This document shows, one piece after another, positions 1-64,000 of a stretch of DNA of 64,000 bases. Source of the stretch: Actinomadura luteofluorescens (lineage in GTDB: Bacteria; Actinomycetota; Actinomycetes; Streptosporangiales; Streptosporangiaceae); NCBI RefSeq assembly GCF_013409365.1, contig NZ_JACCBA010000001.1, positions 4,898,001 to 4,962,000 on the forward strand, in the 5' to 3' direction. The position numbers were made by a program, and so were the translations under genes. Every line of letters begins with the position of its first letter. Position 1 is the stretch's first letter. The notes beneath the pieces are model-generated. The model did not search any database. It was not told the origin of the DNA and saw only the letters and a list, made by a program, of their open reading frames with translations.

Positions 1-933
1 GACCAGCCCGCGATGGCCGTGCTCGACTGCGCGCCCGTCATGCACGGCGCGGGCCAGTGGGTCGCGTTCATGGGGTTGTTCAGCGGCGCCAAGGTCGTCC
101 TTTACACCGACCACGCGTTCGACGCGGACAAGGCCCTGCGGCTGCTCGCCGAGGAGCAGGCGAACGTGATGATGCTCGTCGGGGACGTCATGGCGCGCCC
201 GGTCGCGAAGGCGCTCGCCTCCGGCGACCACGACACGTCCTCGCTGATGGCGATCGCGTCCGGCGGGGCACCGCTGACCGAGGGCGCGAAGGACGCGCTC
301 CGGGAGCACCTGCCGAACATCATGTTCCTCGACAACTACGGCGCGTCGGAGACCGGTGCGTGCGGCCCGTCCGTCGGCGGCAAGGAGGGGACGGCCCGGT
401 TCATGATGAAGCCCGGGATCACCGTCCTCGACGACGACCTGAACGTCGTGCGGCCCGGCGAGATCGGCAGGCTGGCCCGAAGCGGCCACATCCCGCTCGG
501 CTACTACAACGACCCCGCCAAGACGGCGTCGACGTTCTTCACCGCCGCGGACGGGACGCGCTGGTCGGTGCCCGGCGACTTCGCGAGCCTGGAGGAGGAC
601 GGGACGATCACGCTGCTCGGCCGCGGCTCCCTGGTGATCAACACGGGCGGCGAGAAGGTGTACCCGGAGGAGGTCGAGGTCGCCCTCAAGGACCATCCCG
701 CCGTGGAGGACGCGGTCGTCGTGGGCCTGCCGGACGAGCGGTTCGGCCAGCGCGTCGCGGCCGTGGTCGCCCCGTGCCCGGGTGCGACGGTGACCCTTGA
801 GGATTTGACCGAATATTGCCGCGAACGTCTTGCCGGCTACAAGCTTCCGCGGCAGATGACCCTGGTCGACGAGGTACAGCGAACCGCCGTCGGGAAGTCC
901 GATTACAAGTGGGCCAGGAGCGTGCTCGCGTAG
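1..933 (+). CDS. AMP-dependent acyl-CoA synthetase, C-terminal part (5' end outside window)
   Basis: This is the 3' part of an ANL-superfamily acyl-CoA ligase, which activates a carboxylic acid through an acyl-adenylate and transfers it to CoA. The frame is open from base 1, so the N-terminal half lies upstream. Visible motifs are YGASETG (the A5 region), GDFASLEEDG (the adenylate-binding Asp segment), INTGGEKVYPEEVE (hinge and C-terminal domain) and the terminal KLPRQ...TAVGKSDYK, where the near-terminal Lys is the usual adenylation lysine. The YTSGTTG loop is not in the window. The substrate cannot be told, but a long or branched acyl chain is typical of this subgroup. Confidence 0.9.
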   Translation, partial: DQPAMAVLDCAPVMHGAGQWVAFMGLFSGAKVVLYTDHAFDADKALRLLAEEQANVMMLVGDVMARPVAKALASGDHDTSSLMAIASGGAPLTEGAKDALREHLPNIMFLDNYGASETGACGPSVGGKEGTARFMMKPGITVLDDDLNVVRPGEIGRLARSGHIPLGYYNDPAKTASTFFTAADGTRWSVPGDFASLEEDGTITLLGRGSLVINTGGEKVYPEEVEVALKDHPAVEDAVVVGLPDERFGQRVAAVVAPCPGATVTLEDLTEYCRERLAGYKLPRQMTLVDEVQRTAVGKSDYKWARSVLA

Positions 934-937
934 GGTT

Positions 938-966
938 TTGGTAAAGTCACCGCGTGTGGGTTATAC
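938..966 (+). promoter_or_regulatory. Candidate sigma70-type promoter of the Ser/Thr kinase gene
   Basis: TTGGTA (938-943), a 17-nt spacer and TTATAC (961-966) form a good housekeeping-type promoter. Transcription would start near 973, so the in-frame GTG at 954 would not be in the mRNA. This supports the ATG at 1062 as the start of the kinase gene and leaves a leader of about 90 nt. Confidence 0.5.
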
Positions 967-1061
967 CACGCCCGGGCACTTTTTCTCCGGCGGCCGCCAG
1001 TCAAGAATCAATTGATGGCGAGGGAGCGTGCCTTGGGCGCGTTCCGGCGAATAACCGCCCC

Positions 1062-2696
1062 ATGAGTGGGGATCGGCTGATACCGCTCGCGCGCCGGTAT
1101 CGCCTGCTCTCTGTCGTCGGCAGAGGCGGCATGGGCACCGTCTGGCGGGCGTACGACGAGATGCTCGACCGGGACGTCGCGGTCAAGGAGGTGCACCTCC
1201 CCCCGCGCATCACCGAGAGCGAGCGCAGGGTGATGTGCAGGCGCCTGTTCTCCGAGGCCCGCGCGACCGCGGCCCTGCGCCATCCCGGCGTCGTCGCCGT
1301 GCACGATCTCATCATCGAGGACGGCCGCCCCTGGATCGTCATGGAGTTCCTGGAGTCGTGCTCCCTGCACAGGCTCGTCACGGAGGACGGCCCGCTCGGC
1401 GTGCGCCGCGCGGCGGAGATCGGCGCGGCGGTCCTGTCGGTGCTCCGCGCGTCGCACGCGGCGGGCATCCTGCACCGCGACGTCAAGCCCAGCAACGTCC
1501 TGCTGTGCGACGACGGGCGGGTCCTGCTCAGCGACTTCGGCCTCGCCGTCCACACCGGGAAGGGCGCGCAGCCGGCCGACACCCTGCTCGCCGGGATCGA
1601 GGGCTCTCCCGCCTACCTCCCGCCGGAACGGGTGAACGGCCTGCCGAGCGTGGAGGCGTCCGACCTCTGGTCGCTCGGCGCGACGCTTTACACGGCGGTC
1701 GAGGGGTTTTCACCTTTCCTGCGCTGCCACGCTCTCGCGTCGATGGTGGCGGTTCTTCTGGGCGACTATGCGCGCCCTGTGCGGGCCGGGCCGCTGGCTT
1801 CGGTCATCGAAGGACTGCTGCGGCAGCGGCCGGAGGACAGATTGACGGCCGAGGCCACCGCGGAAATGCTGGAAAAGGTTATCGGAACGGCCCCCGAACC
1901 CGGTTTCACCCGCGCGCCGGTGCCGCATCCCCGCCGTTTCTCCGTGCACCGCACCGCCCTTCGGCGCCGCGTTCCGTGGGCGCTCAGCGCCGCCTGGGTG
2001 CCGAGGGACGCGCCGAGGGCGCCGGTCCCGCGCGGTCCGCGGGTCCCGTGGACGCTGCGCGGCGGCAGGCCGCCCGGCAAACCGCCGTGCGGTTCGCGGC
2101 AGGCGGGGTGGCGCGTCCCGGCGATGCCGTCGCGGCGGCTGCGGCCCGGGACGGTCGTCAGCGTGGCGCTGCTCGCGGCGCTCGCGGCCGGGGCGGGCAC
2201 CTGGACGGCCCGGTGGACGTCGATCGGCAAGGGCGACGCGGTGGCGCTGCGGCCCGCGGCGGGCGTGTCGGCGAAGACGGCGAAGTATCACGAGGCGGGC
2301 GCCTACTCGGTGCGGGTGCCCGTGGGCTGGCAGGCGGAGCGCCGCGGCAGCGTGATGATCTGGAAGGACGCCGGAACGGGACGGGGGCTGCGCATCGCCC
2401 CGGCCCCCGGCGACCCGCTGACCGGGCTGCGCGCCGAGGAGCGCGGCGCCGTGGCGGGGCACCGCTATCCCGGCTACCAGCGGCTGCGGCTGGAACCGGT
2501 GCCCGAGGTCATCGACGGCGCCGCCGAATGGGAGTTCACCTGGCGGGACGGTGTGCACGACGCCGTCCGGCACGTGCTGTGCGGCCGCGCGGCCGGGTAC
2601 GAGTTCTGCTTCCACGCGCCCGACCCGGAGTGGACGCCGGGCCAGCGCCTCTACGACCGGATCCTCAGGTCGTTCAGGCCGGAGAACGGCGGCTGA
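1062..2696 (+). CDS. Transmembrane serine/threonine protein kinase (PknB-like)
   Basis: Hanks-type kinase of 544 residues. The N-terminal kinase domain (about 13-275) has the glycine loop GRGGMGTV at 20-27, the ATP-anchoring Lys in VAVKEV (K42), the catalytic loop HRDVKPSN (138-145) and DFG (158-160). A basic, Pro/Arg-rich linker (about 285-360) leads to one transmembrane helix (about 363-382) and an extracytoplasmic domain of about 160 residues with a YSVRVPVGW segment, so it probably senses something outside the cell. It lacks PASTA repeats, so it is not the cell-division kinase PknB itself. The ATG at 1062 was preferred over GTG 954 because the kinase fold starts just after it and a promoter overlaps the GTG. 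Confidence 0.88.
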   Translation: MSGDRLIPLARRYRLLSVVGRGGMGTVWRAYDEMLDRDVAVKEVHLPPRITESERRVMCRRLFSEARATAALRHPGVVAVHDLIIEDGRPWIVMEFLESCSLHRLVTEDGPLGVRRAAEIGAAVLSVLRASHAAGILHRDVKPSNVLLCDDGRVLLSDFGLAVHTGKGAQPADTLLAGIEGSPAYLPPERVNGLPSVEASDLWSLGATLYTAVEGFSPFLRCHALASMVAVLLGDYARPVRAGPLASVIEGLLRQRPEDRLTAEATAEMLEKVIGTAPEPGFTRAPVPHPRRFSVHRTALRRRVPWALSAAWVPRDAPRAPVPRGPRVPWTLRGGRPPGKPPCGSRQAGWRVPAMPSRRLRPGTVVSVALLAALAAGAGTWTARWTSIGKGDAVALRPAAGVSAKTAKYHEAGAYSVRVPVGWQAERRGSVMIWKDAGTGRGLRIAPAPGDPLTGLRAEERGAVAGHRYPGYQRLRLEPVPEVIDGAAEWEFTWRDGVHDAVRHVLCGRAAGYEFCFHAPDPEWTPGQRLYDRILRSFRPENGG

Positions 2697-2720
2697 GCCC
2701 CGGCCGGATCGCGGGGCCGG

Positions 2721-3959
2721 TCAGGTCGTCTGCTGGAGGCGCAGGAGGAACTCGGCGTTGGAGGAGGTGCCCTTCATCTTCTCCAGGAGCTGCTCGACGG
2801 CCGCCTGCTTGTCCAGGCCCTGGAGGGCGCGGCGCAGGCGCCAGGAGAGGGCGAGCTCCTCGGGGGACATGAGCAGCTCGTCGCGGCGCGTCCCGGACGC
2901 CTCGATGTCGACGGCGGGGAAGACGCGGCGGTCGGCGAGGCCCCGGTCGAGCTTCAGCTCCATGTTGCCGGTGCCCTTGTACTCCTCGAAGAAGACGTCG
3001 TCCATGCGGGACCCCGTCTCCACCAGCGCGGTGGCGAGGATGGTGAGCGAGCCGCCGTTCTCGATGTTGCGGGCGGCGCCGAAGAACTTCTTCGGCGGGT
3101 AGATCGCGGTCGTCGCGACGCCGCCGGCGAGGATGCGGCTGCTGGAGGGCGCCGCGAGGTTGTAGGCGCGGCCGAGCCGGGTGATCGAGTCGAGCAGCAT
3201 CACGACGTCGTGGCCCTGCTCGACGAGGCGCTTGGCCCGCTCCACGGCGAGCTCGGCGAGCGCGGTGTGGTCGCGCGCGGGCCGGTCGAAGGTCGAGTGG
3301 ATCACCTCGCCGCGCACGGTCCGCTGCAGGTCGGTGACCTCTTCGGGCCGCTCGTCGATGAGCAGGACCATCAGGTGCACTTCGGGGTTGTTCTGCGCGA
3401 TCGCGTTCGCGACGGCCTGGAGCACCATGGTCTTGCCGACCTTCGGCGGCGACACGATGAGCCCGCGCTGCCCCTTGCCGATCGGCGCGACCAGGTCGAT
3501 GACGCGGGTCGCGAGCGGGCCGGTGTCCAGGCGGAGCCGCTCGTCGGGGAACAGCGGGGTCAGCGCGCCGAACTCGGGCCGGTTCGCGGCCTCGGCCACC
3601 GGGAGGCCGTTCACCGTCTCGACGCGGGCGAGGGTGGGGGAGTCGCCCCGGCCCTGCTTGGGCGCCCTGGCGAAGCCGGCGACCACGTCGCCGGGACGCA
3701 GGTGGTGCGCCCTGACCTGGGTGAGGGAGACGTGCACGTCCTCCGGGCCGGCGAGGTAGCCGGACGTGCGGACGAAGGCGTGCTTGTCCTGGAGGGACAG
3801 GAGGCCGTGGAAGGGGACGGTCGGAGCGTCGTCTGCCGGGCGCCGCTGCTGCTGCTGCCGCCCGTCCTTGCGGGCGCTCTGCGCGGACACGGCGTGCGCG
3901 CCGCGTGCGGGGGCCTTGCGGCCTGACGCGGGTTCTGTTTCGAGGGTGGGGGCGGACAT
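2721..3959 (-). CDS. rho: Transcription termination factor Rho, short form lacking the Rho_N domain
   Basis: ATP-dependent RNA helicase that releases RNA polymerase. The 412-residue product has an unstructured basic, Gln-rich N-terminus (1-48), the cold-shock-type RNA-binding domain (about 51-100, with AFVRTSGYLAGP), the Walker A loop SPPKVGKT (170-177), the Walker B/Q-loop segment LLDSITRLGRAYN and the R-loop segment PKKFFGAARN. It is collinear with E. coli Rho from the RNA-binding domain to the C-terminus, but the N-terminal helix bundle is missing. Most actinobacterial Rho proteins are 600 residues or longer with a large N-terminal insertion and sit near thr or prfA genes; this one is alone. 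It may be a second Rho. An AGAAGG ribosome site precedes the ATG. Confidence 0.93.
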   Translation of the reverse strand: MSAPTLETEPASGRKAPARGAHAVSAQSARKDGRQQQQRRPADDAPTVPFHGLLSLQDKHAFVRTSGYLAGPEDVHVSLTQVRAHHLRPGDVVAGFARAPKQGRGDSPTLARVETVNGLPVAEAANRPEFGALTPLFPDERLRLDTGPLATRVIDLVAPIGKGQRGLIVSPPKVGKTMVLQAVANAIAQNNPEVHLMVLLIDERPEEVTDLQRTVRGEVIHSTFDRPARDHTALAELAVERAKRLVEQGHDVVMLLDSITRLGRAYNLAAPSSSRILAGGVATTAIYPPKKFFGAARNIENGGSLTILATALVETGSRMDDVFFEEYKGTGNMELKLDRGLADRRVFPAVDIEASGTRRDELLMSPEELALSWRLRRALQGLDKQAAVEQLLEKMKGTSSNAEFLLRLQQTT

Positions 3960-4498
3960 ACGTGTCCCTTCTCAGGCTGGCGCGCGGCGGGCGGCGCCGC
4001 CCGGGGTCGAAGTCCGCGTACGGCGGCGGAACCCGCGGCGCGTACGCGAGAGGAATGCGAAGGATGCAGCTCGGTCCACCGGGCTGACGTCGGCTCCCTT
4101 GTGCGGTGGCCCCGCACGCCGTGTGCGTGCCGGACCGAAACTCACCGGGCGCTCAGATGGCCCGGGCGGGGAAGAGACGTCCTCGACGCGAGTCGTGATA
4201 GTCCAAGGACGTTGCCTCGACAGTACAGCAATCGAGGGCGCTTTCGCATTCCCCCGGTTCGGTGACGGCTTTCACGCGGATGACCCCCTGCGTCCGTCCG
4301 GTGCCGCGGCGTCCCCCGACCCGCGTCCCCGGTGCTCCGTGCTCACGGTGGTTATGACTATCGAACCGGCCTCCGGGTTCCGGCGACCCTCCGGCGGCCC
4401 CTCCGGCGGCCCCTCCGGCGGCCCCTCCGGCGGTCCGTCGCAGGGCCCCGGGCGGCGGGCGAATACGATGAGCCGCGCTGCGCGGGCGAGGGAGGACG
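3960..4498. other. Divergent intergenic region between rho and the enoyl-CoA hydratase gene
   Basis: This 539-nt region separates two divergent genes and holds no convincing ORF. The rho side (3960-4300) would be a long leader or promoter region for rho. The other side contains a 12-nt tandem repeat (4387-4434) and, just before the hydratase ATG, a GGGAGGA ribosome site. No clear -10/-35 pair stands out. Confidence 0.6.
4387..4434. repeat. Tandem repeat, four copies of a 12-nt unit
   Basis: Four head-to-tail copies of CCCTCCGGCGGC at 4387, 4399, 4411 and 4423; the last has one change (final C to T). One frame would read as repeats of Pro-Ser-Gly-Gly, but no gene fits there. The position, about 65 nt before the hydratase start and far upstream of rho, makes copy-number change a possible expression modifier. 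Confidence 0.9.
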
Positions 4499-5272
4499 AT
4501 GGGCGAGGGGCTGCGGTTCGAGGCGTCCGGGGGCGTCGGGACGGTCACGATCGACCGGCCGGCCAAGCGGAACGCCATGTCGGCGGACATGTGGCGGGCG
4601 CTGCCCGGCATCCTGGACGGGTTCGCCGCCGATCCGGACGTCCGGGTCGTGGTGCTGACCGGGGCGGGCGGGAACTTCTGCGCGGGCGCCGACATCTCCG
4701 AGCTGGACGACATCCACCGCGACGACGACTCGCACCTGTCGACGGTCGCCGAGCGGGCGCTCGCCGCGTTCGGCAAGCCGACGCTCGCCGCGATCGAGGG
4801 GTACTGCGTGGGCGGCGGCTGCCAGCTCGCGGCCGCCTGCGACCTGCGCTTCGCGGCGCGGGGCGCGCGGTTCGGGATCACGCCGGCCAGGCTCGGCATC
4901 GTCTACCCGGCGGCCGCGACGGCGCGGCTCGTCGGGCTGGTGGGGCCGTCGGCCGCGAAGTACCTGCTCTACTCGGCCGATCTGGTCGACGCCGCGCACG
5001 CGCTGCGCATCGGGCTGCTGGACGAGGTCGTCCCCGAGGGCGGCCTGCACGACCGCGTCGCCGGGTTCACCGCGACCCTCGCGTCCCGGTCCCTGCTCAC
5101 CCAGCAGGCGACCAAGGACATCGTGGACGCCATCGTCGCCGCGGGCCCGGTCGAGGAGAGGACGCGGCGGTGGCTCGCCGAGGTCGCCGCGAGCGGGGAG
5201 GTCGAGGAGGGCATCGCCGCGTTCCTCGAACGCCGAGCGCCCGAGTTCCCCTGGAAGGCTCCCCTGCGGTAG
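4499..5272 (+). CDS. Enoyl-CoA hydratase/isomerase family protein
   Basis: Crotonase-fold protein of 257 residues, probably hydrating or isomerising a 2-enoyl-CoA in beta-oxidation. The oxyanion-hole segments are visible: GNFCAGADISEL near residue 60 and IEGYCVGGGCQLAAACD near residue 105, followed by FGITPARLGIVYP. The typical second catalytic Glu region reads ARLGIVYP rather than PExxxGxxP, so isomerase or another crotonase chemistry is possible. A GGGAGGAC ribosome site precedes the ATG. It is divergent from rho and convergent with the next gene. Confidence 0.88.
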   Translation: MGEGLRFEASGGVGTVTIDRPAKRNAMSADMWRALPGILDGFAADPDVRVVVLTGAGGNFCAGADISELDDIHRDDDSHLSTVAERALAAFGKPTLAAIEGYCVGGGCQLAAACDLRFAARGARFGITPARLGIVYPAAATARLVGLVGPSAAKYLLYSADLVDAAHALRIGLLDEVVPEGGLHDRVAGFTATLASRSLLTQQATKDIVDAIVAAGPVEERTRRWLAEVAASGEVEEGIAAFLERRAPEFPWKAPLR

Positions 5273-5289
5273 CGGCCGCCCGGTGGCGG

Positions 5290-6177
5290 TCAGGCGTTGA
5301 GCGCCGGCCAGGCGGACACGTCGCAGAATCGGCTCTCGGGGAGGCGGTGGAGGCGCCGGGCGGCGGCGTCCGGGTCGCCGAGCAGACCGGCGGCGTCGGG
5401 GCGGCGCAGCTCGGCGAGCGGCAGCACCCCGCACACCAGCGACTCCGGCGTCCGCACCATGAGCAGCGGCCCGATCCGCGCGCCGCCCCGGTCGACGTCG
5501 CGCAGCGCGCCCAGCAGGGCCCGCGCGGGGCCGGTGGACTCCGCGCAGTGCTCGCGCAGCGCGGCCGCGAGGTCGATGAAGTCCAGTTCCAGGGCGCGCG
5601 GGCTGCGTCCGGACAGGTAGTAGCGGTCAGCGTCGGTGAGTTCGACGTGCAGCCCGTGGTGCTCGGCGAACCGCTCGAAGGGGCCGGTCAGCGCCGGGCG
5701 CGCCTCGGCCGGCGCGACGGCGAGGCACCCGGTGACCATGTCGGCGGGTTCGGCGCCGAGGGACGCGGCGGCGGCCTGGTCGAGCCGCCGGGCGAGGTGG
5801 CCGCGGAGCTCGGCCGTCTCGGCGGCCAGCCGCTCGACGGCCGCCCGCTGCTCCTCGGCGGCCTCCCGCTGCTCGCTCAGCCGGCCGCTCACCTCCGGCA
5901 CCAGCCGGTCGTTGATCTGCGTGACGAGCGACCGGATCCGGGCGTCGGCCTCGCCGAACGCCGCGCGGTCGCTCTCCTGGTCGGCGGCGAGCCGGTCGAG
6001 GCGCTCGCGCTGGGACGCGCGGAACTCCTCCAGCTCGTCCCGGGTCCCCTTGAGGGCGCGCAGCTGCGTGCGGATGTCGGCGACCTCGGGCGCGCCCGGC
6101 GTCCGCCCGCGCTCGAACGCCAGGTACAGCTCCCGCCCGGCGATCGCCAGGCACAGCAGAACCAGAACCACCGTCAT
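5290..6177 (-). CDS. Membrane-anchored coiled-coil protein of unknown function
   Basis: Unrecognised 295-residue protein. Residues 1-20 are a hydrophobic N-terminal anchor without a clear signal-peptidase site. Residues about 30-135 are rich in Glu, Arg, Ala and Leu with heptad character (LRALKGTRDELEEF...), predicting a long coiled coil. The C-terminal part is globular, with SRFCDVSAWP at the end. A GGGAGG site precedes the ATG. It lies downstream of and on the same strand as the two-component pair, separated by about 60 nt, and could be co-transcribed with it. Confidence 0.7.
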   Translation of the reverse strand: MTVVLVLLCLAIAGRELYLAFERGRTPGAPEVADIRTQLRALKGTRDELEEFRASQRERLDRLAADQESDRAAFGEADARIRSLVTQINDRLVPEVSGRLSEQREAAEEQRAAVERLAAETAELRGHLARRLDQAAAASLGAEPADMVTGCLAVAPAEARPALTGPFERFAEHHGLHVELTDADRYYLSGRSPRALELDFIDLAAALREHCAESTGPARALLGALRDVDRGGARIGPLLMVRTPESLVCGVLPLAELRRPDAAGLLGDPDAAARRLHRLPESRFCDVSAWPALNA

Positions 6178-6241
6178 AGCGCCCTCCCCGGGCCCGCTCG
6201 CGGGGCAGACTACGCCACCGCCGCGCCCGGCGGCCCGCGAC

Positions 6242-6886
6242 TCAGCGGTTGAGGTAGGCCAGGACGGCGAGGACGCGGCGGTTGTCGTCGCCGGTCACGG
6301 GCAGGTCGAGCTTGGCGAAGATGTTCGCCGTGTGCTTGGTCACCGCGCGCTCGGTGACGACGAGCCTCTCCGCGATCGCCGCGTTGGAGCGCCCCTGCGC
6401 CATCAGCTCCAGGACCTCGGTCTCGCGCGGGGTGAGGCGGCCGAGCGGGGTGTCGCGGGTGCCCCGGGCCACGAGCCGGGAGATGACCTCGGGGTCCATC
6501 GCGGTGCCGCCCGCGGCGACCCGGCGGACCGCGTCCACGAACTGCGCCGCGTCGAACACCCGGTCCTTGAGCAGGTAGCCGATCGCGCCGGTGCCGTCGG
6601 CGAGCAGCTCGCGGGCGTAGAGCTGCTCGACGTACTGCGACAGGACGAGGACGGGCAGCCCCGGGACCTGCCGCCGCGCCTCCAGCGCCGCCTGGAGGCC
6701 CTCGTCGGTGAAGGACGGCGGCAGGCGCACGTCGACCACCGCCACGTCCGGGCGATGGTCGAGCAGTGCCTTCAGCAGGGACGGGCCGTTGTCGACGGCC
6801 GCCGCGATCTCGAAGTCGTGCGACTCCAGGAGGCTGACGAGACCCTCCCTCAGGAGGGCGAGGTCTTCGGCGAGGACAACGCGCAC
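6242..6886 (-). CDS. LuxR/NarL-family response regulator
   Basis: Two-component output protein of 214 residues. The receiver domain starts at once (VVLAEDLALLREGL, acidic pocket) with the phospho-acceptor Asp in VAVVDVRLPP and the conserved Lys in YLLKDRV. The C-terminal LuxR helix-turn-helix has LTPRETEVLELMAQGRSNAAIAERL and KHTANIFAKL. The GTG at 6886 was chosen because the receiver fold begins there; the gene overlaps the 3' end of the kinase gene by 37 nt, indicating translational coupling. Targets are unknown; the adjacent coiled-coil membrane protein is a candidate. Confidence 0.92.
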   Translation of the reverse strand: MRVVLAEDLALLREGLVSLLESHDFEIAAAVDNGPSLLKALLDHRPDVAVVDVRLPPSFTDEGLQAALEARRQVPGLPVLVLSQYVEQLYARELLADGTGAIGYLLKDRVFDAAQFVDAVRRVAAGGTAMDPEVISRLVARGTRDTPLGRLTPRETEVLELMAQGRSNAAIAERLVVTERAVTKHTANIFAKLDLPVTGDDNRRVLAVLAYLNR

Positions 6887-8163
6887 GGCAGCTCCATGGT
6901 CACGATCGTCGGGCCGCCCGCGGGCGAGCTGAGGGCGAGGACGCCGTCGAATGTACCGATCCGGCGCTCGATCCCGCGCAGCCCGGAGCCGCCGTCCAGG
7001 GTCGCGCCGCCGCGGCCGTCGTCGGTGACGGTGATCCGCAGCATGCCGTTCTCGTGCCGCATGTCGATCCAGACGCGGGACGCTCCGGAGTGCTTGGCCG
7101 CGTTGGTGAGGATCTCCGACACCGCGAAGTAGGCGGCGGACTCCATCGGCGGTTCGGGCCGCGCGGGCAGGTCGGCGGAGACCTCGACGTCCAGCGGGTG
7201 GTCGAGCGCGAGGGCCCGGACGGCGTCCGCGACGCCGCGGTCGGCGAGCACCGGCGGGTGGATGCCGCGGACGAGGTCGCGCAGCTCGTGCAGCGCCTTG
7301 GCCGAGGACGCGCGGGTCTCGGCGAGCAGGATGCGGGCCTTCTCCGGGTCCCGGTCGAGCAGGTGCTCGATCGCGCCGAGGGTCATCCCCATCGCCACGA
7401 GCCGGGCCTGCGCGCCGTCGTGCAGGTCGCGCTCGATGCGGCGCAGCTCGGCGGCGGAGGCGTCCACGGCCTCCGACCGGGTCTCGGTGAGGTGCTGGAC
7501 GCGCAGTGCCAGCTCCGACTTGCGCGTCGGGCCGAGGATGGCGCGGCCCCAGTGCCCGTAGGCGGTCAGCATCTTCGGGCCGATGGCGTACCCGAGGGCG
7601 ATGCACGCGGTGGCGACGATCACCGTGGAGACGACCCGTCCGGTGTCGCGGCCGTACCCCGCGGTGACGTGGATGTAGGTGTACCAGTCGCTGCCGCCGT
7701 AGTGCCCGATCATGTCGCCGGCGAAGGCGGCGAGCACGTACCCCCACACCCCGTACAGGATCAGCAGCCCGGGCAGTGCCGCGGTGAACACCGAGACGAT
7801 CGGGTCCGCGAACGCCCACAGGTAGTCGCGCCAGGTGGCCGGGTCGCTGACCAGCGCGATGAACCGCTTGAAAACACCGCTAAGACCGGGCTCGCGCTCC
7901 GGCTCGGGCAGGTACGGCCGCGCGATCTGGACGTCGGTCCACCGGTTGATGCGGACCCGGTACGCGTCGAGCCGCTCGCGCAGCAGCATCGTCGCGGACG
8001 GGAACAGCAGCACCCCGACGAAGCTCGTGATCATCGAGACGACCGCGATGAACCACAGGCCGACGAGCGTCGCGGGGATGGCGAGCAGCCAGAGGGCCAG
8101 GCCCCGCCAGGGCGCCCTCACATGCCGTTGCAGCCGTGTCTCTTCCACCAGTCCACCGTCCAC
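6850..8163 (-). CDS. NarL-type sensor histidine kinase with a multi-pass sensor domain
   Basis: Sensor kinase of about 437 residues. The first 220 residues carry four or more hydrophobic segments (for example ALWLLAIPATLVGLWF) resembling the actinobacterial 'putative sensor' membrane domain. The HisKA_3 dimerisation segment ELRRIERDLHDGAQARL holds the phosphorylatable His, and the ATPase domain shows SEILTNAAKHSGAS (N box) and DDGRGG (G1 box). The ATG-less frame extends further upstream; GTG 8163 was chosen because GGAGG lies five bases before it. GTG 8148 is possible. It partners the overlapping response regulator. Confidence 0.9.
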   Translation of the reverse strand: MDGGLVEETRLQRHVRAPWRGLALWLLAIPATLVGLWFIAVVSMITSFVGVLLFPSATMLLRERLDAYRVRINRWTDVQIARPYLPEPEREPGLSGVFKRFIALVSDPATWRDYLWAFADPIVSVFTAALPGLLILYGVWGYVLAAFAGDMIGHYGGSDWYTYIHVTAGYGRDTGRVVSTVIVATACIALGYAIGPKMLTAYGHWGRAILGPTRKSELALRVQHLTETRSEAVDASAAELRRIERDLHDGAQARLVAMGMTLGAIEHLLDRDPEKARILLAETRASSAKALHELRDLVRGIHPPVLADRGVADAVRALALDHPLDVEVSADLPARPEPPMESAAYFAVSEILTNAAKHSGASRVWIDMRHENGMLRITVTDDGRGGATLDGGSGLRGIERRIGTFDGVLALSSPAGGPTIVTMELPCALSSPKTSPS

Positions 8164-8278
8164 CGGATCCTCCGCGGGTCGCTTGCCTTCTGGAGTCCAG
8201 TCTTCCGGCGGCGCCCTCGCAGCACAGTGTGCCCGCAACCCGAGCGTGAGGTGTACCTGAGTACACCCCTGCCCGGGC

Positions 8279-8488
8279 TCCACCACCCGCGTCCCCTGCG
8301 CGGACTACTTCGCCGTCCGGGACCAGGCGCTGCTCGCGCACGCCACGCAGATCGACCCGAACGCGGGTTTCATGGCCCACCCGCGCGACGTCGAACGCGC
8401 CGCCTGGCCGACCGAGGACTACCACCTCGCCCGTTCCAGCGTGGAGACGGAACTGCCCGAGAACGACCCCTTCGCGGGTTTGCGCTGA
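8279..8488 (+). pseudogene. mca: 3' remnant of mca (mycothiol S-conjugate amidase)
   Basis: A reading frame ending at TGA 8486-8488 encodes about 68 residues that match the C-terminus of mycothiol S-conjugate amidase: TRVPCADYFAVRDQALLAHA, TQIDPN, WPTEDYHLARSSVE, ELPENDPFAGLR. There is no start codon, no ribosome site and no upstream metal-binding deacetylase domain; the homology stops near 8280, next to the promoter region of the divergent sensor kinase. Known function of the family: hydrolysing mycothiol conjugates for detoxification. An intact mca is expected elsewhere in the genome. Confidence 0.72.
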
Positions 8489-8491
8489 CGC

Positions 8492-9343
8492 TCAGAGGGC
8501 GACGAAGGTCAGGCCGCGCTTCTTCATCTTCGGGATGACGGTATCCAGGGCCTTGAGGGTCTGGGAGCGGTCGCCGCCCCCGTCGTGGCACAGCATGATG
8601 TTGCCGGCCTTGCCCTTCATGAGCGTGCGGCGGATGTGGCCGACGCCCGGACGGGCCCAGTCGCGCGGGTCGACGGCCCAGTCGATCGGCAGCATGTCGT
8701 GCTCGGCCACCGTCTCCAGGATCGACTTCGTCCACGCGCCGCCGGGGGAGCGGAAGAACTGGGGGACGACGCCGGTCACGTCGGCGATCCGGTCGTGCGC
8801 CTCCACGATCTCCTTGCGGACCCGCTTCTTCGACATGTTCGCGATGTAGATCGGGTGCGTCTCGGTGTGGTTGCAGATCTGGTGCCCGGCGTCGGTGATG
8901 CGGCGGGTGAGCTTGGAGAACTCCTTCACCTGCTCACCGATGACGAAGAACGTCGCGTGGATCTCGTGCTCGGCCAGCAGGTCGAGCACCCGCGGCGTCC
9001 ACAGCGGGCTGGGGCCGTCGTCGATGGTGAGGGCGATCGACTCGGCGGGCGGCGGGGGAGACAGCTGCGACAGCTCGCGGACGGGCGTCTCCAGCGCGGT
9101 GAGCTTCGCCGGCGTCCACGGCGCGGGCCGGGGCGTCGGGGTCGGGGTCGGGGTGGGCGTCGGGGTCGGATGGATGACCGGGCGCGCGCGGGGGGTCGGC
9201 GCGGCCCACGCGGGCTCCCCCGACCCGTGCGGCGGGCGCGCGCCGTCCGCGCCGAGCGCGGCGAGACCGGCGGCCGCCCCCATCAACCAGAGTGCTTTGC
9301 GGCGAGATGTCCAACCTGAGTCCTCAACCTCCACAAGTCCCAC
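8492..9343 (-). CDS. Secreted polysaccharide deacetylase (NodB homology domain)
   Basis: Carbohydrate esterase family 4 enzyme of 283 residues that removes N-acetyl groups from a glycan outside the cell. The N-terminus has SRRKAL followed by a hydrophobic stretch (about 13-35), which looks like a Tat signal. A PT repeat linker (59-72) follows. Catalytic motifs are TIDDGP (106-111), HTETHP (159-164), RSPGG (198-202), then DWAVDPRDW and CHDGGGDR. The metal-binding Asp-His-His triad is complete. Substrate could be peptidoglycan or chitin oligomers. The start is GTG at 9343. Confidence 0.9.
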   Translation of the reverse strand: MGLVEVEDSGWTSRRKALWLMGAAAGLAALGADGARPPHGSGEPAWAAPTPRARPVIHPTPTPTPTPTPTPRPAPWTPAKLTALETPVRELSQLSPPPPAESIALTIDDGPSPLWTPRVLDLLAEHEIHATFFVIGEQVKEFSKLTRRITDAGHQICNHTETHPIYIANMSKKRVRKEIVEAHDRIADVTGVVPQFFRSPGGAWTKSILETVAEHDMLPIDWAVDPRDWARPGVGHIRRTLMKGKAGNIMLCHDGGGDRSQTLKALDTVIPKMKKRGLTFVAL

Positions 9344-9835
9344 GCTATCGGGGTTTTGGGCGGGTAGGAGGCCGCTCCGGGATCACAATCGGCTCACCCG
9401 AGTGGTCCGATTTCGGGCGCGAGCACGGAGCCGCAGGTCGGGCCACTGCCGGCGGTCGAGCGGCCTTCCTCGTCCGACCTGGGACAGGCCGTCCGGAGGG
9501 ACGCCGCGGCCCGCGCGCGGCGCCGTGCGGACGGCGCCGACGGTGCCGGCGGAGGTGTTACCGTCTTCAGTGCGATTCGGGGGCCGGACGTCCCTGCCCG
9601 GGAACGAGGCGGGACGGCCGAGCGAGCACGGCCCGGCGCAGCCGGCGTGCGGTGGCCGTTACCAGGCAGTGCGCCGCGGGGGCCGATCTGTACTGGACGA
9701 CGCCCACGCCGCTGACCCCGTCGCCGGGTCGATCCGACGAAGACCGCGCGGCCCCGCGGTGTTCACCGGCCCTGGGAACCCGCCCGTCGGCCCGCTCCAC
9801 CGCAACCCGGTGGCGGCGGCCGGGGTTGGTCCCCC
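9344..9835. other. Intergenic region between the deacetylase and MFS genes
   Basis: 492 nt between divergent genes. ORFs here on both strands show no recognisable protein. It should contain the promoters of both neighbours, but no strong -10/-35 pair or inverted repeat was found. Confidence 0.5.
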
Positions 9836-11275
9836 ATGTCCTCCGTCTCCGCGCCCGCGATGGGCGAACCCCGCGCCCCCGGCCCCCGGCGGCCCGGCCT
9901 CATGCTCGCGGTGCTGCTCGCCGGGCAGTTCATGGTCAACGTCGACATCGCGGTCGTGAACGTCGCCGGCCCGTCCGTCAGGCAGGATCTGCGGCCGTCC
10001 GGCGGCGCCCTCGAACTGGTCGTCTCCGGGTACACGCTGGCGTACGCCGTCCTGCTGGTGACCGGCGCCCGGCTCGGGCAGGCCCGCGGCCACCGGCGGA
10101 TGTTCCTGCTCGGGCTCGGCGCGTTCACGGCGGCCTCGCTCGCGTGCGGGCTGGCCCCCTCCACCGGCGCGCTCGTCGCCGCGCGGCTGGCGCAGGGGGC
10201 GGCCGGGGCGCTGATGGTGCCGCAGGTCCTGTCGGGGATCCAGCTCCATTTCACCGGCCCGGCGCGGGCGCGGGCGCAGGGGCTGCTCGCGGTGGCGCTG
10301 TCCGGCGGCGCGGTCGCCGGACAGGTGCTCGGCGGCGTGCTGGTCTCGGCCGACGTGGGCGGGCTCGGCTGGCGCCCGGTCTTCCTGGTCAACGTGCCGG
10401 CCGGGATCGTGCTGCTCGCGGCCGGCGCCCGGCTGCTGCCGGCGGACGCGCCCGGCCGCGGCGCGCGCCTCGACCTCGGCGGGGCGGCGCTGCTGTCGGC
10501 GGCGGCGCTGCTGGCGGTCGTTCCGCTGCTGTTCGGGCGCGAGGCGGGCTGGCCGCCGTGGACGTGGGCGTCGCTCGCGGCGTGCGTACCGGTGGCCGCT
10601 CTGTTCGTCAGGCGACAGCGGCGCGTCGAGTCCCCGCTGCTCGCCCTAGGCGTGCTGGGCCGCCCGGTCGTGGCGTGGACGCTCGGCGCCCTCGGCGCGG
10701 CCACCGGCACCTTCTACGCGATGATGTTCGTCCTCGCCCTCTACCTCCAGGACGGCCTGGGCCGCAGCGCCCTGTTCTCCGGCCTGGTCCTCGTGCCCTG
10801 GGTCGCCGCGTTCGGGATCGCCGGGCCGCTCGTTCCGCGCCTTCCCGCCCGCGCGCCCATCGCCGGCTACCTGCTGCTCGCTTCGGTGTACGCCACGGCG
10901 GGGCTGACCCGCGCCGACGGTGCGGCGCTCGCCGCCTTGCTCGGGTTCGGGGGGCTCGGCCTCGGCCTCGGGTTCGCGCCGCAGCTCGGGCGGCTGACGG
11001 CACACGTCCCGGACCGGCACGCGGCCGGCCTCAGCGGCCTGGTCAACATGAACTTCCAGCTCGCGGGCGTCGCGGGCGTCGCCGTCTTCGGCACCCTGTA
11101 CCTCGGCGTCCCCGGCGGCCACGGCACGGCGTTCACCGCCGTGATGCTCGGCTTCGGCGGGACGGCGCTCGCCGCGGCCGCCGCCTCGTTCGCGGGGCAC
11201 CGCGCGGCGCGGCGCGAGGATCAGGGGAGCAGCCCGGCGCGGCGGGCGGCGGTCACGGCCTCCAACCGGGTGTGA
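9836..11275 (+). CDS. MFS transporter, DHA2 (14-TMS) drug:proton antiporter family
   Basis: Membrane transporter of 479 residues with about 14 hydrophobic segments. The DHA2 signature is visible near the N-terminus: VNVDIAVVNVAGPSV (TMS1 motif) and GYTLAYAVLLVTGARLGQARGHRRMF (motif A region between TMS2 and TMS3). It probably exports a small hydrophobic compound using the proton gradient. Its last 55 nt overlap the 3' end of the convergent GAF-LuxR gene, which may regulate it. The ribosome site is weak; an ATG at 9860 is also possible. Confidence 0.88.
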   Translation: MSSVSAPAMGEPRAPGPRRPGLMLAVLLAGQFMVNVDIAVVNVAGPSVRQDLRPSGGALELVVSGYTLAYAVLLVTGARLGQARGHRRMFLLGLGAFTAASLACGLAPSTGALVAARLAQGAAGALMVPQVLSGIQLHFTGPARARAQGLLAVALSGGAVAGQVLGGVLVSADVGGLGWRPVFLVNVPAGIVLLAAGARLLPADAPGRGARLDLGGAALLSAAALLAVVPLLFGREAGWPPWTWASLAACVPVAALFVRRQRRVESPLLALGVLGRPVVAWTLGALGAATGTFYAMMFVLALYLQDGLGRSALFSGLVLVPWVAAFGIAGPLVPRLPARAPIAGYLLLASVYATAGLTRADGAALAALLGFGGLGLGLGFAPQLGRLTAHVPDRHAAGLSGLVNMNFQLAGVAGVAVFGTLYLGVPGGHGTAFTAVMLGFGGTALAAAAASFAGHRAARREDQGSSPARRAAVTASNRV

Positions 11276-12042
11276 CTGTCGAGCTTGCGCATCGCCGACC
11301 GCAGGTAGCTCTTCACCGTCTCCGGCAGCAGCCCGAGCCGCTCGGCGGCCTCGGCGTTGGTGCAGCCGATCGCGACGTAGGACAGGACGTCCAGCTCGCG
11401 GGGAGACAGGACGGGGCGGGGCGACCCGGACGGCTCGTCCAGCCCGGCCGCCGCGAGGCGCAGCGACGCCTCCCGGAGCCGGTCGCGGGTCGGCAGGTCG
11501 CGGACCCGCTCGGCCAGGGCGCGCAGCTCGGCGTGCACCGCCCTGACCTCCTCCCAGCGCGCCGCCGACGTGCCGGGCGGCGTCCGCGCCAGCGCCTCGT
11601 CCGCGCGGTCCTGGACGGCGAGGTCCTGTTCGAGGTCGCGGGCCGCCTCCACGGCCGCGCCCACGACACGGTCAGCGAGCGACAGAGGTTCCCGCAGCGC
11701 GCCGTAGAGGACGCCGCGGACGCGGCGGCGCACGACGATCGGGACCGCGACGATCGACAGCAGCCCCTCGCGCCCGACCGGCTTGTCGTAGTCGTGGCTG
11801 ATCGACGCCGAGCACGGGTAGTTGCTGACCCACGCGGGACGTCCCATGGCCATCGCCTTGCCGCCGAGCCCGTTGCCCTGCCGGACCACGAGCCCGGTCA
11901 GCGAGTCCGTCGTGTTGCCGACCAGCTCGGTGATCACCAGCCGGTCCTGGCCGCTGAGGGCGCCCCCGAACACCATGGGCAGGCCGGTCGTGCGCTGCAG
12001 CGTCAGCACCGCCGACCGGACGGCCCCCACGTCATCGCCCAT
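11221..12042 (-). CDS. GAF domain / LuxR-type HTH transcriptional regulator
   Basis: Regulator of 273 residues. The N-terminal half (about 10-140) resembles a GAF sensory domain (VRQGNGLGGKAMAMGRPAWVSNY, VPIVVRRRVRGVLYG). The C-terminal half has a LuxR helix-turn-helix: LSPRELDVLSYVAIGCTNAEA and LLPETVKSYLRSAMRKL. There is no receiver domain, so a small ligand rather than phosphorylation is likely. Related actinobacterial proteins accompany acyl-CoA ligases; here the gene lies 54 nt downstream of the frameshifted ligase on the same strand. Confidence 0.87.
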   Translation of the reverse strand: MGDDVGAVRSAVLTLQRTTGLPMVFGGALSGQDRLVITELVGNTTDSLTGLVVRQGNGLGGKAMAMGRPAWVSNYPCSASISHDYDKPVGREGLLSIVAVPIVVRRRVRGVLYGALREPLSLADRVVGAAVEAARDLEQDLAVQDRADEALARTPPGTSAARWEEVRAVHAELRALAERVRDLPTRDRLREASLRLAAAGLDEPSGSPRPVLSPRELDVLSYVAIGCTNAEAAERLGLLPETVKSYLRSAMRKLDSHTRLEAVTAARRAGLLP

Positions 12043-12096
12043 GCTCCGAGCATGCCCTGCGCGCCCCCCACCCCGAAAGTGGCGGGGCCGACGAAC

Positions 12097-13738
12097 CTAG
12101 CCGCGCCGGTCGGTGGTGTCCTCCAGGCCGAGGATGTCCACGGCCTCGGCGCGCATCTGCACCTTGCGGATCTTGCCGGTGACCGTCATCGGGAACTCCT
12201 CCACCACGTGCACGTAGCGGGGGATCTTGTAGTGGGCGAGCCTGCCCTCGCAGAACGCGCGCAGCTCCCCGGCGGTCAGGCCCGGTACGCCCTCGCGCAG
12301 CCGCACCCAGGCCATCAGCTCCTCGCCGTACTTCTCGTCGGGGACGCCGATGACCTGCGCGTCGACGATGTCGGGGTGGGTGTAGAGGAACTCCTCGATC
12401 TCGCGCGGGTAGATGTTCTCCCCGCCGCGGATCACCATGTCCTTGATCCGGCCGGTGATGTTGACGTAGCCCTCCCCGTCCATCACCGCGAGGTCGCCGG
12501 TGTGCATCCAGCGGGCCGCGTCGACGGCCTCGGCCGTCTTGTCCGGCTCGTCCCAGTAGCCGAGCATCACCGAGTAGCCGCGCGTGCAGAACTCGCCGGG
12601 CACGCCGCGCGGGACGGTCACGCCCGTCTCCGGGTCGACGACCTTGATCTCCAGGTGCGGCAGGACGGTCCCGACCGTGGACACGCGGCGCTCCAGCGAG
12701 TCGCCCGCGCGGGTCTGGGTGGACACCGGCGACGTCTCGGTCATGCCGTAGCAGATCGCGACCTCGCTCATCCCGAGCCGCTCGATGACCTGCTTCATCA
12801 CCTCGACCGGGCACGGCGAACCCGCCATGATCCCGGTGCGCAGGCAGGACAGGTCGAGCCTGGTGAGCGACGGCTCGTTCAGGACGGCGATGAACATCGT
12901 CGGCACCCCGTACAGCGAGGTGCAGCGCTCGGCCGCGACCGCCTCCAGCGTCGCCTTAGGGTCGAACGCGGGCGCCGGGATCACGACGCACGCGCCGTGG
13001 CTCGTCGCCGCGAGGTTGCCCATGACCATGCCGAAGCAGTGGTAGAAGGGCACCGGCACGCAGATGCGGTCCTCCTCGTCGTAGCCGCACAGCTCGCCGA
13101 CGAAGTAGCCGTTGTTCAGGATGTTGTGGTGCGACAGCGTCGCGCCCTTGGGGAACCCCGTCGTCCCGGACGTGTACTGGATGTTGATGGGGTCGTCGGC
13201 GGTGAGCATCCGCCCGATCTCGTCGAGGACGCCCGGTTCGCCCGTGCGGCCGGCCTCCAGCAGCGCGTCCCACCCGGGCGTGCCGATGAGCACGACGTCG
13301 CGCAGGGCGGCGCACTTCGGCCGGACCTGCTCGATCATCGCCGCGTAGTCGGACGTCTTGAACACCGGGGTCGCGACCAGCGTCCGGATCCCGGCCTGGT
13401 TGAGGACGAACTCCAGCTCGTGCACCCGGTAGGCGGGGTTGATGTTGACGAGGATCGCCCCGAGCTTGGCCGTCGCGTACTGCACGAGCATCCACTCGGC
13501 GCAGTTCGGCGCCCAGATGCCCACCCGGTCGCCCTTGACGACGCCGAGGTCGCGCAGGGCCGAGCGCGACGGCCTCCACGTCGTCGGAGAACTGCTCGTA
13601 GGTCCAGCGGCGGCCGGACGCCCGCTCGACGAGCGCGTCGCGCTCCGCGTGCGCCGCGACCGTCCGGTCGAGGTTCGCGCCGATCGTGTCGCCGAGCAGC
13701 GGCGTGGCCGAGACGCCCGACGCGTAGGAGAGGTTCAC
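12097..13738 (-). pseudogene. AMP-binding acyl-CoA synthetase, interrupted by a frameshift
   Basis: FadD-like acyl-CoA ligase of about 546 residues split between two frames. The first about 57 residues (GTG 13738 to near 13565, ending SDDVEAVA) are in one frame; the rest ([20 protein letters not shown] onward) is in another. Homology is continuous if one base near 13564 is ignored. Beyond the break the enzyme looks intact: [38 protein letters not shown], and VTGKIRKVQ at the end. The start GTG overlaps the stop of the upstream ligase gene (GTGA), so the two are coupled. A sequencing error, a true null allele or recoding are possible. Confidence 0.85.
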
Positions 13739-15417
13739 CGCAGGTCCTCCTCCCTGAACTCGCCCGCGGGCCGGTCGTCCCGCCCGGGATGCTTGTCGAT
13801 CTCGCTGGCCCGCAGCTCGACCCGGCGGATCTTCCCGGAGATCGTCTTCGGCAGCTCGGCGAACTCCAGCAGCCGGATCCGCTTGTAGGGCGACAGCTGC
13901 TCCCGGCAGTGAGCGAAGATCGCCTTCGCGGTCTCGGCGTCCGGCGCCCAGCCGCTCGCGAGCGTGACGTAGGCCTTCGGGACGGCCAGCCGCACCGGGT
14001 CGGGCGACGGCACCACCGCGGCCTCCGCCACCGCCTCGTGCTCGATCAGCACGCTCTCCAGCTCGAACGGCGAGATCTTGTAGTCGGACGCCTTGAACAC
14101 GTCGTCGGCGCGCCCGACGTAGGTGATGTACCCGTCCTCGTCGCGGGAGCCGATGTCACCGGTGTGGTAGTAGCCGCCGGCCATCGCCTCCTCGGTGCGC
14201 TCCTCGTCGCCGTGGTAGCCGGTCATCAGCCCGAGCGGGCGGTCCTCCAGGTCGAGGCAGATCTCGCCCTCCTCGCCGGGCTCCCCGGTGAGCGGGTCGA
14301 TCAGCACCACCTCGTAGCCGGGCACGGGACGCCCCATCGACCCGGGCTTGACCGGCTGGCCGGGCGTGTTGGCGATCTGGACGGTCGTCTCGGTCTGCCC
14401 GAAGCCGTCCCGGATCGTGCGGTCCCACGCCTGCTTCACCCGCTCGATGACCTCGGGGTTCAGCGGCTCCCCGGCGGCGACGACCTCGCGCGGCGGCCTG
14501 CCGAGCCGTCCGAGGTCGGACTGGATCAGCATCCGCCACACGGTCGGCGGCGCGCAGAAGCTCGTCACGCCGCAGCGTTCGAGGGTGTCGAGGAGCCGGT
14601 CCGGGTCGAACCGGGTGTAGTTGAAGATGAACACGCACGCCTCGGCGTCCCACGGCGCGAAGATGTTGCTCCAGGCGTGCTTCGCCCACCCCGGCGACGA
14701 GATGTTCAGGTGGACGTCGCCCGGCCGCAGCCCGATCCAGTACATCGTCGACAGGTGCCCGGCGGGGTAGGACGCGTGGGTGTGCTCGACCAGCTTCGGC
14801 TTGGCCGTCGTCCCGGACGTGAAGTACAGCAGCAGCGTGTCCCGCGACATCGTCAGGCCGTAGGGGGTGAAGGACTCGCCCTCCTCGTAGGCGTCCGCGT
14901 ACCGCAGCCAGCCCTCCACCGGCTCGCCCACGGCGATCCTCGTGAACTCGCCCTCGACGCCGTCGAACTTCCCGGTCTCGGACGAGGCGGTGACCACGTG
15001 CCGGGCCTTCCCGCGCGTCAGCCGGTCCTGGAGGTCGGCCGTGCCGAGCAGCGGCGTGCACGGAATCATGATCGCGCCGAGCTTCATCGCCGCGAGCACG
15101 GTCTCCCACAGCTCCACCTGGTTGCCGAGCATCAGGATGATCCGGTCGCCGCGCCGCACCCCCGCCCGGCGGAGCAGGTTCGCGACCTGGTTCGAGCGCC
15201 GCGCCATCTGCGAGAACGAGTACTTCGCCTCGGCGCCGTCCTCCTCGACGATCCACAGCGCGGGCGAGTCGTTCCCTTCGGCGATCTTGTCGAACCAGTC
15301 CAGCGCCCAGTTGAAACCGGTCAGCACCGGCCAGCGGAACTTCTCGTACGCCGTCGCGTAGTCGTCGCGATGCGCGAGCAGGAAGTCGCGCGCCGCGCGG
15401 AACTCGACTGCGGGCAT
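13735..15417 (-). CDS. AMP-binding acyl-CoA synthetase (medium-chain ACSM-like)
   Basis: Intact acyl-CoA ligase of 560 residues. The P-loop-like segment is LLYFTSGTTAKPKLVEHTHASY, followed by FGQTETTVQIAN (A5), YHTGDIGSRDEDGYITYVGRADD and the C-terminal KTISGKIRRVELR with the catalytic Lys. The HTHASYP segment and overall pattern resemble medium-chain and acetyl-type (ACSM) ligases more than FadD. It is first in a probable operon with the frameshifted ligase and the GAF-LuxR gene, and lies downstream of a TetR gene. Confidence 0.9.
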   Translation of the reverse strand: MPAVEFRAARDFLLAHRDDYATAYEKFRWPVLTGFNWALDWFDKIAEGNDSPALWIVEEDGAEAKYSFSQMARRSNQVANLLRRAGVRRGDRIILMLGNQVELWETVLAAMKLGAIMIPCTPLLGTADLQDRLTRGKARHVVTASSETGKFDGVEGEFTRIAVGEPVEGWLRYADAYEEGESFTPYGLTMSRDTLLLYFTSGTTAKPKLVEHTHASYPAGHLSTMYWIGLRPGDVHLNISSPGWAKHAWSNIFAPWDAEACVFIFNYTRFDPDRLLDTLERCGVTSFCAPPTVWRMLIQSDLGRLGRPPREVVAAGEPLNPEVIERVKQAWDRTIRDGFGQTETTVQIANTPGQPVKPGSMGRPVPGYEVVLIDPLTGEPGEEGEICLDLEDRPLGLMTGYHGDEERTEEAMAGGYYHTGDIGSRDEDGYITYVGRADDVFKASDYKISPFELESVLIEHEAVAEAAVVPSPDPVRLAVPKAYVTLASGWAPDAETAKAIFAHCREQLSPYKRIRLLEFAELPKTISGKIRRVELRASEIDKHPGRDDRPAGEFREEDLR

Positions 15418-15443
15418 GGTCTTCTCCCTCGTAGCCGCACGGA

Positions 15444-15477
15444 CACCCGGTCAGAAGGATGGTTGGCCATCCGGGTG
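15444..15477. promoter_or_regulatory. Nested inverted repeat upstream of the acyl-CoA ligase operon
   Basis: CACCCGG (15444-15450) pairs with CCGGGTG (15471-15477), and inside it GGATGG TTGG CCATCC (15457-15472) is a perfect 6-bp palindrome. It lies 27-60 nt upstream of the ligase ATG and just after the TetR gene, a suitable place for a TetR-family operator. The link to that TetR protein is inference. Confidence 0.45.
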
Positions 15478-15514
15478 ACCCACGCCACCCCCGAACGGGG
15501 GTAGTGGGGTGGTC

Positions 15515-16138
15515 TTACCCGCCCGTTACGAAGGTTGAGCGCAGCAACAGCGCCATGTGGTCGCCGATTTGGCCGGGAGTCCAGCCGCGGTCGTCGAGCA
15601 GCGTTCCGCTCACCTCGTTGGCGATGAGCGCGAGGAGCATGTCGGTGGCGGTGTCGACCGTCCAGCCGGGGGCGAGCACGCCCTCCTCGTCCAGCCGCCG
15701 GATCAGCGCGCGGTTCGTCTCGTACCGCCACCGCATGGCGGCCTCCCAGTGCCGGGCCGCGTCCGGGTCGCTGCCCGCCTCCCGCTCCACCGCCCGCGCG
15801 ACGGCGAGGACGCGCGCCATGAACTCGGCGTGCCGGCGCGCGAACACCTCCAGCGCGGTCACCGCGTCGGGCGCCTCGGCGACGGGCGCGAACCGGCCCC
15901 GCAGGTCCTCGACCTCGTTGACGTGGTCGAACAGCTCGCTGATCAGGTCGGCCCGCGACGCGAAGTGCAGGTAGACGGCCCGCCGGGACACTCCGGCGCG
16001 CTCGGCGACGGCCGCCATCGTCGTCGCCGCCATCCCGTGCTCCTCGACGAGCTCGCGCGCGGCGCGCAGCAGCGCCGTCCGGGAACGCCGGCTCCTCGCG
16101 TTCCGCGGCTCCTCGATCGCCCTCGCCATGGCCCCCAT
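15515..16138 (-). CDS. TetR-family transcriptional regulator
   Basis: Repressor of about 207 residues. The N-terminal helix-turn-helix is clear: RTALLRAARELVEEHGMAAT, AERAGVSRRAVYLHFASRADLI. The C-terminal ligand domain has several Trp-containing helices (HWEAAMRWRYETNRAL). It is divergent from the AhpD-like gene (128 nt apart) and upstream of the acyl-CoA ligases on its own strand, so either side may be its target. ATG 16129, three codons in, is an equally plausible start. Confidence 0.9.
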   Translation of the reverse strand: MGAMARAIEEPRNARSRRSRTALLRAARELVEEHGMAATTMAAVAERAGVSRRAVYLHFASRADLISELFDHVNEVEDLRGRFAPVAEAPDAVTALEVFARRHAEFMARVLAVARAVEREAGSDPDAARHWEAAMRWRYETNRALIRRLDEEGVLAPGWTVDTATDMLLALIANEVSGTLLDDRGWTPGQIGDHMALLLRSTFVTGG

Positions 16139-16265
16139 GTTCCCAGCCGCGCGGCCGCCGCCCGTCCGGGGCGAGGTGAGCGGAGTCACTTTCGGGGAGC
16201 CGTCACACCTCGCCCGGCTACCGCGTCAACCGGGTGTACCCCTCCACACGGCAAAGGAGATCGCC

Positions 16266-16736
16266 ATGGACGCCCGTTTCAACTACTACGGCACCGCCGC
16301 GGCCGGCAGGTTCATGAAGTACCTGCAGTCGGCGGCCAAGGTCGTCACGGACTCGACGCTGCCGTCCGCGACGGTCCACCTGGTGGAGCTGCGGGCGAGC
16401 CAGATCAACGGTTGCGCCTTCTGCGTCGACATGCACAGCAAGGACCTCGCCCACGAGGGCGAGACGCCGGTGCGCCTCAACCTGGTCGCGGCCTGGCGGG
16501 AGGCCACCGTCTTCACCGACGCCGAGCGCGCCGCCCTGGAGCTGGCCGAGCAGGGCACCCGCCTCGCCGACGGCACCGGCGTCTCCGACGAGGCCTGGGA
16601 GAACGCCGCCAAGCACTACGACGAGGAGGAGCTCGCGGCGCTGGTGTCGCTGATCGCCCTCATCAACGCCTGGAACCGCATGAACGTCATCACCCGGCAG
16701 CCCGGTGGCGCCTACCAGCCCGGCCAGTTCGGCTGA
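16266..16736 (+). CDS. Carboxymuconolactone decarboxylase / AhpD-like family protein
   Basis: Protein of 156 residues with the AhpD-like peroxidase core: LRASQINGCAFCVDMHSKDL contains CxxC and the downstream His that form the proton-relay/disulfide centre. These proteins reduce peroxides or are uncharacterised thiol redox enzymes. AAAGGAG eight bases upstream fixes the ATG. It is divergent from the TetR gene and may be under its control. Confidence 0.9.
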   Translation: MDARFNYYGTAAAGRFMKYLQSAAKVVTDSTLPSATVHLVELRASQINGCAFCVDMHSKDLAHEGETPVRLNLVAAWREATVFTDAERAALELAEQGTRLADGTGVSDEAWENAAKHYDEEELAALVSLIALINAWNRMNVITRQPGGAYQPGQFG

Positions 16737-16800
16737 CCGTCCCGGAACGCGGACGTGCCGCCCTCCACCCGGGGTGAAGGGCGACACGCTCGGCGTGCCG

Positions 16801-17337
16801 TCAGGCGGTGCGGTAGGTGGCGAGTTCCCCGTCGGTGCCGACTCGGCGGAGGCCGGCGTTCTCCAGGACGCGGGCCGACGCGGGGTTGGACAGCTCCACG
16901 GTCGCGACGACCCTGTCCACGCCGGGCGCGGCCAGGGCGAACGCCACGATGGCGCGGGCGGCCTCGGTGGCGTACCCGCGGCCCCGGCGGGACGGGACGA
17001 CGCCGTAGCCGAACTCGACGGCCCCGTCGGCGGGCGGCCAGAACAGGCCGACGGCGCCGGCCACCAGGCCGGTGGACCGTTCGATGATCAGGCGCTGGCC
17101 GTGCTCGCCGAGCGCGGACGGGTTCTCGGCGATGAAGCCGGCGATGGCGAGGTCGCCTTCGGCGGGGAAGTCGTCGGCCCAGCCGGCGAGCCTGTCGCCG
17201 GACAGGACGGCGGCGATCTCGCCGGGCGTCCACGGCCGAAGGACGAGACGGTCCGTGGTGAGCTCCGCGCCGGCCGGGCCGGAGTCGGCCGGGCCGGAGT
17301 CGGGAAGGCCTGAAGTGGTCAGGTCGGAAGAAGTCAC
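16801..17337 (-). CDS. GNAT N-acetyltransferase (RimJ/RimL-like)
   Basis: Acetyl-CoA-dependent acetyltransferase of 178 residues. TDRLVLRPWTPGE begins the RimJ/L-type fold, and YGVVPSRRGRGYATEAARAIV is the acetyl-CoA pyrophosphate-binding motif A; VELSNPASARVLENAGL is the last conserved motif. GTG 17337 was selected because AGGAG lies six bases before it. A 15-nt direct duplication near the 5' end creates a repeated DSGPA segment. The substrate is unknown (an N-terminal amine or small metabolite). Confidence 0.85.
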   Translation of the reverse strand: MTSSDLTTSGLPDSGPADSGPAGAELTTDRLVLRPWTPGEIAAVLSGDRLAGWADDFPAEGDLAIAGFIAENPSALGEHGQRLIIERSTGLVAGAVGLFWPPADGAVEFGYGVVPSRRGRGYATEAARAIVAFALAAPGVDRVVATVELSNPASARVLENAGLRRVGTDGELATYRTA

Positions 17338-17516
17338 GTGTGGCTCCTGGTCGTGCTGGACGACCGGGCCGCGCTCAATCGCGGGCGGCCCGGACAAGGG
17401 CATGCTGACGAAGCGCCGCGCGGGCCATATTCATCAACCTCCCCTGTCGCAGGAACGCCGCAGAGCCTACTACGAACGGCTCGCAGTGCCCACGAGCATG
17501 CTGGTGCCGGAGCTCG

Positions 17517-18200
17517 TCAAGGAACCCGGAAGCCGCGGAACGTCACGTGCCTCCGGGTCTTGAAGCCGAGCCGTTCGTAGAGCGCGATCGCCCGGGTGTT
17601 CGCTTCGGCCACGTGCAGGAAGGGGCGTTCGTTCCTGGACGTGACGCGAGCCGCGAGCGCGCCGATCAGCCGGGCGGCGTAGCCGCGCCCGCGCGCCTCG
17701 GGGGCGGTGCAGACGGTGCTGATCTCCGTCCATCCCGGGGGCCGGAGCCGTTCGCCCGCCATCGCCACCAGGGCGCCGTTGTCGCGGATGCCGACGTAGG
17801 CGCCGAGTTCGCGGGTGCGCGGCCAGAACGGCCCCGGCCGCGTCCGCGCGACGAGGTCGAGCATCTCGGGAACGTCCTCCGCCCCCAGTTCCACCACGCC
17901 GGTGCCGGTCTCGCCGCCGCCGGGCCAGACCATCTGGAGGCCTTCGAGGACGAAGACCGGCTCCCAGTCCGGCGGCGGGGCCGCGGGGCTGCTGAACATG
18001 TCGGCGAGTTCGCCGCGGCCGAGCAGCCGGGCGAGGTCGGCCCACTCCGCCGGGCCCGGGTCGGCGGGCAGCGCGGAGAAGGTCGACACCCCCGGCAGGT
18101 AGGTGGCGGCCCGGCCGAGCCGGCGTGCGAGGTGCGCGTGACGGCCGCGGAGCGACTCGCCCACAGGGTCATCGAGCACGACGTCGTCGCGGTCCGCCAA
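17517..18200 (-). CDS. GNAT N-acetyltransferase (FR47-like)
   Basis: Acetyltransferase of about 227 residues with a long N-terminal extension. The C-terminal FR47-like domain includes VCTAPEARGRGYAARLIGALA (acetyl-CoA loop) and ANTRAIALYERLGFKTRRHV. A TTG at 18200 with GAGAGGGG upstream is the likely start; a GTG a few codons in is possible. It is on the same strand as the other GNAT gene, 180 nt apart. Confidence 0.83.
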   Translation of the reverse strand: MADRDDVVLDDPVGESLRGRHAHLARRLGRAATYLPGVSTFSALPADPGPAEWADLARLLGRGELADMFSSPAAPPPDWEPVFVLEGLQMVWPGGGETGTGVVELGAEDVPEMLDLVARTRPGPFWPRTRELGAYVGIRDNGALVAMAGERLRPPGWTEISTVCTAPEARGRGYAARLIGALAARVTSRNERPFLHVAEANTRAIALYERLGFKTRRHVTFRGFRVP

Positions 18201-18249
18201 GGTGCAGCCCCTCTCAGGCCGTGAGCGGAATCAGCGTCCCGGATGCCAG

Positions 18250-18420
18250 GGCCCGGCTCGAAGTGGCCTCGGCCACGCACGCGAACGCGTGACCTGCCCG
18301 GTGCAGCGAAGCCGAAGGCGAGCGAAACCGGGCAGATCGCGAAGCGATGCCGCGTTCGCCCAGGCCAGGTCACGTAGCGAGCCGCCAGGCGAGCTACGTG
18401 GGCCGGGACTGCGTAAACAC
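18250..18420 (-). repeat. Dispersed structured intergenic repeat, copy A (full length)
   Basis: About 90% identical to copy B at 27702-27873 over 163 nt. It contains a 126-nt cassette (18275-18400) bordered by GGCC on both sides. Internal stems include CGTGACCTG (at about 18288) with CAGGTCACG (at about 18366), ATCGC GAA GCGAT, and CACGTAGC with GCTACGTG. Read on the minus strand it begins inside the 3' end of the ABM-haemoglobin gene, whose stop codon it supplies. Orientation relative to the upstream gene is the same in all three copies. Confidence 0.85.
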
Positions 18421-19182
18421 TGCGGGGATGTAGGGCGGGGCGACGCCCCAGCCCCAGTGGGGCATGGGGGCTTCGAGGGGCGGCTTCGCGCCCGGCTGGG
18501 AGTTGGCGAGAGCGATGCGCGTGCCCCACTCGATGTAGGACGCGAACGCGGCGCGGAACTCCGGGTCGTCGGGGAGGCCGACCTCGTCCGCCGCGTCCAT
18601 GAGGAGCGAGACCCAGCGGCGGCGCTGCGCCTCGGTGATGGACTTGCCGAGGTGGTGGCGCACCATGTGGTCGTAGCCGCCGCGCTCGCGGCTGTAGCGC
18701 TCGGGTCCGCGGAAGACCTCGCCGAGCCACGCCGCGACCCACTTCGGGTGGTCCGGGGCCATGTGCTCGAAGAGGGGACGCAGCAGGTCGTCCTTGAGGA
18801 CGTTCGTGTAGAAGTGCTCGGTGAGCCGCTCCAGCGCCTCGCTCCCGCCCGCCCAGTCGTACATGGTCGGGACGGACGAGCCGGCGCCGCGCACCGCCGT
18901 CCGCTCGTAGTGCCGCATCTCCTCGATCCGCTGGACGTACGGCTTGATCTCGGCGAGGAACGCGGGGAAGTGCTCGCCGCCGCGGAAGCCCCGCATGTGG
19001 TCGTCGGTCGACGTCCAGCAGATGCGCAGGATGTACGACGACGGCTCGTCGACGCACCTGGACAGCTCGTAGTCGACGCATTCGGGGGCGGCGGCGAGGG
19101 GGACGGAGGCCCGCGCGTAGGCGGCCTCGAAGTCCTCCGCGTCCTGCGGGTCGATGCGGTAGCGGACGTACTCGACGATCAT
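18394..19182 (-). CDS. Fused antibiotic-biosynthesis monooxygenase domain and truncated haemoglobin
   Basis: Chimera of 262 residues. Residues 1-95 form an ABM-type ferredoxin-like domain (MIVEYVRYRIDPQDAEDFE, ILRICWTSTDDHMRGFRGG). Residues about 105-245 are a group II-type truncated haemoglobin: MYDWAGGSEALERLTEHFYTN, LRPLFEHM, GYDHMVRHHLGKSITEAQRRRWVSLL with the proximal His region. Comparable ABM-globin chimeras are known in Streptomyces; a role in NO or O2 chemistry or heme handling is suspected. The last codons (QSRPT and stop) lie in the intergenic repeat. Confidence 0.9.
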   Translation of the reverse strand: MIVEYVRYRIDPQDAEDFEAAYARASVPLAAAPECVDYELSRCVDEPSSYILRICWTSTDDHMRGFRGGEHFPAFLAEIKPYVQRIEEMRHYERTAVRGAGSSVPTMYDWAGGSEALERLTEHFYTNVLKDDLLRPLFEHMAPDHPKWVAAWLGEVFRGPERYSRERGGYDHMVRHHLGKSITEAQRRRWVSLLMDAADEVGLPDDPEFRAAFASYIEWGTRIALANSQPGAKPPLEAPMPHWGWGVAPPYIPAVFTQSRPT

Positions 19183-19196
19183 GGCGCCCCCAGGCT

Positions 19197-19245
19197 GCTT
19201 CCGGTCGGATTATCACTGTAATCCTGTAATCATCCGACCGGAAGC
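19197..19245. promoter_or_regulatory. 14-bp inverted repeat enclosing tandem GATTACAG boxes, upstream of the globin gene
   Basis: GCTTCCGGTCGGAT (19197-19210) and ATCCGACCGGAAGC (19232-19245) are perfect inverted repeats. The 21-nt loop, read on the minus strand, holds two tandem GATTACAG units followed by TGATAAT, a good -10 element. It lies between the copC stop and the globin ATG, so it could terminate copC transcription and also serve as the globin promoter/operator. Confidence 0.6.
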
Positions 19246-19252
19246 GAAACGA

Positions 19253-19786
19253 TCAATCCTGGGCGGACGAGCGGCGGAACCAGGCGACGGCGCCCGCCCC
19301 GGCCGCGACGACCAGGGCGATCAGGCCGATCCAGAGCCAGCCCGACGAGTTCCCCTGATCCTCGGTCCCGACGATGGTCTTCCGGACCGGCGACGGGGCG
19401 ACGGGAGGGACGGCACCGGACGAGCCCTGCACGGTGAACGTGTAAGTGCCCTCGACCGGGTGGCCGTCCGACGCGACGACACGCCAGCCCACGGTGTACG
19501 TGCCGTTGGGCAGCGTGCCGTTCACCGCCTGGGTGACCTTGTTGTCGACCGCCCGCGCGGACCCGGCCTGGTACTGCCGTCGCGACCCGTCGGTCACGAC
19601 CACGCGCGGCAGCCGGACGGGGTCGCCGTACGTCAGGACGATCTGGGACGGGGCCGCGACCGTCGAGTCCTTCTCAGGGCTCGCCGACGTCAGCGCGGTG
19701 TGCGCCGACGCGGGCACCGCCGTCGTCGCCAGGACGGCCGCGAGCGCCGCGATGCCGGCGGCCCCGCGCAGCGTCGCCCGGCTCAT
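19253..19786 (-). CDS. CopC/YobA-like copper-binding protein with C-terminal membrane anchor
   Basis: Exported copper-handling protein of 177 residues. A signal peptide (1-28, ending VPASA) is followed directly by HTALTSASPEKDSTV: the His at the mature N-terminus is the usual Cu-binding residue of CopC proteins. VGWRVVASDGHPVEGTYTFTV is the second conserved copper segment. A C-terminal transmembrane helix (about 150-170) anchors it. Its ATG overlaps the stop of ycnI (ATGA), so they are translationally coupled. Confidence 0.92.
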   Translation of the reverse strand: MSRATLRGAAGIAALAAVLATTAVPASAHTALTSASPEKDSTVAAPSQIVLTYGDPVRLPRVVVTDGSRRQYQAGSARAVDNKVTQAVNGTLPNGTYTVGWRVVASDGHPVEGTYTFTVQGSSGAVPPVAPSPVRKTIVGTEDQGNSSGWLWIGLIALVVAAGAGAVAWFRRSSAQD

Positions 19787-20493
19787 GCCCGGCTCCTCGC
19801 CCGGGTCACGCCGTAGGCGCCGACCGCGACGCCGGCCACGCCGGCGGCGATGCCGATGCCGGCGAGCAGCCGGGCCGTCCCGTCGCCGGACGACGCGGAC
19901 GACGCCGCGGCGGCGGGCTTCACCTGCGCGGTCAGCCCGGTCGTGGCCGCCGAGCCCTTGGGGAGGAGCTTCAGCACGGGCGAGGGGTGCTCCGGCTCGT
20001 TCGCCCCCTCGGCGGGGGGCTCCTCCCACTTGACGACCTCGCCGCCGGAGTAGGTCTGGTCGGCCTTGAACACGAGCCGGTCGGTGTCGGTGGGCAGCGG
20101 CCCCATCGAGACGTCGAACTCCTCGAACCGGCCCGGCTCGATCTTGCCGCCGCTCCAGGTGATCTTCGTGACGGCCTCGGTCAGCTCGCCGCCCTCGGTC
20201 TTCACCGGCCGCGGAAGCCTGGACTTCTCGACCTTGACCGTCCAGCCGGGCAGCGGCCGGACCGACACCGACGACAGCGGGTGGTCGGTCGGCAGGTTCA
20301 CCACGAGCTTGGTGGTGGAGGCGTCGTCGCGCTCGTTGGGCACGCGGAACGAGACCTTGGAGTAGGAGCCCTGCTCGGCCGTCTTGGGATTGACGCTGAC
20401 GTGCGCGGACGCCGCCGCGGCGAGGCCGATCACGGACAGGGCGGCCAGGGACGCGACGGCGCCGGCGCGCCGGGCATGGGGGAGGAAGGGCAT
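19783..20493 (-). CDS. YcnI/DUF1775 family copper-associated membrane protein
   Basis: Exported protein of 236 residues. The signal peptide (about 1-29) ends at SAHVSVNPKTAEQGSY; the His just after cleavage matches the copper-binding His of YcnI proteins. The DUF1775 domain continues with VSFRVPNERDDASTTKLVVNLP and WSGGKIEPGRFEEFDVSMGPLP. A C-terminal helix (about 208-230) anchors it. GGAG seven bases before the ATG fixes the start. It is coupled to copC, as in Bacillus and actinomycete ycn loci. Confidence 0.92.
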   Translation of the reverse strand: MPFLPHARRAGAVASLAALSVIGLAAAASAHVSVNPKTAEQGSYSKVSFRVPNERDDASTTKLVVNLPTDHPLSSVSVRPLPGWTVKVEKSRLPRPVKTEGGELTEAVTKITWSGGKIEPGRFEEFDVSMGPLPTDTDRLVFKADQTYSGGEVVKWEEPPAEGANEPEHPSPVLKLLPKGSAATTGLTAQVKPAAAASSASSGDGTARLLAGIGIAAGVAGVAVGAYGVTRARSRA

Positions 20494-20569
20494 TGCGGAA
20501 CTCCGTTCGAGACGTACGGGAATGGCCGGGCGCCGCGAGCCGGCGTCCGGTGACGTACGGCGCTCAGGC

Positions 20570-21202
20570 TCAGGAGTGAGCGAGCGCCCTCGAACGCGGA
20601 GGGGGACCCCGCCGGACGACCTGGTGCCGCAGGACACGTCCGGTGGCCGTGACGGCTGCCGCAGCGGGCGCCGGCCGGAGGGGGCGGGCCGGAGGCTCGG
20701 CCGGTTCCACGGCGAGCAGGGCCAGCAGCAGCCGGATCGGGCGGTCCGCCAGGGCGGCGACCCGCCGGGCGAGCGACCACGCGGCCCGCTCGCCGCGCCG
20801 CAGCCACCACGCGGCCACCAGCGCGGCCGTGCAGTGCGCGAGCGTCATCACCAGGCCGTTCCCGCCGTGGGCGGCGGGGACGGCGGCGGGTTCCATGGCG
20901 CCCGTCATGGCGGCGTGCGCCTCGGGCGCGTGGTGGGACGGCGCGCAGGCCGCCGTGAACAGCGTGTGCAGGGCGAACTGCCCGCCGAGGAGCCCGCCCA
21001 GGATCGTCGCGAGCGAGCGCTCGTGGCCCGCCAGCACCAGCGTCACGCCGAGGACGGCGCCGAAGCCCGCGAGCGCCGCCCAGGCCGGCACCGCCGCGCC
21101 GCCCGCCAGGACGTGCCCGAGGGTCGCCAGCGTCGCGCACACGGTGGCGAACACCACCGCGCGTGCGGGCCGGAACAGCGGCTGCGGCGCATGGGGGCTC
21201 AT
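20570..21202 (-). CDS. Multi-pass membrane protein in the copper cluster
   Basis: Protein of about 210 residues with four or so hydrophobic segments (for example AVVFATVCATLATLGHVLAGG) and a central His/Met-rich stretch (ACAPSHHAPEAHAAMTGAM) that could bind metal. It precedes ycnI and copC on the same strand with a 76-nt gap and is probably first in that operon. Family not named; similar small membrane proteins occur next to ycnI in actinomycetes. ATG 21214 is an alternative start. Confidence 0.7.
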   Translation of the reverse strand: MSPHAPQPLFRPARAVVFATVCATLATLGHVLAGGAAVPAWAALAGFGAVLGVTLVLAGHERSLATILGGLLGGQFALHTLFTAACAPSHHAPEAHAAMTGAMEPAAVPAAHGGNGLVMTLAHCTAALVAAWWLRRGERAAWSLARRVAALADRPIRLLLALLAVEPAEPPARPLRPAPAAAAVTATGRVLRHQVVRRGPPPRSRALAHS

Positions 21203-21266
21203 GACGGCCCCCATCGTCCCATCCCCCGCGCGCGCTGCCCAGCCGCCCCCGAACATCCGCCGACGC

Positions 21267-21313
21267 GCCCAACATCTTGGGGTTGTGCGTTGATCGTCGA
21301 CTAGATGTAGGGT
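21267..21313 (+). promoter_or_regulatory. Pair of NrdR-type boxes upstream of nrdAB
   Basis: Two sites, 21267-21282 and 21298-21313, match the NrdR core CWANATNTWG at every fixed position (CAACATCTTG and CTAGATGTAG). Their spacing is exactly 31 nt, three helical turns, as described for NrdR box pairs. They overlap a possible promoter (TTGGGG at 21277 and CTAGAT at 21301). NrdR is the dATP/ATP-sensing repressor of ribonucleotide reductase genes. Confidence 0.7.
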
Positions 21314-21515
21314 TCAGTCCCGTGCTGGTCCGCCCCCGCCGCTCGCGGCGGGGGCGGCGTGAGAGGGAACCCGGTGGGAATCCGGGACTGCCCCGCAGCG
21401 GTGAGCGGGAACGACCGCCGTCATCGAGCACTGGGCCCGGCGGCCTGGGAAGCGACGGCCAGTAGGACGCCTCGGCAGAGGCGGCGCCCGCGAGTCCGAA
21501 GACCTGCCAGTGCGC
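21311..21515 (+). promoter_or_regulatory. Cobalamin (B12) riboswitch in the nrdAB leader
   Basis: The conserved aptamer core is visible: GGGAACCCGGTGGGAATCCG (21365 on) with GGACTGCCCCGCAGCGGTGA following, and near the 3' end GCGAGTCCGAAGACCTGCCA, the B12 box; CTGG at 21325 pairs with CCAG at the end to close P1. Adenosylcobalamin binding should switch nrdAB off, so the class Ia enzyme is made only when B12 is short. This matches the known arrangement in Streptomyces coelicolor. Confidence 0.95.
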
Positions 21516-21535
21516 GGGGCCGGGAGACCGGCCCC
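21516..21535 (+). promoter_or_regulatory. GC hairpin after the B12 riboswitch (possible expression platform)
   Basis: GGGGCCGG GAGA CCGGCCCC is a perfect 8-bp stem with a tetraloop starting immediately after the aptamer. It lacks a T tract and lies about 120 nt before the ribosome site of nrdA, so it may be a Rho-type or structural element of the expression platform rather than a classical terminator. Confidence 0.5.
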
Positions 21536-21662
21536 ATCGGGGGTCCGGGTCCCGTCCCGGATCGACACGTCCAGGCCTCGCGGGTGGGCCGGGGACGGAG
21601 CGCGGCCGCCGCCGCGCGCCGTTCGCATGCCTCCGCGGGGCGGCATGCGAGGGGAGATGCAC

Positions 21663-23930
21663 GTGACAGAGGTTCTGGCCGCGCCGACGGCGGGGATCGC
21701 CGCCGAGGTCGAGGCGGCCTGCGAGGGGGTGCCCGGGGCCGAGGCCGGGCGTGTGCTGGCCGCCGTCCGGTCCGGGGACGGCCTGGACGCGGCGGCCCTG
21801 CGGGACCTCGCGATCGGGGAGGCCGCCGCGCTCATCCCCGCCGAGCCGGGCTACTCCAGGGTGGCCGCGCGGCTGCTCGGCGGCCGGATCCGCGACGAGG
21901 CCGCCGCCGCCGGCGTCCGGACGTTCGCCGAGTCCGTCGCCGCCGCGCACCGCGAGGGCCTCCTGGCGGACGACCTGGCCGCCTTCGTCGCCGCCAACGC
22001 CGGGGCCCTCGACGCCCTCGTCTATAACGGCGCCGATGACCGTTTCGAATACTTCGGGCTCCGGACGGTCTACGACCGGTACCTGCTCAGGCATCCGCGG
22101 TCGCGGCTCGTCCTGGAACGGCCCCAGTACTTCTTTCTGCGGGTGTCCTGCGGGCTCGCCGAGAACGTCGAAGAGGCCGCCGAGCTTTACGCGCTGCTCA
22201 GCACGCTTTCGTACCTGCCCAGCTCGCCCACCCTGTTCAACTCCGGGGCCCGCCGCCCGCAGCTCTCGTCGTGCTTCCTGCTCGACTCGCCGCGCGACGA
22301 GCTGGAGTCCATCTACGACCGGTACGGCCAGGTCGCGCGGCTCAGCAAGTACGCGGGCGGCATCGGCGTCTCCTGGACGCGGGTGCGGTCGCGGGGCTCG
22401 CTGATCCGGGGCACGAACGGGCACTCCAACGGGATCGTCCCGTGGCTGCGCACGCTCGACTCGTCCGTCGCCGCCGTCAACCAGGGCGGCCGCCGCAAGG
22501 GCGCGGCGTGCGTCTACCTGGAGCCGTGGCACGCCGACGTCGAGGAGTTCCTGGAGCTGCGCGACAACACCGGCGAGGACGCGCGCCGCACCCACAACCT
22601 CAACCTGGCCAACTGGATCCCGGACGAGTTCATGCGCCGCGTCGAGGCCGACGCGCAGTGGTCCCTGTTCGACCCCAAGGAGGTCCCCGAGCTGGTCGAC
22701 CTGTGGGGCGACGAGTTCGACGAGGCCTACCGGGCGGCGGAGCGGGAGGGACGGTTCGTCCGGCAGGTCCCGGCCCGCAAGCTGTACGGGCGCATGATGC
22801 GGACGCTCGCCGAGACGGGCAACGGCTGGATGACGTTCAAGGACGCCGCCAACCGCGCCTGCAACCAGACCGCCGAGCGGGGCAGGGTCGTCCACCTGTC
22901 GAACCTCTGCACGGAGATCCTGGAGGTGACGGGCGACGGCGAGGCCGCCGTCTGCAACCTCGGATCGGTGAACCTGGCCGCGCACGTGGGGCCGTCCGGC
23001 GTCGACTGGGAGCGGCTCCGGTCGACGGTCCGCACCGCCGTCCGGTTCCTGGACCGCACCATCGACCGGGGCTTCTACCCGACGCCCGAGGCGGAGACGG
23101 CCAACCGCAAGTGGCGGCCGGTCGGGCTGGGCGTGATGGGCCTCGCGGACGTGTTCTTCACGCTGCGCCTGCCGTTCGACTCCGACGAGGCGCGCGAGCT
23201 GTCGACGCGCGTCGCCGAGGAGATCGCGCTGGCCGCCTACAACGCGTCGGCCGACCTCGCCGCCGTGCACGGGCCGCTGCCCGCCTACGCCGCGACGCGC
23301 ACCGCGCGCGGCCGGCTCCACCTGGACCACTTCCCGGACGCGTCGCCGTCCCGTCCCGCCGACTGGGACGCGCTCCGTGCCCGCGTCGCGGAGGTGGGCC
23401 TGCGCAACTCGCTGCTCGTCGCGATCGCGCCGACCGCGACGATCGCCTCCATCGCGGGCTGCTACGAGTGCATCGAGCCGCAGGTGTCCAACCTGTTCAA
23501 GCGCGAGACGCTGTCCGGCGAGTTCCTCCAGATCAACCGCTACCTGGTGGAGGACCTGAAGTCGCTCGGGCTGTGGACGCCGGCCGTCCGCGAGGCGGTC
23601 AAGAAGGCGAACGGGTCCGTCCAGGGGCTCATCGACCTGCCGGAGGAGATGCTGTCGCTCTACCGGACGGCCTGGGAGCTGCCGCAGAAGGCGCTCATCG
23701 ACCTCGCCGCCGCCCGCACCCCGTACATCGACCAGTCGCAGTCGCTGAACCTGTTCATGGAGACGCCCACGATCGGCAAGCTCTCCTCGATGTACGCCTA
23801 CGCGTGGCGGGCCGGGCTCAAGACGACGTACTACCTGCGGTCCCGTCCCGCGACGCGGATCGCGCAGACGACGGTCGCCGCGGCCGTCTGCTCCCTGGAG
23901 AACCCCGAGACCTGCGAGGCGTGCCAGTGA
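21663..23930 (+). CDS. nrdA: Ribonucleoside-diphosphate reductase class Ia, alpha subunit
   Basis: Large subunit of about 756 residues that reduces ribonucleotides with NrdB. The active-site cysteine pair and radical Cys are in QLSSCFLL, HLSNLCTEILE (Asn, Cys, Glu) and AVCNLGSVNL; the radical-transfer Tyr pair is in TTYYLRS; the C-terminal CEACQ provides the redox-shuttle cysteines. The N-terminus lacks the beta-hairpin of an ATP-cone, so overall-activity control by dATP appears absent. The GTG at 21663 has GGGGAG six bases upstream; an ATG six bases earlier would sit on that site. Confidence 0.95.
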   Translation: MTEVLAAPTAGIAAEVEAACEGVPGAEAGRVLAAVRSGDGLDAAALRDLAIGEAAALIPAEPGYSRVAARLLGGRIRDEAAAAGVRTFAESVAAAHREGLLADDLAAFVAANAGALDALVYNGADDRFEYFGLRTVYDRYLLRHPRSRLVLERPQYFFLRVSCGLAENVEEAAELYALLSTLSYLPSSPTLFNSGARRPQLSSCFLLDSPRDELESIYDRYGQVARLSKYAGGIGVSWTRVRSRGSLIRGTNGHSNGIVPWLRTLDSSVAAVNQGGRRKGAACVYLEPWHADVEEFLELRDNTGEDARRTHNLNLANWIPDEFMRRVEADAQWSLFDPKEVPELVDLWGDEFDEAYRAAEREGRFVRQVPARKLYGRMMRTLAETGNGWMTFKDAANRACNQTAERGRVVHLSNLCTEILEVTGDGEAAVCNLGSVNLAAHVGPSGVDWERLRSTVRTAVRFLDRTIDRGFYPTPEAETANRKWRPVGLGVMGLADVFFTLRLPFDSDEARELSTRVAEEIALAAYNASADLAAVHGPLPAYAATRTARGRLHLDHFPDASPSRPADWDALRARVAEVGLRNSLLVAIAPTATIASIAGCYECIEPQVSNLFKRETLSGEFLQINRYLVEDLKSLGLWTPAVREAVKKANGSVQGLIDLPEEMLSLYRTAWELPQKALIDLAAARTPYIDQSQSLNLFMETPTIGKLSSMYAYAWRAGLKTTYYLRSRPATRIAQTTVAAAVCSLENPETCEACQ

Positions 23931-23971
23931 CCGTGCGGGCGGAAGGGCAGAGGCGAGAGGAAGGACGGGGC

Positions 23972-24967
23972 ATGCTCCTCGACCCCGGCATGGACCTGAC
24001 GCTGCGGCCCATGCGCTATCCGGACTTCTACGAGCGGTACCGGGCCGCGATCCGCAACACCTGGACGGTCGAGGAGGTCGACCTCGCCTCCGACATGGCG
24101 GACCTCGCGCGGCTCACGCCCGCCGAGCTGCACCTCGTCAACCGGCTCGTGGCGTTCTTCGCCACCGGCGACTCGATCGTGGCGAACAACCTCGTGCTCA
24201 ACCTCTACAAGCACGTGAACGCGCCGGAGGCCCGGCTCTACCTGTCGCGGCAGCTATATGAGGAGGCCGTGCACGTACAGTTCTACCTGACCCTCCTGGA
24301 CACCTATCTGCCCGATCAGGACGAGCGCGTCAAGGCGTTCGCGGCGATCGAGCACATCCCGTCCATCCGGGCCAAGGCGGAGTTCTGCTTCCGCTGGATC
24401 GACTCGCTCGGGTCCCTGGACGAGCTCCGGACGGCCGCCGACCGCAGGGCGTTCCTGCTGAACCTCATCTGCTTCGCGGCCTGCATCGAGGGGCTGTTCT
24501 TCTACGGCGCGTTCGCCTACGTGTACTGGCTCCGGTCGCGGGGCCTGCTGAACGGTCTCGCGTCCGGGACGAACTGGGTCTTCCGGGACGAGTCAATGCA
24601 CATGGAGTTCGCGTTCTCCGTGGTCGACACGGTCCGGGCGGAGGAACCGGGCCTGTTCGACGTGGAGCTGACGGACCAGGTCGGCGCGATGATCGAGGAG
24701 GCCGTCGAGGCGGAGCTGGCGTTCGCCCGCGACCTGTGCGGGGACGGCCTGCCCGGCATGAGCGCGGACGACATGCGCGCCTACCTCGAATACGTCGCGG
24801 ACCAGCGGCTCGTCCGGCTCGGCCTGCCCGCCCGCTACGGCACCGCGAACCCGTTCGCGTTCATGGAGTTGCAGGACGTCCAGGAGCTGTCCAACTTCTT
24901 CGAGCGGCGCGTTTCGGCCTACCAGATCGGCGTGGAGGGGACGGTCGCGCTCGACGAGGCGTTCTGA
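23972..24967 (+). CDS. nrdB: Ribonucleoside-diphosphate reductase class Ia, beta subunit
   Basis: Radical-generating small subunit of 331 residues. Diiron ligands are D67, E98, H101, E173, E207 and H210, and the tyrosyl-radical residue is Y105 (EEAVHVQFY). The complete ligand set and Tyr indicate an Fe- or Mn/Fe-dependent tyrosyl-radical enzyme. GAGGAAGG precedes the ATG; a GTG at 23927 that overlaps the nrdA stop is an alternative start in the same frame. It is co-transcribed with nrdA. Confidence 0.95.
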   Translation: MLLDPGMDLTLRPMRYPDFYERYRAAIRNTWTVEEVDLASDMADLARLTPAELHLVNRLVAFFATGDSIVANNLVLNLYKHVNAPEARLYLSRQLYEEAVHVQFYLTLLDTYLPDQDERVKAFAAIEHIPSIRAKAEFCFRWIDSLGSLDELRTAADRRAFLLNLICFAACIEGLFFYGAFAYVYWLRSRGLLNGLASGTNWVFRDESMHMEFAFSVVDTVRAEEPGLFDVELTDQVGAMIEEAVEAELAFARDLCGDGLPGMSADDMRAYLEYVADQRLVRLGLPARYGTANPFAFMELQDVQELSNFFERRVSAYQIGVEGTVALDEAF

Positions 24968-25022
24968 ACCTTTCAGAACGGGCAGTCGTTGAACCGTGAA
25001 GACAAGGCCGAGGAGGAAGAAC

Positions 25023-25181
25023 ATGCCTTCCGTCATCGACCGCATCATGCGGTTCGCCCGGAGCCCGCAGGGCCGCAGAGCGCGTGCCCGGGCGGAGCGG
25101 CTCGCCCGGGACCCGCGCACCCAGGCGAAGGTCCGAGGACTGCTGTCGCGCGGGCGCGGCGGCGGACGCCGCCGCTACTGA
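25023..25181 (+). CDS. Small highly basic protein, unknown function
   Basis: 52 residues, with VIDRIMRFARSPQGRRARAR at the N-terminal part and an Arg/Gly-rich tail ending GRRRY. A strong GAGGAGGA site precedes the ATG. Similar short basic proteins starting with an amphipathic helix and RSPQGR are common in actinomycetes; nucleic-acid binding is a guess. It is 55 nt after nrdB and before a strong terminator, so it may be the third gene of the nrd transcript. Confidence 0.7.
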   Translation: MPSVIDRIMRFARSPQGRRARARAERLARDPRTQAKVRGLLSRGRGGGRRRY

Positions 25182-25194
25182 CCCCCACCGAGAC

Positions 25195-25226
25195 CGGACC
25201 CGTCCCCGCCCCCGGGGACGGGTCCG
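25195..25226 (+). terminator. Strong stem-loop terminator after the nrdAB transcript
   Basis: CGGACCCGTCCCC (25195-25207) and GGGGACGGGTCCG (25214-25226) form a perfect 13-bp stem with a 6-nt loop, followed by TTCCGTGTTG. It separates nrdAB and the small gene from the sodF promoter. Confidence 0.8.
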
Positions 25227-25240
25227 TTCCGTGTTGCGCA

Positions 25241-25270
25241 TTGGACGTAACTGCAACTCGTTTGCAATAG
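25241..25270 (+). promoter_or_regulatory. sodF promoter with embedded Nur-type operator
   Basis: CTGCAA (25251-25256), five bases, TTGCAA (25262-25267) matches the nickel-regulator Nur box described in Streptomyces (TTGCAA-N5-TTGCAA type). It sits between TTGGAC (25241-25246) and CAATAG (25265-25270), an 18-nt-spaced promoter. Transcription would start at or next to the ATG at 25278, and no Shine-Dalgarno sequence exists, so the mRNA is probably leaderless. Confidence 0.7.
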
Positions 25271-25277
25271 TGGCCTC

Positions 25278-25904
25278 ATGGCCGACTACACGCTTCCCGA
25301 CCTGCCCTACGACTACGCCGCCCTGGAGCCGGCGATCACCGGCGAGATCCTGGAGCTGCACCACTCCAGGCACCACGCCGCCTACGTCAAGGGCGCCAAC
25401 GACACGCTGGAGAGGCTCGCCGAGGCGCGCGACAAGGAGCAGTACGGCGGGCTGGTCGGCCTGGAGAAGACGTTCGCGTTCAACCTCTCCGGCCACGTCC
25501 TGCACTCGATCTTCTGGGACAACCTGTCGCCGGACGGCGGCGACCGCCCGGACGGGGAGCTGGCTGCGGCCATCGACGAGCACTTCGGCGCGTTCGAGGC
25601 GTTCCAGAAGCAGCTCACGGCCGCGACCTCGACCGTGCAGGGCTCCGGCTGGGGCGTCCTCGCGTGGGAGCCCCTCGGCGGGCGCCTCGTCGTCGAGCAG
25701 GTCTACGACCACCACGGCAACGTCGGCATGAGCACGACGCCGCTGCTGGTGTTCGACGCCTGGGAGCACGCCTACTACCTCCAGTACCGCAACGTCCGCC
25801 CGGACTACGTGGAGAAGCTCTGGTCGCTCGTGAACTGGACGGACGTGAAGGCCCGCTTCGACGCGGCCCGCTCCCGCCGCGACGGCGCGGCGTCCTCCCG
25901 ATAG
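25278..25904 (+). CDS. sodF: Superoxide dismutase, Fe/Mn family
   Basis: Cytoplasmic dismutase of 208 residues. N-terminal [15 protein letters not shown] and [12 protein letters not shown] give the first metal His (H28); the others are in GHVLHSIFW (H76) and [12 protein letters not shown] (Asp and His). [14 protein letters not shown] is the usual active-site Trp region. The sequence alone does not separate Fe from Mn use, but the Nur-type operator points to the iron enzyme that nickel represses in favour of Ni-SOD. Confidence 0.95.
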
Positions 25905-26126
25905 ACGGCGGCGTCCGCGCGGCGCCGCTGAGGGGGCGGCGTTCACCTGGCCGGGATCGTGCTCAGAACCTTTCCTCGCGGCCTGGTGAACGCCGCTTCC
26001 GCCTTTCCGGACGCGGGCACCGATGGTTGTGCGGGCGCCCTCCCGCGCCCGGGCGGCACTTTGCGCGGTCACCCTTCCGCCCGGGCGGTGCGCCGCCGCC
26101 GCGGCCGCGCCCCTAGTCTGCTCCTT

Positions 26127-26543
26127 ATGACCGGCGAGTACCTGTACTGGGAGAACGTCCCAACGCGGTGGAAGGACAACGACGTCTACGGGCATGTCAA
26201 CAACGTCGTCCACTACTCGCTGATGGACACCGTCATCAACGAGTGGATGATCCGGACGGCGGGCTTCGACCCCGCCGTCTCCGGCTCGATCGCGCTCTGC
26301 GTCGAGTCCCACTGCGAGTACAAGGCCGAGGTGGCGTTCCCCGACACGATCCGCGTCGGGCTCCGCGTCGGCAAGCTCGGCCGCTCCAGCGTCCGCTGGG
26401 AGATCGGCATGCTGCGCGGGTCGGACGGAGCCCTCGTCGCCGAGGGCCACTTCGTGCACGTCTTCGTGGACCGGGGCACCCGCCGCCCGGTCGAGATCAC
26501 CGGAAGGGTCCGCACCGAGATGCAGAAGCTGCTGGCCGCATGA
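26127..26543 (+). CDS. Acyl-CoA thioesterase, 4HBT hot-dog fold
   Basis: 138-residue hot-dog protein. WKDNDVYGHVNNVVHYSLMD is the 4-hydroxybenzoyl-CoA thioesterase signature with the catalytic Asp, and CEYKAEVAFPDTIRVGLRV is the second strand motif. It probably hydrolyses a small acyl-CoA. The ATG at 26127 follows TAGTCT by about 7 nt with no ribosome site, suggesting a leaderless message. Its stop overlaps the start of the alcohol dehydrogenase gene (ATGA). The 222 nt upstream contain no other gene. Confidence 0.9.
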   Translation: MTGEYLYWENVPTRWKDNDVYGHVNNVVHYSLMDTVINEWMIRTAGFDPAVSGSIALCVESHCEYKAEVAFPDTIRVGLRVGKLGRSSVRWEIGMLRGSDGALVAEGHFVHVFVDRGTRRPVEITGRVRTEMQKLLAA

Positions 26544-27664
26544 CCGCCACCCGCGCCGCCGTCCTCGTCGAGTCGGGACGCCCCGCCCCGTACGCCGCGT
26601 CCCGCCCCCTGGAGATCGCCGAGCTGCGCCTCGACCCGCCCGGCCACGGCGAGCTCCTGGTCCGGATCGGCGCCGCCGGCCTCTGCCACTCCGACCTGTC
26701 GGTCATCAACGGGTCCCGGCCGCGCCCCCTGCCGATGGCCCTCGGGCACGAGGCCGCGGGCGAGGTCGTGGAGACCGGGCCGGGCACCGAGTTCGCGCCC
26801 GGCGACCACGTCGTGCTCGCGTTCGTCCCGGCCTGCGGCCACTGCGAGCGCTGCGTCGCCGGACGCCCCGCCCTCTGCGGGCCGGGCGCACAGGCCAACG
26901 GCGCCGGGACCCTGCTCGGCGGCGGCCGGCGGTTCCGCGCCTCCGACGGCACGCGCCCGCACCACCACCTCGGCGTCTCGGCGTTCTCCGAGTACACCGT
27001 CGTCTCGTCCCGGTCCGCCGTGAAGATCGACCGCGACCTGCCCTTCGACGTCGCCGCGCTGTTCGGCTGCGCCGTCCTCACCGGCGCCGGCGCCGCCCTC
27101 TACAGCGCCGCCGTCGTGCCGGGCGACACCGTCGCCGTCTTCGGCCTCGGCGGCGTCGGCCTGTCCGCCGTCCTCGCCGCGAAGGCCGCCGGAGCCTCCA
27201 CCGTCCTCGCCGTGGACGTCGTCGACTCCAAGCTGGACCTCGCCGAGCGTCTCGGCGCCCGGCCCGTCGCGGGCGGCCCGGACGCCGTCGAGGCGATCCG
27301 CGACCTGACGTCCGGCGGCGCGGAGAAGGTCGTCGACACGACGGGCGTCGTCGCCGTCCTCGAACAGTCCTACGCGGCGACCCGCCCCGGCGGCACGACC
27401 GTCACCGTCGGCCTCCCCGCCCCGGGCGCGCCGCTGACCCTGCCCGCCCTCAGCCTCGTCGCCGAGGAGCGGACCCTGCGCGGCAGCTACCTCGGCTCCT
27501 GCGTCCCCCGGCGGGACGTCCCCCGCTTCATCGCCCTGTACCGCGACGGCGCCCTCCCCGTGGACGCCCTCCTCAGCGGCCGTCTCCCCCTCGACGAGAT
27601 CAACGCGGGCTTCGACCGCCTCCACACCGCCGAGGCCGTCCGCCAGCTCATTACATTTCCTTGA
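26540..27664 (+). CDS. Zinc-dependent alcohol dehydrogenase (MDR family)
   Basis: Medium-chain dehydrogenase of 374 residues oxidising an alcohol with NAD(P). Catalytic zinc ligands lie in GLCHSDLSV and GHEAAGEV; the structural zinc lobe is CGHCERCVAGRPALC with four Cys; the Rossmann motif is VFGLGGVGLSAV, followed by AVDVVDSK (acidic end of beta 2, suggesting NAD). It is translationally coupled to the thioesterase, so both probably serve one catabolic step series. Confidence 0.92.
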   Translation: MTATRAAVLVESGRPAPYAASRPLEIAELRLDPPGHGELLVRIGAAGLCHSDLSVINGSRPRPLPMALGHEAAGEVVETGPGTEFAPGDHVVLAFVPACGHCERCVAGRPALCGPGAQANGAGTLLGGGRRFRASDGTRPHHHLGVSAFSEYTVVSSRSAVKIDRDLPFDVAALFGCAVLTGAGAALYSAAVVPGDTVAVFGLGGVGLSAVLAAKAAGASTVLAVDVVDSKLDLAERLGARPVAGGPDAVEAIRDLTSGGAEKVVDTTGVVAVLEQSYAATRPGGTTVTVGLPAPGAPLTLPALSLVAEERTLRGSYLGSCVPRRDVPRFIALYRDGALPVDALLSGRLPLDEINAGFDRLHTAEAVRQLITFP

Positions 27665-27701
27665 ACAGACGAAATGTCAGCTAGTTCGGCGAGGCCCCTC
27701 G

Positions 27702-27873
27702 GGCCTGTGTCGAAGTGGCCTCGGCCACGCGCGCGAACGCGTGACCTGGCCGGTGGAGCGAAGCCGGAGGCGAGCGGAGCCGGGCAGATCGCGAAGCGAT
27801 GCCGCGTTCGCCCAGTGCCGGTCACGTAGCGAGCCGCCAGGCGAGCGAAGTGGGCCGGGACTGTGAAACACGG
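27702..27873 (-). repeat. Dispersed structured intergenic repeat, copy B (full length)
   Basis: Second full copy of the element at 18250-18420. The 126-nt cassette is 27727-27852, again bordered by GGCC. On the minus strand it starts two bases after the paaX-like stop codon with GTGTTTCACAGTCCCGGCC and ends with CTTCGACACAGGCC. It lies between convergent genes (alcohol dehydrogenase and PaaX-like regulator). Confidence 0.88.
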
Positions 27874-27874
27874 C

Positions 27875-28606
27875 CTATGCGAGGACGTGGGTGGTGAGGA
27901 GTTGCTCGAAGTCGGCCTCGAAGGCTTCGTAGCGCGCGCGCAGGTCGGGGCCCGGCCAGCCGGCGGGCAGCAGTGACGGGGGGAGGAGCGGGTCGTTCAG
28001 GAGGTGGCGCAGGACGGCCGCCGCGTAGGTGAAGCGCTCGGCGATCGCGGTCGCCCCGGCCAGGGCGGTGCGCAGGGCGTCGGCCTTGGCCGTCCAGGCG
28101 TCCAGGTCCCAGAGGGACGCGGCCAGGACGGCGGGGTCCTCCTCGGGGCGGCCCGTCAGGAAGGTGCACTGCCGGACGACGGGCTCGGGCCGCGGGCGCG
28201 TCAGGTTCGCGGGGCGCAGCCAGGTGCCCTCCCGCAGTTCGGCGAGCCGCAGCGTCGACATGGCCTGGCGCAGCGCGGCGCGGTCGGCGGCGGGACGGCG
28301 CTCGGCGGTGATGACGGCGATCTCCCAGGCGCCGTCCCACGGGCGGGTCGGGGGGAGGCGGGCCTCGTCCTGGCGGGCCTGGCGGGCGAGGAGGCGCTCG
28401 GTGAGGGTGTACGTCCCGCCGGACTGGACGAGGTCGCCGGCGGCGACCATGCGCGAGAGGGCCACCCGGATCGTCCCCTCCGCGATGCCGAACAGGTCGC
28501 CGACGCGGACGAGGTAGCGGGCCGGGAGGCGGGGCGGGTGGACGCCCAGCAGCGTGCTCAGGACGACGGACCGAGCGGTGAGCGGGCGAATCTCCAGGCT
28601 GTCCAT
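27875..28606 (-). CDS. PaaX-family transcriptional regulator
   Basis: Repressor of 243 residues typical of PaaX proteins, which respond to aryl- or acyl-CoA esters. The N-terminal winged helix (RSVVLSTLLGVHPPRLPARYLVRVGDLFGIAEGTIRVALSRMVAAGDLV) is followed by the PaaX central domain (WDGAWEIAVITAERRPAADRAALRQAM). It is divergent from the acyl-CoA dehydrogenase gene, 91 nt apart, so it probably controls that operon. Confidence 0.9.
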   Translation of the reverse strand: MDSLEIRPLTARSVVLSTLLGVHPPRLPARYLVRVGDLFGIAEGTIRVALSRMVAAGDLVQSGGTYTLTERLLARQARQDEARLPPTRPWDGAWEIAVITAERRPAADRAALRQAMSTLRLAELREGTWLRPANLTRPRPEPVVRQCTFLTGRPEEDPAVLAASLWDLDAWTAKADALRTALAGATAIAERFTYAAAVLRHLLNDPLLPPSLLPAGWPGPDLRARYEAFEADFEQLLTTHVLA

Positions 28607-28652
28607 GGCTGGTGGTGACCCTATCGGGGACCGAGGGTGGCCTCGTCCTCAG

Positions 28653-28689
28653 ATTACAGTCTTTTCGTCGCGTGAGCTGTATGTGTAAT
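28653..28689. promoter_or_regulatory. ATTACA/TGTAAT inverted repeat in the paaX-fadE divergent promoter
   Basis: ATTACA (28653-28658) and TGTAAT (28684-28689) are perfect inverted repeats with centres 31 nt apart. TGTAATGTCGGG also resembles the PaaX operator I recall from E. coli. The TGTAAT lies 8 nt before the ATG at 28698, where no ribosome site exists, so it may alternatively be the -10 element of a leaderless promoter. Confidence 0.45.
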
Positions 28690-28697
28690 GTCGGGTC

Positions 28698-30458
28698 ATG
28701 GCCTCTTACCTCATCGAGTCGTTCGACCGGTTGCCGTTCGGGGGCGCGGAGAAGGCCCGCCGCTACGCCACCGAGCGGTACCGGGGCGCGGTCGGCCGCA
28801 ACTGGTACGACTGTGACCCCACTCTGCGGTTCCTCATGCGGCGGCATCTGGGAGAGGGTTTCGGCTGGGCCGAGCCCCGGCTCAGGGAGATGGGTGCGCT
28901 GATGGGCGGGCCGATCGCCGAGCGGGCCGAGGAGACGGACCGCAATCCGCCGCGCCTGGAGAAGTACGACCGGTGGGGACGCGACATCAGCGAGGTCGTC
29001 ATGCCGCCCTCGTTCGAGGCGGCGCGGCGGGACATCGTGGCGACGTCGTTCACGCGGCCCGACTTCGTGGCCGAGGCCAAGCGCGGCGGCGTCGACCCCG
29101 CGCCGATGGGCGTCGCGTGGAGCTACCTCCTCGACCAGGCCGACATCGGCATGGCGTGCGCGCTCGGCACCGGCGGCGACATGGTCGTGGGGCTGGCGGA
29201 GCTGTTCGCTCCGGACGACGTCAAGGCGCGGGTGCGGGAGCTGTTCGCGGCCGGGGAGATGTCCGGCGAGGCCGCGCAGATGCTCACCGAGCGGTCGGGC
29301 GGCTCGGACCTCGGCGCGCTGGAGTCGACCGCGTCCAGGGAGGGGGACGCCTGGCGCCTCAACGGCTTCAAGTGGTTCGCGTCCAACGCGGGCGGCTCGG
29401 CGTTCGTGGTGCTCGCCAAGCCGGAGGGGGCCGTCGACGGCGTGCGGGGCATCGCGCCGTTCCTCGTCCTGCGGGAGCGGCGGGACGGGTCGCGCAACGG
29501 CGTCCGGATCCGGCGGCTCAAGGACAAGCTCGGCACGCGGTCGGTGGCGTCGGCCGAGATCGAGTTCACCGACGCGGAGGCGTTCCTGCTGGCCCCGGCG
29601 TCGAGCGCGGGAGAGGGCGGGGACGGCAGGGGCCTGGCCCGCATGATGGAGCTGACCAACGGCGCCCGGCTCGGCATCTCCATGATGGGCCTCGGCTGCG
29701 CGCGGCGGGCCCTCGTCGAGTCGCTCTGCTACGCGCGGGCGCGTGAGGCGTTCGGCGCGCCGCTCGGCGCGCAGCCGCTCATGCGCCGCAAGCTCGCCGA
29801 GCTGATCGTGGAGACCGAGGCCGTGCAGGCGCTCGTCTTCGACGGGTACCTGGGACGTCCCCGGCTGCGCCTGGGGGCCGCGCTCATCAAGCTGCGGGCC
29901 GCCAGGCTGGGCGTGACGGCTGCGAGCGACGCCATCGAGATCCACGGCGGGAACGGCTACATCGAGCAGTGGCCGGTCGCGCGGATCCTCCGGGACGCGC
30001 AGGTCAACCCCATCTGGGAGGGCGGCGACAACATCCTGTGCCTGGACGTCCGCCGCGCCATCGAGCGGCAGGACGCGCACGAGCCGTTCCTCGAACGGCT
30101 CTCCCAGGCCGTCGAGCGGTCGCCCGGCGGGGACGACGAGACGGCCGCGCTGGTCGGGCAGAGCATCGGGCATCTCCGCGAGGCCATACAGAAGTGGCGC
30201 GGGCTCGACAGGACCGTGGCCGAAGCGCGCCTCTACCCGCTCGCCCAGTACATGGCAGACGTCTACGCGGCGGCGCTGCTGCTGGAGCAGGCGGGGTGGG
30301 AGCGCGCCGATTCCGGCGAGGACCGCAAGGCGCTCGTCGCGCGCCTCTACGCTCGGAGCCACCTCGCCGACCCCGGTCCGCTGCGGGGCATCGACGACCC
30401 GGCGGACGACCTCGAACGCTTCGAGGATCTGGCGGACGGCGCGTTCACCGGCGACTAG
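28698..30458 (+). CDS. Acyl-CoA dehydrogenase family protein
   Basis: FAD-dependent dehydrogenase of 586 residues, first step of acyl-CoA beta-oxidation. FAD and substrate motifs are MLTERSGGSDLGALES, WFASNAGGSAFVVLA and the C-terminal IEIHGGNGYIEQWPVARILRDAQV. The protein is about 200 residues longer than the short-chain type, with an extra C-terminal helical domain, like AidB- or long-chain-type enzymes. The end of the gene is 10 nt before the enoyl-CoA hydratase gene, so they form one operon. Substrate unknown. Confidence 0.9.
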   Translation: MASYLIESFDRLPFGGAEKARRYATERYRGAVGRNWYDCDPTLRFLMRRHLGEGFGWAEPRLREMGALMGGPIAERAEETDRNPPRLEKYDRWGRDISEVVMPPSFEAARRDIVATSFTRPDFVAEAKRGGVDPAPMGVAWSYLLDQADIGMACALGTGGDMVVGLAELFAPDDVKARVRELFAAGEMSGEAAQMLTERSGGSDLGALESTASREGDAWRLNGFKWFASNAGGSAFVVLAKPEGAVDGVRGIAPFLVLRERRDGSRNGVRIRRLKDKLGTRSVASAEIEFTDAEAFLLAPASSAGEGGDGRGLARMMELTNGARLGISMMGLGCARRALVESLCYARAREAFGAPLGAQPLMRRKLAELIVETEAVQALVFDGYLGRPRLRLGAALIKLRAARLGVTAASDAIEIHGGNGYIEQWPVARILRDAQVNPIWEGGDNILCLDVRRAIERQDAHEPFLERLSQAVERSPGGDDETAALVGQSIGHLREAIQKWRGLDRTVAEARLYPLAQYMADVYAAALLLEQAGWERADSGEDRKALVARLYARSHLADPGPLRGIDDPADDLERFEDLADGAFTGD

Positions 30459-30468
30459 GAGGCTGCGC

Positions 30469-31236
30469 GTGGCGGTACGGATCGAGCGGGACGGCCCGGT
30501 GACCACGGTGGTGATGTCCCGCCCGGCGACGCGCAACGCCGTGGACGGGCCGACGGCGCGCGAGCTGGCCGCCGCGTTCCGCGAGTTCGACGCGGACGAC
30601 GGCGCGAGCGTCGCCGTCCTGTGGGGCGAGGGCGGGACGTTCTGCTCCGGCGCCGACCTGTCCTCGGTCGGCACCGACCGGGGTCCGCGCCTCGACCCGC
30701 CTCCGGCCGACGGGCCGCTCGGCTGCACGCGGATGCGGCTGTCGAAGCCGGTGATCGCGGCGGTCGCGGGCCACGCCGTCGCCGGGGGCCTGGAGCTGGC
30801 GCTGTGGTGCGATCTGCGTGTCGCGGAGGAGACGGCCACCTTCGGGGTCTACTGCCGGCGCTGGGGCGTCCCGCTGGTCGACGGCGGGACGGTCCGGCTC
30901 CCGCGGCTCATCGGCGCGAGCCGCGCCATGGACCTGATCCTCACCGGGCGGCCCGTGGACGGGCGGGAGGCGTTCGAGATCGGCCTCGCCAACCGGCTCG
31001 TCCCGCTGGGGAAGGCGCGGGAGGAGGCCGAGGGGCTGGCGGCCGGGCTGGCCCGCTTCCCGCAGGCCTGCCTGCGGAACGACCGGCTGTCGGTGCTGGA
31101 GGCGGAGGGGCTCGCCGAGGACGAGGCGATCGCCGCCGAGTACCGCCGCGGCCTCGGTTCCCTGGAAGACGCGATCAAGGGCGCCGGACGGTTCGCGGGC
31201 GGTCGCGGGCGGCACGGCGACTTCACCGACATCTGA
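30469..31236 (+). CDS. Enoyl-CoA hydratase/isomerase family protein
   Basis: Crotonase-fold protein of 255 residues, hydrating an enoyl-CoA made by the upstream dehydrogenase. GTFCSGADLSSV and VAGHAVAGGLELALWCDLRVA form the oxyanion hole. FGVYCRRWGVPLVDGGTVRLPRLIG is the third conserved stretch, with the usual catalytic Glu position replaced (RRWGVPL), so its exact chemistry is uncertain. GTG start with TAGGAGG upstream. Confidence 0.88.
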   Translation: MAVRIERDGPVTTVVMSRPATRNAVDGPTARELAAAFREFDADDGASVAVLWGEGGTFCSGADLSSVGTDRGPRLDPPPADGPLGCTRMRLSKPVIAAVAGHAVAGGLELALWCDLRVAEETATFGVYCRRWGVPLVDGGTVRLPRLIGASRAMDLILTGRPVDGREAFEIGLANRLVPLGKAREEAEGLAAGLARFPQACLRNDRLSVLEAEGLAEDEAIAAEYRRGLGSLEDAIKGAGRFAGGRGRHGDFTDI

Positions 31237-31262
31237 GCCCGCCGACATCACCCCGTGGGTCG

Positions 31263-31292
31263 TTGACCGAATGTAATTCGGGACCGTAGGTT
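31263..31292 (+). promoter_or_regulatory. Candidate promoter of the P450 operon
   Basis: TTGACC (31263-31268), an 18-nt spacer and TAGGTT (31287-31292). Inside the spacer, AATGTAATTCGGGA resembles the PaaX operator consensus and the TGTAAT element upstream of the acyl-CoA dehydrogenase gene, so the same regulator may act on both. Confidence 0.45.
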
Positions 31293-31309
31293 CCTGAGGG
31301 GCGGCCACC

Positions 31310-32578
31310 GTGACCGAGGAGAGCGAAGCGATGACGCTGACCGTGGAGGAGGCGGGCCTCGCGCTCGCCGACCCCAAGGCCTACGCCGACGACCGGCGGT
31401 TCCACGATTCCCTCGCGCTGCTCCGCCGCGAGTCCCCGGTGCACCGGGTGGAGGCCCCCGGCTACACGCCCTTCTGGGGGATCACCAAGCACGAGGACGT
31501 CCTGGAGATCGAGCGCAACCACCCGATCTTCCTCAACGCGCCGCGCCCCGTGCTCGGCACCGCCGAGTTCGACGCGCTGAACCGGCAGCGCGCGGAGCAG
31601 GGCATCGCGCTGCGCACCCTCGTCCACATGGACGACCCCGACCACCGGGTCATCCGGGCGATCGGCGCCGACTGGTTCCGGCCGCGCGCGATGCGCGCCC
31701 TGGAGCCGCGCGTCCGCGAGCTGGCCAGGCGGTACGTCGACCGGATGGTCGACCTCGGCGGCGAGTGCGACTTCGCGCAGGAGATCGCCGTCCACTTCCC
31801 GCTGTACGTGATCCTGTCGCTGCTCGGCCTGCCGGAGAGCGACTTCGACCGCATGCTGAAGCTCACGCAGGAGCTGTTCGGCGGCGACGACGACGAGTTC
31901 CAGCGGGGCACGACGAACGAGGAGAAGCTCCAGGTCCTGCTGGACTTCTTCGCCTACTTCCAGGGCCTGACGGAGGAGCGCCGCAAGCACCCCACCGACG
32001 ACCTCGCCTCCGCGATCGCGAACGCGCGCATCGACGGCGAGCCGCTCAACGGCTTCGACACCGCGTCCTACTACGTGATCGTCGCGACGGCCGGGCACGA
32101 CACCACCAGCGCGACGATCGCGGGCGGCCTGCACGCGCTGATCGAGCACCCCGACCAGATCGAGCGGCTCCGCGCGAAGCCCGAGCTGATGCCGCTCGCC
32201 GTGGACGAGATGATCCGCTGGGTCACGCCGGTCAAGGAGTTCATGCGCACCGCCACCGAGGACTACGACCTGCGCGGCGTCACGATCCGCGAGGGCGACG
32301 CGGTGCTGCTGTCCTACCCGTCCGCGAACCGCGACGAGGACGTCTTCGACGACCCGTTCCGCTTCGACGTCGGGCGCGACCCGAACCGGCACCTGGCGTT
32401 CGGCTTCGGCGTCCACTACTGCCTGGGCGCGGCGCTGGCCCGCATCGAGGTCCGCGCCTTCTTCGAGGAGCTGCTGCCCCGCCTCGGCTCGATCGAGCTC
32501 GCCGGGACGCCGGAGAGCATCGCCACCACCTTCGTCGGCGGCCTCAAGCGCCTCCCCGTCCGCTACTCCCTCGCCTAA
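31310..32578 (+). CDS. Cytochrome P450
   Basis: Bacterial soluble P450 of 422 residues. The I-helix oxygen-activation motif AGHDTT is at 261-266, the K-helix ExxR at E300-R303, and the heme loop FGFGVHYC ends with the ligand Cys371. The pattern resembles bacterial P450s that hydroxylate steroids, terpenoids or alkyl chains (CYP124/125-type neighbourhood), but the substrate cannot be fixed. An ATG at 31331 is an alternative start. It is followed 10 nt later by an alcohol dehydrogenase, which fits hydroxylation then oxidation. Redox partners are not in the window. Confidence 0.92.
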   Translation: MTEESEAMTLTVEEAGLALADPKAYADDRRFHDSLALLRRESPVHRVEAPGYTPFWGITKHEDVLEIERNHPIFLNAPRPVLGTAEFDALNRQRAEQGIALRTLVHMDDPDHRVIRAIGADWFRPRAMRALEPRVRELARRYVDRMVDLGGECDFAQEIAVHFPLYVILSLLGLPESDFDRMLKLTQELFGGDDDEFQRGTTNEEKLQVLLDFFAYFQGLTEERRKHPTDDLASAIANARIDGEPLNGFDTASYYVIVATAGHDTTSATIAGGLHALIEHPDQIERLRAKPELMPLAVDEMIRWVTPVKEFMRTATEDYDLRGVTIREGDAVLLSYPSANRDEDVFDDPFRFDVGRDPNRHLAFGFGVHYCLGAALARIEVRAFFEELLPRLGSIELAGTPESIATTFVGGLKRLPVRYSLA

Positions 32579-32588
32579 GGACCCCCTG

Positions 32589-33683
32589 GTGCAGATCGAA
32601 GCCGCGGTGCTGCGCGCCGCAGACGCCCCCTACACGATCGAGTCGCTCGACCTCGCCGACCCCGGGCCCGGCGAGATCCTCGTCAGGGTCGCGGGCGCCG
32701 GGATGTGCCACACCGACATGCTCGGCCGCATCCCCGGGGACCTCGTCACGAAGCCGGTCGTCCTCGGGCACGAGGGCTCCGGCGTGGTCGAGGCGGTCGG
32801 CCCCGGCGTCACCGGCCCCACCGTCGGCGACCACGTGGTCATGTCGTTCGACTCGTGCGGGGCGTGCACGAACTGCCGCGCCGCCAAGCCCGGCGCGTGC
32901 CCGCAGATGACCGCGCTCAACATGCTCGCGATGCCGCTGGACGGGACGCCCCGCGCCACCGGCCGGGGCGGCGAACCCGTCCACACGCGCTGGTTCGGGC
33001 AGTCGTCGTTCGCGAGCCACGCCCTCGGGACCGTGCACAACGTCGTCCCGGTCGGCAAGGACGTCCCGCTCGACGTGCTCGGGCCGCTCGGCTGCGGCGT
33101 GCAGACCGGCGCCGCCTCCGTGCTGATCTCGCTGGGCGTCCGCGCGGGCGACAGCATCGCGGTCTTCGGCGCGGGCGCCGTCGGGCTGGCCGCCGTCATG
33201 GCCGCGCGGATCGCCGGCGCCTCCACGATCGTCGCCGTGGACCTGCACGAGTCCCGGCTCGACCTGGCCCGCGAACTCGGCGCCACCCACGTCCTCGACG
33301 GGGCCGGCGACGACATCGCCGGGCAGATCCGGGCGATCTCCGGCGGTGAGGGCGTGCAGTACTCGTTCGACTCCACCGCCGTCCCCGAGGTCGTCTCGAC
33401 GGCGGTCGCCTCGCTGCGCACCACGGGCGTCTGCGGGCTGGTCGGCGTCGGCGCCGCCGAGTACCGGCTGGACGCGAACCTCCTGCTCATGGGACGGACG
33501 GTCAAGGGCATCATCGAGGGCGACGCCGTCCCGCACACGTTCATCCCGCGGATGATCGAGATGTGGCGGCAGGGCCGCTTCCCGTTCGACCGGCTGGTCA
33601 CGACCTACCCGCTCGCCCAGATCAACGAGGCGGAGGCCGACACGACGTCCGGCAAGGTCGTCAAGCCCGTCCTGATCCCGTGA
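32589..33683 (+). CDS. NAD-dependent alcohol dehydrogenase (aryl/long-chain, Zn MDR family)
   Basis: Zinc alcohol dehydrogenase of 364 residues. GMCHTDML and GHEGSGVV carry catalytic zinc ligands; CGACTNCRAAKPGAC is the structural zinc lobe; VFGAGAVGLAAVMAA with AVDLHESR is the NAD-binding fold. The class resembles aryl-alcohol and geraniol dehydrogenases. It is paired with the P450 and probably oxidises the alcohol that enzyme makes. GTG start after TAAGGA. Confidence 0.91.
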   Translation: MQIEAAVLRAADAPYTIESLDLADPGPGEILVRVAGAGMCHTDMLGRIPGDLVTKPVVLGHEGSGVVEAVGPGVTGPTVGDHVVMSFDSCGACTNCRAAKPGACPQMTALNMLAMPLDGTPRATGRGGEPVHTRWFGQSSFASHALGTVHNVVPVGKDVPLDVLGPLGCGVQTGAASVLISLGVRAGDSIAVFGAGAVGLAAVMAARIAGASTIVAVDLHESRLDLARELGATHVLDGAGDDIAGQIRAISGGEGVQYSFDSTAVPEVVSTAVASLRTTGVCGLVGVGAAEYRLDANLLLMGRTVKGIIEGDAVPHTFIPRMIEMWRQGRFPFDRLVTTYPLAQINEAEADTTSGKVVKPVLIP

Positions 33684-34434
33684 GCCCTTCGAACCAGGAG
33701 GCGCTCTCGGCGTCCGCCGGGTAGTACGACTCGACGGCGACCTCGTCCAGCGTGATGTCCTGGGGCGTGCCGAACGTGGTGATGGTGGAGAACAGCCGCA
33801 GCTCCCGTCCCCCGAAGCGGACGATCATCTGGATCATGACGTCGGCGCCCGCCGGCGCGTCCCCGCCGCCGGGTTCGAGCAGTTCCGCGTAGAGGGCGGC
33901 GAGCTCGGGGTCGGGCGCGGCGGCGAGCTGGCGCCTGACCCTGGAGCGGAACACCGCGCGCACGTCGGCCAGGTTGACGACCAGGCGGGCGAGCCCGCGC
34001 GGGTCCAGGCCGAGCCGCAGCAGGTTGACCGGCGGGCGGAGCAGTTCGGGGTCGACCTCGGCGAGGAACGGATCGACGGCGCGGTTGGTCATGATGATGT
34101 TCCAGCGGCGGTCGAACGCCAGAGCCGGATACGGTTCATGCGCGCGGAGCACCCGTTCGACGGCGTTCCGGGCGGCGGACAGCGCGGCGTCGTCGAGCGG
34201 CCGTTCGGCGTACCGGGGCGCGAAGCCGGCCGCGAGCAGCAGCCGGTTGCGCTCGCGCAGCGGCACGTCGAGGTGGTCCGCCAGCCGCAGCACCATGGCG
34301 GCGCTCGGGTTGGACTTGCCCGTCTCGACGAGGCTGACGTGCCGGGCCGAGACGTCGGCGGCGATCGCGAGATCGAGCTGGCTCAGCCGGCGCCGGTGCC
34401 GCCACTGCCGCAGGAGGTCCCCGATCGTGTCCAC
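33661..34434 (-). CDS. XRE-family regulator with MmyB-like ligand domain
   Basis: DNA-binding protein of 257 residues. Residues 1-65 are an XRE helix-turn-helix (LSQLDLAIAADVSARHVSLVETGKSNPS). The rest is the MmyB-like ligand-binding domain (ALAFDRRWNIIMTNRAVDPFL, LVVNLADVRAVFR), which in relatives binds fatty-acid-like molecules. It overlaps the alcohol dehydrogenase 3' end by 23 nt and is divergent from the SnoaL-like gene, its likely target. GTG start. Confidence 0.9.
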   Translation of the reverse strand: MDTIGDLLRQWRHRRRLSQLDLAIAADVSARHVSLVETGKSNPSAAMVLRLADHLDVPLRERNRLLLAAGFAPRYAERPLDDAALSAARNAVERVLRAHEPYPALAFDRRWNIIMTNRAVDPFLAEVDPELLRPPVNLLRLGLDPRGLARLVVNLADVRAVFRSRVRRQLAAAPDPELAALYAELLEPGGGDAPAGADVMIQMIVRFGGRELRLFSTITTFGTPQDITLDEVAVESYYPADAESASWFEGLTGSGRA

Positions 34435-34469
34435 GGGCGTCGAGAGTACTCATCCTGGAGCGCGACGCC

Positions 34470-34486
34470 ATGAAATGGGACTTCAT
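34470..34486. promoter_or_regulatory. Palindrome in the XRE / SnoaL-like divergent promoter
   Basis: ATGAAATGGGACTTCAT is a near-perfect palindrome (ATGAA and TTCAT arms with a partly symmetric centre) 36 nt before each divergent start. It is a candidate operator for the MmyB-like XRE protein. Confidence 0.45.
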
Positions 34487-34521
34487 CGACAAGCCGCGGC
34501 GACCGCCGGACCATTGCGGCC

Positions 34522-34899
34522 ATGACGAACAAGGACATCGTTCAGCAGGCACTTTCCGAACTGCTCGCCACGGGCAGCACCGACGGGCTCCGATCTCTGC
34601 TCAGTGACGACTTCATGCACCACCGCCCGGACGCCTCCACCACCAAGGACGAATGGCTCGACGCCGTCCAGGCGGCGCTCACCCCCCTCGCCGGGATGCA
34701 GGTCGAGATCCGCCACCTCCTGGCCGACGGCGAGCACGTGGTGCTGCACACGCGGCGCCGGCTCCCGGACGGCCCGGAGATAGCGGTCGTCGACATCTGG
34801 CGTATCGACGAGGGCCTGATCATCGAAGCCTGGGAGCTCATAGAGCCGGTGGCCCACGCCGCCGCCAACCTCACCTGGTGGGCCCCCGCCGCAGTCTGA
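34522..34899 (+). CDS. SnoaL-like / NTF2-fold protein
   Basis: 125-residue cystatin-like fold protein. The pattern MTNKDIVQQALSELLATGST, DDFMHHRPDAS, WLDAVQAALTPLAGMQVEIR and VVDIWRIDEGLIIEAWE matches the SnoaL-like polyketide-cyclase family, often found as stand-alone proteins of unknown substrate. The divergent XRE regulator probably controls it. Confidence 0.85.
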   Translation: MTNKDIVQQALSELLATGSTDGLRSLLSDDFMHHRPDASTTKDEWLDAVQAALTPLAGMQVEIRHLLADGEHVVLHTRRRLPDGPEIAVVDIWRIDEGLIIEAWELIEPVAHAAANLTWWAPAAV

Positions 34900-34917
34900 C
34901 CCCCGACTGGACGACGC

Positions 34918-34963
34918 GCTGGAGAAGGCCGTCGCCGCGTGTGAGACGGCGGCCTTCTCCAGC
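34918..34963 (+). terminator. Stem-loop terminator after the SnoaL-like gene
   Basis: GCTGGAGAAGGCC (34918-34930) and GGCCTTCTCCAGC (34951-34963) form a perfect 13-bp stem, with GCCGTC and GACGGC possibly extending it. No T tract follows. It lies 19 nt after the stop codon. The next 217 nt up to the methyltransferase hold only two small hairpins (near 35109-35133 and 35139-35162). Confidence 0.75.
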
Positions 34964-35180
34964 GGGCCGAGCTGATCGGGCCGGTGAGAGCAGGACAGCC
35001 GGGGGCGGCTTCAGCGGCGAGGTCTCCGATCCCCTTATCAGAAGAAGGCGTCTCAAGGAGTGAGATCCGCGGTGGTGGAAGGTCGATGCGCGCGTACGGT
35101 TTACCGCAGCTTCGCTTTCTGGTCCTGCGAAGCCAGGCGGTCCGTCGCTCTGCTGGCGGACCTACGCAAAGGAGACACAA

Positions 35181-35981
35181 GTGGAAGTCAATTCGCCGGG
35201 CACCAGGCCCGGTTCGAATAGCGAGTTCCCCTGGGACAACTTCGACCCGGACACGTACCACGGGAACAATTACGGGAAGATGCTCCTCCCGGACCGCAAG
35301 ATCCTCACGCGAGGAGTCAGCTGGTTCAACCGGGTCGCGCTGTGGCGCTACTCCGAGGGGATGGGGCAGTTCGCCCACGGAGTCGACGTCGGCCCCGGGT
35401 CGAACCTCTACCCCACCCTCAGCATGCTCGCGTACTGCCGCAAGATCACGCTCATCGAGTACGGTGCGGCCAACGTCGAGTACCTGAGGAAGGAGATCCA
35501 GTACCTCAGCGACTCGTGGCGGCCGTTCTGGGCCGTCATCTCGCGGTTCGCCGGCGGTCGCGACTTCGAGTGGGCCCGGCGCACGCTGCGTGAGCGCGTC
35601 ACGGTCGTGCAGGGGAACATCTTCACCGATCTCCCCGTCGGAGAGTTCGACATCGGGACGATGCACTTCGTCGCCGAGTCGCTCACCAAGGAACCGAAGG
35701 AAGTCCGGTACGGCGTCCGCAACTTCACGAGGTCCCTCCGACGGAAGAGTCCCTTCGCCATGGCCAACATGGCGGGGTCCCGCGGGTACTGGGTCGGGGA
35801 CGTGTGGTTCCCGGCCGCGCCGGTGACCGCGGAGGACGTGGAGTGGATGCTCGACCTGCTCGCCCTCGAGAAGTGGGTCGAGGAGATCGCGAAGGACGGT
35901 CCGTCCGTCCACCTCGACGCCGAGGGGAAGCCCATGGACGACTACTCGGGCTACCTGGTGTCGACGGGCCTGTCCTTCTGA
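35181..35981 (+). CDS. SAM-dependent methyltransferase (SCO2525-like)
   Basis: 266-residue protein like the SCO2525 family of methyltransferases. The SAM-binding region reads GVDVGPGSNLYPTLSMLAYC then ITLIEYGAANVEYLR (acidic residue for the ribose), with a later FDIGTMHFVAESL segment. The N-terminal YHGNNYGKMLLPD resembles the NNMT/PNMT type. The substrate is unknown; SCO2525-like genes often sit alone beside small regulators. AAAGGAG before the GTG fixes the start. Confidence 0.82.
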   Translation: MEVNSPGTRPGSNSEFPWDNFDPDTYHGNNYGKMLLPDRKILTRGVSWFNRVALWRYSEGMGQFAHGVDVGPGSNLYPTLSMLAYCRKITLIEYGAANVEYLRKEIQYLSDSWRPFWAVISRFAGGRDFEWARRTLRERVTVVQGNIFTDLPVGEFDIGTMHFVAESLTKEPKEVRYGVRNFTRSLRRKSPFAMANMAGSRGYWVGDVWFPAAPVTAEDVEWMLDLLALEKWVEEIAKDGPSVHLDAEGKPMDDYSGYLVSTGLSF

Positions 35982-36093
35982 ACCCAGCCTCGGCCGGTGA
36001 ATGAGGCCGGCCGGGGCCCGAGCCGTGGGTCCGCACATCGTGCGGGCCCACTTGGTCCTCGCCAGGCGCCGCCCGCTCGCGTCGCGACTTCCG

Positions 36094-37002
36094 TCAGACG
36101 ACGCGATGGAGGAGGCCGTCGCCGCGCGCGAGGCGGCGGCAGTTCTCCGCGGCGACCGCGAAGTAGCGGTCCCACGTCTCGCGCGTCAGCCATGCCACGT
36201 GCGGCATGACGACCACGCTGTCGAGGGCCAGCAGCGGGTTCCCCGCGTCCACGGGCTCCTTCTCGAACACGTCCAGCCCCGCGCCGCCGAGGCGCCCCGA
36301 CGCGAGCGCCTCCACCAGCGCCGCTTCGTCGATCACCGCGCCGCGCGCCGTGTTCACCACGATCGCGCCCTCCGGCAGGAGCGCGAGCCTTTCGGCGTTC
36401 AGCAGGTGGCGGGTCTCGTCCGTCAGGGGAATGTGCACCGACACGATGTCGCTCGCACGCAGCAGCTCGTCCAGTTCCCGCCAGGCCGGATCGTCGCGCC
36501 GGGGCCGCCTGGTCGTGTAGACGACGGTCGCCCCGATCGCCTCCAGCATGCCGCGCAGCAGGGTCGCGATCTCGCCGCCGCCGAGGAGGCCGACCGTCCG
36601 TCCGGCCAGCTCGCCGCCCACCAGGGACCGGTCGGCGGGCCATCCCTCGCCGCGCCGCGTCCGCGCGTCGAACGGCACGACCCGCCGCAGGGCCGCCAGC
36701 ATCAGCAGCAGCGACGTCTCCGCGACGGCCTGCGCGTTGCGGCCCGGCATGTTCGCGACCGCGATCCCGCGTTCGGCCGCCGCGTCCAGGTCGATGGTGT
36801 TCACGCCCGTGCCGAGCTTCTGGATCAGCTTCAGCTTCGGCGCCCGGTCCATGTCGGCGGCCGTCACCGGGCGCAGCACGTGCCAGAGCACCTCCGTGTC
36901 CGGCAGCAGCTCGCCGAACCGCGCGTCGTCCTGCTCCGAGCAGCTCACGATGTCGAGCCCGTGCTCCTCGTGATCCATGTCGTAGTGCAGCAGCACTCGC
37001 AT
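36094..37002 (-). CDS. D-isomer-specific 2-hydroxyacid dehydrogenase, NAD-binding
   Basis: 302-residue dehydrogenase. LGTGVNTIDLDAA starts the catalytic domain; the nucleotide loop is VGLLGGGEIATLL (GGG in place of the usual GxGxxG); VVNTARGAVIDEAAL holds the catalytic Arg, EKEPVD the Glu, and MPHVAWLTRETWDRY the His. Such enzymes reduce 2-keto acids or act on phosphoglycerate-like substrates. It is divergent from the nitronate monooxygenase. Substrate not identifiable. Confidence 0.9.
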   Translation of the reverse strand: MRVLLHYDMDHEEHGLDIVSCSEQDDARFGELLPDTEVLWHVLRPVTAADMDRAPKLKLIQKLGTGVNTIDLDAAAERGIAVANMPGRNAQAVAETSLLLMLAALRRVVPFDARTRRGEGWPADRSLVGGELAGRTVGLLGGGEIATLLRGMLEAIGATVVYTTRRPRRDDPAWRELDELLRASDIVSVHIPLTDETRHLLNAERLALLPEGAIVVNTARGAVIDEAALVEALASGRLGGAGLDVFEKEPVDAGNPLLALDSVVVMPHVAWLTRETWDRYFAVAAENCRRLARGDGLLHRVV

Positions 37003-37100
37003 GCCGACCCCTTCTCTCCCGCCGACCCCGCCGTCACCACCCGGCGTCCCCCGCGATTATGGTGCGAATGATGACCAGGAACCGGACCGAGGTGAGCGCC

Positions 37101-38096
37101 ATGTGGACGGAACTGCCGATCGTGCAGGCCCCGATGGCGGGCGGGCCGTCGACGCCCGAGCTCGCCGCCGCCGTCTCGAACGCGGGCGGTCTCGGCTTCC
37201 TCGCCGCCGGCTACAGGACGCCCGATGCCATGCGCGCCGACATCGCCGCCACGCGCGAGCTGACGTCCCGCCCGTTCGGGATGAACGTCTTCATGCCGTC
37301 CCTGGACGAGATCGACCCGGCCGCCGTCGCCGCCTACCGCGACCTCCTCGCCCCCGAGGCCGCCCGCCTCGGCGTGGAGCCGGGCACCCCGGGCGCCCGC
37401 GACGACGCCTACGACGCGAAGATCGCCGACCTGGTGGCGGATCCGCCGGCGCTCGTCAGCTTCACGTTCGGCTGCCCCGCCCCGGACGTGATACGCGCCC
37501 TCAAGGACCGCGGCGCCACCGTCGTCGTCACCGTGACCTCCGCGAACGAGGCCCGCCACGCGTCCGGCGCCGACGCGCTCTGCGTCCAGGGTTCCGAGGC
37601 CGGAGGCCACCGGGGCTCGTTCACCAACACCCTCGAGGACTTGCTGCCGCTGCGCGCGCTGCTCCCGGCGGTTCGCAAGGTCACCCGGCAGCCCCTCATC
37701 GCCGCCGGGGGCCTGGCCACGGCCGCCGACGTCGCCGAGATCCTCTCCCTCGGCGCCGTCGCCGCCCAGCTCGGCACGGCGTTCCTGCGCTGCCCGGAAA
37801 GCGGGGCCAGCGCCGTTCACAAGGCCGCCCTGACCGATCCCCGTTACACCTCCACCGCGGTGACCAGGGTGTTCAGCGGACGCCCCGCGCGCGGCCTGAT
37901 CAACCGCTTCCTCATCGAGCACTCGGGGGAAGCCCCCGCCGCCTACCCGGACGTCCACTACGTGACGGCACCCCTGCGCCGTGCGTCCGCCGCCCAGGGA
38001 GACCCGGACAACGTCAACCTCTGGGCAGGCGAGGCGTTCCGCGAAACGACCGAAGCCCCCGCCGCCGACCTGGTGGCAGCACTGGCCCCCGCCTAA
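37101..38096 (+). CDS. Nitronate monooxygenase family protein (2-nitropropane dioxygenase-like)
   Basis: FMN-dependent TIM-barrel oxidase of 331 residues. VQAPMAGGPSTPELAAAVSNAGG is the N-terminal FMN segment; QGSEAGGHRGSF is the conserved FMN phosphate loop with His; AAGGLATAADVAEILSLGA binds FMN too. It is probably an oxidative detoxifier of nitronates or a related enzyme. ATG 37101 follows GAGGTGA; an ATG ten codons earlier is possible. Confidence 0.9.
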   Translation: MWTELPIVQAPMAGGPSTPELAAAVSNAGGLGFLAAGYRTPDAMRADIAATRELTSRPFGMNVFMPSLDEIDPAAVAAYRDLLAPEAARLGVEPGTPGARDDAYDAKIADLVADPPALVSFTFGCPAPDVIRALKDRGATVVVTVTSANEARHASGADALCVQGSEAGGHRGSFTNTLEDLLPLRALLPAVRKVTRQPLIAAGGLATAADVAEILSLGAVAAQLGTAFLRCPESGASAVHKAALTDPRYTSTAVTRVFSGRPARGLINRFLIEHSGEAPAAYPDVHYVTAPLRRASAAQGDPDNVNLWAGEAFRETTEAPAADLVAALAPA

Positions 38097-38111
38097 GGCC
38101 CGACCCCGCCC

Positions 38112-38312
38112 GACGTCGCCGCGTCGAAGGACCGCGACGCGGCGCGCCCGCCCGTAATCCAGGTGCCGGACGTCGGAATCCATGCCACGCTCAAGCGACT
38201 CCGCCGCCCGAGCCCCCGCGACGGCTTCGACGAGATCCGCATCGTCGGCCACGACGGCGACGGAGGGTTCGTCGTCGCCCGGCCCGAGGAGCCCCTCGAT
38301 GAAGGATCTTGA
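38112..38312 (+). pseudogene. 3' remnant of an unidentified gene upstream of the Thg1-like gene
   Basis: An open frame with no start codon ends at TGA 38310-38312 and overlaps the Thg1 start. It reads ARPPVIQVPDVGIHATLKRL then RRPSPRDGFDEIRIVGHDGD. The pattern resembles the C-terminal part of P-loop kinases of the polynucleotide-kinase type, but this is uncertain. The gene body is missing; the nitronate monooxygenase ends just upstream. It could be a truncated partner of Thg1, and the Thg1 ribosome site lies inside it. Confidence 0.4.
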
Positions 38313-39048
38313 AGCGCGGATGCGCGCCCGCGAGTGGTTCCACTCCCTGACCCTGCTCCCCGGCGCCTGGGCCGTCGTCCGCGTGGACGGCCGGTCGTTC
38401 TCCCGCCTCACCGAGGCGAACTTCGACAAGCCGTTCGACCAGCGCTTCTCCGACCTCATGGTCGATACCGCGACGACCCTGCTCACCGAGCTCGGCGGAC
38501 GGTACGCCTACACCCAGAGCGACGAGATCTCCGTCGTCCTCGACCCCGCCTTCGACCTGTTCGGCCGCGAGGTGGAGAAGCTCGTGTCGCTGTCGGCGGG
38601 CATCGCCACCGCCGCCTTCACCCACGCCGCCGGGCAGCCCGCCGTCTTCGACGGCCGCGTCTGGATGGGCGCCACCGTCGACGACGTCCACGGCTACATC
38701 ACCTGGCGCCGGACCAACGCGGCGCACTGCGCACTGAACTCATTGTGCTACTGGACCCTGCGCAAGGAAGGGCTGTCCGCGCGGCGGGCCACCCGGGAGC
38801 TGGAGCGGACGTCCGCCGACGACAGGGTGGCGTTGCTCTCCTCGCGCGGAATCGACTTCAACGACGTCCCCACCTGGCAGCGTCACGGCATTGACCTCTG
38901 GTGGGAGACGTACGAGAAGACGGGCCACGATCCCATCCGCGACACGTACGTGACCACCACCCGCCGCCGGATCCGCACTGAACGCGACGAATCCATGACG
39001 GGCACCTACCACGACCTCATCGACGTGCTCCTGCGGCCGACCACCTGA
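38299..39048 (+). CDS. tRNA-His guanylyltransferase family protein (Thg1-like 3'-5' polymerase)
   Basis: 249-residue protein of the Thg1 superfamily, which adds nucleotides to RNA 5' ends in the 3'-5' direction. WAVVRVDGRSFSRLTEANF carries the first metal Asp (D30), and YAYTQSDEISVVLDP carries D75 and E76; these correspond to human D29, D76 and E77. AAHCALNSLCYWTL matches the following helix. Bacteria encode the -1 G of tRNA-His, so a role in tRNA or RNA 5' repair (a Thg1-like protein) is more likely. GAGGAG precedes the ATG. Confidence 0.88.
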   Translation: MKDLEARMRAREWFHSLTLLPGAWAVVRVDGRSFSRLTEANFDKPFDQRFSDLMVDTATTLLTELGGRYAYTQSDEISVVLDPAFDLFGREVEKLVSLSAGIATAAFTHAAGQPAVFDGRVWMGATVDDVHGYITWRRTNAAHCALNSLCYWTLRKEGLSARRATRELERTSADDRVALLSSRGIDFNDVPTWQRHGIDLWWETYEKTGHDPIRDTYVTTTRRRIRTERDESMTGTYHDLIDVLLRPTT

Positions 39049-39054
39049 CCACGC

Positions 39055-39408
39055 CTAGGAGCCCCAGTCCCACAGGGCCTGGAGCACCGGCCCAAGGCGG
39101 CGGCCCTGCGGTGTGAGCGTGTACTGCGTGCGCGGCGGCCAGCCCGCCTTTCGCTCCCGTTCGAGGACGCCCGCCTGGACGAGATGGGACAGGCGGTCGG
39201 CGAGCACCTTGTCGGACAGGGCGGGGAGGGCCTGCCGCAGCTCGCTGTACGAGCGGTCGCCCCGCAGGAGCTCGCGGATCACCAGCGTCGTCCAGCGCCC
39301 GCGCAGCACGTCGAGGGTGATCTCCACAGGGCAGGACGGGGTGGGCTCCGCCGCGTCCGCGCGCGGATCGTCGGGCAGCCCCGGGTGGCTGACCGTTTGG
39401 TGAGTCAC
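39055..39408 (-). CDS. HxlR-family transcriptional regulator
   Basis: 117-residue winged-helix regulator. LRGRWTTLVIRELLRGDRSYSELRQALPALSDKVLADRLSHLVQAGVLER is the typical HxlR DNA-binding segment. CPVEIT holds a Cys before helix 1, as in several redox- or aldehyde-sensing HxlR proteins. AGGAGG precedes the GTG. It is divergent from the SnoaL-like gene (54 nt), its probable target. Confidence 0.92.
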   Translation of the reverse strand: MTHQTVSHPGLPDDPRADAAEPTPSCPVEITLDVLRGRWTTLVIRELLRGDRSYSELRQALPALSDKVLADRLSHLVQAGVLERERKAGWPPRTQYTLTPQGRRLGPVLQALWDWGS

Positions 39409-39462
39409 GAGAGCGCCTCCTAGCGTTTCGCGTCCCGATCCTGTCTACCCGGAAGGACGACG

Positions 39463-39849
39463 ATGCGCCCATTGGCCGAACGCCCCGAGGACGTCCCGCA
39501 CGTGTTCGCCGACCGCTTCAACGGCGGCGACCCGGCGGCGGTCGCCGCCGTGTACGAGGAGGGGGCGGTGTTCGTCCCCGAACCGGGCACCCCGCTGACC
39601 GGCGCCGACGCCCACGCCGCCAACGCCCGCTTCATGGCCCTCGGCCTGCCGATCAAGGTGAGCCCCCGCCACGTCTACTCCGCCGGCGACCTCGCCCTGC
39701 TGATCGTCGACTGGGTGATCGAAGGCCCGTCGAGGGAGGGCCCGGTCCGCATCGAGGGCACCGCCACCGACGTCGCCCGCCGAGGCCCGGACGGCCGCTG
39801 GCGCTACGCCGTCGACAACCCCTTCGGCACGTCCGCGCCCGGCGGGTAG
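39463..39849 (+). CDS. SnoaL-like / NTF2-fold small protein
   Basis: 128-residue member of the NTF2-like superfamily: VFADRFNGGDPAAVAAVYEEGAVFVPEPG, TGADAHAANARFM and DWVIEGPSREGPVRIEGTATDVARRGPDGRWRYAVDNPFG, the common ketosteroid-isomerase-like pattern. Probably regulated by the divergent HxlR protein. Function unknown. Confidence 0.84.
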   Translation: MRPLAERPEDVPHVFADRFNGGDPAAVAAVYEEGAVFVPEPGTPLTGADAHAANARFMALGLPIKVSPRHVYSAGDLALLIVDWVIEGPSREGPVRIEGTATDVARRGPDGRWRYAVDNPFGTSAPGG

Positions 39850-40016
39850 CCCGGAAACGGACGTGCTGGCTTCCGTGAAACGTTTGGCCAGGTGAACGTG
39901 CGCGGCGAAGTCATCGGGAAGAAATTCAGGGGGCGTGTCGATCGCGGCCGTCCTCCGTTCGACCTAGGGATGAGAGGGTCCCGCCGAGGGGCCCGGACGC
40001 ATACGGAGAAAAAGCC

Positions 40017-40433
40017 ATGAAGTACATGCTGATCATGCGGGCGACCGACGAGGCCTACGCGGGCATGATGGACACGGACCCCGCCGAGATGATCGAGACC
40101 GTGGGCCGGTTCAACCAGGAGCTGATCCGGGCCGGCGTGCTGCTCGCCGCGGAGGGCCTCGACGACCCGTCCGAGAGCGTGGTCGTCGACCACTCCTCCG
40201 AGCCGCCCGCGGTCACCGACGGTCCGTACGGCGAGACGAAGGAACTGTTCGGCGGGTTCTACATCCTCAACGTGGCCTCGAAGGAGGAGGCCGTCGAGTG
40301 GGCGAAGCGGGCGCCGGCCCGTCCCGGCTTCAAGACCGAGATCCGCCGCGTCCCCACCATCGACGAGTTCCCGCAGGACAACGAGTGGATCGAGAAGGAG
40401 CGGGCCTGGCGCGAGGCGACCGGCCAGCTGTGA
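40017..40433 (+). CDS. YCII/DGPF-domain protein
   Basis: 138-residue YCII-like protein. MKYMLIMRATDEAYAGM opens it and TDGPYGETKELFGGFYILNV is the DGPFxETKE-type motif. These small proteins are the standard genetic partners of ECF42 sigma factors, and the next gene is one. GGAGAAAAAG precedes the ATG; its stop overlaps the sigma factor start by one base (TGATG). Confidence 0.93.
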   Translation: MKYMLIMRATDEAYAGMMDTDPAEMIETVGRFNQELIRAGVLLAAEGLDDPSESVVVDHSSEPPAVTDGPYGETKELFGGFYILNVASKEEAVEWAKRAPARPGFKTEIRRVPTIDEFPQDNEWIEKERAWREATGQL

Positions 40434-41707
40434 TGGGCGACCCCACCGGACGCGAGGCCGTCGCCGCCGTCTGGCGGATCGAGTCGGCGCGGATCGTCGG
40501 CGCCCTCGCCCGCTACACCGGCGACTTCGCGCTGGCCGAGGACCTCGCCCAGGAGGCGCTGGCCGAGGCGCTCGTGACGTGGCCGCGCGACGGCGTCCCC
40601 CGCAATCCGTCGGGGTGGCTGCTCACCGTGGGGCGGCGGCGCGCGATCGACGCGTTCCGCCGCCGCTCCGCCCTCGACGAACGGTACGCCGCCCTCGCCC
40701 ACGACCTGGACGAGGGCGGCGCCGCCACCGGACGCCCGCCCGAGAAGGACGACGACGTGCTCTGGGACCCCGACCGGATCGACGACGACGTGCTCGCGCT
40801 CATGTTCGTCTCCTGCCACCCGGTCCTGTCGCGGGAGGCGCGGATCGCGCTGACGCTGCGCGTGGTCGGCGGCCTGACGAGCGACGAGATCGCGCGAGCG
40901 TTTCTGGTGCCGACCGCGACCGTCCAGGCCCGGATCACCCGCGCGAAGAAGACCCTCGGCGCGGCGCGGGTCCCGTTCGGGGTGCCGCCGGCCGGGGAGC
41001 GGGCCGAGCGCCTCCCCTCCGTCCTCAACGTCGTCTACCTGATCTTCACCGAGGGCTCCACGGCCAGCTCGGGCGGCGAGCTGATCAGGTTCGACCTCGC
41101 GGGCGAGGCGGCGCGCCTGGCCCGCGTCCTGGCCCGGCTGATGCCGGACGAGCCGGAGGTCCACGGCCTGCTGGCGCTGCTGGAGTTGACCGCCGCGCGC
41201 TTCCCCGCCCGCACCGCCCCGGACGGCGGGCCGGTGCTGCTGGAGCACCAGGACCGCACCCGCTGGGACGGCGCCGCGATCCACCGGGGACGCGCCGCCC
41301 TGTCCCGCGCGGAGAAGGCGGGCCGCGGCCTCGGCCCCTACGGCCTCCAGGCGGCGATCGCCGAATGCCACGCCCTCGCCCCGTCGGTGGCAGAGACCGA
41401 CTGGGACCGCATCGTCCTCCTCTACGAGGCCCTGGGCCGCCTGGCGCCGTCCCCGGTCGTCGACCTCAACAGGGCCGTAGCGGTCTCCATGGCGAAGGGC
41501 CCTGCCGCCGCGCTCGCCATCGTCGACGACCTGGCGGCCTCAGGCGCCCTCGCGAACTCCCACCTCCTCCCGAGCGTCCGAGGCGAACTCCTCACCCGCC
41601 TGGGCCGCCCCGAAGAAGCCCGCACCGAACTGGAGCAAGCCGTCGAACTCGCGGCCAACGACCGCGAGCGCGCCCTCCTCCAACGCAAACTCGCCGCCCT
41701 CCCCTGA
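40433..41707 (+). CDS. ECF RNA polymerase sigma factor, ECF42-type with C-terminal TPR extension
   Basis: 424-residue ECF sigma factor. Region 2 is IVGALARYTGDFALAEDLAQEALAEAL; region 4 is SREARIALTLRVVGGLTSDEIARAF with TVQARITRAKK. The long C-terminal extension (about 200-424) contains the SnoaL/TPR-like domain typical of ECF42. Known ECF42 sigmas control the adjacent DGPF gene through this extension instead of an anti-sigma factor; here the gene overlaps the YCII gene. Confidence 0.92.
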   Translation: MGDPTGREAVAAVWRIESARIVGALARYTGDFALAEDLAQEALAEALVTWPRDGVPRNPSGWLLTVGRRRAIDAFRRRSALDERYAALAHDLDEGGAATGRPPEKDDDVLWDPDRIDDDVLALMFVSCHPVLSREARIALTLRVVGGLTSDEIARAFLVPTATVQARITRAKKTLGAARVPFGVPPAGERAERLPSVLNVVYLIFTEGSTASSGGELIRFDLAGEAARLARVLARLMPDEPEVHGLLALLELTAARFPARTAPDGGPVLLEHQDRTRWDGAAIHRGRAALSRAEKAGRGLGPYGLQAAIAECHALAPSVAETDWDRIVLLYEALGRLAPSPVVDLNRAVAVSMAKGPAAALAIVDDLAASGALANSHLLPSVRGELLTRLGRPEEARTELEQAVELAANDRERALLQRKLAALP

Positions 41708-41716
41708 GACGATGGG

Positions 41717-42505
41717 TCAGAACAGGCCCGGCATGTAGGGGGCGCCGTTCGCGCGGATTCCGCGCGCCACGGCCGTCGCCCTTGCCTCCCCACGCGGATG
41801 CCCGGCCTGCCCGGCCTTGCGGAAGTACTCCTCGGCCCCGGCCATGTCGTTCTTGTGCTCGCAGCGGACACCGAGGTTGAACAGGGAGTCCGGGTCACCC
41901 GCAGCCGCGCCCTTCTCCCACCATTCATCGGCCTCCTCGCGCCGGCCCTGGGAGTAGAGATGGTTGGCGAGGGCGCTGAGCGCGCGGCCATTGCCCTTCT
42001 CGGCGGCGCGCCGAAGCCATTCCTCGGACTCCTCCGCCCGCCCCATCTCACCGAGCGCCAGACCGAGGTTGGTCATCGAGTCGGTGTGCCCGTCCTCGGC
42101 CGCGATACGGAAGTGCTCGGCGGCCCCTTGCCGGTCACCACGGCGGATCAGCAGCATCCCGAGATTGTGCCGAGCGCCGACCTCACCCGCCTCGGCCGCC
42201 TTGCGGTACCAGCTCTCGGCCTCCTCGCCCCGGCCCTGGTCCGAACAGAGGATGCCCAGGTTCAGTTGCCCGACCCGATCGCCCGCGTCGGCCGCCGCCC
42301 GCCACCACCGCTCGGCCTCGCTCTCGTCCCGCCCCACGACCAGGATGCCGAGATTGAGCATCGCGCTGACGTGCCCCGCCTCGGCGGCCGCCCTGAACAG
42401 CCGCTCGGCCTCCCGCACCTGCCCCTGCTCCTGAAGCGCCTTCGCCTCCTGGAACTCGGCCTCTCCACTACCGGTCTCCACACCGTCCCCTTCCGTGATC
42501 ACCAT
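41717..42505 (-). CDS. Sel1-like/TPR repeat protein
   Basis: 262-residue protein built of about six 34-36-residue repeats of the type ERLFRAAAEAGHVSAMLNLG, the Sel1 pattern for protein-protein scaffolds. No signal peptide or catalytic domain. It is divergent from the ADP-ribosylglycohydrolase gene. ATG 42505 was chosen because the repeats begin shortly after; earlier in-frame codons give non-homologous sequence. Confidence 0.83.
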   Translation of the reverse strand: MVITEGDGVETGSGEAEFQEAKALQEQGQVREAERLFRAAAEAGHVSAMLNLGILVVGRDESEAERWWRAAADAGDRVGQLNLGILCSDQGRGEEAESWYRKAAEAGEVGARHNLGMLLIRRGDRQGAAEHFRIAAEDGHTDSMTNLGLALGEMGRAEESEEWLRRAAEKGNGRALSALANHLYSQGRREEADEWWEKGAAAGDPDSLFNLGVRCEHKNDMAGAEEYFRKAGQAGHPRGEARATAVARGIRANGAPYMPGLF

Positions 42506-42613
42506 GTTCGGACCATTCCGGCCCCGGAACGGTTCCCGCCTGCGCCTGGGGTTCCCTATAGGCTGCCGCGGAAGCGACACCCACCGCGCCCCACCCCAGT
42601 CGGGACCCTTGCT

Positions 42614-43522
42614 GTGAACGACGACCAACGCCTCGCGCCGGCTCCCGAACGCGCAGCCGCGCTCATGCACGCGTCCCTGGCGGGCCTGTCGGTCGGGGAC
42701 GCGTTCGGAGACCAGTTCTTCCTGCACGCCAACCGGCACCTCACCGCGGCGGACGTCCCTTCACCGCCGTGGGAGTGGAGCGACGACACCGAGATGGCCT
42801 GCTCGGTCGTCGCCTGCCTGCGCCGTCACGGACGCGTCGACCAGGACGTTCTCGCCGCCTCGTTCGCCGCGCGCATGGACACCGGCCGCCGCTACGGCGC
42901 CGGCGCCCTGGAACTCCTCGAACGCATCCGCGACGGACACCCGTGGCGGGCCGCCACGGCCGAGTCCTTCGGAGGCAACGGCTCCTTCGGCAACGGCGCC
43001 GCCATGCGTGTCGCCCCCCTCGGCGCCTTCTTCGCCGGCGACCCGGCGCGCGCCGCCGCGGAGGCCGCCCTCCAGGCCGAGATCACCCATGCCCACGCCG
43101 AAGGGGTCGCCGGCGCCGTCGCCGTCGCGGTGGCCGCCTCCCTCGCCGCCGCCGGAACCGCCGAGAACCCGATCGAGGCGGCACTCGATCACGTCCCCGG
43201 AACCTACGTCCGGCGGGGCCTCCAACGCGCCCGCCGCCTTGGGAAGGCGACACCCGAGCAAGCGGCACGAGCGCTGGGCAACGGATCGCGCATCACCGCC
43301 CAGGACACCGTGCCGTTCGCGCTCTGGGCGTCCACCCGCCACCTGGACGATTACCCGAGCGGCATCCGGGCCTGCGTCACGGCCGGCGGCGACATGGACA
43401 CCACCGCCGCGATCGTCGGCGGCATCATCGCCGCCCGCACCGGAACCGACGGCATCCCACCGGCCTGGCTCGAGCACCGCGAACCCCTCCCCGGCTGGCT
43501 GGAGAACTGCCCGGCAGCCTGA
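42614..43522 (+). CDS. ADP-ribosylglycohydrolase family protein
   Basis: 302-residue DraG-type hydrolase that removes ADP-ribose from modified proteins or nucleic acids. Metal-binding motifs are ASLAGLSVGDAFGDQ, PWEWSDDTEMACSV and, near the C-terminus, TAGGDMDTTAAIVGGIIAA with the paired Asp ligands. Residues around FGNGAAMRVAPLGAFF are the usual helix. It starts at GTG 42614; a TATAGG-like element at 42557 could be its promoter. Target not known. Confidence 0.9.
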   Translation: MNDDQRLAPAPERAAALMHASLAGLSVGDAFGDQFFLHANRHLTAADVPSPPWEWSDDTEMACSVVACLRRHGRVDQDVLAASFAARMDTGRRYGAGALELLERIRDGHPWRAATAESFGGNGSFGNGAAMRVAPLGAFFAGDPARAAAEAALQAEITHAHAEGVAGAVAVAVAASLAAAGTAENPIEAALDHVPGTYVRRGLQRARRLGKATPEQAARALGNGSRITAQDTVPFALWASTRHLDDYPSGIRACVTAGGDMDTTAAIVGGIIAARTGTDGIPPAWLEHREPLPGWLENCPAA

Positions 43523-43565
43523 CACCCGGCGATGGGGGTGGCGGTACGTCGGCCGCACTCGACCT

Positions 43566-43940
43566 CTACGTGCTCAACCTGTGCGCGGACCCGGACGCCA
43601 CCAGTTCGCGGTAGCCCACGACGAGCGGATCCGCGCGTCTTGCCGCAGGGACGGCGTCGGCGACCTGGCGGGCCAGGCTGGTCACCATCACGGTGCGCCG
43701 CTCGTGCGGCTGGGCCTCGTAAACGGCGTGGGCGTGCCGCACGCCCTCGGTCGCGTCGCCACTACGAACATGCCCGGCAGCGCGCAACAGATTGAGCTGG
43801 ACGAGGAACCACTGACGGCCGGGGGCGTAACTTCCTGCGCGCGGAAGACGGCGATCGCGGTCGCCGCTCTGAGCGTGTGCCCATGCTTCGGTGTAACGCG
43901 GCCGGTCGGGCCCCCTGCGCTCTCGGTTGCGCGGAACCTC
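43566..43940 (-). pseudogene. C-terminal remnant of an XRE/TPR-type regulator
   Basis: An open frame ending at 43566 encodes about 110 residues: EVPRNRERRGPDRPRYTEAW, FLVQLNLLRAAGHVRSGDAT, EGVRHAHAVYEAQPHERRTV and ADPLVVGYRELVASG. This is the C-terminal part of the actinomycete HTH/TPR regulators. No N-terminal HTH, start codon or ribosome site is associated, and the frame lies immediately downstream of the intact XRE regulator gene. It is probably a decayed paralogue. Confidence 0.5.
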
Positions 43941-43986
43941 ACCGATGCATTGCCCGAGAAGGGCAGGACTGACGCTTGTCCGCAAG

Positions 43987-45258
43987 TCACCTTGAGCCGA
44001 CGTCCCAGCCACGTGCTTCTGCGATCTGCTCAGCGAGATCGGCCAGTGTCGAGGACGGCCCGCTCGGCCCCCGCCCGGCGCGCAGCACCGACCGGACGGC
44101 GGCACGGAGCATCACCTCCGTCCGTGCGGAGACGACCTCCCGCGTGAAGTCGAACACCGTGGCCGTGATCGCCTCTGTCTCTCGCCATGCCTTGGCCAGC
44201 GTCAGGGCGAGCTGAAGGTGGACGAGATCGTTGTAGGCGGCCCGGCCCCATTCCCGACCGCGCGCCATGACCGGCCCGGCCTGCGCGTTCGGCATGTACG
44301 GGTCGCGTTCAAGGCGACCGTGGGCTGCCTCGTCGAGATAGGGCATCGCGGTTTCGAGGTCGCCGAGCTCCATATGGAGGATGCCGCGATGCCACGCCAG
44401 CTCGGAGGAGTCCAGCCACCACGTCCAATGCGGGTCCTTGGGGTGCAGCGACTCCTGCAGGGCGCCGGCGGCCTGGTCGAGGGTCGCGATGGCGCGGGCC
44501 CGGTCGCCGCCCTGCGCGAGGGCGCGAGCGGCGCGGAGCTTGAACAGCGCCTCGACGCGCGGGGCGAGCGCGGAGCCCTCGATGCTGTGCTCGGCGATGC
44601 TCAGCGCCTCGCGAGAGTGCCGCTGGTGCACGTCGAGCAGCGCGAGGTGAGATAACTCGAACAGTTCCATGGACCGGTCACCGGCGAGGCGGGAAAGCAG
44701 CATCGCCTCGTGGACGGTGGCACGGGATTCGCTCAGGCGGTCTGCGTCGTACAAGGTCCATGCGGCGATCTCTCCGGCTTCGCCGGCGGCGGCCTGGAGG
44801 TCCTGCTCGTCGGAGTTGTGCAGGCCGGAGGCCAGCGCGGATCGGGCAGTGTGGAACGCGCGGACCGCCAGGTCGGCGATGACGGTTCCGCCGAATCGGG
44901 AGTCGAGCATGATCAGGTGCTGGCTGGTGTCACGCACCGTCGCCGCATAGTCGCAGGGCTCTTCACGGTTCCCGGCCAGGACGGGGCCGGGCCGCGTGGC
45001 CGTGTCGGCGGCGAAGAGTTCGTCCTCGGATCGGCCGACGACTTGCGCCCACAGGAGCCGGTAGCGGGGCCCCGGAGCGTGCTCTCCGGCCTCGTGACCG
45101 CGGATCGTGCGCTCCAGGTCCTTGAGCGCGGGGAGTTGGCGGCGGACACGTAGGGGGGCGAGCTCGCGCCATTGCTCGGCGACGTCGGCGACGGTCAGCC
45201 CTGCCGCCTTCCTCGCCGCGCGTAGGCGCGCACCGATGACCGGATTCTCGGACGACAT
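43987..45258 (-). CDS. XRE-family regulator with TPR-like helical domain
   Basis: 423-residue regulator. The N-terminus has an XRE-type HTH (GARLRAARKAAGLTVADVAEQW, then LKDLERTIRGHEAGEHAP). The rest is helical repeats (SELAWHRGILHMELGDLETAMPYLDEAAHG) as in actinomycete developmental regulators. It is divergent from two tiny genes (45403 and 45605), the usual neighbours of this class. ATG 45258. Confidence 0.85.
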   Translation of the reverse strand: MSSENPVIGARLRAARKAAGLTVADVAEQWRELAPLRVRRQLPALKDLERTIRGHEAGEHAPGPRYRLLWAQVVGRSEDELFAADTATRPGPVLAGNREEPCDYAATVRDTSQHLIMLDSRFGGTVIADLAVRAFHTARSALASGLHNSDEQDLQAAAGEAGEIAAWTLYDADRLSESRATVHEAMLLSRLAGDRSMELFELSHLALLDVHQRHSREALSIAEHSIEGSALAPRVEALFKLRAARALAQGGDRARAIATLDQAAGALQESLHPKDPHWTWWLDSSELAWHRGILHMELGDLETAMPYLDEAAHGRLERDPYMPNAQAGPVMARGREWGRAAYNDLVHLQLALTLAKAWRETEAITATVFDFTREVVSARTEVMLRAAVRSVLRAGRGPSGPSSTLADLAEQIAEARGWDVGSR

Positions 45259-45402
45259 GTTGCGATGCACCTCGGCCGGGATGGTCGCGGACACGGGCCG
45301 CGTCCGCGCGTATCCGTGATTATCAGGCTGACGTGCGACGCCCGCCACAGGTTCACTGAACGTGACCGAATCACTCCAGCGAATCGCAGCCAGGGCGGTC
45401 CC

Positions 45403-45615
45403 GTGGACACGAACACGAACGACATCGAGCGGACCAAAGGCCGGCTCCGGGACGAGTTTCCCGAGTGGAACATCATCCATACGCGGGATACGGGGCGGTG
45501 GTGGGCGACGTGTGGGCCGCTTCCGCGTGGGGACGTCACCGGGGTCTCCGACGTCGACGCCGACACGGCCGGGGACCTCGCGGCCAAGCTTCGGGCGGTG
45601 GCCCGTGACCAGTGA
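45403..45615 (+). CDS. Small conserved actinomycete protein next to an XRE regulator
   Basis: 70 residues, beginning VDTNTNDIERTKGRLRDEFP and containing IIHTRDTGRWWATCGPLPRGDV. Comparable 60-90-residue proteins with the GRWWAT motif lie beside XRE regulators in Streptomyces and Actinomadura; function unknown. The GTG at 45403 is likely, with only a weak ribosome site. It overlaps the next gene by 11 nt, so the two are co-transcribed. Confidence 0.6.
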   Translation: MDTNTNDIERTKGRLRDEFPEWNIIHTRDTGRWWATCGPLPRGDVTGVSDVDADTAGDLAAKLRAVARDQ

Positions 45616-45850
45616 GGCAGTGCCGGGCGACACGGCCGTGATCGATCCCGTTCCGATCCGCGTGCTGGAGGCCCGCCGCATTGAGGCCCGCTACGGCGTG
45701 ACGGCGGTGTGGTTCGGCTACTTCACGCGGCATTGGTGGGCTCTGGTCGACCTCGCCTGGCTGGTCGAAGGCAAGACCCCCGACCGCCTCGGCGAGGCCA
45801 TCGTCGCCGCCAGAAGACGCGATCTCCTCCGGGCAGCCGGGGGGACGTGA
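45605..45850 (+). CDS. Small conserved actinomycete protein, co-transcribed
   Basis: 81 residues with IEARYGVTAVWFGYFTRHWWALVDLAWLVEGKTPDRLG, which resembles short actinomycete proteins with a WWAL motif found near XRE regulators. Function not known. The GTG at 45605 overlaps the end of the preceding small gene. Confidence 0.6.
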   Translation: MTSEAVPGDTAVIDPVPIRVLEARRIEARYGVTAVWFGYFTRHWWALVDLAWLVEGKTPDRLGEAIVAARRRDLLRAAGGT

Positions 45851-45989
45851 GCCGGGGTTCGGCGCGGCCGGTCGAGCCGCCCCCCTCGTGCTCCCGGCCG
45901 CGTCGAACCCCCCGAACGCCGTCCTCCCGGGCCAATGGCGCGCACCCGGGACCGGCGGCTACCAACCCCTATGCGCGCTGGAGGTGCAC

Positions 45990-46445
45990 ATGAGCATCAC
46001 CGCAGAACAGGCGGTCACCGCCGCCGGAAGTCCACGCGAACTGCTGGACGGCCGACTCTTCGACACGCTTTCCGCGTACGTCGCCCGCCGCCAGGAGGTG
46101 ACGCTCGCCTACGCCGAGCGCATGGTCGAGCAGATGCTCGTCTGGCTCAAGGCCGTGGCCGACAACCCCGAAGTGCGTCTGGCGATGGACGAGTCCGTCG
46201 ACCCGGCGTGGCACGCGTTCATCCTGCACAGCCAGGACTACGCCGAGTTCTGCGAGCGGATGTACGGCCGGTACCTGCACCACGTTCCGCCGGGGCTTGA
46301 CGCGTCCATGAGCCGGGAGGAGGTCGAGCGGACCATGCCGGCACTGCACGCGACCGGCTACCTGGTGGACGCGGAGTTCTGGGTCGGCGCCAAGCCGTGC
46401 TGCCCGCCGAATCCGTGCGTCGTGTCGGTCGGTCCGAAGGCATGA
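45990..46445 (+). CDS. Small protein with a GRDP-like WHAFIL/LHHVP motif and cysteine-rich C-terminus
   Basis: 151 residues. The central segment SVDPAWHAFILHSQDYAEFC then ERMYGRYLHHVP resembles glycine-rich domain-containing (GRDP/DUF1399) proteins, with conserved His and Cys spacing suggesting metal binding. The tail GAKPCCPPNPCVVSV has three Cys among Pro residues. A strong GGAGGTG site precedes the ATG. Function unknown; it sits in a region of small unknown genes. Confidence 0.7.
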   Translation: MSITAEQAVTAAGSPRELLDGRLFDTLSAYVARRQEVTLAYAERMVEQMLVWLKAVADNPEVRLAMDESVDPAWHAFILHSQDYAEFCERMYGRYLHHVPPGLDASMSREEVERTMPALHATGYLVDAEFWVGAKPCCPPNPCVVSVGPKA

Positions 46446-46512
46446 TCGCCTGGCAGGCTCTTCCGCGGGGCGGTGGCCGCTCGGGGGAGCCTGCCGCCGA
46501 AAGGCGAAGACC

Positions 46513-46941
46513 ATGACCACAGGGCACTCCATAGCCCCGGATGCTTCCAAGCGGGACGGCCCGGCGCCGACGCACTTCCACTGCTACCGGTGGTCGGCCG
46601 GAGGGCAGGAATGGGAGCGGCTCGGGAAGACCGACACGCTCGACGTGGCCAGCCCGGACCGGCCGCCCGTCCGGACCGTCGACTGGCTCATCAAGTCGGC
46701 GCGGTTCGTCGCCGCCGTCCATGCCGAGCCGAAGGACGCCCGTGACTGGCTGATCTCCGAGTGGGAGCAGGCGCGCGAGAAGGCCCTCAACCCCGTCCCG
46801 GAGTGGGTGCGCAGCCAGGACCGTGCGGAACGTGCGTTACGGGCGATCGAGACTGCCTGCTGGCCGACCTACAGCCAGTGGCTCACCGGCGGCGTCATCG
46901 TCCTCTGGTCCGTCGTCGGCACGGCCGATCACTGCCACTGA
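46513..46941 (+). CDS. Hypothetical protein
   Basis: 142 residues, not recognised. N-terminal THFHCYRWSAGGQEWERLG is His/Trp-rich; a middle amphipathic helix (DWLISEWEQAREKALNPVPE) and a short hydrophobic C-terminal stretch (LTGGVIVLWSVVG) follow, ending ADHCH. It follows the GRDP-like gene on the same strand by 67 nt and has AAAGGCGAAG before the ATG, so it may be in the same operon. Confidence 0.6.
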   Translation: MTTGHSIAPDASKRDGPAPTHFHCYRWSAGGQEWERLGKTDTLDVASPDRPPVRTVDWLIKSARFVAAVHAEPKDARDWLISEWEQAREKALNPVPEWVRSQDRAERALRAIETACWPTYSQWLTGGVIVLWSVVGTADHCH

Positions 46942-46982
46942 CCCGTCACGGAAGCCTCGCGCGACGGCCCGGCCGATGTCGG

Positions 46983-47585
46983 TCATGGTGGGGAGATCAC
47001 GAGATCTTCGGCAGGCATCCATTTATGGCCGGGGGGATCAGCGGGTGTACGAACTGCCAGCCAGCGGCCGTCGGGTGAGGGCGGAAGTGCCGTGTAGAGC
47101 TCGACTCGATCACCGCGGTACTTGTACTTCAATGGACGGTGGCCGTCGGCCGGTTCGTGGTGAACTGGTGACACCGGGGCACTCACGACGGCCCACTGCC
47201 GACCGGAGGTCGGCGCAGCCGGTCGGCGGTCAGGCACTGCACCGATATCTTCCGGCTGAGGCGGGTTGAGAGCGCGGCGATAGCAGCGTGAACGGTGCGC
47301 GGTGTAGGCGGGCCTCCAAAGCAGCTTGCACCGCTCCTCTCCGGGAGTGCCCGCGTCTACGCCGTAGAACCGCAAGAGGACCACCAGCCTGTCCCAGTGC
47401 GGCACGCGCCCCTTGTTCAACCAGCTGCTCAATGTCGCACGTGGTAGGCCGGTCGCTTCTTCGATCTCGCGAAGCGTAGGCCAGCGCCGTTCCCGGCGTA
47501 GCCTTTCCAGCTCCCGAAGCAGCCGCTGGATCGAGTCCTGGGGGCGGCTCGTGTCGCGGGACGGTGCGGGTTGGGAACCGCTCAT
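46983..47585 (-). CDS. HTH-containing regulator
   Basis: 200 residues. Residues 15-75 form a helix-turn-helix (TLREIEEATGLPRATLSSWLNKGRVPHWDRLVVLLRFYG) like those in small actinomycete XRE proteins. The C-terminal half is Pro/Arg-rich, with KYKYRGDRVELYTALPPSPDGRWLAV, which resembles a small beta domain. It is divergent from the secreted protein gene; both promoters are in 47586-47739. Confidence 0.7.
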   Translation of the reverse strand: MSGSQPAPSRDTSRPQDSIQRLLRELERLRRERRWPTLREIEEATGLPRATLSSWLNKGRVPHWDRLVVLLRFYGVDAGTPGEERCKLLWRPAYTAHRSRCYRRALNPPQPEDIGAVPDRRPAAPTSGRQWAVVSAPVSPVHHEPADGHRPLKYKYRGDRVELYTALPPSPDGRWLAVRTPADPPGHKWMPAEDLVISPP

Positions 47586-47739
47586 ATCTCGATCCCTTCA
47601 GACTCCTGTCCCGTGCTTGTCCCGTCCTTTTTATCCTTGACCTCCGGATGTCCGGGAGTGGTTCGGAAAATGTGGCCGACCGATCGACGTCCCGAGAAGC
47701 TTCACCTGGCCGCGGGATACGCGGCCAGGAAGGAAAAAG

Positions 47740-48069
47740 ATGATCAAAGGGAGAATGAAGGCCGCGGTCGTTGCGATCACGGCGGTACCGCTCATCAGCG
47801 GCGTTGTCTCGATCTCCGCCACTCCGGCGCAAGCGGCCGTCAAGTGCGGGGACAACATCACCACCTATCAGTCCCCGCCGCCGGTCAGCCAGACACTGCA
47901 ACGGCTGACGTACGTCAACTGCAGTGGCCGGACGCTCCACCGGAAGGCCGACATCGCATGGGCGGCCGACGGCGAGTGCAAGCGGATCGGCCCCTGGGCA
48001 ACGGTGTCCTTGGCTCGCAACGTCCTCAAGAAGGTGCCCGTTCACATCAAGGGAAGCAAGCGCTGCTAG
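47740..48069 (+). CDS. Small secreted four-cysteine protein
   Basis: 109 residues. A signal peptide (1-32, ending ATPAQA) precedes a mature part of about 77 residues with Cys at 36, 61, 80 and 109. Segments LTYVNCSGRTLHRKADIAWA and GECKRIGPWATVSLARN, together with the Cys spacing, resemble the beta-sandwich alpha-amylase inhibitor (tendamistat) class, though the WRY active motif is missing. A cell-surface or inhibitor role is a guess. AGGAAGGAAA precedes the ATG. Confidence 0.75.
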   Translation: MIKGRMKAAVVAITAVPLISGVVSISATPAQAAVKCGDNITTYQSPPPVSQTLQRLTYVNCSGRTLHRKADIAWAADGECKRIGPWATVSLARNVLKKVPVHIKGSKRC

Positions 48070-48294
48070 TCAGGGCTCGCCCACGCTCGCAGTTCTAGTG
48101 CGCACTTCGGTGTCCTCGCCACGTATCGCCAGGCGAGGACACCGTTGTGGCTTCGAGGGGGACGGGAATGCGGCCTGGCCGGACGAGTGGCCCGGGCGGC
48201 GTGCTCCTGCCATTTTCGCAGGTGGCGGAGCGAGGAGCCTGCAGAACCGCGTCCCGCGCGCCCCACCTCCGATCCCCGACCGGTCATTAACTAA

Positions 48295-48323
48295 TTGACC
48301 ACGGGTTTCGGGCTCGATCAAAT
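48295..48323 (+). promoter_or_regulatory. Candidate promoter upstream of the HAD-like gene
   Basis: TTGACC (48295-48300), a 17-nt spacer and TCAAAT (48318-48323), in a locally AT-richer stretch. The following leader holds TTACC and GGTAA arms. It would drive the frameshifted HAD-like gene at 48437. Confidence 0.5.
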
Positions 48324-48436
48324 TACCTTTTTGGTCTTTTGTGGTAAGGCTTGCGTGTCTTCCTGAGTGGCGGACGGTTCCAGTTGTGGCGAAGCAAAGC
48401 AGGGTTGCCACGAAGCAAACAAGGATGGGGAAACTC

Positions 48437-49313
48437 ATGGAATCGGCATGCGAGGAATCGCGCATCCGACAAGTTGCTCCTCTCTACAGGGGAGGAGACG
48501 TACGGTCCGTCCTTCGGACGGATGAGGGACGGGAAGGCTGGGACGCTCTCATGGAGTGCCCCGAGCGTGCCGTCCTGCTGTGGGATCTCAATGGGACGGC
48601 TCAGGAGCTCTCCCCGCTCAACGGGATGCCGCGGCTCGACCCCGACGTTCGTCAGGAGATCCCCCGAGTGGGAGAACGGTACGGCGTCAACGGGGTCCTG
48701 ACGGGATGGCCCTTCTACCAGGTCAGCAACATCGGCCTGGCCGTCCCCTACTGCCACGTCTGGGGGCAGCTCGCCAGCGAGCACTGGGACTGGCAGACGC
48801 AGATCCACCGCCAGCTGGTTCCGCCCCCGGCGGGGCTGAGCCGGGTCTACGACAAGGTGCACGAGCTGGTGGAGGAACTCCACCTGAACCCCGAGTGCAT
48901 CTACTCCAGGTCCCATTCGCTCGTCCTCCGCTATCCGGCGGACGCCTCCGAGGAGGTGGTCGAGCGGCTGGCCGCCGAGATCGGTGAGGTCACCGAGGGC
49001 CGCCGGGGACCTGAAGCTGATGAGGGACCGCGGCGTGGTCAAGGTCGCGCCCGCGGGCCTCGACAAGAGGGTCGCGCTCCGGCGGATCCTCAGCGAGTGC
49101 GTTCCGTTCGAACCCTCCGTGATCATGAACGCGGGCGACGCGCCCGACAGGGTGATCATGGCCGAGCTCGACGTGGTGCGCCGCGAGGAGGGCATCCCGA
49201 CCTTCAAGGTGGGCGTCCGCAACCTGGAGGAAGGGGTCGACCTCTTCCTGCCCAGCCCGCCTCGGGGCGTCCTTCCGTTCATGCGAGCGCTGAGGGACGC
49301 TCCCGTCCGATAG
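48437..49313 (+). pseudogene. HAD-superfamily / trehalose-phosphatase-like gene, frameshifted
   Basis: The first about 190 residues (AVLLWDLNGTAQELSPLNG, GVNGVLTGWPFYQVSN, LVEELHLNPECIYSRSHSLV) and the last about 100 (DLKLMRDRGVVKVAPAGLDK, FEPSVIMNAGDAPDRVIMAE) belong to one HAD-fold protein resembling trehalose-6-phosphate phosphatase, but lie in two frames. The switch coincides with a GGGG run at 49005-49008; removing one G restores the protein. The usual DxDGT is DLNGT, so even the restored enzyme may be altered. ATG 48437 has GGGGA upstream. Confidence 0.7.
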
Positions 49314-49487
49314 CGCCGGCTCCGTAGTCGATCCGACTACAGGGCCGTCGCCCCGACCCAGTGGCCCCCGGACATCCGGGGGCCACTGCTTGCTGGAGGA
49401 ACTCGCGGGCGGACGGGCGTGACGCCTTCGCACGGGCGGTGCCGACGCCAGTGCAAGCGGATCGGCCGCCCGGGCGACCGGCTGGCC

Positions 49488-49898
49488 CTAGTTGCGCTCG
49501 GGCCAGGTGAGGCCCTGGTCGGTCCAGGTGACACCCTTGTTGCGGCAGAGGCAGAAGGGGTGGCCGATGGGGTCGGTGTAGACGCGCCAGCCGTAGCCGT
49601 CGGGGCCGATGAAGTCCTGCTGCAGGGACGCGCCGAGAGCCAGGACCCGGGCCTGTTCGGCCTCGATGTCGTCGACTTCGAAGTCGAGGTGGAACTGCTT
49701 GGGGTGCTCGCTGTCGGGCCACTGCGGGGCGCGATAGTCCTCCACACGGATGAAGGCCAGCTCGATCTCGCCGAACTGGATACCGGCCCAGTTCTCGTGG
49801 CTGCCCTCCTTGACCGGGCGACCCGTCACCTCGGAGTAGAAGGCCGCCAGCTGCATGGTGTCCGGGCAGTCGATGATGAAATCGGTGAGTCGCAGCAT
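49488..49898 (-). CDS. VOC-family (glyoxalase/bleomycin-resistance-like) protein
   Basis: 136 residues. MLRLTDFIIDCPDTMQLAAFYSEVTGRPV and FGEIELAFIRVEDYRAPQWP then KQFHLDFEVDDIEAEQARVL match a vicinal-oxygen-chelate dioxygenase/glyoxalase fold; HPFCLCRN closes it. Substrate unknown. ATG 49898 was chosen over earlier codons because the fold begins there. Confidence 0.87.
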   Translation of the reverse strand: MLRLTDFIIDCPDTMQLAAFYSEVTGRPVKEGSHENWAGIQFGEIELAFIRVEDYRAPQWPDSEHPKQFHLDFEVDDIEAEQARVLALGASLQQDFIGPDGYGWRVYTDPIGHPFCLCRNKGVTWTDQGLTWPERN

Positions 49899-50022
49899 TC
49901 CGCGATCGTGGCACAAGATCGATGGCCGCCGCCTGCGGGTCGTGGCCCTCCCGGCCGCGGTCGGGCGGGGGTCGGCACTCCGGGCCACTCATCCCCGATG
50001 CCGGCTCGGCGGTCCGGAGGGG

Positions 50023-51018
50023 TCAGCGTGTGCTGCGCAGGCGCAGGATGTAGGCCGCTGTGAGCGCGACGGCGCGGTCCTCGTCCTGCGACAGGTCCGC
50101 GAGGGCGCGGGACGCCGTGGTGCCCGGGATGTCCGCGAGTGCCTGGGTCAGGCGGCGGCGGGCGGACGAATCGGCGGCGCCCGGGGCGAGGCGTGCGACG
50201 AGGCCGGATGCGATCTCGTCCGCCAGGGTGGGACGGCTCGCGAGGGCGGCCAGTGCGTCGGCCGCGTCGACGTCGTTCGCCTCTTCGGCGACCATGTCGA
50301 TCAGTGTCGGGACGGCGTCCTCCACGCCCCGTGCGCCGAGAGCGAGAGCCGCATGCCTGCGAACCGCGAGGTCAGGGCTTGTGAGGACGTCCCGCAGCAG
50401 CGCGGTCGCCCCGTCGCTCGAAATCTCGGCGACCGACTGGACGGCACGTTTCCGCACCTCGGCGTCCGGTGCGCCGAGGCCCTCCGCCAGCGGCGCCAAC
50501 GCGCTGTCGCCCGATTGCGCCAGCGCCCATCGGAGGGCTCCGGCGACGTTCGTGTCCGACTCGTTCAGCGCCGCTTCGACCAGGGCGTCCACCGGCACGT
50601 CGACCGAGGACAGGGCCGCGCGCTGGCGCTTCCCCGCGCTTTCCGACCCCAGGGCCTGGAGGAGTGCGACGACCTGGAGGACGTCCTCCCAGGCGGCGGG
50701 TTCCGCGGCGTCGATCCGGCGGAGGCGCGTGAGCAGCTCCGTCTCGCGTGCGATGCGTTCCCGCGTCTGGCGGATGAGGTCGTCGACGAGCTCCGCGGGC
50801 GCGAAGCCGGGATCGTCGAGCGCGCGGCCGACCTCGCGCAGCGACAGGCCCAGCGACCGCAGGCTCTCGATGTGGAAGATCCGCCGGATGTCGTCGCCGG
50901 AGTACTCGCGGTAGCCGGCGCCGGTCCGGCCCGTCGGCCGCACCAGGCCGAGCGACTCGTAATGCCTGAGCATGCGGGCGCTGACCCCGGACCGTCGCGC
51001 CACGTCCCCGATCAGCAA
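50023..51018 (-). CDS. MerR-type regulator fused to HEAT repeats
   Basis: 331 residues. Residues 1-70 are a MerR DNA-binding domain (LIGDVARRSGVSARMLRHYESLGLVRPTGRTGAGYREY). A coiled-coil link and then about six HEAT-like repeats (EVRKRAVQSVAEISSDGATALLRDVL, LAVRRHAALALGARGVEDAVPTLIDM) follow. The repeats would bind a protein or ligand. The start is TTG 51018 with AGGAGGAG upstream, inside the 3' end of the preceding HEAT gene, so the two are coupled. Confidence 0.87.
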   Translation of the reverse strand: MLIGDVARRSGVSARMLRHYESLGLVRPTGRTGAGYREYSGDDIRRIFHIESLRSLGLSLREVGRALDDPGFAPAELVDDLIRQTRERIARETELLTRLRRIDAAEPAAWEDVLQVVALLQALGSESAGKRQRAALSSVDVPVDALVEAALNESDTNVAGALRWALAQSGDSALAPLAEGLGAPDAEVRKRAVQSVAEISSDGATALLRDVLTSPDLAVRRHAALALGARGVEDAVPTLIDMVAEEANDVDAADALAALASRPTLADEIASGLVARLAPGAADSSARRRLTQALADIPGTTASRALADLSQDEDRAVALTAAYILRLRSTR

Positions 51019-51022
51019 AACG

Positions 51023-51679
51023 TCACTCCTCCTGGCCGTTCGCGCCGAGGGCCACGATGCGCTTCGCCTCCTCGATCGCGAACTCGAACGTGGCGTCCGG
51101 ATCGCGCAGCAGGCGTTCCGTGGCGATCGCGTGCGTGCGCACGCGCGGGTCGGCGCCCGCCTGGGCGGCGCGCAGCACCGGCAGGATCACCTCGCCGAGC
51201 GCGATCAGCGCCCGGCTGAGACTCTGCCGCATCGCGCGCTCTCCACGCCCGAACTGGGTCCCGAGCACCGCGGCCAACTCGGGTTCCTCACCGTCGGGGA
51301 CGAGCACGACCGCCGTCCGCCAGGCGCTCCGCGCCACCTCGTCGTCGGCGTCGGTCAGGAGCTCCCGCGTGATCGCGGGCCAGGCCCGCCGGTCCCCGAC
51401 CTTGGACAGCGTGTGCAGCGCCTGGCTCCGGGCCTGCGCGCGCTCCGAGCGGAGCTCGCCGATGAGCTTCGGAACCGTCGTCGCCGCGGAATGGCGGGTC
51501 AGCGCCCACGTGAGCATGTCGCGGACGAAGAACTCCGGTTCGACCGCGCATCGTTCGATGAGCTTGTCGACGAACTCCGGGTGAGGGGCGGTGCCGACCG
51601 CCATCGCCGCACGCAGCCGCACGGACGCGTCGCCGTTCTCCAGCCCCCGGAAAGCCCGGACCGTATCCGGCATGGTCAT
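51023..51679 (-). CDS. HEAT-repeat protein
   Basis: About 218 residues made almost wholly of HEAT-like helical repeats (ASVRLRAAMAVGTAPHPEFVDKL, RSQALHTLSKVGDRRAWPAITREL). It is directly upstream of the MerR-HEAT gene, with 4 nt between stop and start, so the two probably form one regulatory unit. GGGAGG eight bases before ATG 51679 supports this start. Confidence 0.85.
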   Translation of the reverse strand: MTMPDTVRAFRGLENGDASVRLRAAMAVGTAPHPEFVDKLIERCAVEPEFFVRDMLTWALTRHSAATTVPKLIGELRSERAQARSQALHTLSKVGDRRAWPAITRELLTDADDEVARSAWRTAVVLVPDGEEPELAAVLGTQFGRGERAMRQSLSRALIALGEVILPVLRAAQAGADPRVRTHAIATERLLRDPDATFEFAIEEAKRIVALGANGQEE

Positions 51680-51814
51680 CGTGACCACCTCCCTGGTCGC
51701 AGTGAAGAGCCTGTCACCGTGTCAAGGTCAAGCGCGGTCACGTCGCGGTGGCGCATGGTTTGAGGGCGGGGACGGTGTGAAATAACAGCATCTGATTACT
51801 CTCGGGGGGAACTC

Positions 51815-52204
51815 GTGCGCACGCTGTTGAACGTCCTCTGGCTGGTCCTGGCGGGCTTCTGGATGGCGATGGGCTACGTGGTCGCCGGGGTGATCTGCTG
51901 CATCCTCATCATCACCATCCCGTTCGGCATCGCCTCGTTCCGCATCGCGGGCTTCGCGCTGTGGCCGTTCGGCCGGACGACCGTGCCGAGGCGGGACGCG
52001 GGCGCGGGCTCGCTCATCGGGAACATCATCTGGATCGTCTTCGCGGGATGGTGGCTGGCCCTCGGCCACCTCGTCACCGGCGTCCTGCTCTGCATCACGA
52101 TCATCGGGATCCCGTTCGGCATCGCCAACTTCAAACTGATCCCGATCTCGCTCACCCCGCTGGGCCAGGAGATCGTCCCGTCGGACCGCACCGCGACCTT
52201 CTGA
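51815..52204 (+). CDS. YccF-domain small membrane protein
   Basis: 129 residues with two copies of the YccF motif: NVLWLVLAGFWMAMGYVVAGVICCILIITIPFGIASFRIAGFALWPFG and NIIWIVFAGWWLALGHLVTGVLLCITIIGIPFGIANFKLI. It forms about four transmembrane segments. The function of YccF proteins is unknown. GTG start with GGGGGG upstream. Confidence 0.92.
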   Translation: MRTLLNVLWLVLAGFWMAMGYVVAGVICCILIITIPFGIASFRIAGFALWPFGRTTVPRRDAGAGSLIGNIIWIVFAGWWLALGHLVTGVLLCITIIGIPFGIANFKLIPISLTPLGQEIVPSDRTATF

Positions 52205-52370
52205 ACGGCCCCTCTTCCCAGGGCTTCACGGGGTCGGACGGGGCGGTTACCCTCTAACTGGCGTCCACGCCGGTCGTATGTGCCTTGCTCTGGGAGAGCC
52301 CCGTCCCCACGGGACTTGTACGGCTCCTGCACCGGCTCCTCTGTCCCGCTCAGCTGAGGAGTCGTTCCCC

Positions 52371-53723
52371 GTGAAGCTCAAGCACGCGCACTTCAAGCAC
52401 AGACCGTCCGGCCGCGCGGCCGGCGCCGCACTGGCCTCCGCCGCGGTCGCCGCCGTCCTGTCGCTCGGCACTCTGGTCGCGGTGTCGGCGCCGTCGTCGG
52501 CCCAGCCCGCGTCCGCGGTCGCCTGCACGTATCCGGCGTGGGCGGAGGGCACCTCGTACAAGGTCGGCGACAAGGTCGTCTACAGCGGCCACGGCTACGA
52601 GGCGATCGTCGCCCACACCGCCTACCCGGGCGCCGGCTGGAATCCCGCGTCCACCGCCACGCTGTGGCGCGAGCTGGGCACCTGCGACACGTCCGAGCCG
52701 CCCACCACCCCGCCGACGACGCCGCCCACCACGGACCCGCCGACCACCCCGCCGCCGGGCGGGGACGAGACCTGCGCGGTGAAGTCGAAGCCCGCGGGCA
52801 AGATCCTCCAGGGCTACTGGGAGAACTGGGACGGCTCGTCCAACGGGGTCCACCCGCCGTTCGGCTGGACGCCGATCGACAACCCCGTGATCAAGCAGCA
52901 CGGCTACAACGTGATCAACGCGGCGTTCCCCGTCATCCGCTCGGACGGCACCGTCCTGTGGGAGGACGGCATGGACGCGACGGTCAAGGTCTCCACCCCC
53001 GCCCAGATGTGCGCGGCGAAGGCGGCGGGCGCGACCATCCTGATGTCGATCGGCGGCGCCGCCGCGGGCATCGACCTCAGCTCCAGCACCGTCGCCGACC
53101 GGTTCGTCCAGACGGTCGTGCCGATCCTGAAGCGGTACAACTTCGACGGGATCGACATCGACATCGAGACGGGCCTGTCGGGCAGCGGGAACATCAACCA
53201 GCTGTCGGCGTCGCAGTCCAACCTGATCCGCATCATCGACGGCGTCCTCGGCCAGATGCCGTCCGGCTTCGGGCTCACGATGGCGCCCGAGACCGCGTAC
53301 GTGACCGGCGGCAGCGTCACCTACGGCTCCATCTGGGGCGCCTACCTGCCGATCGTCAAGAAGTACGCGGACAACGGCCGGCTGTGGTGGCTGAACATGC
53401 AGTACTACAACGGCAGCATGTACGGCTGCTCGGGCGACTCCTACTCCGCCGGGACGGTCGAGGGCTTCGTGAAGCAGACCGAGTGCCTGAACAACGGCCT
53501 GACCGTCCAGGGCACCACCATCAAGGTCCCCTACGACAAGCAGGCCCCGGGGCTTCCCGCGCAGCCGGGCGCGGGCGGCGGCTACATGTCGCCGGGCCTC
53601 GTCGGCCAGGCGTGGAACCACTTCAACGGCCAGTTGAAGGGCCTGATGACCTGGTCCATCAACTGGGACGGGTCGAAGAGCTGGACGTTCGGCGACAACG
53701 CCCGCGGCCTCCAGGGCCGCTGA
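52371..53723 (+). CDS. Secreted chitinase, GH18 with CBM5/12
   Basis: 450-residue extracellular chitinase. An N-terminal signal peptide ends near ASA (about residue 49), followed by a CBM5/12 chitin-binding module (about 52-105; YPAWAEGTSYKVGDKVVYSGHGYEAIVAH), a Pro/Thr linker (107-130) and a GH18 barrel (about 142-450). The catalytic motif DGIDIDIE is at 259-266, with the acid Glu last. GAGGAG before GTG 52371 fixes the start. It ends just before a bidirectional terminator shared with purC. Confidence 0.95.
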   Translation: MKLKHAHFKHRPSGRAAGAALASAAVAAVLSLGTLVAVSAPSSAQPASAVACTYPAWAEGTSYKVGDKVVYSGHGYEAIVAHTAYPGAGWNPASTATLWRELGTCDTSEPPTTPPTTPPTTDPPTTPPPGGDETCAVKSKPAGKILQGYWENWDGSSNGVHPPFGWTPIDNPVIKQHGYNVINAAFPVIRSDGTVLWEDGMDATVKVSTPAQMCAAKAAGATILMSIGGAAAGIDLSSSTVADRFVQTVVPILKRYNFDGIDIDIETGLSGSGNINQLSASQSNLIRIIDGVLGQMPSGFGLTMAPETAYVTGGSVTYGSIWGAYLPIVKKYADNGRLWWLNMQYYNGSMYGCSGDSYSAGTVEGFVKQTECLNNGLTVQGTTIKVPYDKQAPGLPAQPGAGGGYMSPGLVGQAWNHFNGQLKGLMTWSINWDGSKSWTFGDNARGLQGR

Positions 53724-53728
53724 CGAGG

Positions 53729-53761
53729 GGGCGGGCCCGGCGGCGCCCGCCGGGCCCGCCC
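53729..53761. terminator. Bidirectional stem-loop between chitinase and purC genes
   Basis: GGGCGGGCCCGGCGG (53729-53743) and CCGCCGGGCCCGCCC (53747-53761) are perfect 15-bp inverted repeats with a 3-nt loop, placed between convergent genes. It would terminate transcripts from both sides. Confidence 0.8.
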
Positions 53762-53771
53762 TCCCCCGTCC

Positions 53772-54605
53772 TCAGGAGGTCCAGGGGGTGCCGGTCAGGC
53801 GTTCGTAGACCTCGGTGTAGCGGGCGCGGGTGGCCTCCACGACCTCGTCGGGGATGGCGGGGCCGGGCGGGGTGCGGTCCCAGTCGAGCGTGCTGCTCCA
53901 GTCGCGCACGAACTGCTTGTCGAGGGAGTGCTGCGGGCGGCCGGGCACCCACTGGTCGGCGGGCCAGAAGCGGGACGAGTCGGGCGTGAGCACCTCGTCG
54001 CCGAGGACGAGGGTGCCGTCGGCGGCGCGCCCGAACTCCAGCTTGGTGTCGGCGATGATGATGCCGCGCTCGGCGGCGAGGGCCGCGCCGCGCTTGTAGA
54101 TCTCCAGGGTGACGTCCTTGAGGCGCGCGGCGGTGTCGTCGCCGATCTCGCGGACCACGTCGTCGTAGGTGATGAACTCGTCGTGGCCCTCGGTGGCCTT
54201 GGTGGTCGGGGTGAAGATCGGCTCCGGCAGCCGGGACGCCTCGACCAGGCCGTCCGGCAGGGGGACGCCCGAGACCGTGCCGGACTTCTGGTACTCCTTC
54301 AGGCCGAGCCCGGCGAGGTGCCCGCGCGCGATCCACTCGACGGGCAGCATGGTGAGGCGGCGGCAGCGGATGGCGCGCCCGGCCCACTCCCGCGGCACGT
54401 CGGTGGCCGACACGACGTGGTTCGGGATGATGTCGGCGAGCCGCTCGAACCACCAGAGGGACAGCTGCGTGAGGATCTTCCCCTTGTCGGGGATCGGGGT
54501 CGGCAGGACGACGTCGTAGACGCTCACCCGGTCGGACGCGACGAGGATCAGTTCGTCGCCGTCCGCGTAGACGTCCCTGACCTTGCCCGAGTGGACCAAC
54601 TCCAT
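53772..54605 (-). CDS. purC: Phosphoribosylaminoimidazole-succinocarboxamide synthase (SAICAR synthetase)
   Basis: 277-residue purine biosynthesis enzyme that joins CAIR and aspartate using ATP. Motifs: SGKVRDVYADGDELILVASDRVSVYDVVLP (ATP/CAIR binding), RRLTMLPVEWIARGHLAG, FTPTTKATEGHDE, IIIADTKLEFG and LGDEVLTPDSSRFWPA. It stands apart from other purine genes here. ATG 54605 has GGGGAG upstream; ATG 54617 is an alternative. Confidence 0.95.
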   Translation of the reverse strand: MELVHSGKVRDVYADGDELILVASDRVSVYDVVLPTPIPDKGKILTQLSLWWFERLADIIPNHVVSATDVPREWAGRAIRCRRLTMLPVEWIARGHLAGLGLKEYQKSGTVSGVPLPDGLVEASRLPEPIFTPTTKATEGHDEFITYDDVVREIGDDTAARLKDVTLEIYKRGAALAAERGIIIADTKLEFGRAADGTLVLGDEVLTPDSSRFWPADQWVPGRPQHSLDKQFVRDWSSTLDWDRTPPGPAIPDEVVEATRARYTEVYERLTGTPWTS

Positions 54606-54799
54606 GACGCTCCCCATCCAGCCGCCGTGCCGGTAAAAGTCTTCCACAGCGCCGCCCCGCGACCTGCGGCGGCTCCGGCCCGCCGTGCCGGGCCCCGCCG
54701 CCCCGCGCGCCAATTCACCTTCAAGTAACACAAGCCAGGACGTATGGGGCAGCGGTCTCCGGGTACGGCGGCCGTGAACCCGTACAGGGAGATGTGCTT

Positions 54800-55159
54800 A
54801 TGAAGGACCGCGTATCGCCCGAGGTGGAGCTGGCGTGGGAGGACTTCCACCGGCTCGTGAACATGACCTCCGACGAACTGCGCACCTGGTTGCTCACGGA
54901 CGCGTCCGGCGAGGCGGCGTTCCCGGCCGACGGCCCCGGCCCCGGGGTGTCCGAGCTGGGAGCCCGCGTGGTGGACGTGCTGCGCAAGCGGAAGGTCGAC
55001 CTGACCGAAAGCGACGGGGAGGTGATGCAGGAGGTCGTCGGCTACGTGGAGGACCGCCTGGAGCACCGGCCGCCGAACGCGGAACGGGACGAGGAGTGGC
55101 GCCACGCGCTGATGAGCGTGGGGCACGACCCGCTGCGTCCCGGACCGTCCAGCGCCTAG
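54800..55159 (+). CDS. DUF3140 family protein
   Basis: 119 residues. [22 protein letters not shown] and [31 protein letters not shown] match the small DUF3140 family, thought to bind nucleic acid but uncharacterised. AGGGAG precedes the ATG; a GTG two codons earlier is possible. The next small gene follows by 11 nt. Confidence 0.85.
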
Positions 55160-55170
55160 GAGGCGAGAGC

Positions 55171-55362
55171 ATGCCGAACCCGCAGCAGCCCGAGATCCGG
55201 CGGTCCGGGAAGACCGCGGTGACGGACGAGCCCGCGCCCGAGGCCACCGACCCGAAGTCGACGAGGGCCAAGGGCCACGCGCACGGCACCGACAAGGGGA
55301 ACAGGGGCGGCGGCAAGGGCGGCGGCACACCGCCGGCACAGAAGCCGCCGCACCCCGCCTAA
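55171..55362 (+). CDS. Small disordered Pro/Gly/Lys-rich protein
   Basis: 63 residues, low complexity ([37 protein letters not shown]), with no fold. TAGGAGG before the ATG supports translation. Co-transcribed with the DUF3140 gene; similar short basic Gly-rich proteins follow DUF3140 genes in other actinomycetes, as far as I recall. Function unknown. Confidence 0.6.
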
Positions 55363-55415
55363 CAGCAGGTCGGAGGCCGTCCCGGAGAGAGTCCGGGGCG
55401 GCCTCCCGTCTGCTG
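55363..55415 (+). terminator. Stem-loop terminator after the DUF3140 operon
   Basis: CAGCAG (55363) pairs with CTGCTG (55410-55415), and GGAGGCCG (55372-55379) with CGGCCTCC (55399-55406), forming a long interrupted stem directly after the stop codon. Confidence 0.7.
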
Positions 55416-55487
55416 CTGCGCGGGCCGGTTCCGTCCGGCCGGGGCGTGCGGTCGATTGACAACGGAAGAGGGAGGGGTGGTACGAGG

Positions 55488-56258
55488 GTGTTCGAGTTGT
55501 CCCCCGGGCAGGGTTGGGTGGAGATCGGCGAGCTGCTGCTCGCCATGGTGCTGTCGGCCGCGATCGGTCTGGAACGAGGGCTGCGCAACAAGAGCGCGGG
55601 GCTGCGCACGCACACCCTCGTCGGCGTCGGCGCGGCCCTGTTCATGCTGGTGAGCAAGTACGGGTTCGAGAACGTCCCCGGGAACGTGTCGCTGGACCCC
55701 TCCCGGGTCGCGGCGCAGATCGTGTCCGGCATCGGCTTCATCGGCGGCGGGCTGATCTTCGTCCGCCGGGACGCGGTGCGCGGCCTCACGACCGCCGCCG
55801 TCGTGTGGGTGACCGCGGCCGTCGGCATGGCGGCCGGCGGCGGGCTGCCGGTCCTCGCGGTGGCGGTCACCGCGATCCACTTCCTCGTCGTCTACGGGCT
55901 GAGCGGGCTGACGAAGAGGCTGCCGCTGGAGCGGTACCGCCGGGCCGGGGTCGCGCGGATGCGGATCGTCTACCGGGACGGGCACGGCGTGCTGCGGCAG
56001 GTCCTGATGGAGTCCACGCGGCGCGACTTCGTGATCCTGGAGGTCGACGTCGACCGCGACCACCTGCCGGACGACTCCGACCGCGGCCGGGACGAACGCC
56101 GCGACCGGCGCGAACCCGACCGGCGCCGGCCGGGCAACGCCGTGGTGTCGCTCACGCTGGAGGGAACGGGCTCGGTCCCGGACCTCGCCGCGGTCCTGAG
56201 CGAACTGGACGACGTCGTCGGCGTCACGGTCGGGGCCGACCGGGACGACAGCGAGTGA
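55488..56258 (+). CDS. MgtC/SapB family membrane protein
   Basis: 256-residue membrane protein. [39 protein letters not shown] and [39 protein letters not shown] are the MgtC signature helices. The C-terminal cytoplasmic part is extended and contains an Asp/Arg-rich stretch ([20 protein letters not shown]), then an ACT-like end. A TTGACA at 55456 may belong to its promoter. GTG 55488 is the chosen start. Confidence 0.9.
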
Positions 56259-56280
56259 GGGGCCGGGAGCCCCGGGCGGG

Positions 56281-56469
56281 TCAGGGGACCTCGGTCTGCG
56301 GGCTGTAGCCGTCGTCCTCCCCGCCCGGGGTCTCGGCCTCGGCGATCGGCGGGTCGGTGGGGCCGGGCGTGTGCTCGGCGCCCACGTCGGCGTCGTCCTC
56401 CTGCGGCGCCCCGGCCTCGGCGCGCCGGTCGGCGAGCGGCTTGTCCTCATCGTTCCTGCGGTCGGTCAT
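56281..56469 (-). CDS. Small acidic disordered protein
   Basis: 62 residues rich in Asp, Glu and Pro (NDEDKPLADRRAEAGAPQED). AGGAGGG before the ATG supports translation. It lies 52 nt downstream of the hemerythrin gene on the same strand. No family known. Confidence 0.55.
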   Translation of the reverse strand: MTDRRNDEDKPLADRRAEAGAPQEDDADVGAEHTPGPTDPPIAEAETPGGEDDGYSPQTEVP

Positions 56470-56521
56470 CGCACCCTCCTCAGGGAAGGGACGGCCCGGC
56501 GGGCCGCCCGGGTCGCGCGGG

Positions 56522-57076
56522 TCAGCCGCGGGCCTTGCCGATGGCGTCGCGGACGCGGTCGGCGACGGCCGCCATCGGGCCGAGCGCGAGGTTCTTGGTG
56601 GGCGACTCCGTCCCCTGGTGGGGATGGGTCGGGGCGACCGCCTCGGCGAGCTTGACGGCCGCGGCCATGCCGCGCATCTGCTCGGGCGTGGCCTCGCGGG
56701 CGATGCGCGGGAACTCCTCCTTCTCCTCGTGCGAGGCGTGCGCGTCGAGGTCGCGGTGGAACCTGGCGAACGTCTCCTCGAACTCGACGGACTCGGGGTC
56801 CATCTTCTCCAGGTCCGACAGGACGCCCTTGGCCTTGTTCTCCTCCTCCAGCCGCTCGTCCACCACCCGGGAGCCGTCGCCGGCGCGCCGGGCGAACGGG
56901 TGGACGACCTCCTCTTCGGCGGTCTCGTGCACGGCGAGAAGCCTGCGCAGCCGGTCGAAGGCGTCCTTGCGCACCTTGCCGTGGTTCTTCTCCACGGTCG
57001 TGGCGAGGTGGCGGATCTCCTCGTGCTGCGCGAGCAGCAGATCGACGACGTTCTCCTTCGTGGCCTGGTCGGCCAT
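56522..57076 (-). CDS. Hemerythrin-domain protein
   Basis: 184 residues. The HHE motifs are VVDLLLAQHEEIRHLATTV, AVHETAEEEVVHPFAR and FHRDLDAHASHEEKEEFPRI, with His and Glu ligands for a diiron site. Such proteins bind O2 or NO or sense oxidants. The C-terminal tail is loop-rich. GGGAGG before ATG 57076 fixes the start. It is divergent from the LAL regulator gene. Confidence 0.92.
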   Translation of the reverse strand: MADQATKENVVDLLLAQHEEIRHLATTVEKNHGKVRKDAFDRLRRLLAVHETAEEEVVHPFARRAGDGSRVVDERLEEENKAKGVLSDLEKMDPESVEFEETFARFHRDLDAHASHEEKEEFPRIAREATPEQMRGMAAAVKLAEAVAPTHPHQGTESPTKNLALGPMAAVADRVRDAIGKARG

Positions 57077-57183
57077 GTCCAACCTCCCGTGAGTGTTCGT
57101 CTTCTCGGGCTCGATTCGTGGCGATACCCGAGGTGAGGGCTTCAACCATCCGGGCGGCGCGGCGGGCTGAGTAGGGTGAGCGC

Positions 57184-59895
57184 ATGCTGTTGGGGCGGGA
57201 CGGGGAACTGGCCGCGATCGACGGACTCCTCGACCGGGCCCGCGCCGGGCGCAGCGGGACCCTCGTGCTGCGCGGCGAGGCCGGGATCGGGAAGTCCGCC
57301 CTCCTCGACCACGCCGCCGGCGCCGCGGACGGCATGCGCGTCCTGCGCGGGACGGGCGTCGAGACCGAGAGCGGCATGCCGTACGCGGGCCTGCACCTGC
57401 TGCTCGGCCGCCACCTCGACCGGATCGGCGGCCTGCCGTACGCGCAGGCCGAGGCGCTGCGAGCGGCCCTCAACATGGGCGGCCCGGAGGCTGAGAGCGA
57501 CCGGTTCCTCGTGGGGCTCGCGGTGCTGACCCTGCTGGCCGACCTGGCGGAGGAGCGGCCGCTGCTCTGCCTGGTCGACGACGCGCACTGGATGGACGGC
57601 GCGTCCGCGGAGGCGCTGCTGTTCGCCGCCCGCCGCCTCGACGCCGAACCCATCGCGGTCGTGTTCGCGGCACGCGACGCGGTCGGGCCGGAATGCGCCG
57701 CCCCCGAGTTCGTCGCGCAGGGGCTGCCAGAGCTGTACCTGCGCGGCCTCGACGGGGACGCGGCGGCCGCGCTGCTGGCCGACCGGGCCCCGGGCCTGCC
57801 CGGCCACGTCCGGCGGGAGATCCTCGCCGGGGCGATGGGCAACCCGCTCGCGCTGCTCGAACTGCCGGGCCGGGGCGGGCACGGGTCGGCCTACGAGCGG
57901 ATCCTGCGGTCGTTCGCCGAGCGGATCGCCGCGCTGCCGGAGCCGGCGCGCAGGCTCGTCCTGCTGGTCGGCGTCGACGACCTCGGCGACGCCGGGGTGG
58001 TGGTGAAGGCGGCGGGCCGGTCCGGCGCCGCCGCCTCCATCGACGACCTGGAGCCCGCCGAGCGCGCGGGTCTGCTGCGCACCACGTCCGACGGGCGGCT
58101 GGAGGTGCGGCACCCGCTGATCCGCACCGCCGCCGTGCGGGAGGCGACGCTCGGCCTGCGCCTGGCCGCCCACAGGGCGCTGGCGGAGGCGTACCTGGAG
58201 CGCGGCGACGTCTGCCACCACGCCTGGCACCTCGCCCGCTCGGTGACGGAACCGGACGAGCACGTCGCGGCCGTGCTGGAGAGGACCGCCGAGACCGAGC
58301 GGAACGCGGGCGGCAACGCGGCCGTCGCCGCCATGTACGAGGCCGCCGCCGATCTCACCCCGGACCAGGCCGAGCGCGGCCGGCGGCTGGCCGCGGCGGC
58401 GCGGGCGTCGGCCGACGCGGGGCTGCCCGAGCGCGCGGTCGAGCTGGCGGCGCGGGCGGAGGCCGACCTGCCGGACCCGCTGGCGCGGGCGGAGCTGACG
58501 CTGATCCGGGCGTCGCTCGCCGACGAGCAGGACCGGGCGGGGGACGCCCACCGGCTGTTCGCCGAGACGGCGGCGTCGGTCACCCGGCTCGATCCCCGCA
58601 CGTCCGGCTACCTGTACTTCCAGGCCGCGGCCGCCGCCGCCAACGCCGGGGACTTCGCCGCGATGGACGGCATCGCCGCCGAGGGCGTGCGCCTCGGCGT
58701 CCCGAACGCGCCGCACCTGCGGGCGCTGAGCCGGGTGTTCGCCGGGCAGAACCCGCTCGCGGACGCCGATCCGGCGGACGGCGTGGCGGCGCTGCGCGAG
58801 CTGATGGACGCGATGGGCGCTTGCTACGCGCCGCGCGACCGGATCCGCGCGGGCATGTGGCATCTCATGATCGGCGACGTGCGGGGCGCGGCCGAGGTCG
58901 CGGCCGACCTGGAGCGGCGCTTCCGCGACCGGGGCGCGATCGGGCTGCTCGCGCCCGTCCTGATGCTCCGGACCCGGACCGACCTGATGCTCGGCAGGTT
59001 CCGCGACGCGCTGACCGGCGCGACGGAGGGCGCGCGGATCGCCACCGACACCGGCCAGCACCGCATCCGCGTCTACCTCGACACCAGCCTGGGCCAGCTC
59101 GCCGCGATCCAGGGCGACGAGGAGCGCTGCCTGGAGCTGACAGAGGAGGCGCTGTCACGCGGCCTCCCGCCGAGCAACGTGCACGCCGCCGCCGCGCGCA
59201 GCCTGCTCGACCTCGGGCTCGGCCGGTACGAGGCGGCTCTGGAACGTCTCGCCGACGTCGTAGCCGGGCCCACCCGGCAAGGCGCCATCGCCGCTCTGCC
59301 CGACATGGTCGAAGCGGCCGTCAGAGCCGGTGTCCCAGAGCGCGCGCGGGACGCCGCTGTCTGGCACGCCGATTGGGCCGCGCAGACTCAGCAGCCCTGG
59401 GCGCAGGCCGTCGCGGCACGCTGCGCGGCCCTCCTGGCCACGGACGACCCAGACCCGCTGTACTCGAAGGCCCTCGATCTGCACCGCGAGGGAGGGACGC
59501 CGTTCGAGCAGGCGCGCACCGAGCTGCTGTACGGGGAGTTCCTGCGGAGGTCACGCCGCAGGAACGACGCACGAGCGCGGCTGCATGCGGCACTGGAGGC
59601 GTTCGAGCGGCTCGGCGCCGCACCCTGGACGGAACGCGCACGGACGGAACTGCGCGCCGCCGGGGAGAGCCTCACCGGCGGCCGCGACGACCCAACCGCC
59701 CGGGACGACCTCGCCGCCCGGCTCACCCCGCAGGAACTCCAGGTCACCCGGCTGGCGGCGACGGGCCTGAGCAACCGGGAGATCGGCGCCCAGCTGTTCC
59801 TCAGTCCCCGGACCGTCGGCTACCACCTCTACAAGGCCTACCCCAAGCTCGGCGTCACCACGAGAGCGGCCCTGGCCCGCCTCGACCTGGGTTAG
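57184..59895 (+). CDS. LAL-type (large ATP-binding) LuxR regulator
   Basis: 903-residue regulator. The AAA/NTPase domain starts at LLGRDGELAAIDGLL with Walker A LRGEAGIGKSALL and Walker B LLCLVDDAHWMDG. Tetratricopeptide-like repeats fill the centre (about 330-800), and the C-terminal LuxR HTH is LTPQELQVTRLAATGLSNREIGAQL and SPRTVGYHLYKAYPKL. LAL regulators respond to small signals and control catabolic or secondary-metabolite genes. The downstream mini-repeat and convergent NAT gene follow. Confidence 0.93.
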   Translation: MLLGRDGELAAIDGLLDRARAGRSGTLVLRGEAGIGKSALLDHAAGAADGMRVLRGTGVETESGMPYAGLHLLLGRHLDRIGGLPYAQAEALRAALNMGGPEAESDRFLVGLAVLTLLADLAEERPLLCLVDDAHWMDGASAEALLFAARRLDAEPIAVVFAARDAVGPECAAPEFVAQGLPELYLRGLDGDAAAALLADRAPGLPGHVRREILAGAMGNPLALLELPGRGGHGSAYERILRSFAERIAALPEPARRLVLLVGVDDLGDAGVVVKAAGRSGAAASIDDLEPAERAGLLRTTSDGRLEVRHPLIRTAAVREATLGLRLAAHRALAEAYLERGDVCHHAWHLARSVTEPDEHVAAVLERTAETERNAGGNAAVAAMYEAAADLTPDQAERGRRLAAAARASADAGLPERAVELAARAEADLPDPLARAELTLIRASLADEQDRAGDAHRLFAETAASVTRLDPRTSGYLYFQAAAAAANAGDFAAMDGIAAEGVRLGVPNAPHLRALSRVFAGQNPLADADPADGVAALRELMDAMGACYAPRDRIRAGMWHLMIGDVRGAAEVAADLERRFRDRGAIGLLAPVLMLRTRTDLMLGRFRDALTGATEGARIATDTGQHRIRVYLDTSLGQLAAIQGDEERCLELTEEALSRGLPPSNVHAAAARSLLDLGLGRYEAALERLADVVAGPTRQGAIAALPDMVEAAVRAGVPERARDAAVWHADWAAQTQQPWAQAVAARCAALLATDDPDPLYSKALDLHREGGTPFEQARTELLYGEFLRRSRRRNDARARLHAALEAFERLGAAPWTERARTELRAAGESLTGGRDDPTARDDLAARLTPQELQVTRLAATGLSNREIGAQLFLSPRTVGYHLYKAYPKLGVTTRAALARLDLG

Positions 59896-59939
59896 TCCGT
59901 GTTTTCACCAGTCCCGGCCTAGGCCGCTTCGAGACAGGC
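59896..59939 (+). repeat. Dispersed intergenic repeat, copy C (mini form without cassette)
   Basis: CCGTGTTTTCACCAGTCCCG then GCCTAGGCCGCTTCGAGACAGGCC aligns with the two ends of copies A and B read in the same gene-relative direction, with the 126-nt internal cassette missing; the junction is GGCCTAGGCC. It fills the whole gap between the LAL stop codon and the convergent NAT stop codon. Confidence 0.75.
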
Positions 59940-60815
59940 CTAGTTCCTCGCGCGCACGAACTCAACGAGCCGATCGGGGTCCTCCCCTTCCAGGACGATT
60001 CCGAAGTCCTCGGCCAGCGTTCCCGGTACGTCTTCGGGGGCGAGGGTGCGGGACTCGGCGGTTCCGTCCGGGCGGGTGACGGTCAGCTTCGTCCCGTCCA
60101 GGACGCGGAGCGCGTCGGACGAGAACTTCTGCACGAAGGGGCGGGTCGTGAACGGCGAACGCGCGCTGGTCGACACGTAGTAGCTGCCCACCTCGAAGTC
60201 GATGCGGAACACCTCGTTCAGCACGAACGTGTGCCGCTGGACCCAGCCGCCCGGGCCGCGCTGGTGCATCTCCCACTCCGCCGTGTGCGGGGTCCAGGTG
60301 GTGACGGTGCGGCCTCGCCGGAGCCGGAAGCCCCAGCCGTCCTGGACGGCCTCCTCACCGTCCACGAGCCGCAGCGGCTCCAGCGGGCCGGCGCCGAACC
60401 CGACGTCGCACAGCCACGCCGGCTCGTCCCGCGACGCGTCCGGCGGGCGGACGTGCAGCAGCGCGTGCGTGGCGGGCAGGATCTTCGCCGACCCCAGCGT
60501 CACCCGCCCCGCCACCGCCGCGACCTCGTACCCGAGCCGCTCCAGCACCGCCGCGAACAGCCGGTTGTGCTCGAAGCAGTAGCCGCCGCGCGGACGCCCG
60601 ACCAGCTTCGCCTGGACGGCGTCCAGCGACAGCTCGATCGGCCGCCCGAGCATGATCTCCAGGTTCTCGAACGGGATGGACGTGACGTGCGCGCGGTGCA
60701 GGGCCCGCAGGGTCGCGGCGGTCGGTGCCAGGCCGCCGTCGTGGCCGACGCGCTTCAGGTAGGCGGGCAGGTCGAGCAGCTCGCCCTGCCATCCGTGGCC
60801 GTGGTCCTCGCTCAT
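59940..60815 (-). CDS. nat: Arylamine N-acetyltransferase
   Basis: 291-residue acetyl-CoA:arylamine acetyltransferase. The catalytic triad is Cys80 (RGGYCFEHN), His117 (ATHALLHV) and Asp137 (CDVGFGAGP). N-terminal IPFENLEIMLGRPIELSLD is a family signature. NATs inactivate aromatic amines or build amide bonds in secondary metabolism. Its ATG overlaps the stop of the upstream SARP-type gene (ATGA), so it is translated together with it. Confidence 0.95.
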   Translation of the reverse strand: MSEDHGHGWQGELLDLPAYLKRVGHDGGLAPTAATLRALHRAHVTSIPFENLEIMLGRPIELSLDAVQAKLVGRPRGGYCFEHNRLFAAVLERLGYEVAAVAGRVTLGSAKILPATHALLHVRPPDASRDEPAWLCDVGFGAGPLEPLRLVDGEEAVQDGWGFRLRRGRTVTTWTPHTAEWEMHQRGPGGWVQRHTFVLNEVFRIDFEVGSYYVSTSARSPFTTRPFVQKFSSDALRVLDGTKLTVTRPDGTAESRTLAPEDVPGTLAEDFGIVLEGEDPDRLVEFVRARN

Positions 60816-63800
60816 GTCTTCCCTTCCCCCGGCGACGACGCCTCGCCGTTGATCGCGACAACACCGCGGGCGTCCCGGATCCTCCCGGAGATCCGCTCGA
60901 CGTCGCGCCGCTCGCCGGGCGGCAGCGCGGCGCCGGCCGCCGCACGGAGCGCGCCCGCCTCGGCGAGCAGCCCGTCCGCGGCCGCGTGGTCGCCCGCCAG
61001 GGACCGCGCCCCGGCCAGCCCCTCCAGCGCGAGCGCGATCGCGCGCGGGTCGCCGACGGCGCGGGCGGCGGCGAGCCCCTCGGTGTGCAGGGCCAGCGCG
61101 CCGCCGGCGTCGCCGCGCTCCTCGGCGATGAAGCCGAGCTGGGCGTGCGCGAACGCGAGGCCGGCCGTCCCGCCGATGCCGCGCAGCCAGCCGAGCCGGG
61201 CGCGCAGGTGCCGCTCGGCGGCGTCGAGGTCGCCGCGGGCGCGGGCGACGAGCCCGAGCCCGACCTCCGCGAACTCCTCGGCCGACCGGGCCATGTGCCG
61301 CCGCGCCAGGTCGAGCGCCCGCTCGTGCAGGTCGCGCGCCTCGCCGAGGGCGCCGGTGAGGAGCGCGACGCGGCCGAGGCCCGACATCCGGAACGAGGCC
61401 TCCGGCCACATCCGCGACTCCTCGGCCAGCCGGAGCCCGTCGCGCAGCAGCCGCGCGGCCTCGGCGTAGTCGCCGGTGATCTCGGCGCGCCGGACGAGTG
61501 CGTCGGACGCCTCCAGCCGCCCCCACGGGTCGCCGAGCTCGGCGAACAGCGCTGCGCTGCGCACCGCGTCCCGCTCCATGGCGGCCAGATCGCCGTGCCC
61601 GACGGCCAGCTTGGCCCGGGTCGCGAGCGCGGCGGCCGTGAACCAGCGATCGTCCCGCTCCCGGAACACGGCCAAGGCGCGGTCGACGCGTCGCTCGTTC
61701 ACGGCCAGATCCCCATACGCCCAATGCACGTGGCTCAGCAGCCACTCGGCCTTGGCCCTGGCGAGCGGATCGTCGTGTTCGGCCAAGGCGGCTTGCCGAA
61801 GCTCCTCTGAATCGGTGCCTTCGCCGACCAGCATGGTGAAGGCGGTCAGCCACGTCGCGGCCTCGGTTCTGGCCGGGGACGCCAGCGAATGGGCGGCCAG
61901 GGTCTCAGCGAACGCACGGCGGGCCTCCCCGAAGCGCCCCCGCAGGTACCAGTACCAGGCGAGCGCGTTCACGAGCCGGAATCCCGTCTCGTTTCCCAGA
62001 GCAGCGCGCAGGTTCGCGGCCTCCTCGTCGAGCAGCTTTAGCCAGTGGCCCTGTTCGGGACCGCGCAACCGTTCCGCCGCTTGTTCGGCCAGGCCGGTGT
62101 AGTGCAGGACGTGGCGGTGACGGAACTCGTCCTCCTCGCCCGCCTCCCGCAGGCGTTCCAGGGCGTAGGCGGCGACCGACTCCAGCAGCCGGTACCGGCC
62201 TTCCTCCGTCCGGACGACGAGGGAGCGGTCGACCAGCCTGGCGAGCACGTCGACGCCCGCGTCGCAGACCGCCTCCGCCGCGTCCAGCGTGCAACCGCCC
62301 GCGTGGACGGCGAGGCGCCGCAGCGCGACCCGCTCGGGCCCGGTGAGCAGCTCCCAGCTCCAGTCGATCATCGCGCGGAGCGTCCGCTGCCGGGCCGGGC
62401 CGCCGTGCCTCCCGCCCGCCAGCACCCGGAACCGGTCGTCCAGCCGCGCCGCCAGCTCCCGCACCCCGAGCGCGCGGACGCGGGTCGCCGCCAGCTCCAG
62501 CGCGAGCGGCACCCCGTCCAGGCGCCGGCAGATCGCCGCGACCCACGGCGCCGTGCCGGCGTCCAGCTCGAAGCCGGGGGACGCCGCCGCGGCCCGCGCG
62601 ACGAACAGCCGGACCGAGCCCGACTCGCGCAGCGCTTCAGGGGAGGCGTCGTGACCGGGCGGATCGAGAGGCAGGACGAGTTGCAGCCGTTCCCCGGCGA
62701 CCCCCAAGGGCTCCCGCGACGTCGCGAGGACGCGCAGCCCGGCCGCGTCGGCGAGCAGCCGCCCGGCCAGCTCGGCGACGGGTTCGAGCACGTGCTCGCA
62801 GTTGTCGAGGACGAGCAGCGCCCGCCGCCCCCGCAGCGCGTCGGCGAGGGGGCTCCCGGCGGATTCCTCGCGCAGGCCCAGCGCGCGGGCGACCTGCCCG
62901 GGCACGTCGTCGGGCGCGGTCAGCTCCACCATCCACACCCCGTCGGGGTGGTCGGCGATCGACCGCGAGGCGATCTCCACGGCCAGCCGCGTCTTGCCGA
63001 CGCCTCCCGTGCCGGTGAGCGTCACGAGCCGGTGCTCGGCCAGCAGGGCGCGGCCCCGCTCGACCGCGCCCTCGCGGCCGATCAGCTCGTCGAGCGCGGC
63101 GGGCAGCCGGGGCGCCGGCCGCGGCGGCGGGGCGGGGCCCTCCGCGAGCATCGACCGGTGGAGTTCCGCCAGCTCGGGCCCCGGGTCGGCGCCCAGCTCC
63201 TCGGCGAGCCGCTCGCGCAGCTCGTGGTAGCCCGCGAACGCCTCGCCCTGCCGCCCGGCCAGGTGCAGGGCGCGCAGGTGGAGGGCGTGCAGCCGCTCGC
63301 GCAGCGGGTGGCGGGCCGCCGGCGCGGCCAGCTCGGCCGCCACCGCCGCGTGCTCGCCGAGGTCGAGCCGGGCCTGCGCGTGCCGCTCCAGCGCGACGAG
63401 CCGCCCCTCCTCCAGCTCGATGATCGCGCTGCGGGCGAACCCGGCGTCGGCGAAGTCGGCGAAGGCCGGCCCGCGCCACAGCGCGAGCGCGTCGCCGAGG
63501 AGCCGCTTGCGGGCGAGGGGATCGGCGGCGTCGCGGCCGAGCGCCGCCGCGAACCGCGCGGCGTCGACCGCCTCCGGACCGGCGTCGATCACGTACCCGG
63601 GCGGACGGGCGGCGACGAGGCCCCGGCCGCCCGGCTCGCCGTCCTCCAGCGCCTTCCGGAGCTGCGAGACCCGGGCTTGGAGCGTTCCGACCGGGTTGCG
63701 GGGCGGCCGGTCGCCCCACAGCGCGTCGATCAGCCGATCGACCGGGACGGGGCGTCCGGGACGGGTGAGCAGGACGGCGAGCAGCGTGCGGACCTTCGTC

Positions 63801-63868
63801 TCCGGCACGCGCACGGGCGTCCCGGCGTCCGTCCACACCGCGAGCGGTCCCAGCACCCCGAAGCGCAC
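60812..63868 (-). CDS. SARP/AfsR-type regulator (BTAD, NB-ARC, TPR)
   Basis: 1018 residues. N-terminal OmpR-type winged helix (VRFGVLGPLAVWTDAG, TLQARVSQLRKALEDG), BTAD domain, then an NB-ARC NTPase with Walker A LTGTGGVGKTRLA and LLVLDNCEHVL, LATSREPLGV, and a C-terminal TPR region. AfsR-like proteins activate secondary-metabolite or stress genes after an ATP-dependent switch. GTG 63868 was chosen because the DNA-binding domain begins there. It is coupled to nat and divergent from the dehydrogenase-like gene. Confidence 0.93.
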   Translation of the reverse strand: MRFGVLGPLAVWTDAGTPVRVPETKVRTLLAVLLTRPGRPVPVDRLIDALWGDRPPRNPVGTLQARVSQLRKALEDGEPGGRGLVAARPPGYVIDAGPEAVDAARFAAALGRDAADPLARKRLLGDALALWRGPAFADFADAGFARSAIIELEEGRLVALERHAQARLDLGEHAAVAAELAAPAARHPLRERLHALHLRALHLAGRQGEAFAGYHELRERLAEELGADPGPELAELHRSMLAEGPAPPPRPAPRLPAALDELIGREGAVERGRALLAEHRLVTLTGTGGVGKTRLAVEIASRSIADHPDGVWMVELTAPDDVPGQVARALGLREESAGSPLADALRGRRALLVLDNCEHVLEPVAELAGRLLADAAGLRVLATSREPLGVAGERLQLVLPLDPPGHDASPEALRESGSVRLFVARAAAASPGFELDAGTAPWVAAICRRLDGVPLALELAATRVRALGVRELAARLDDRFRVLAGGRHGGPARQRTLRAMIDWSWELLTGPERVALRRLAVHAGGCTLDAAEAVCDAGVDVLARLVDRSLVVRTEEGRYRLLESVAAYALERLREAGEEDEFRHRHVLHYTGLAEQAAERLRGPEQGHWLKLLDEEAANLRAALGNETGFRLVNALAWYWYLRGRFGEARRAFAETLAAHSLASPARTEAATWLTAFTMLVGEGTDSEELRQAALAEHDDPLARAKAEWLLSHVHWAYGDLAVNERRVDRALAVFRERDDRWFTAAALATRAKLAVGHGDLAAMERDAVRSAALFAELGDPWGRLEASDALVRRAEITGDYAEAARLLRDGLRLAEESRMWPEASFRMSGLGRVALLTGALGEARDLHERALDLARRHMARSAEEFAEVGLGLVARARGDLDAAERHLRARLGWLRGIGGTAGLAFAHAQLGFIAEERGDAGGALALHTEGLAAARAVGDPRAIALALEGLAGARSLAGDHAAADGLLAEAGALRAAAGAALPPGERRDVERISGRIRDARGVVAINGEASSPGEGKT

Positions 63869-63885
63869 ACCGTCCAGCGTAGCCA

Positions 63886-63920
63886 GCGCTACGGACAGAC
63901 CCGCAGCACGTCCGTAGCGC
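63886..63920. promoter_or_regulatory. 11-bp palindrome in the SARP / dehydrogenase divergent promoter
   Basis: GCGCTACGGAC (63886-63896) and GTCCGTAGCGC (63910-63920) are perfect inverted repeats with a 13-nt spacer. The centre lies 35 nt from the SARP start and 58 nt from the divergent GTG at 63961. A second, smaller palindrome (CGTAGC GCTG GCTACG on the minus strand) overlaps its SARP-proximal arm. It is a likely operator for the SARP protein or another regulator. Confidence 0.55.
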
Positions 63921-63960
63921 CCAAGACGAGGGTGGAGGAAACACACACCCAGGAGGACAA

Positions 63961-64000
63961 GTGACATCTCCAGTGACCGTCATCGGTCTCGGGCCCATGG
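63961..64000 (+). CDS. NAD(P)-binding dehydrogenase-like gene, N-terminal fragment (3' end outside window)
   Basis: Only about 13 codons are visible: VTSPVTVIGLGPMG. VIGLGPMG is the Rossmann start of 6-phosphogluconate/3-hydroxyisobutyrate dehydrogenase-type enzymes and of imine reductases. AGGAGGACAA precedes the GTG. Divergent from the SARP regulator, which may control it. Confidence 0.75.
   Translation, partial: MTSPVTVIGLGPM

Follow-up and report, generated by a model that had tools for sequence, protein, structure and literature searches.

The element found three times in the window (the whole 64,000-nucleotide stretch of the Actinomadura luteofluorescens genome analyzed here) is probably a MITE-like transposable element, non-autonomous and about 175 bp long, that a CTAG-targeting DDE transposase of the IS5 family of Actinomadura mobilizes in trans. 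The imperfect inverted ends of the element are akin to the ends of that IS group, and insertion into CTAG would leave one CTAG on each side, so that a TAG stop codon present at the target would survive; where two convergent genes share a single CTAG, the stops of both would be retained. As CTAG is rare in this GC-rich genome and often contains a TAG stop, and as insertions in genes or promoters are presumably purged, copies would end up beside stop codons, in most cases those of convergent gene pairs. The family illustrates how a bacterial mobile element might, through its choice of target, multiply with hardly any harm: the tetranucleotide it uses is rare inside genes and doubles as a stop codon, and that stop stays intact.

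An earlier note on this DNA, made from the letters alone, had recognized three copies of one element in the window, and all three were recovered at about the same places (Table 1). Copies 2 and 3 lie between convergent genes, with a gene end on each side.

Table 1. Element copies in the window, their flanks, and neighboring genes.
Feature	Position	Strand	Comment
Copy 1	18250..18423	-	Full-length; left CTAG lost
3' target tetranucleotide of copy 1	18246..18249	-	CTGG, a decayed CTAG (3'-end pattern match G000:4916246-4916268); compare CTAG followed by CATCC in G007 and G027
Gene	18394..19182	-	Neighbor; enters copy 1 by ~30 nt and stops at a TAG therein
Copy 2	27702..27874	-	Full-length; served as query
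5' flank of copy 2	27875..27878	-	ATAG; contains TAG stop (27875-27877) of gene 27875-28606
3' flank of copy 2	27698..27701	-	CGAG, read as decayed CTAG (3'-end pattern match G000:4925698-4925720); no confirming empty site
Gene	27875..28606	-	Neighbor; stop abuts 5' end of copy 2
Gene	26168..27664	+	Neighbor, convergent; ends 37 nt before 3' end of copy 2
Copy 3	59896..59939	+	44 nt, internally deleted: both ends retained, middle absent
5' target tetranucleotide of copy 3	59892..59895	+	TTAG; contains TAG stop of gene 57184-59895
3' target tetranucleotide of copy 3	59940..59943	+	CTAG; 59940-59942 is the stop of convergent gene 59940-61853
Gene	57184..59895	+	Neighbor; ends at copy 3
Gene	59940..61853	-	Neighbor, convergent; ends on the opposite flank of copy 3

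Far from being limited to two or three copies, the family occupies at least 98 loci in the 9.62-Mb A. luteofluorescens genome, fragments included. This number is a lower bound made of 97 pattern clusters, some of which are fragments with one end only, and of copy 3, which the end patterns missed. The clusters were obtained by merging the 81 places matching the 5'-end pattern and the 68 matching the 3'-end pattern (reversed controls: 0) with 15 places from the copy search. The repeats are no product of chance: when copy 2 was searched against the genome, 44 matches were found, 40 of them at E<=4.7e-67 (the best 40 of 241 first-look candidates being scored). Element length is 170-179 nt in 54 of the 98 loci.

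Within the genus, element matches were detected in 54 of 65 Actinomadura genomes, A. luteofluorescens included; the scan covered the best 12 candidates per genome, and absence from the other 11 genomes holds at that sensitivity. A wider scan of a 250-genome draw of the bacterial family found the element in 2 of 68 genera, the second one by a single weak match (best 3 candidates per genome). On the evidence of these scans, the family is essentially restricted to Actinomadura, in agreement with the earlier proposal of a genus-specific, multi-copy, structured family at gene 3' ends. In a tree of copies, those of one species tend to group together (51 label changes vs 76.5 when shuffled). The resolution of this tree is poor, with 7 of 107 inner branches starred, and four of its A. 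luteofluorescens rows are very long, three of these being one-end fragments or a short copy. The open-licence literature searched contained no description of the element family, nor of any Actinomadura MITE tied to CTAG or stop codons.

To place copies relative to genes, gene directions were taken from a codon-frame score computed on the sequence, not from annotation, and a call was considered confident when the margin exceeded 0.15 on both sides; 26 of the 98 A. luteofluorescens loci were thereby set aside, as were 27 of 79 copies from relatives, the latter being best matches and rows among those listed and not a random sample. Fifty-three of the 72 confidently called loci are located between convergent genes, compared with 30 of the 130 gaps between genes in a 144-kb sample of this chromosome (p=4e-12), and divergent-promoter locations are nearly absent (0/72, and 1/52 in relatives). 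The unfiltered counts (n=98) are 67 convergent, 21 sense, 8 antisense, and 2 divergent. At sites between genes of the same direction, 13 copies are sense and 6 antisense (p=0.17), or 23 and 8 when relatives are included (p=0.011). The orientation of the element relative to genes is therefore biased, not fixed: the fixed orientation reported earlier describes the three window copies, and at the genome scale it gives way to a partial bias atop a preference for convergent pairs. The position at or near a stop codon, also reported then, applies to most copies: among the 83 sense genes called with confidence at the 5' end of an element, 52 have their stop within -1 to +2 bases of it. These stops comprise 45 TAG, 5 TAA, and 2 TGA, and TAG stops are present at both junctions in 12 loci.

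Stop-codon placement and the sense bias (23 to 8, p=0.011) would also fit a host 3'-end element, namely a terminator or 3'UTR RNA whose copies arise through gene conversion or recombination and are transposon-like in looks only. Covarying hairpins, and the presence of the core in other species' copies devoid of ends, point in the same direction. However, a host element would predict neither clean empty sites whose CTAG flanks the inserted element on either side nor ends common to CTAG-targeting insertion sequences (both described below), and we consider this origin unlikely. The near absence of divergent-promoter sites is compatible with both the MITE and the host-element models.

The tetranucleotide CTAG is strongly depleted in the chromosome, with 34 occurrences in 144 kb vs 355 expected from base composition. 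A CTAG occurs no more than 8 nt from the 5' end of the element at 52 of 90 loci, and equally close to its 3' end at 50 of 75; many other flanks are unlike CTAG, which we put down to decay. Nine elements were compared with the corresponding sites in relatives. Two of them have clean empty sites. At the site of copy 3, G051 carries a single CTAG where A. luteofluorescens has TTAG and CTAG flanks. Similarly, the element at 18789 in G007 is arranged as CTAG-element-CTAG, and the same site reads GTAG in G008 and CTAG in A. luteofluorescens (G000), G027, and G051; in G050, this site holds an element nested with an IS1182, which makes the third case. Two cases are one-sided: copy 1, whose site is empty in G007 and G027 (reading CGACTAGCATCC), and G000:4975693. 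One further compared element is a fragment. The last three elements have no CTAG in relatives: the site of copy 2 carries TGA and a different sequence in the closest relatives, relatives read GACTCAGCGG at the site of G050 segment 21168, and G050 segment 12501 lies within the sequence of a gene. The empty sites argue for a target site duplication at CTAG. Insertion into CTAG explains the stop-codon position better than the 3'UTR origin envisaged earlier, because CTAG is rare and often contains a TAG stop.

The ends of the element, which are imperfect inverted repeats, point to a candidate partner. The A. luteofluorescens genome carries an insertion sequence of about 1.0 kb that is flanked by CTAG at either end. 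Its transposase, an open frame of 304 aa, contains the DUF4096 and DDE_Tnp_1 domains and passes the transpos_IS5_3 cut-off (244.8 bits vs 110). The element 5' end matches this insertion sequence at 14 of 18 bases (1 of 20000 random 18-mers being as good), and its 3' end matches an insertion sequence end from another species, G049, at 17 of 18 bases (0 of 20000). The element and these IS5-family insertion sequences have the same CTAG target and similar ends, and both occur at TAG stops in A. luteofluorescens, whereas the former is ~175 bp long with no coding seen and the latter are ~1.0 kb long and code for a transposase. CTAG is present on both sides at 7 of 31 IS5-family loci, two of these being one IS copy, a figure that leans towards CTAG because the underlying ranking rewarded CTAG and equal flanks. 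Co-occurrence is not strict: of the 65 genomes, 42 have IS5 relatives and 54 the element, and G007 carries the element, yet shows no IS match at E<=1e-20. The inverted ends common to the element and the autonomous insertion sequence suggest mobilization in trans, but they are absent from many copies of distant species, in which the core is retained, a situation unexpected for a plain MITE.

IS1182-family transposases also insert at CTAG, and for this common target they were favored early as the mobilizer of the MITE. In G050, a CTAG-flanked IS1182 copy directly adjoins an element, and at least 3 of the 11 copies above cut-off have an element ~120 bp from the transposase match. We dropped this candidate, as IS1182 ends are dissimilar to those of the element (alignment scores of 1-2, reached by most random 18-mers) and the family is rare in the genus (above the curated cut-off in 3 of 65 genomes). 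In addition, the A. luteofluorescens IS1182 copy has no element core alongside, only a CAGGCCCTAG flank, and mobilization by this family appears extremely unlikely. G050 also has IS1182 and IS5 copies stacked upon one another at common CTAG sites.

The earlier suggestion of a REP-like repeat fared no better. In a REP/BIME-type element, a RAYT (Y1/HUH) transposase would drive movement by working on single-stranded hairpins. Such elements resemble the Actinomadura element in their abundant intergenic hairpins and modular arrays (PMC3733652). The element is likewise hairpin-rich, intergenic, and present in many copies, some with tandem modules, and it has a short tetranucleotide at its ends. It differs from REP/BIME (PMC3733652) by its double-sided CTAG, its DDE-type ends, and the lack of any RAYT found in A. 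luteofluorescens. A PF01797 search yielded no match at E<=0.001 in this genome or in G007, G008, and G027, while 19 of the 65 genus genomes match. Moreover, the inverted repeats at its ends are common to DDE-type insertion sequences, with CTAG on both sides, and a unit of ~175 bp with CTAG flanks is not a GTAG-tagged palindrome of 20-40 bp. With no Y1 transposase found in A. luteofluorescens by PF01797, we rejected the RAYT reading, which is very unlikely.

The interior of the putative MITE holds a conserved domain of four hairpins that covary strongly, which bears out the paired arms noticed earlier. Its covariation score is 0.126 vs 0.062 (sd 0.004) for shuffled alignments, with 0 of 500 shuffles as high, although the shuffles ignore relatedness of the sequences; slid controls reach 0.022-0.077, in a test that leans towards the structure, hairpins D and C having been drawn by hand from the same sequences. 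One of five structure measures is less extreme (42 further pair types vs 36.4, reached by 8 of 500 shuffles), and RNAalifold run on the alignment gives 24 pairs, 3 of them covarying. Mismatches bear on the strand: within 40 named pairs, they amount to 173 T.C vs 13 G.A on the strand read in the earlier note, with a further 112 T.C in two internal-loop column pairs (285 in all), and are thus mostly G.A on the opposite strand. RNA folding parameters favored that complement strand for 40 sampled copies from relatives (p=5e-5) and did so weakly for 25 of 54 A. luteofluorescens copies (p=0.06), whereas DNA parameters favored neither strand (p=0.24 and 0.16) and wobble types did not distinguish them (31 G.T vs 46 A.C).

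The element might also be a short protein-coding repeat, and 44 of 46 anchored A. luteofluorescens copies leave one frame open. However, long open frames are frequent at high GC, the spacing shifts by as much as 3 nt, and changes track base pairing. In the genus-wide alignment, stops interrupt the same frame in 17 of the 49 copies that could be anchored, and no protein frame conserved across the genus was found; the probability of a coding origin is close to negligible.

The domain of the putative MITE has probably been conserved through selection on its fold, most likely in RNA from the strand complementary to that of the earlier note. Rfam 15 gave no match at the gathering score at the copy sites in the window, and none at E<=1 for 27600-27950. 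A terminator role, raised earlier, is possible, and the likeliest use of the domain would be to end transcription in both directions or to insulate 3' ends, which would render insertion harmless or useful. The hairpin core persists in other species' copies without ends. One tentative scenario, to which we give clearly less than even odds, is a mobile element with its own selected 3'-end RNA domain: after IS5-type entry at a gene-end CTAG, it would serve convergent genes as a two-way terminator or insulator and be adopted by the host, the hairpins, with tandem G.A pairs on one strand, being kept in lineages whose transposon ends had decayed or changed. The roughly 100 natural insertions in A. 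luteofluorescens, mostly between convergent genes and with empty sites in close relatives, offer material on transcription ending and on adoption. For annotation, such elements shift gene ends.

Several known repeats bear comparison with the element. MIRU repeats of mycobacteria are small, inserted at overlapping stop/start codons, and show tandem variation; they occupy start/stop overlaps of co-directional genes, whereas the Actinomadura element lies at stops, mainly of convergent genes. IS-derived MITEs are short, non-coding, and intergenic, with terminal inverted repeats, a target duplication, and a stem-loop transcript (PMC10969869). The element shares the small size, lack of coding, inverted ends, target duplication, stem-loops, and intergenic location, but it is GC-rich where those MITEs are AT-rich, targets CTAG at stop codons, and, unlike them, has a covarying internal domain found also in copies without ends (PMC10969869). 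Finally, tandem modules of ~40 nt and ~63 nt occur in a minority of element copies. They recall BrickBuilt of Porphyromonas gingivalis, a MITE with tandemly repeated inner units, which there form a 23-nt minisatellite (PMC4596501).

The three sites grouped by the earlier note are indeed copies of one element, as borne out by direct reading of the sequence and by an alignment of 30 own-genome loci (including copy 2) with copies 1 and 3. At about 175 nt each, the first two are complete; copy 3 retains both ends and lacks its middle. Scoring 40 of the 241 candidates from a first look at the A. luteofluorescens genome (G000) gave 44 matches, of which 40 reach E<=4.7e-67. Patterns for the 5' and 3' ends occur at 81 and 68 places in this genome, respectively, and their reversed controls at none. 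Merging these places with 15 from the similarity search gives 97 clusters, and the deleted copy is the 98th. The genome-wide count is thus at least 98 loci, some of them fragments, rather than two or three; 54 of the 98 are 170-179 nt long.

Counting the own genome, 54 of the 65 Actinomadura genomes contain a match to the element at E<=0.001. A draw of 250 family genomes includes 17 with a match at E<=1e-5, spanning 2 of 68 genera, the second represented by one weak match. A 23-base core pattern was found in at least 120 stretches of named genome contigs and, among the 80 listed, all but one (Spirillospora) are from Actinomadura. In a tree of copies, itself poorly resolved, species labels change 51 times versus 76.5 after shuffling; this clustering by species points to repeated expansion of the element within lineages.

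Location of the copies and of associated features (window coordinates unless a genome or record is named)
Feature	Location	Strand	Remark
Window	4898001-4962000		on a 9.62-Mb chromosome
Copy 1	18250-18423	-	
Cobalamin riboswitch RF00174	21309-21525		75.7 bits
Surroundings of copy 2	27600-27900		adjoining copy 2, ~2.1-2.2 kb between two genes in G007, G008, G027 and G051, absent from own genome and G050
Copy 2	27702-27874	-	
Convergent site of copy 3	59892-59943		
Copy 3	59896-59939	+	
144-kb stretch of own chromosome	G000:4878001-5022000		
IS5-family IS of own genome (L434)	about G000:8304890-8305905		
IS1182 copies in G050	L337 9400-11500 and further places		inserted in CTAG at element ends
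Tandem array, Actinomadura pelletieri record	L200 2001-2850		at least 4 core copies, period near 159 nt

In the own-genome alignment, the element's 5' end is CTAG-GCTGTGTTTCAAAGTCCC and its 3' end, read inwards, is CTAG-GGCCTGTCTCGAAGTGGCC, the two ends being imperfect inverted repeats with CTAG outside. A CTAG is found no more than 8 nt from the 5' end in 52 of the 90 loci having a recognised 5' module; for the 3' end, the corresponding figure is 50 of the 75 loci measuring 170-220 nt. Nine elements, in syntenic stretches of five relatives and in 144 kb of the own chromosome, were each compared with other genomes of the genus for empty sites. Two sites are clean. At copy 3, G051 reads GACCTGGG-CTAG-TTCTTCG, with its single CTAG serving as stop codon for both convergent genes, and the own genome reads TTAG-element-CTAG. 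The full copy at G007 18789 has a CTAG on each side, and the empty site is GTAG in G008 and CTAG in G000, G027 and G051; G050 also carries a copy there, with a nested IS1182 (CTAG-IS-CTAG-element-CCAG). Two sites are one-sided: at copy 1, G007 and G027 read CGACTAGCATCC, and the own genome has lost the left CTAG, its right flank being CTGG followed by CATCC; at G000:4975693, the CTAG to the left is the stop codon in G050, G007 and G051 (TGA in G008). Another of the nine is a 51-nt fragment in G008, adjoining a TCCTAG that G007 and G027 also have. CTAG insertion does not fit copy 2 (in relatives, a TGA stop and different sequence), G050 21168 (in relatives, GACTCAGCGG) or G050 12501 (corresponding to within-gene sequence in G000). 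In these sequence comparisons, insertion into CTAG leaving CTAG on both sides is well shown at two sites, and is not universal. The convergent site of copy 3 resembles a hot spot for insertion: it holds differing inserts in G007, G027, G008 and G050, mostly between CTAG-like ends, the one in G008 being a near-perfect palindrome of 72 nt.

Which transposase could mobilise such an element? The REP-like nature suggested earlier fails, as no RAYT, the Y1 transposase of REP elements, was found in the own genome. A second candidate, an IS1182-family IS with a CTAG target, adjoins an element copy in G050; it was rejected because its ends show no resemblance to those of the element in an end alignment, and because IS1182 is above the curated cut-off in 3 of the 65 genus genomes. 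At least 3 of the 11 above-cut-off IS1182 copies of G050 have an element ~120 bp from the transposase match, and at locus L428 an IS5 copy is bordered on both sides by IS1182 ends at common CTAGs.

The preferred candidate is an IS5-family IS. A CTAG-pair scan of the loci retrieved up to that point (600 pairs, 10 candidates) revealed a 1.0-kb IS in G027 with ends GGCGTGTCTCGAAGTC and GGCGTGTCTCAAAGGC, whose two transposase pieces match DUF4096 and DDE_Tnp_1, and also transpos_IS5_3 at a score under the whole-protein cut-off. Relatives of the first piece occur in 42 of 65 genomes (E<=1e-20), and the own-genome copy is 83% identical to it over that piece. This own IS encodes an open 304-aa transposase with DUF4096 and DDE_Tnp_1 domains, which passes the transpos_IS5_3 cut-off of 110 with 244.8 bits. 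It has TCGAAG at both ends and a CTAG at each side, these CTAGs holding the transposase's own TAG stop and the stop of an adjoining 363-aa open frame. An automatic end search of 31 loci, with a ranking that favoured CTAG and equal flanks, gave CTAG on both sides in 7 (two of them one IS) and only chance pairs at many others; among eight loci printed with matching ends, seven have CTAG on both sides and one TTAG and CTAG. The element 3' end agrees with the IS end of G049 at 17 of 18 bases, a score equalled by none of 20000 random 18-mers, and its 5' end shares 14 of 18 bases with the end of the own IS (1 of 20000). As the IS at L417 and L436 carry TCGAAG upstream, like the element 3' end, and TCAAAG downstream, like its 5' end, the natural direction of the element would seem to be opposite to that given in the earlier note. 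Co-occurrence across genomes is loose: elements without any IS match are seen in G007, and IS matches with no detected element in, for example, G013, G020, G028 and G053.

Gene frames flanking the 98 own loci were assigned by means of a codon score for which 31 ORFs of the window served as training set. Of the 72 loci with both sides confident, 53 are convergent, 13 same-direction sense, 6 antisense and none divergent (67, 21, 8 and 2 for all 98, unfiltered); among relatives' copies, the 52 confident cases out of 79 divide into 39, 10, 2 and 1. Convergent gaps represent 30 of 130 gene gaps in the 144-kb stretch, an enrichment at element loci with p=4e-12. The fixed orientation to the upstream gene that had been proposed does not hold as a rule. 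Same-direction sites nevertheless favour sense over antisense (13 vs 6, p=0.17; 23 vs 8 with relatives added, p=0.011), so orientation is partially sense-biased rather than fixed. The claim that the element starts at or near a stop codon stands for most copies, the 5' junction coinciding with the sense stop in 52 of 83 confident cases. The 3' junction is the opposing stop in 28 of 61 cases, and 12 loci have TAG stops at both junctions.

CTAG is ~tenfold rarer in the 144-kb stretch than base composition predicts (34 vs 355 expected; Markov estimate, 119). Thirty-three are classifiable, and excluding element sites and 6 within genes leaves 23: 6 between convergent genes, 11 between same-direction genes and 6 between divergent ones. 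As 6 of the 9 stop codons among them belong to convergent genes, the element favours convergent stops about as much as the available stop-codon CTAG sites would lead one to expect, although these numbers are small.

The paired arms described earlier withstood a covariation check on 58 copies (one from the window plus 57 from further genus genomes), for which four hairpins were drawn. Across 40 pairs, 86.7% of cells pair, and both sides change at 16 pairs; the covariation score is 0.126 versus 0.062 when shuffled (sd 0.004, 0/500) and 0.022-0.077 in slid versions. The number of additional pair types stands out less (8/500 shuffles reach it), and RNAalifold alone gives 24 pairs, 3 of them covarying. 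Helix D (columns 28-59) varies much in sequence and keeps its pairing (e.g. CAGGTGGGC/GCCCACCTG and AAGGGGG/CCCCCTT). On the strand of the earlier note, mismatches within the 40 pairs are 173 T.C versus 13 G.A, and an internal loop has 112 more T.C cells; T.C is G.A on the other strand, and tandem G.A pairs are stable. When folded as RNA, the complement comes out ahead in 29 of 40 copies sampled from relatives (p=5e-5) and in 19 of 25 sampled from the own genome (p=0.06); DNA folding shows no significant strand difference. No Rfam family matches the element.

The profile match ends before position 170 in 29 of 79 relatives' copies, many of which conserve only about GCAGTCCCGGCC to GTGGCTGAGGTC; the hairpin domain is thus more widely kept than the transposon ends. 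For 13 of the 29, a TGA located 4-12 nt into the element leader terminates the upstream gene. Loci L045, L053, L055, L167 and L198, from distant species, exemplify a TGA within a GTTGATTGCAG-like leader with the usual transposon ends missing, and in such copies the stop apparently comes from the element itself. A domain without ends may point to a use by the host, to a different mobiliser, or to decay following an initial spread.

In its ends, size and target duplication, the element fits a MITE of an IS5-family element, by which it is predicted to be mobilised. Most likely, an IS5-group transposase would bind the short ends and insert the element into CTAG, keeping a TAG stop there on both sides; insertions in genes and promoters would be lost, and the palindromic domain between convergent genes may terminate transcription arriving from either side. 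The stop-codon CTAG target, the placement between convergent genes and the covarying domain distinguish it from known MITEs, and the open-licence papers searched yielded no earlier description of it.

Copies also vary internally. Recognised 5' hairpin module starts number two in 23 loci and three in two loci, and at one locus the 3' part recurs in three extra incomplete copies of 63-75 nt. The short copies L083 and L131 seem to have arisen by deletion between GGCC(C)ACTTCG repeats located close to either end, and the breakpoint of copy 3 is close to these repeats.
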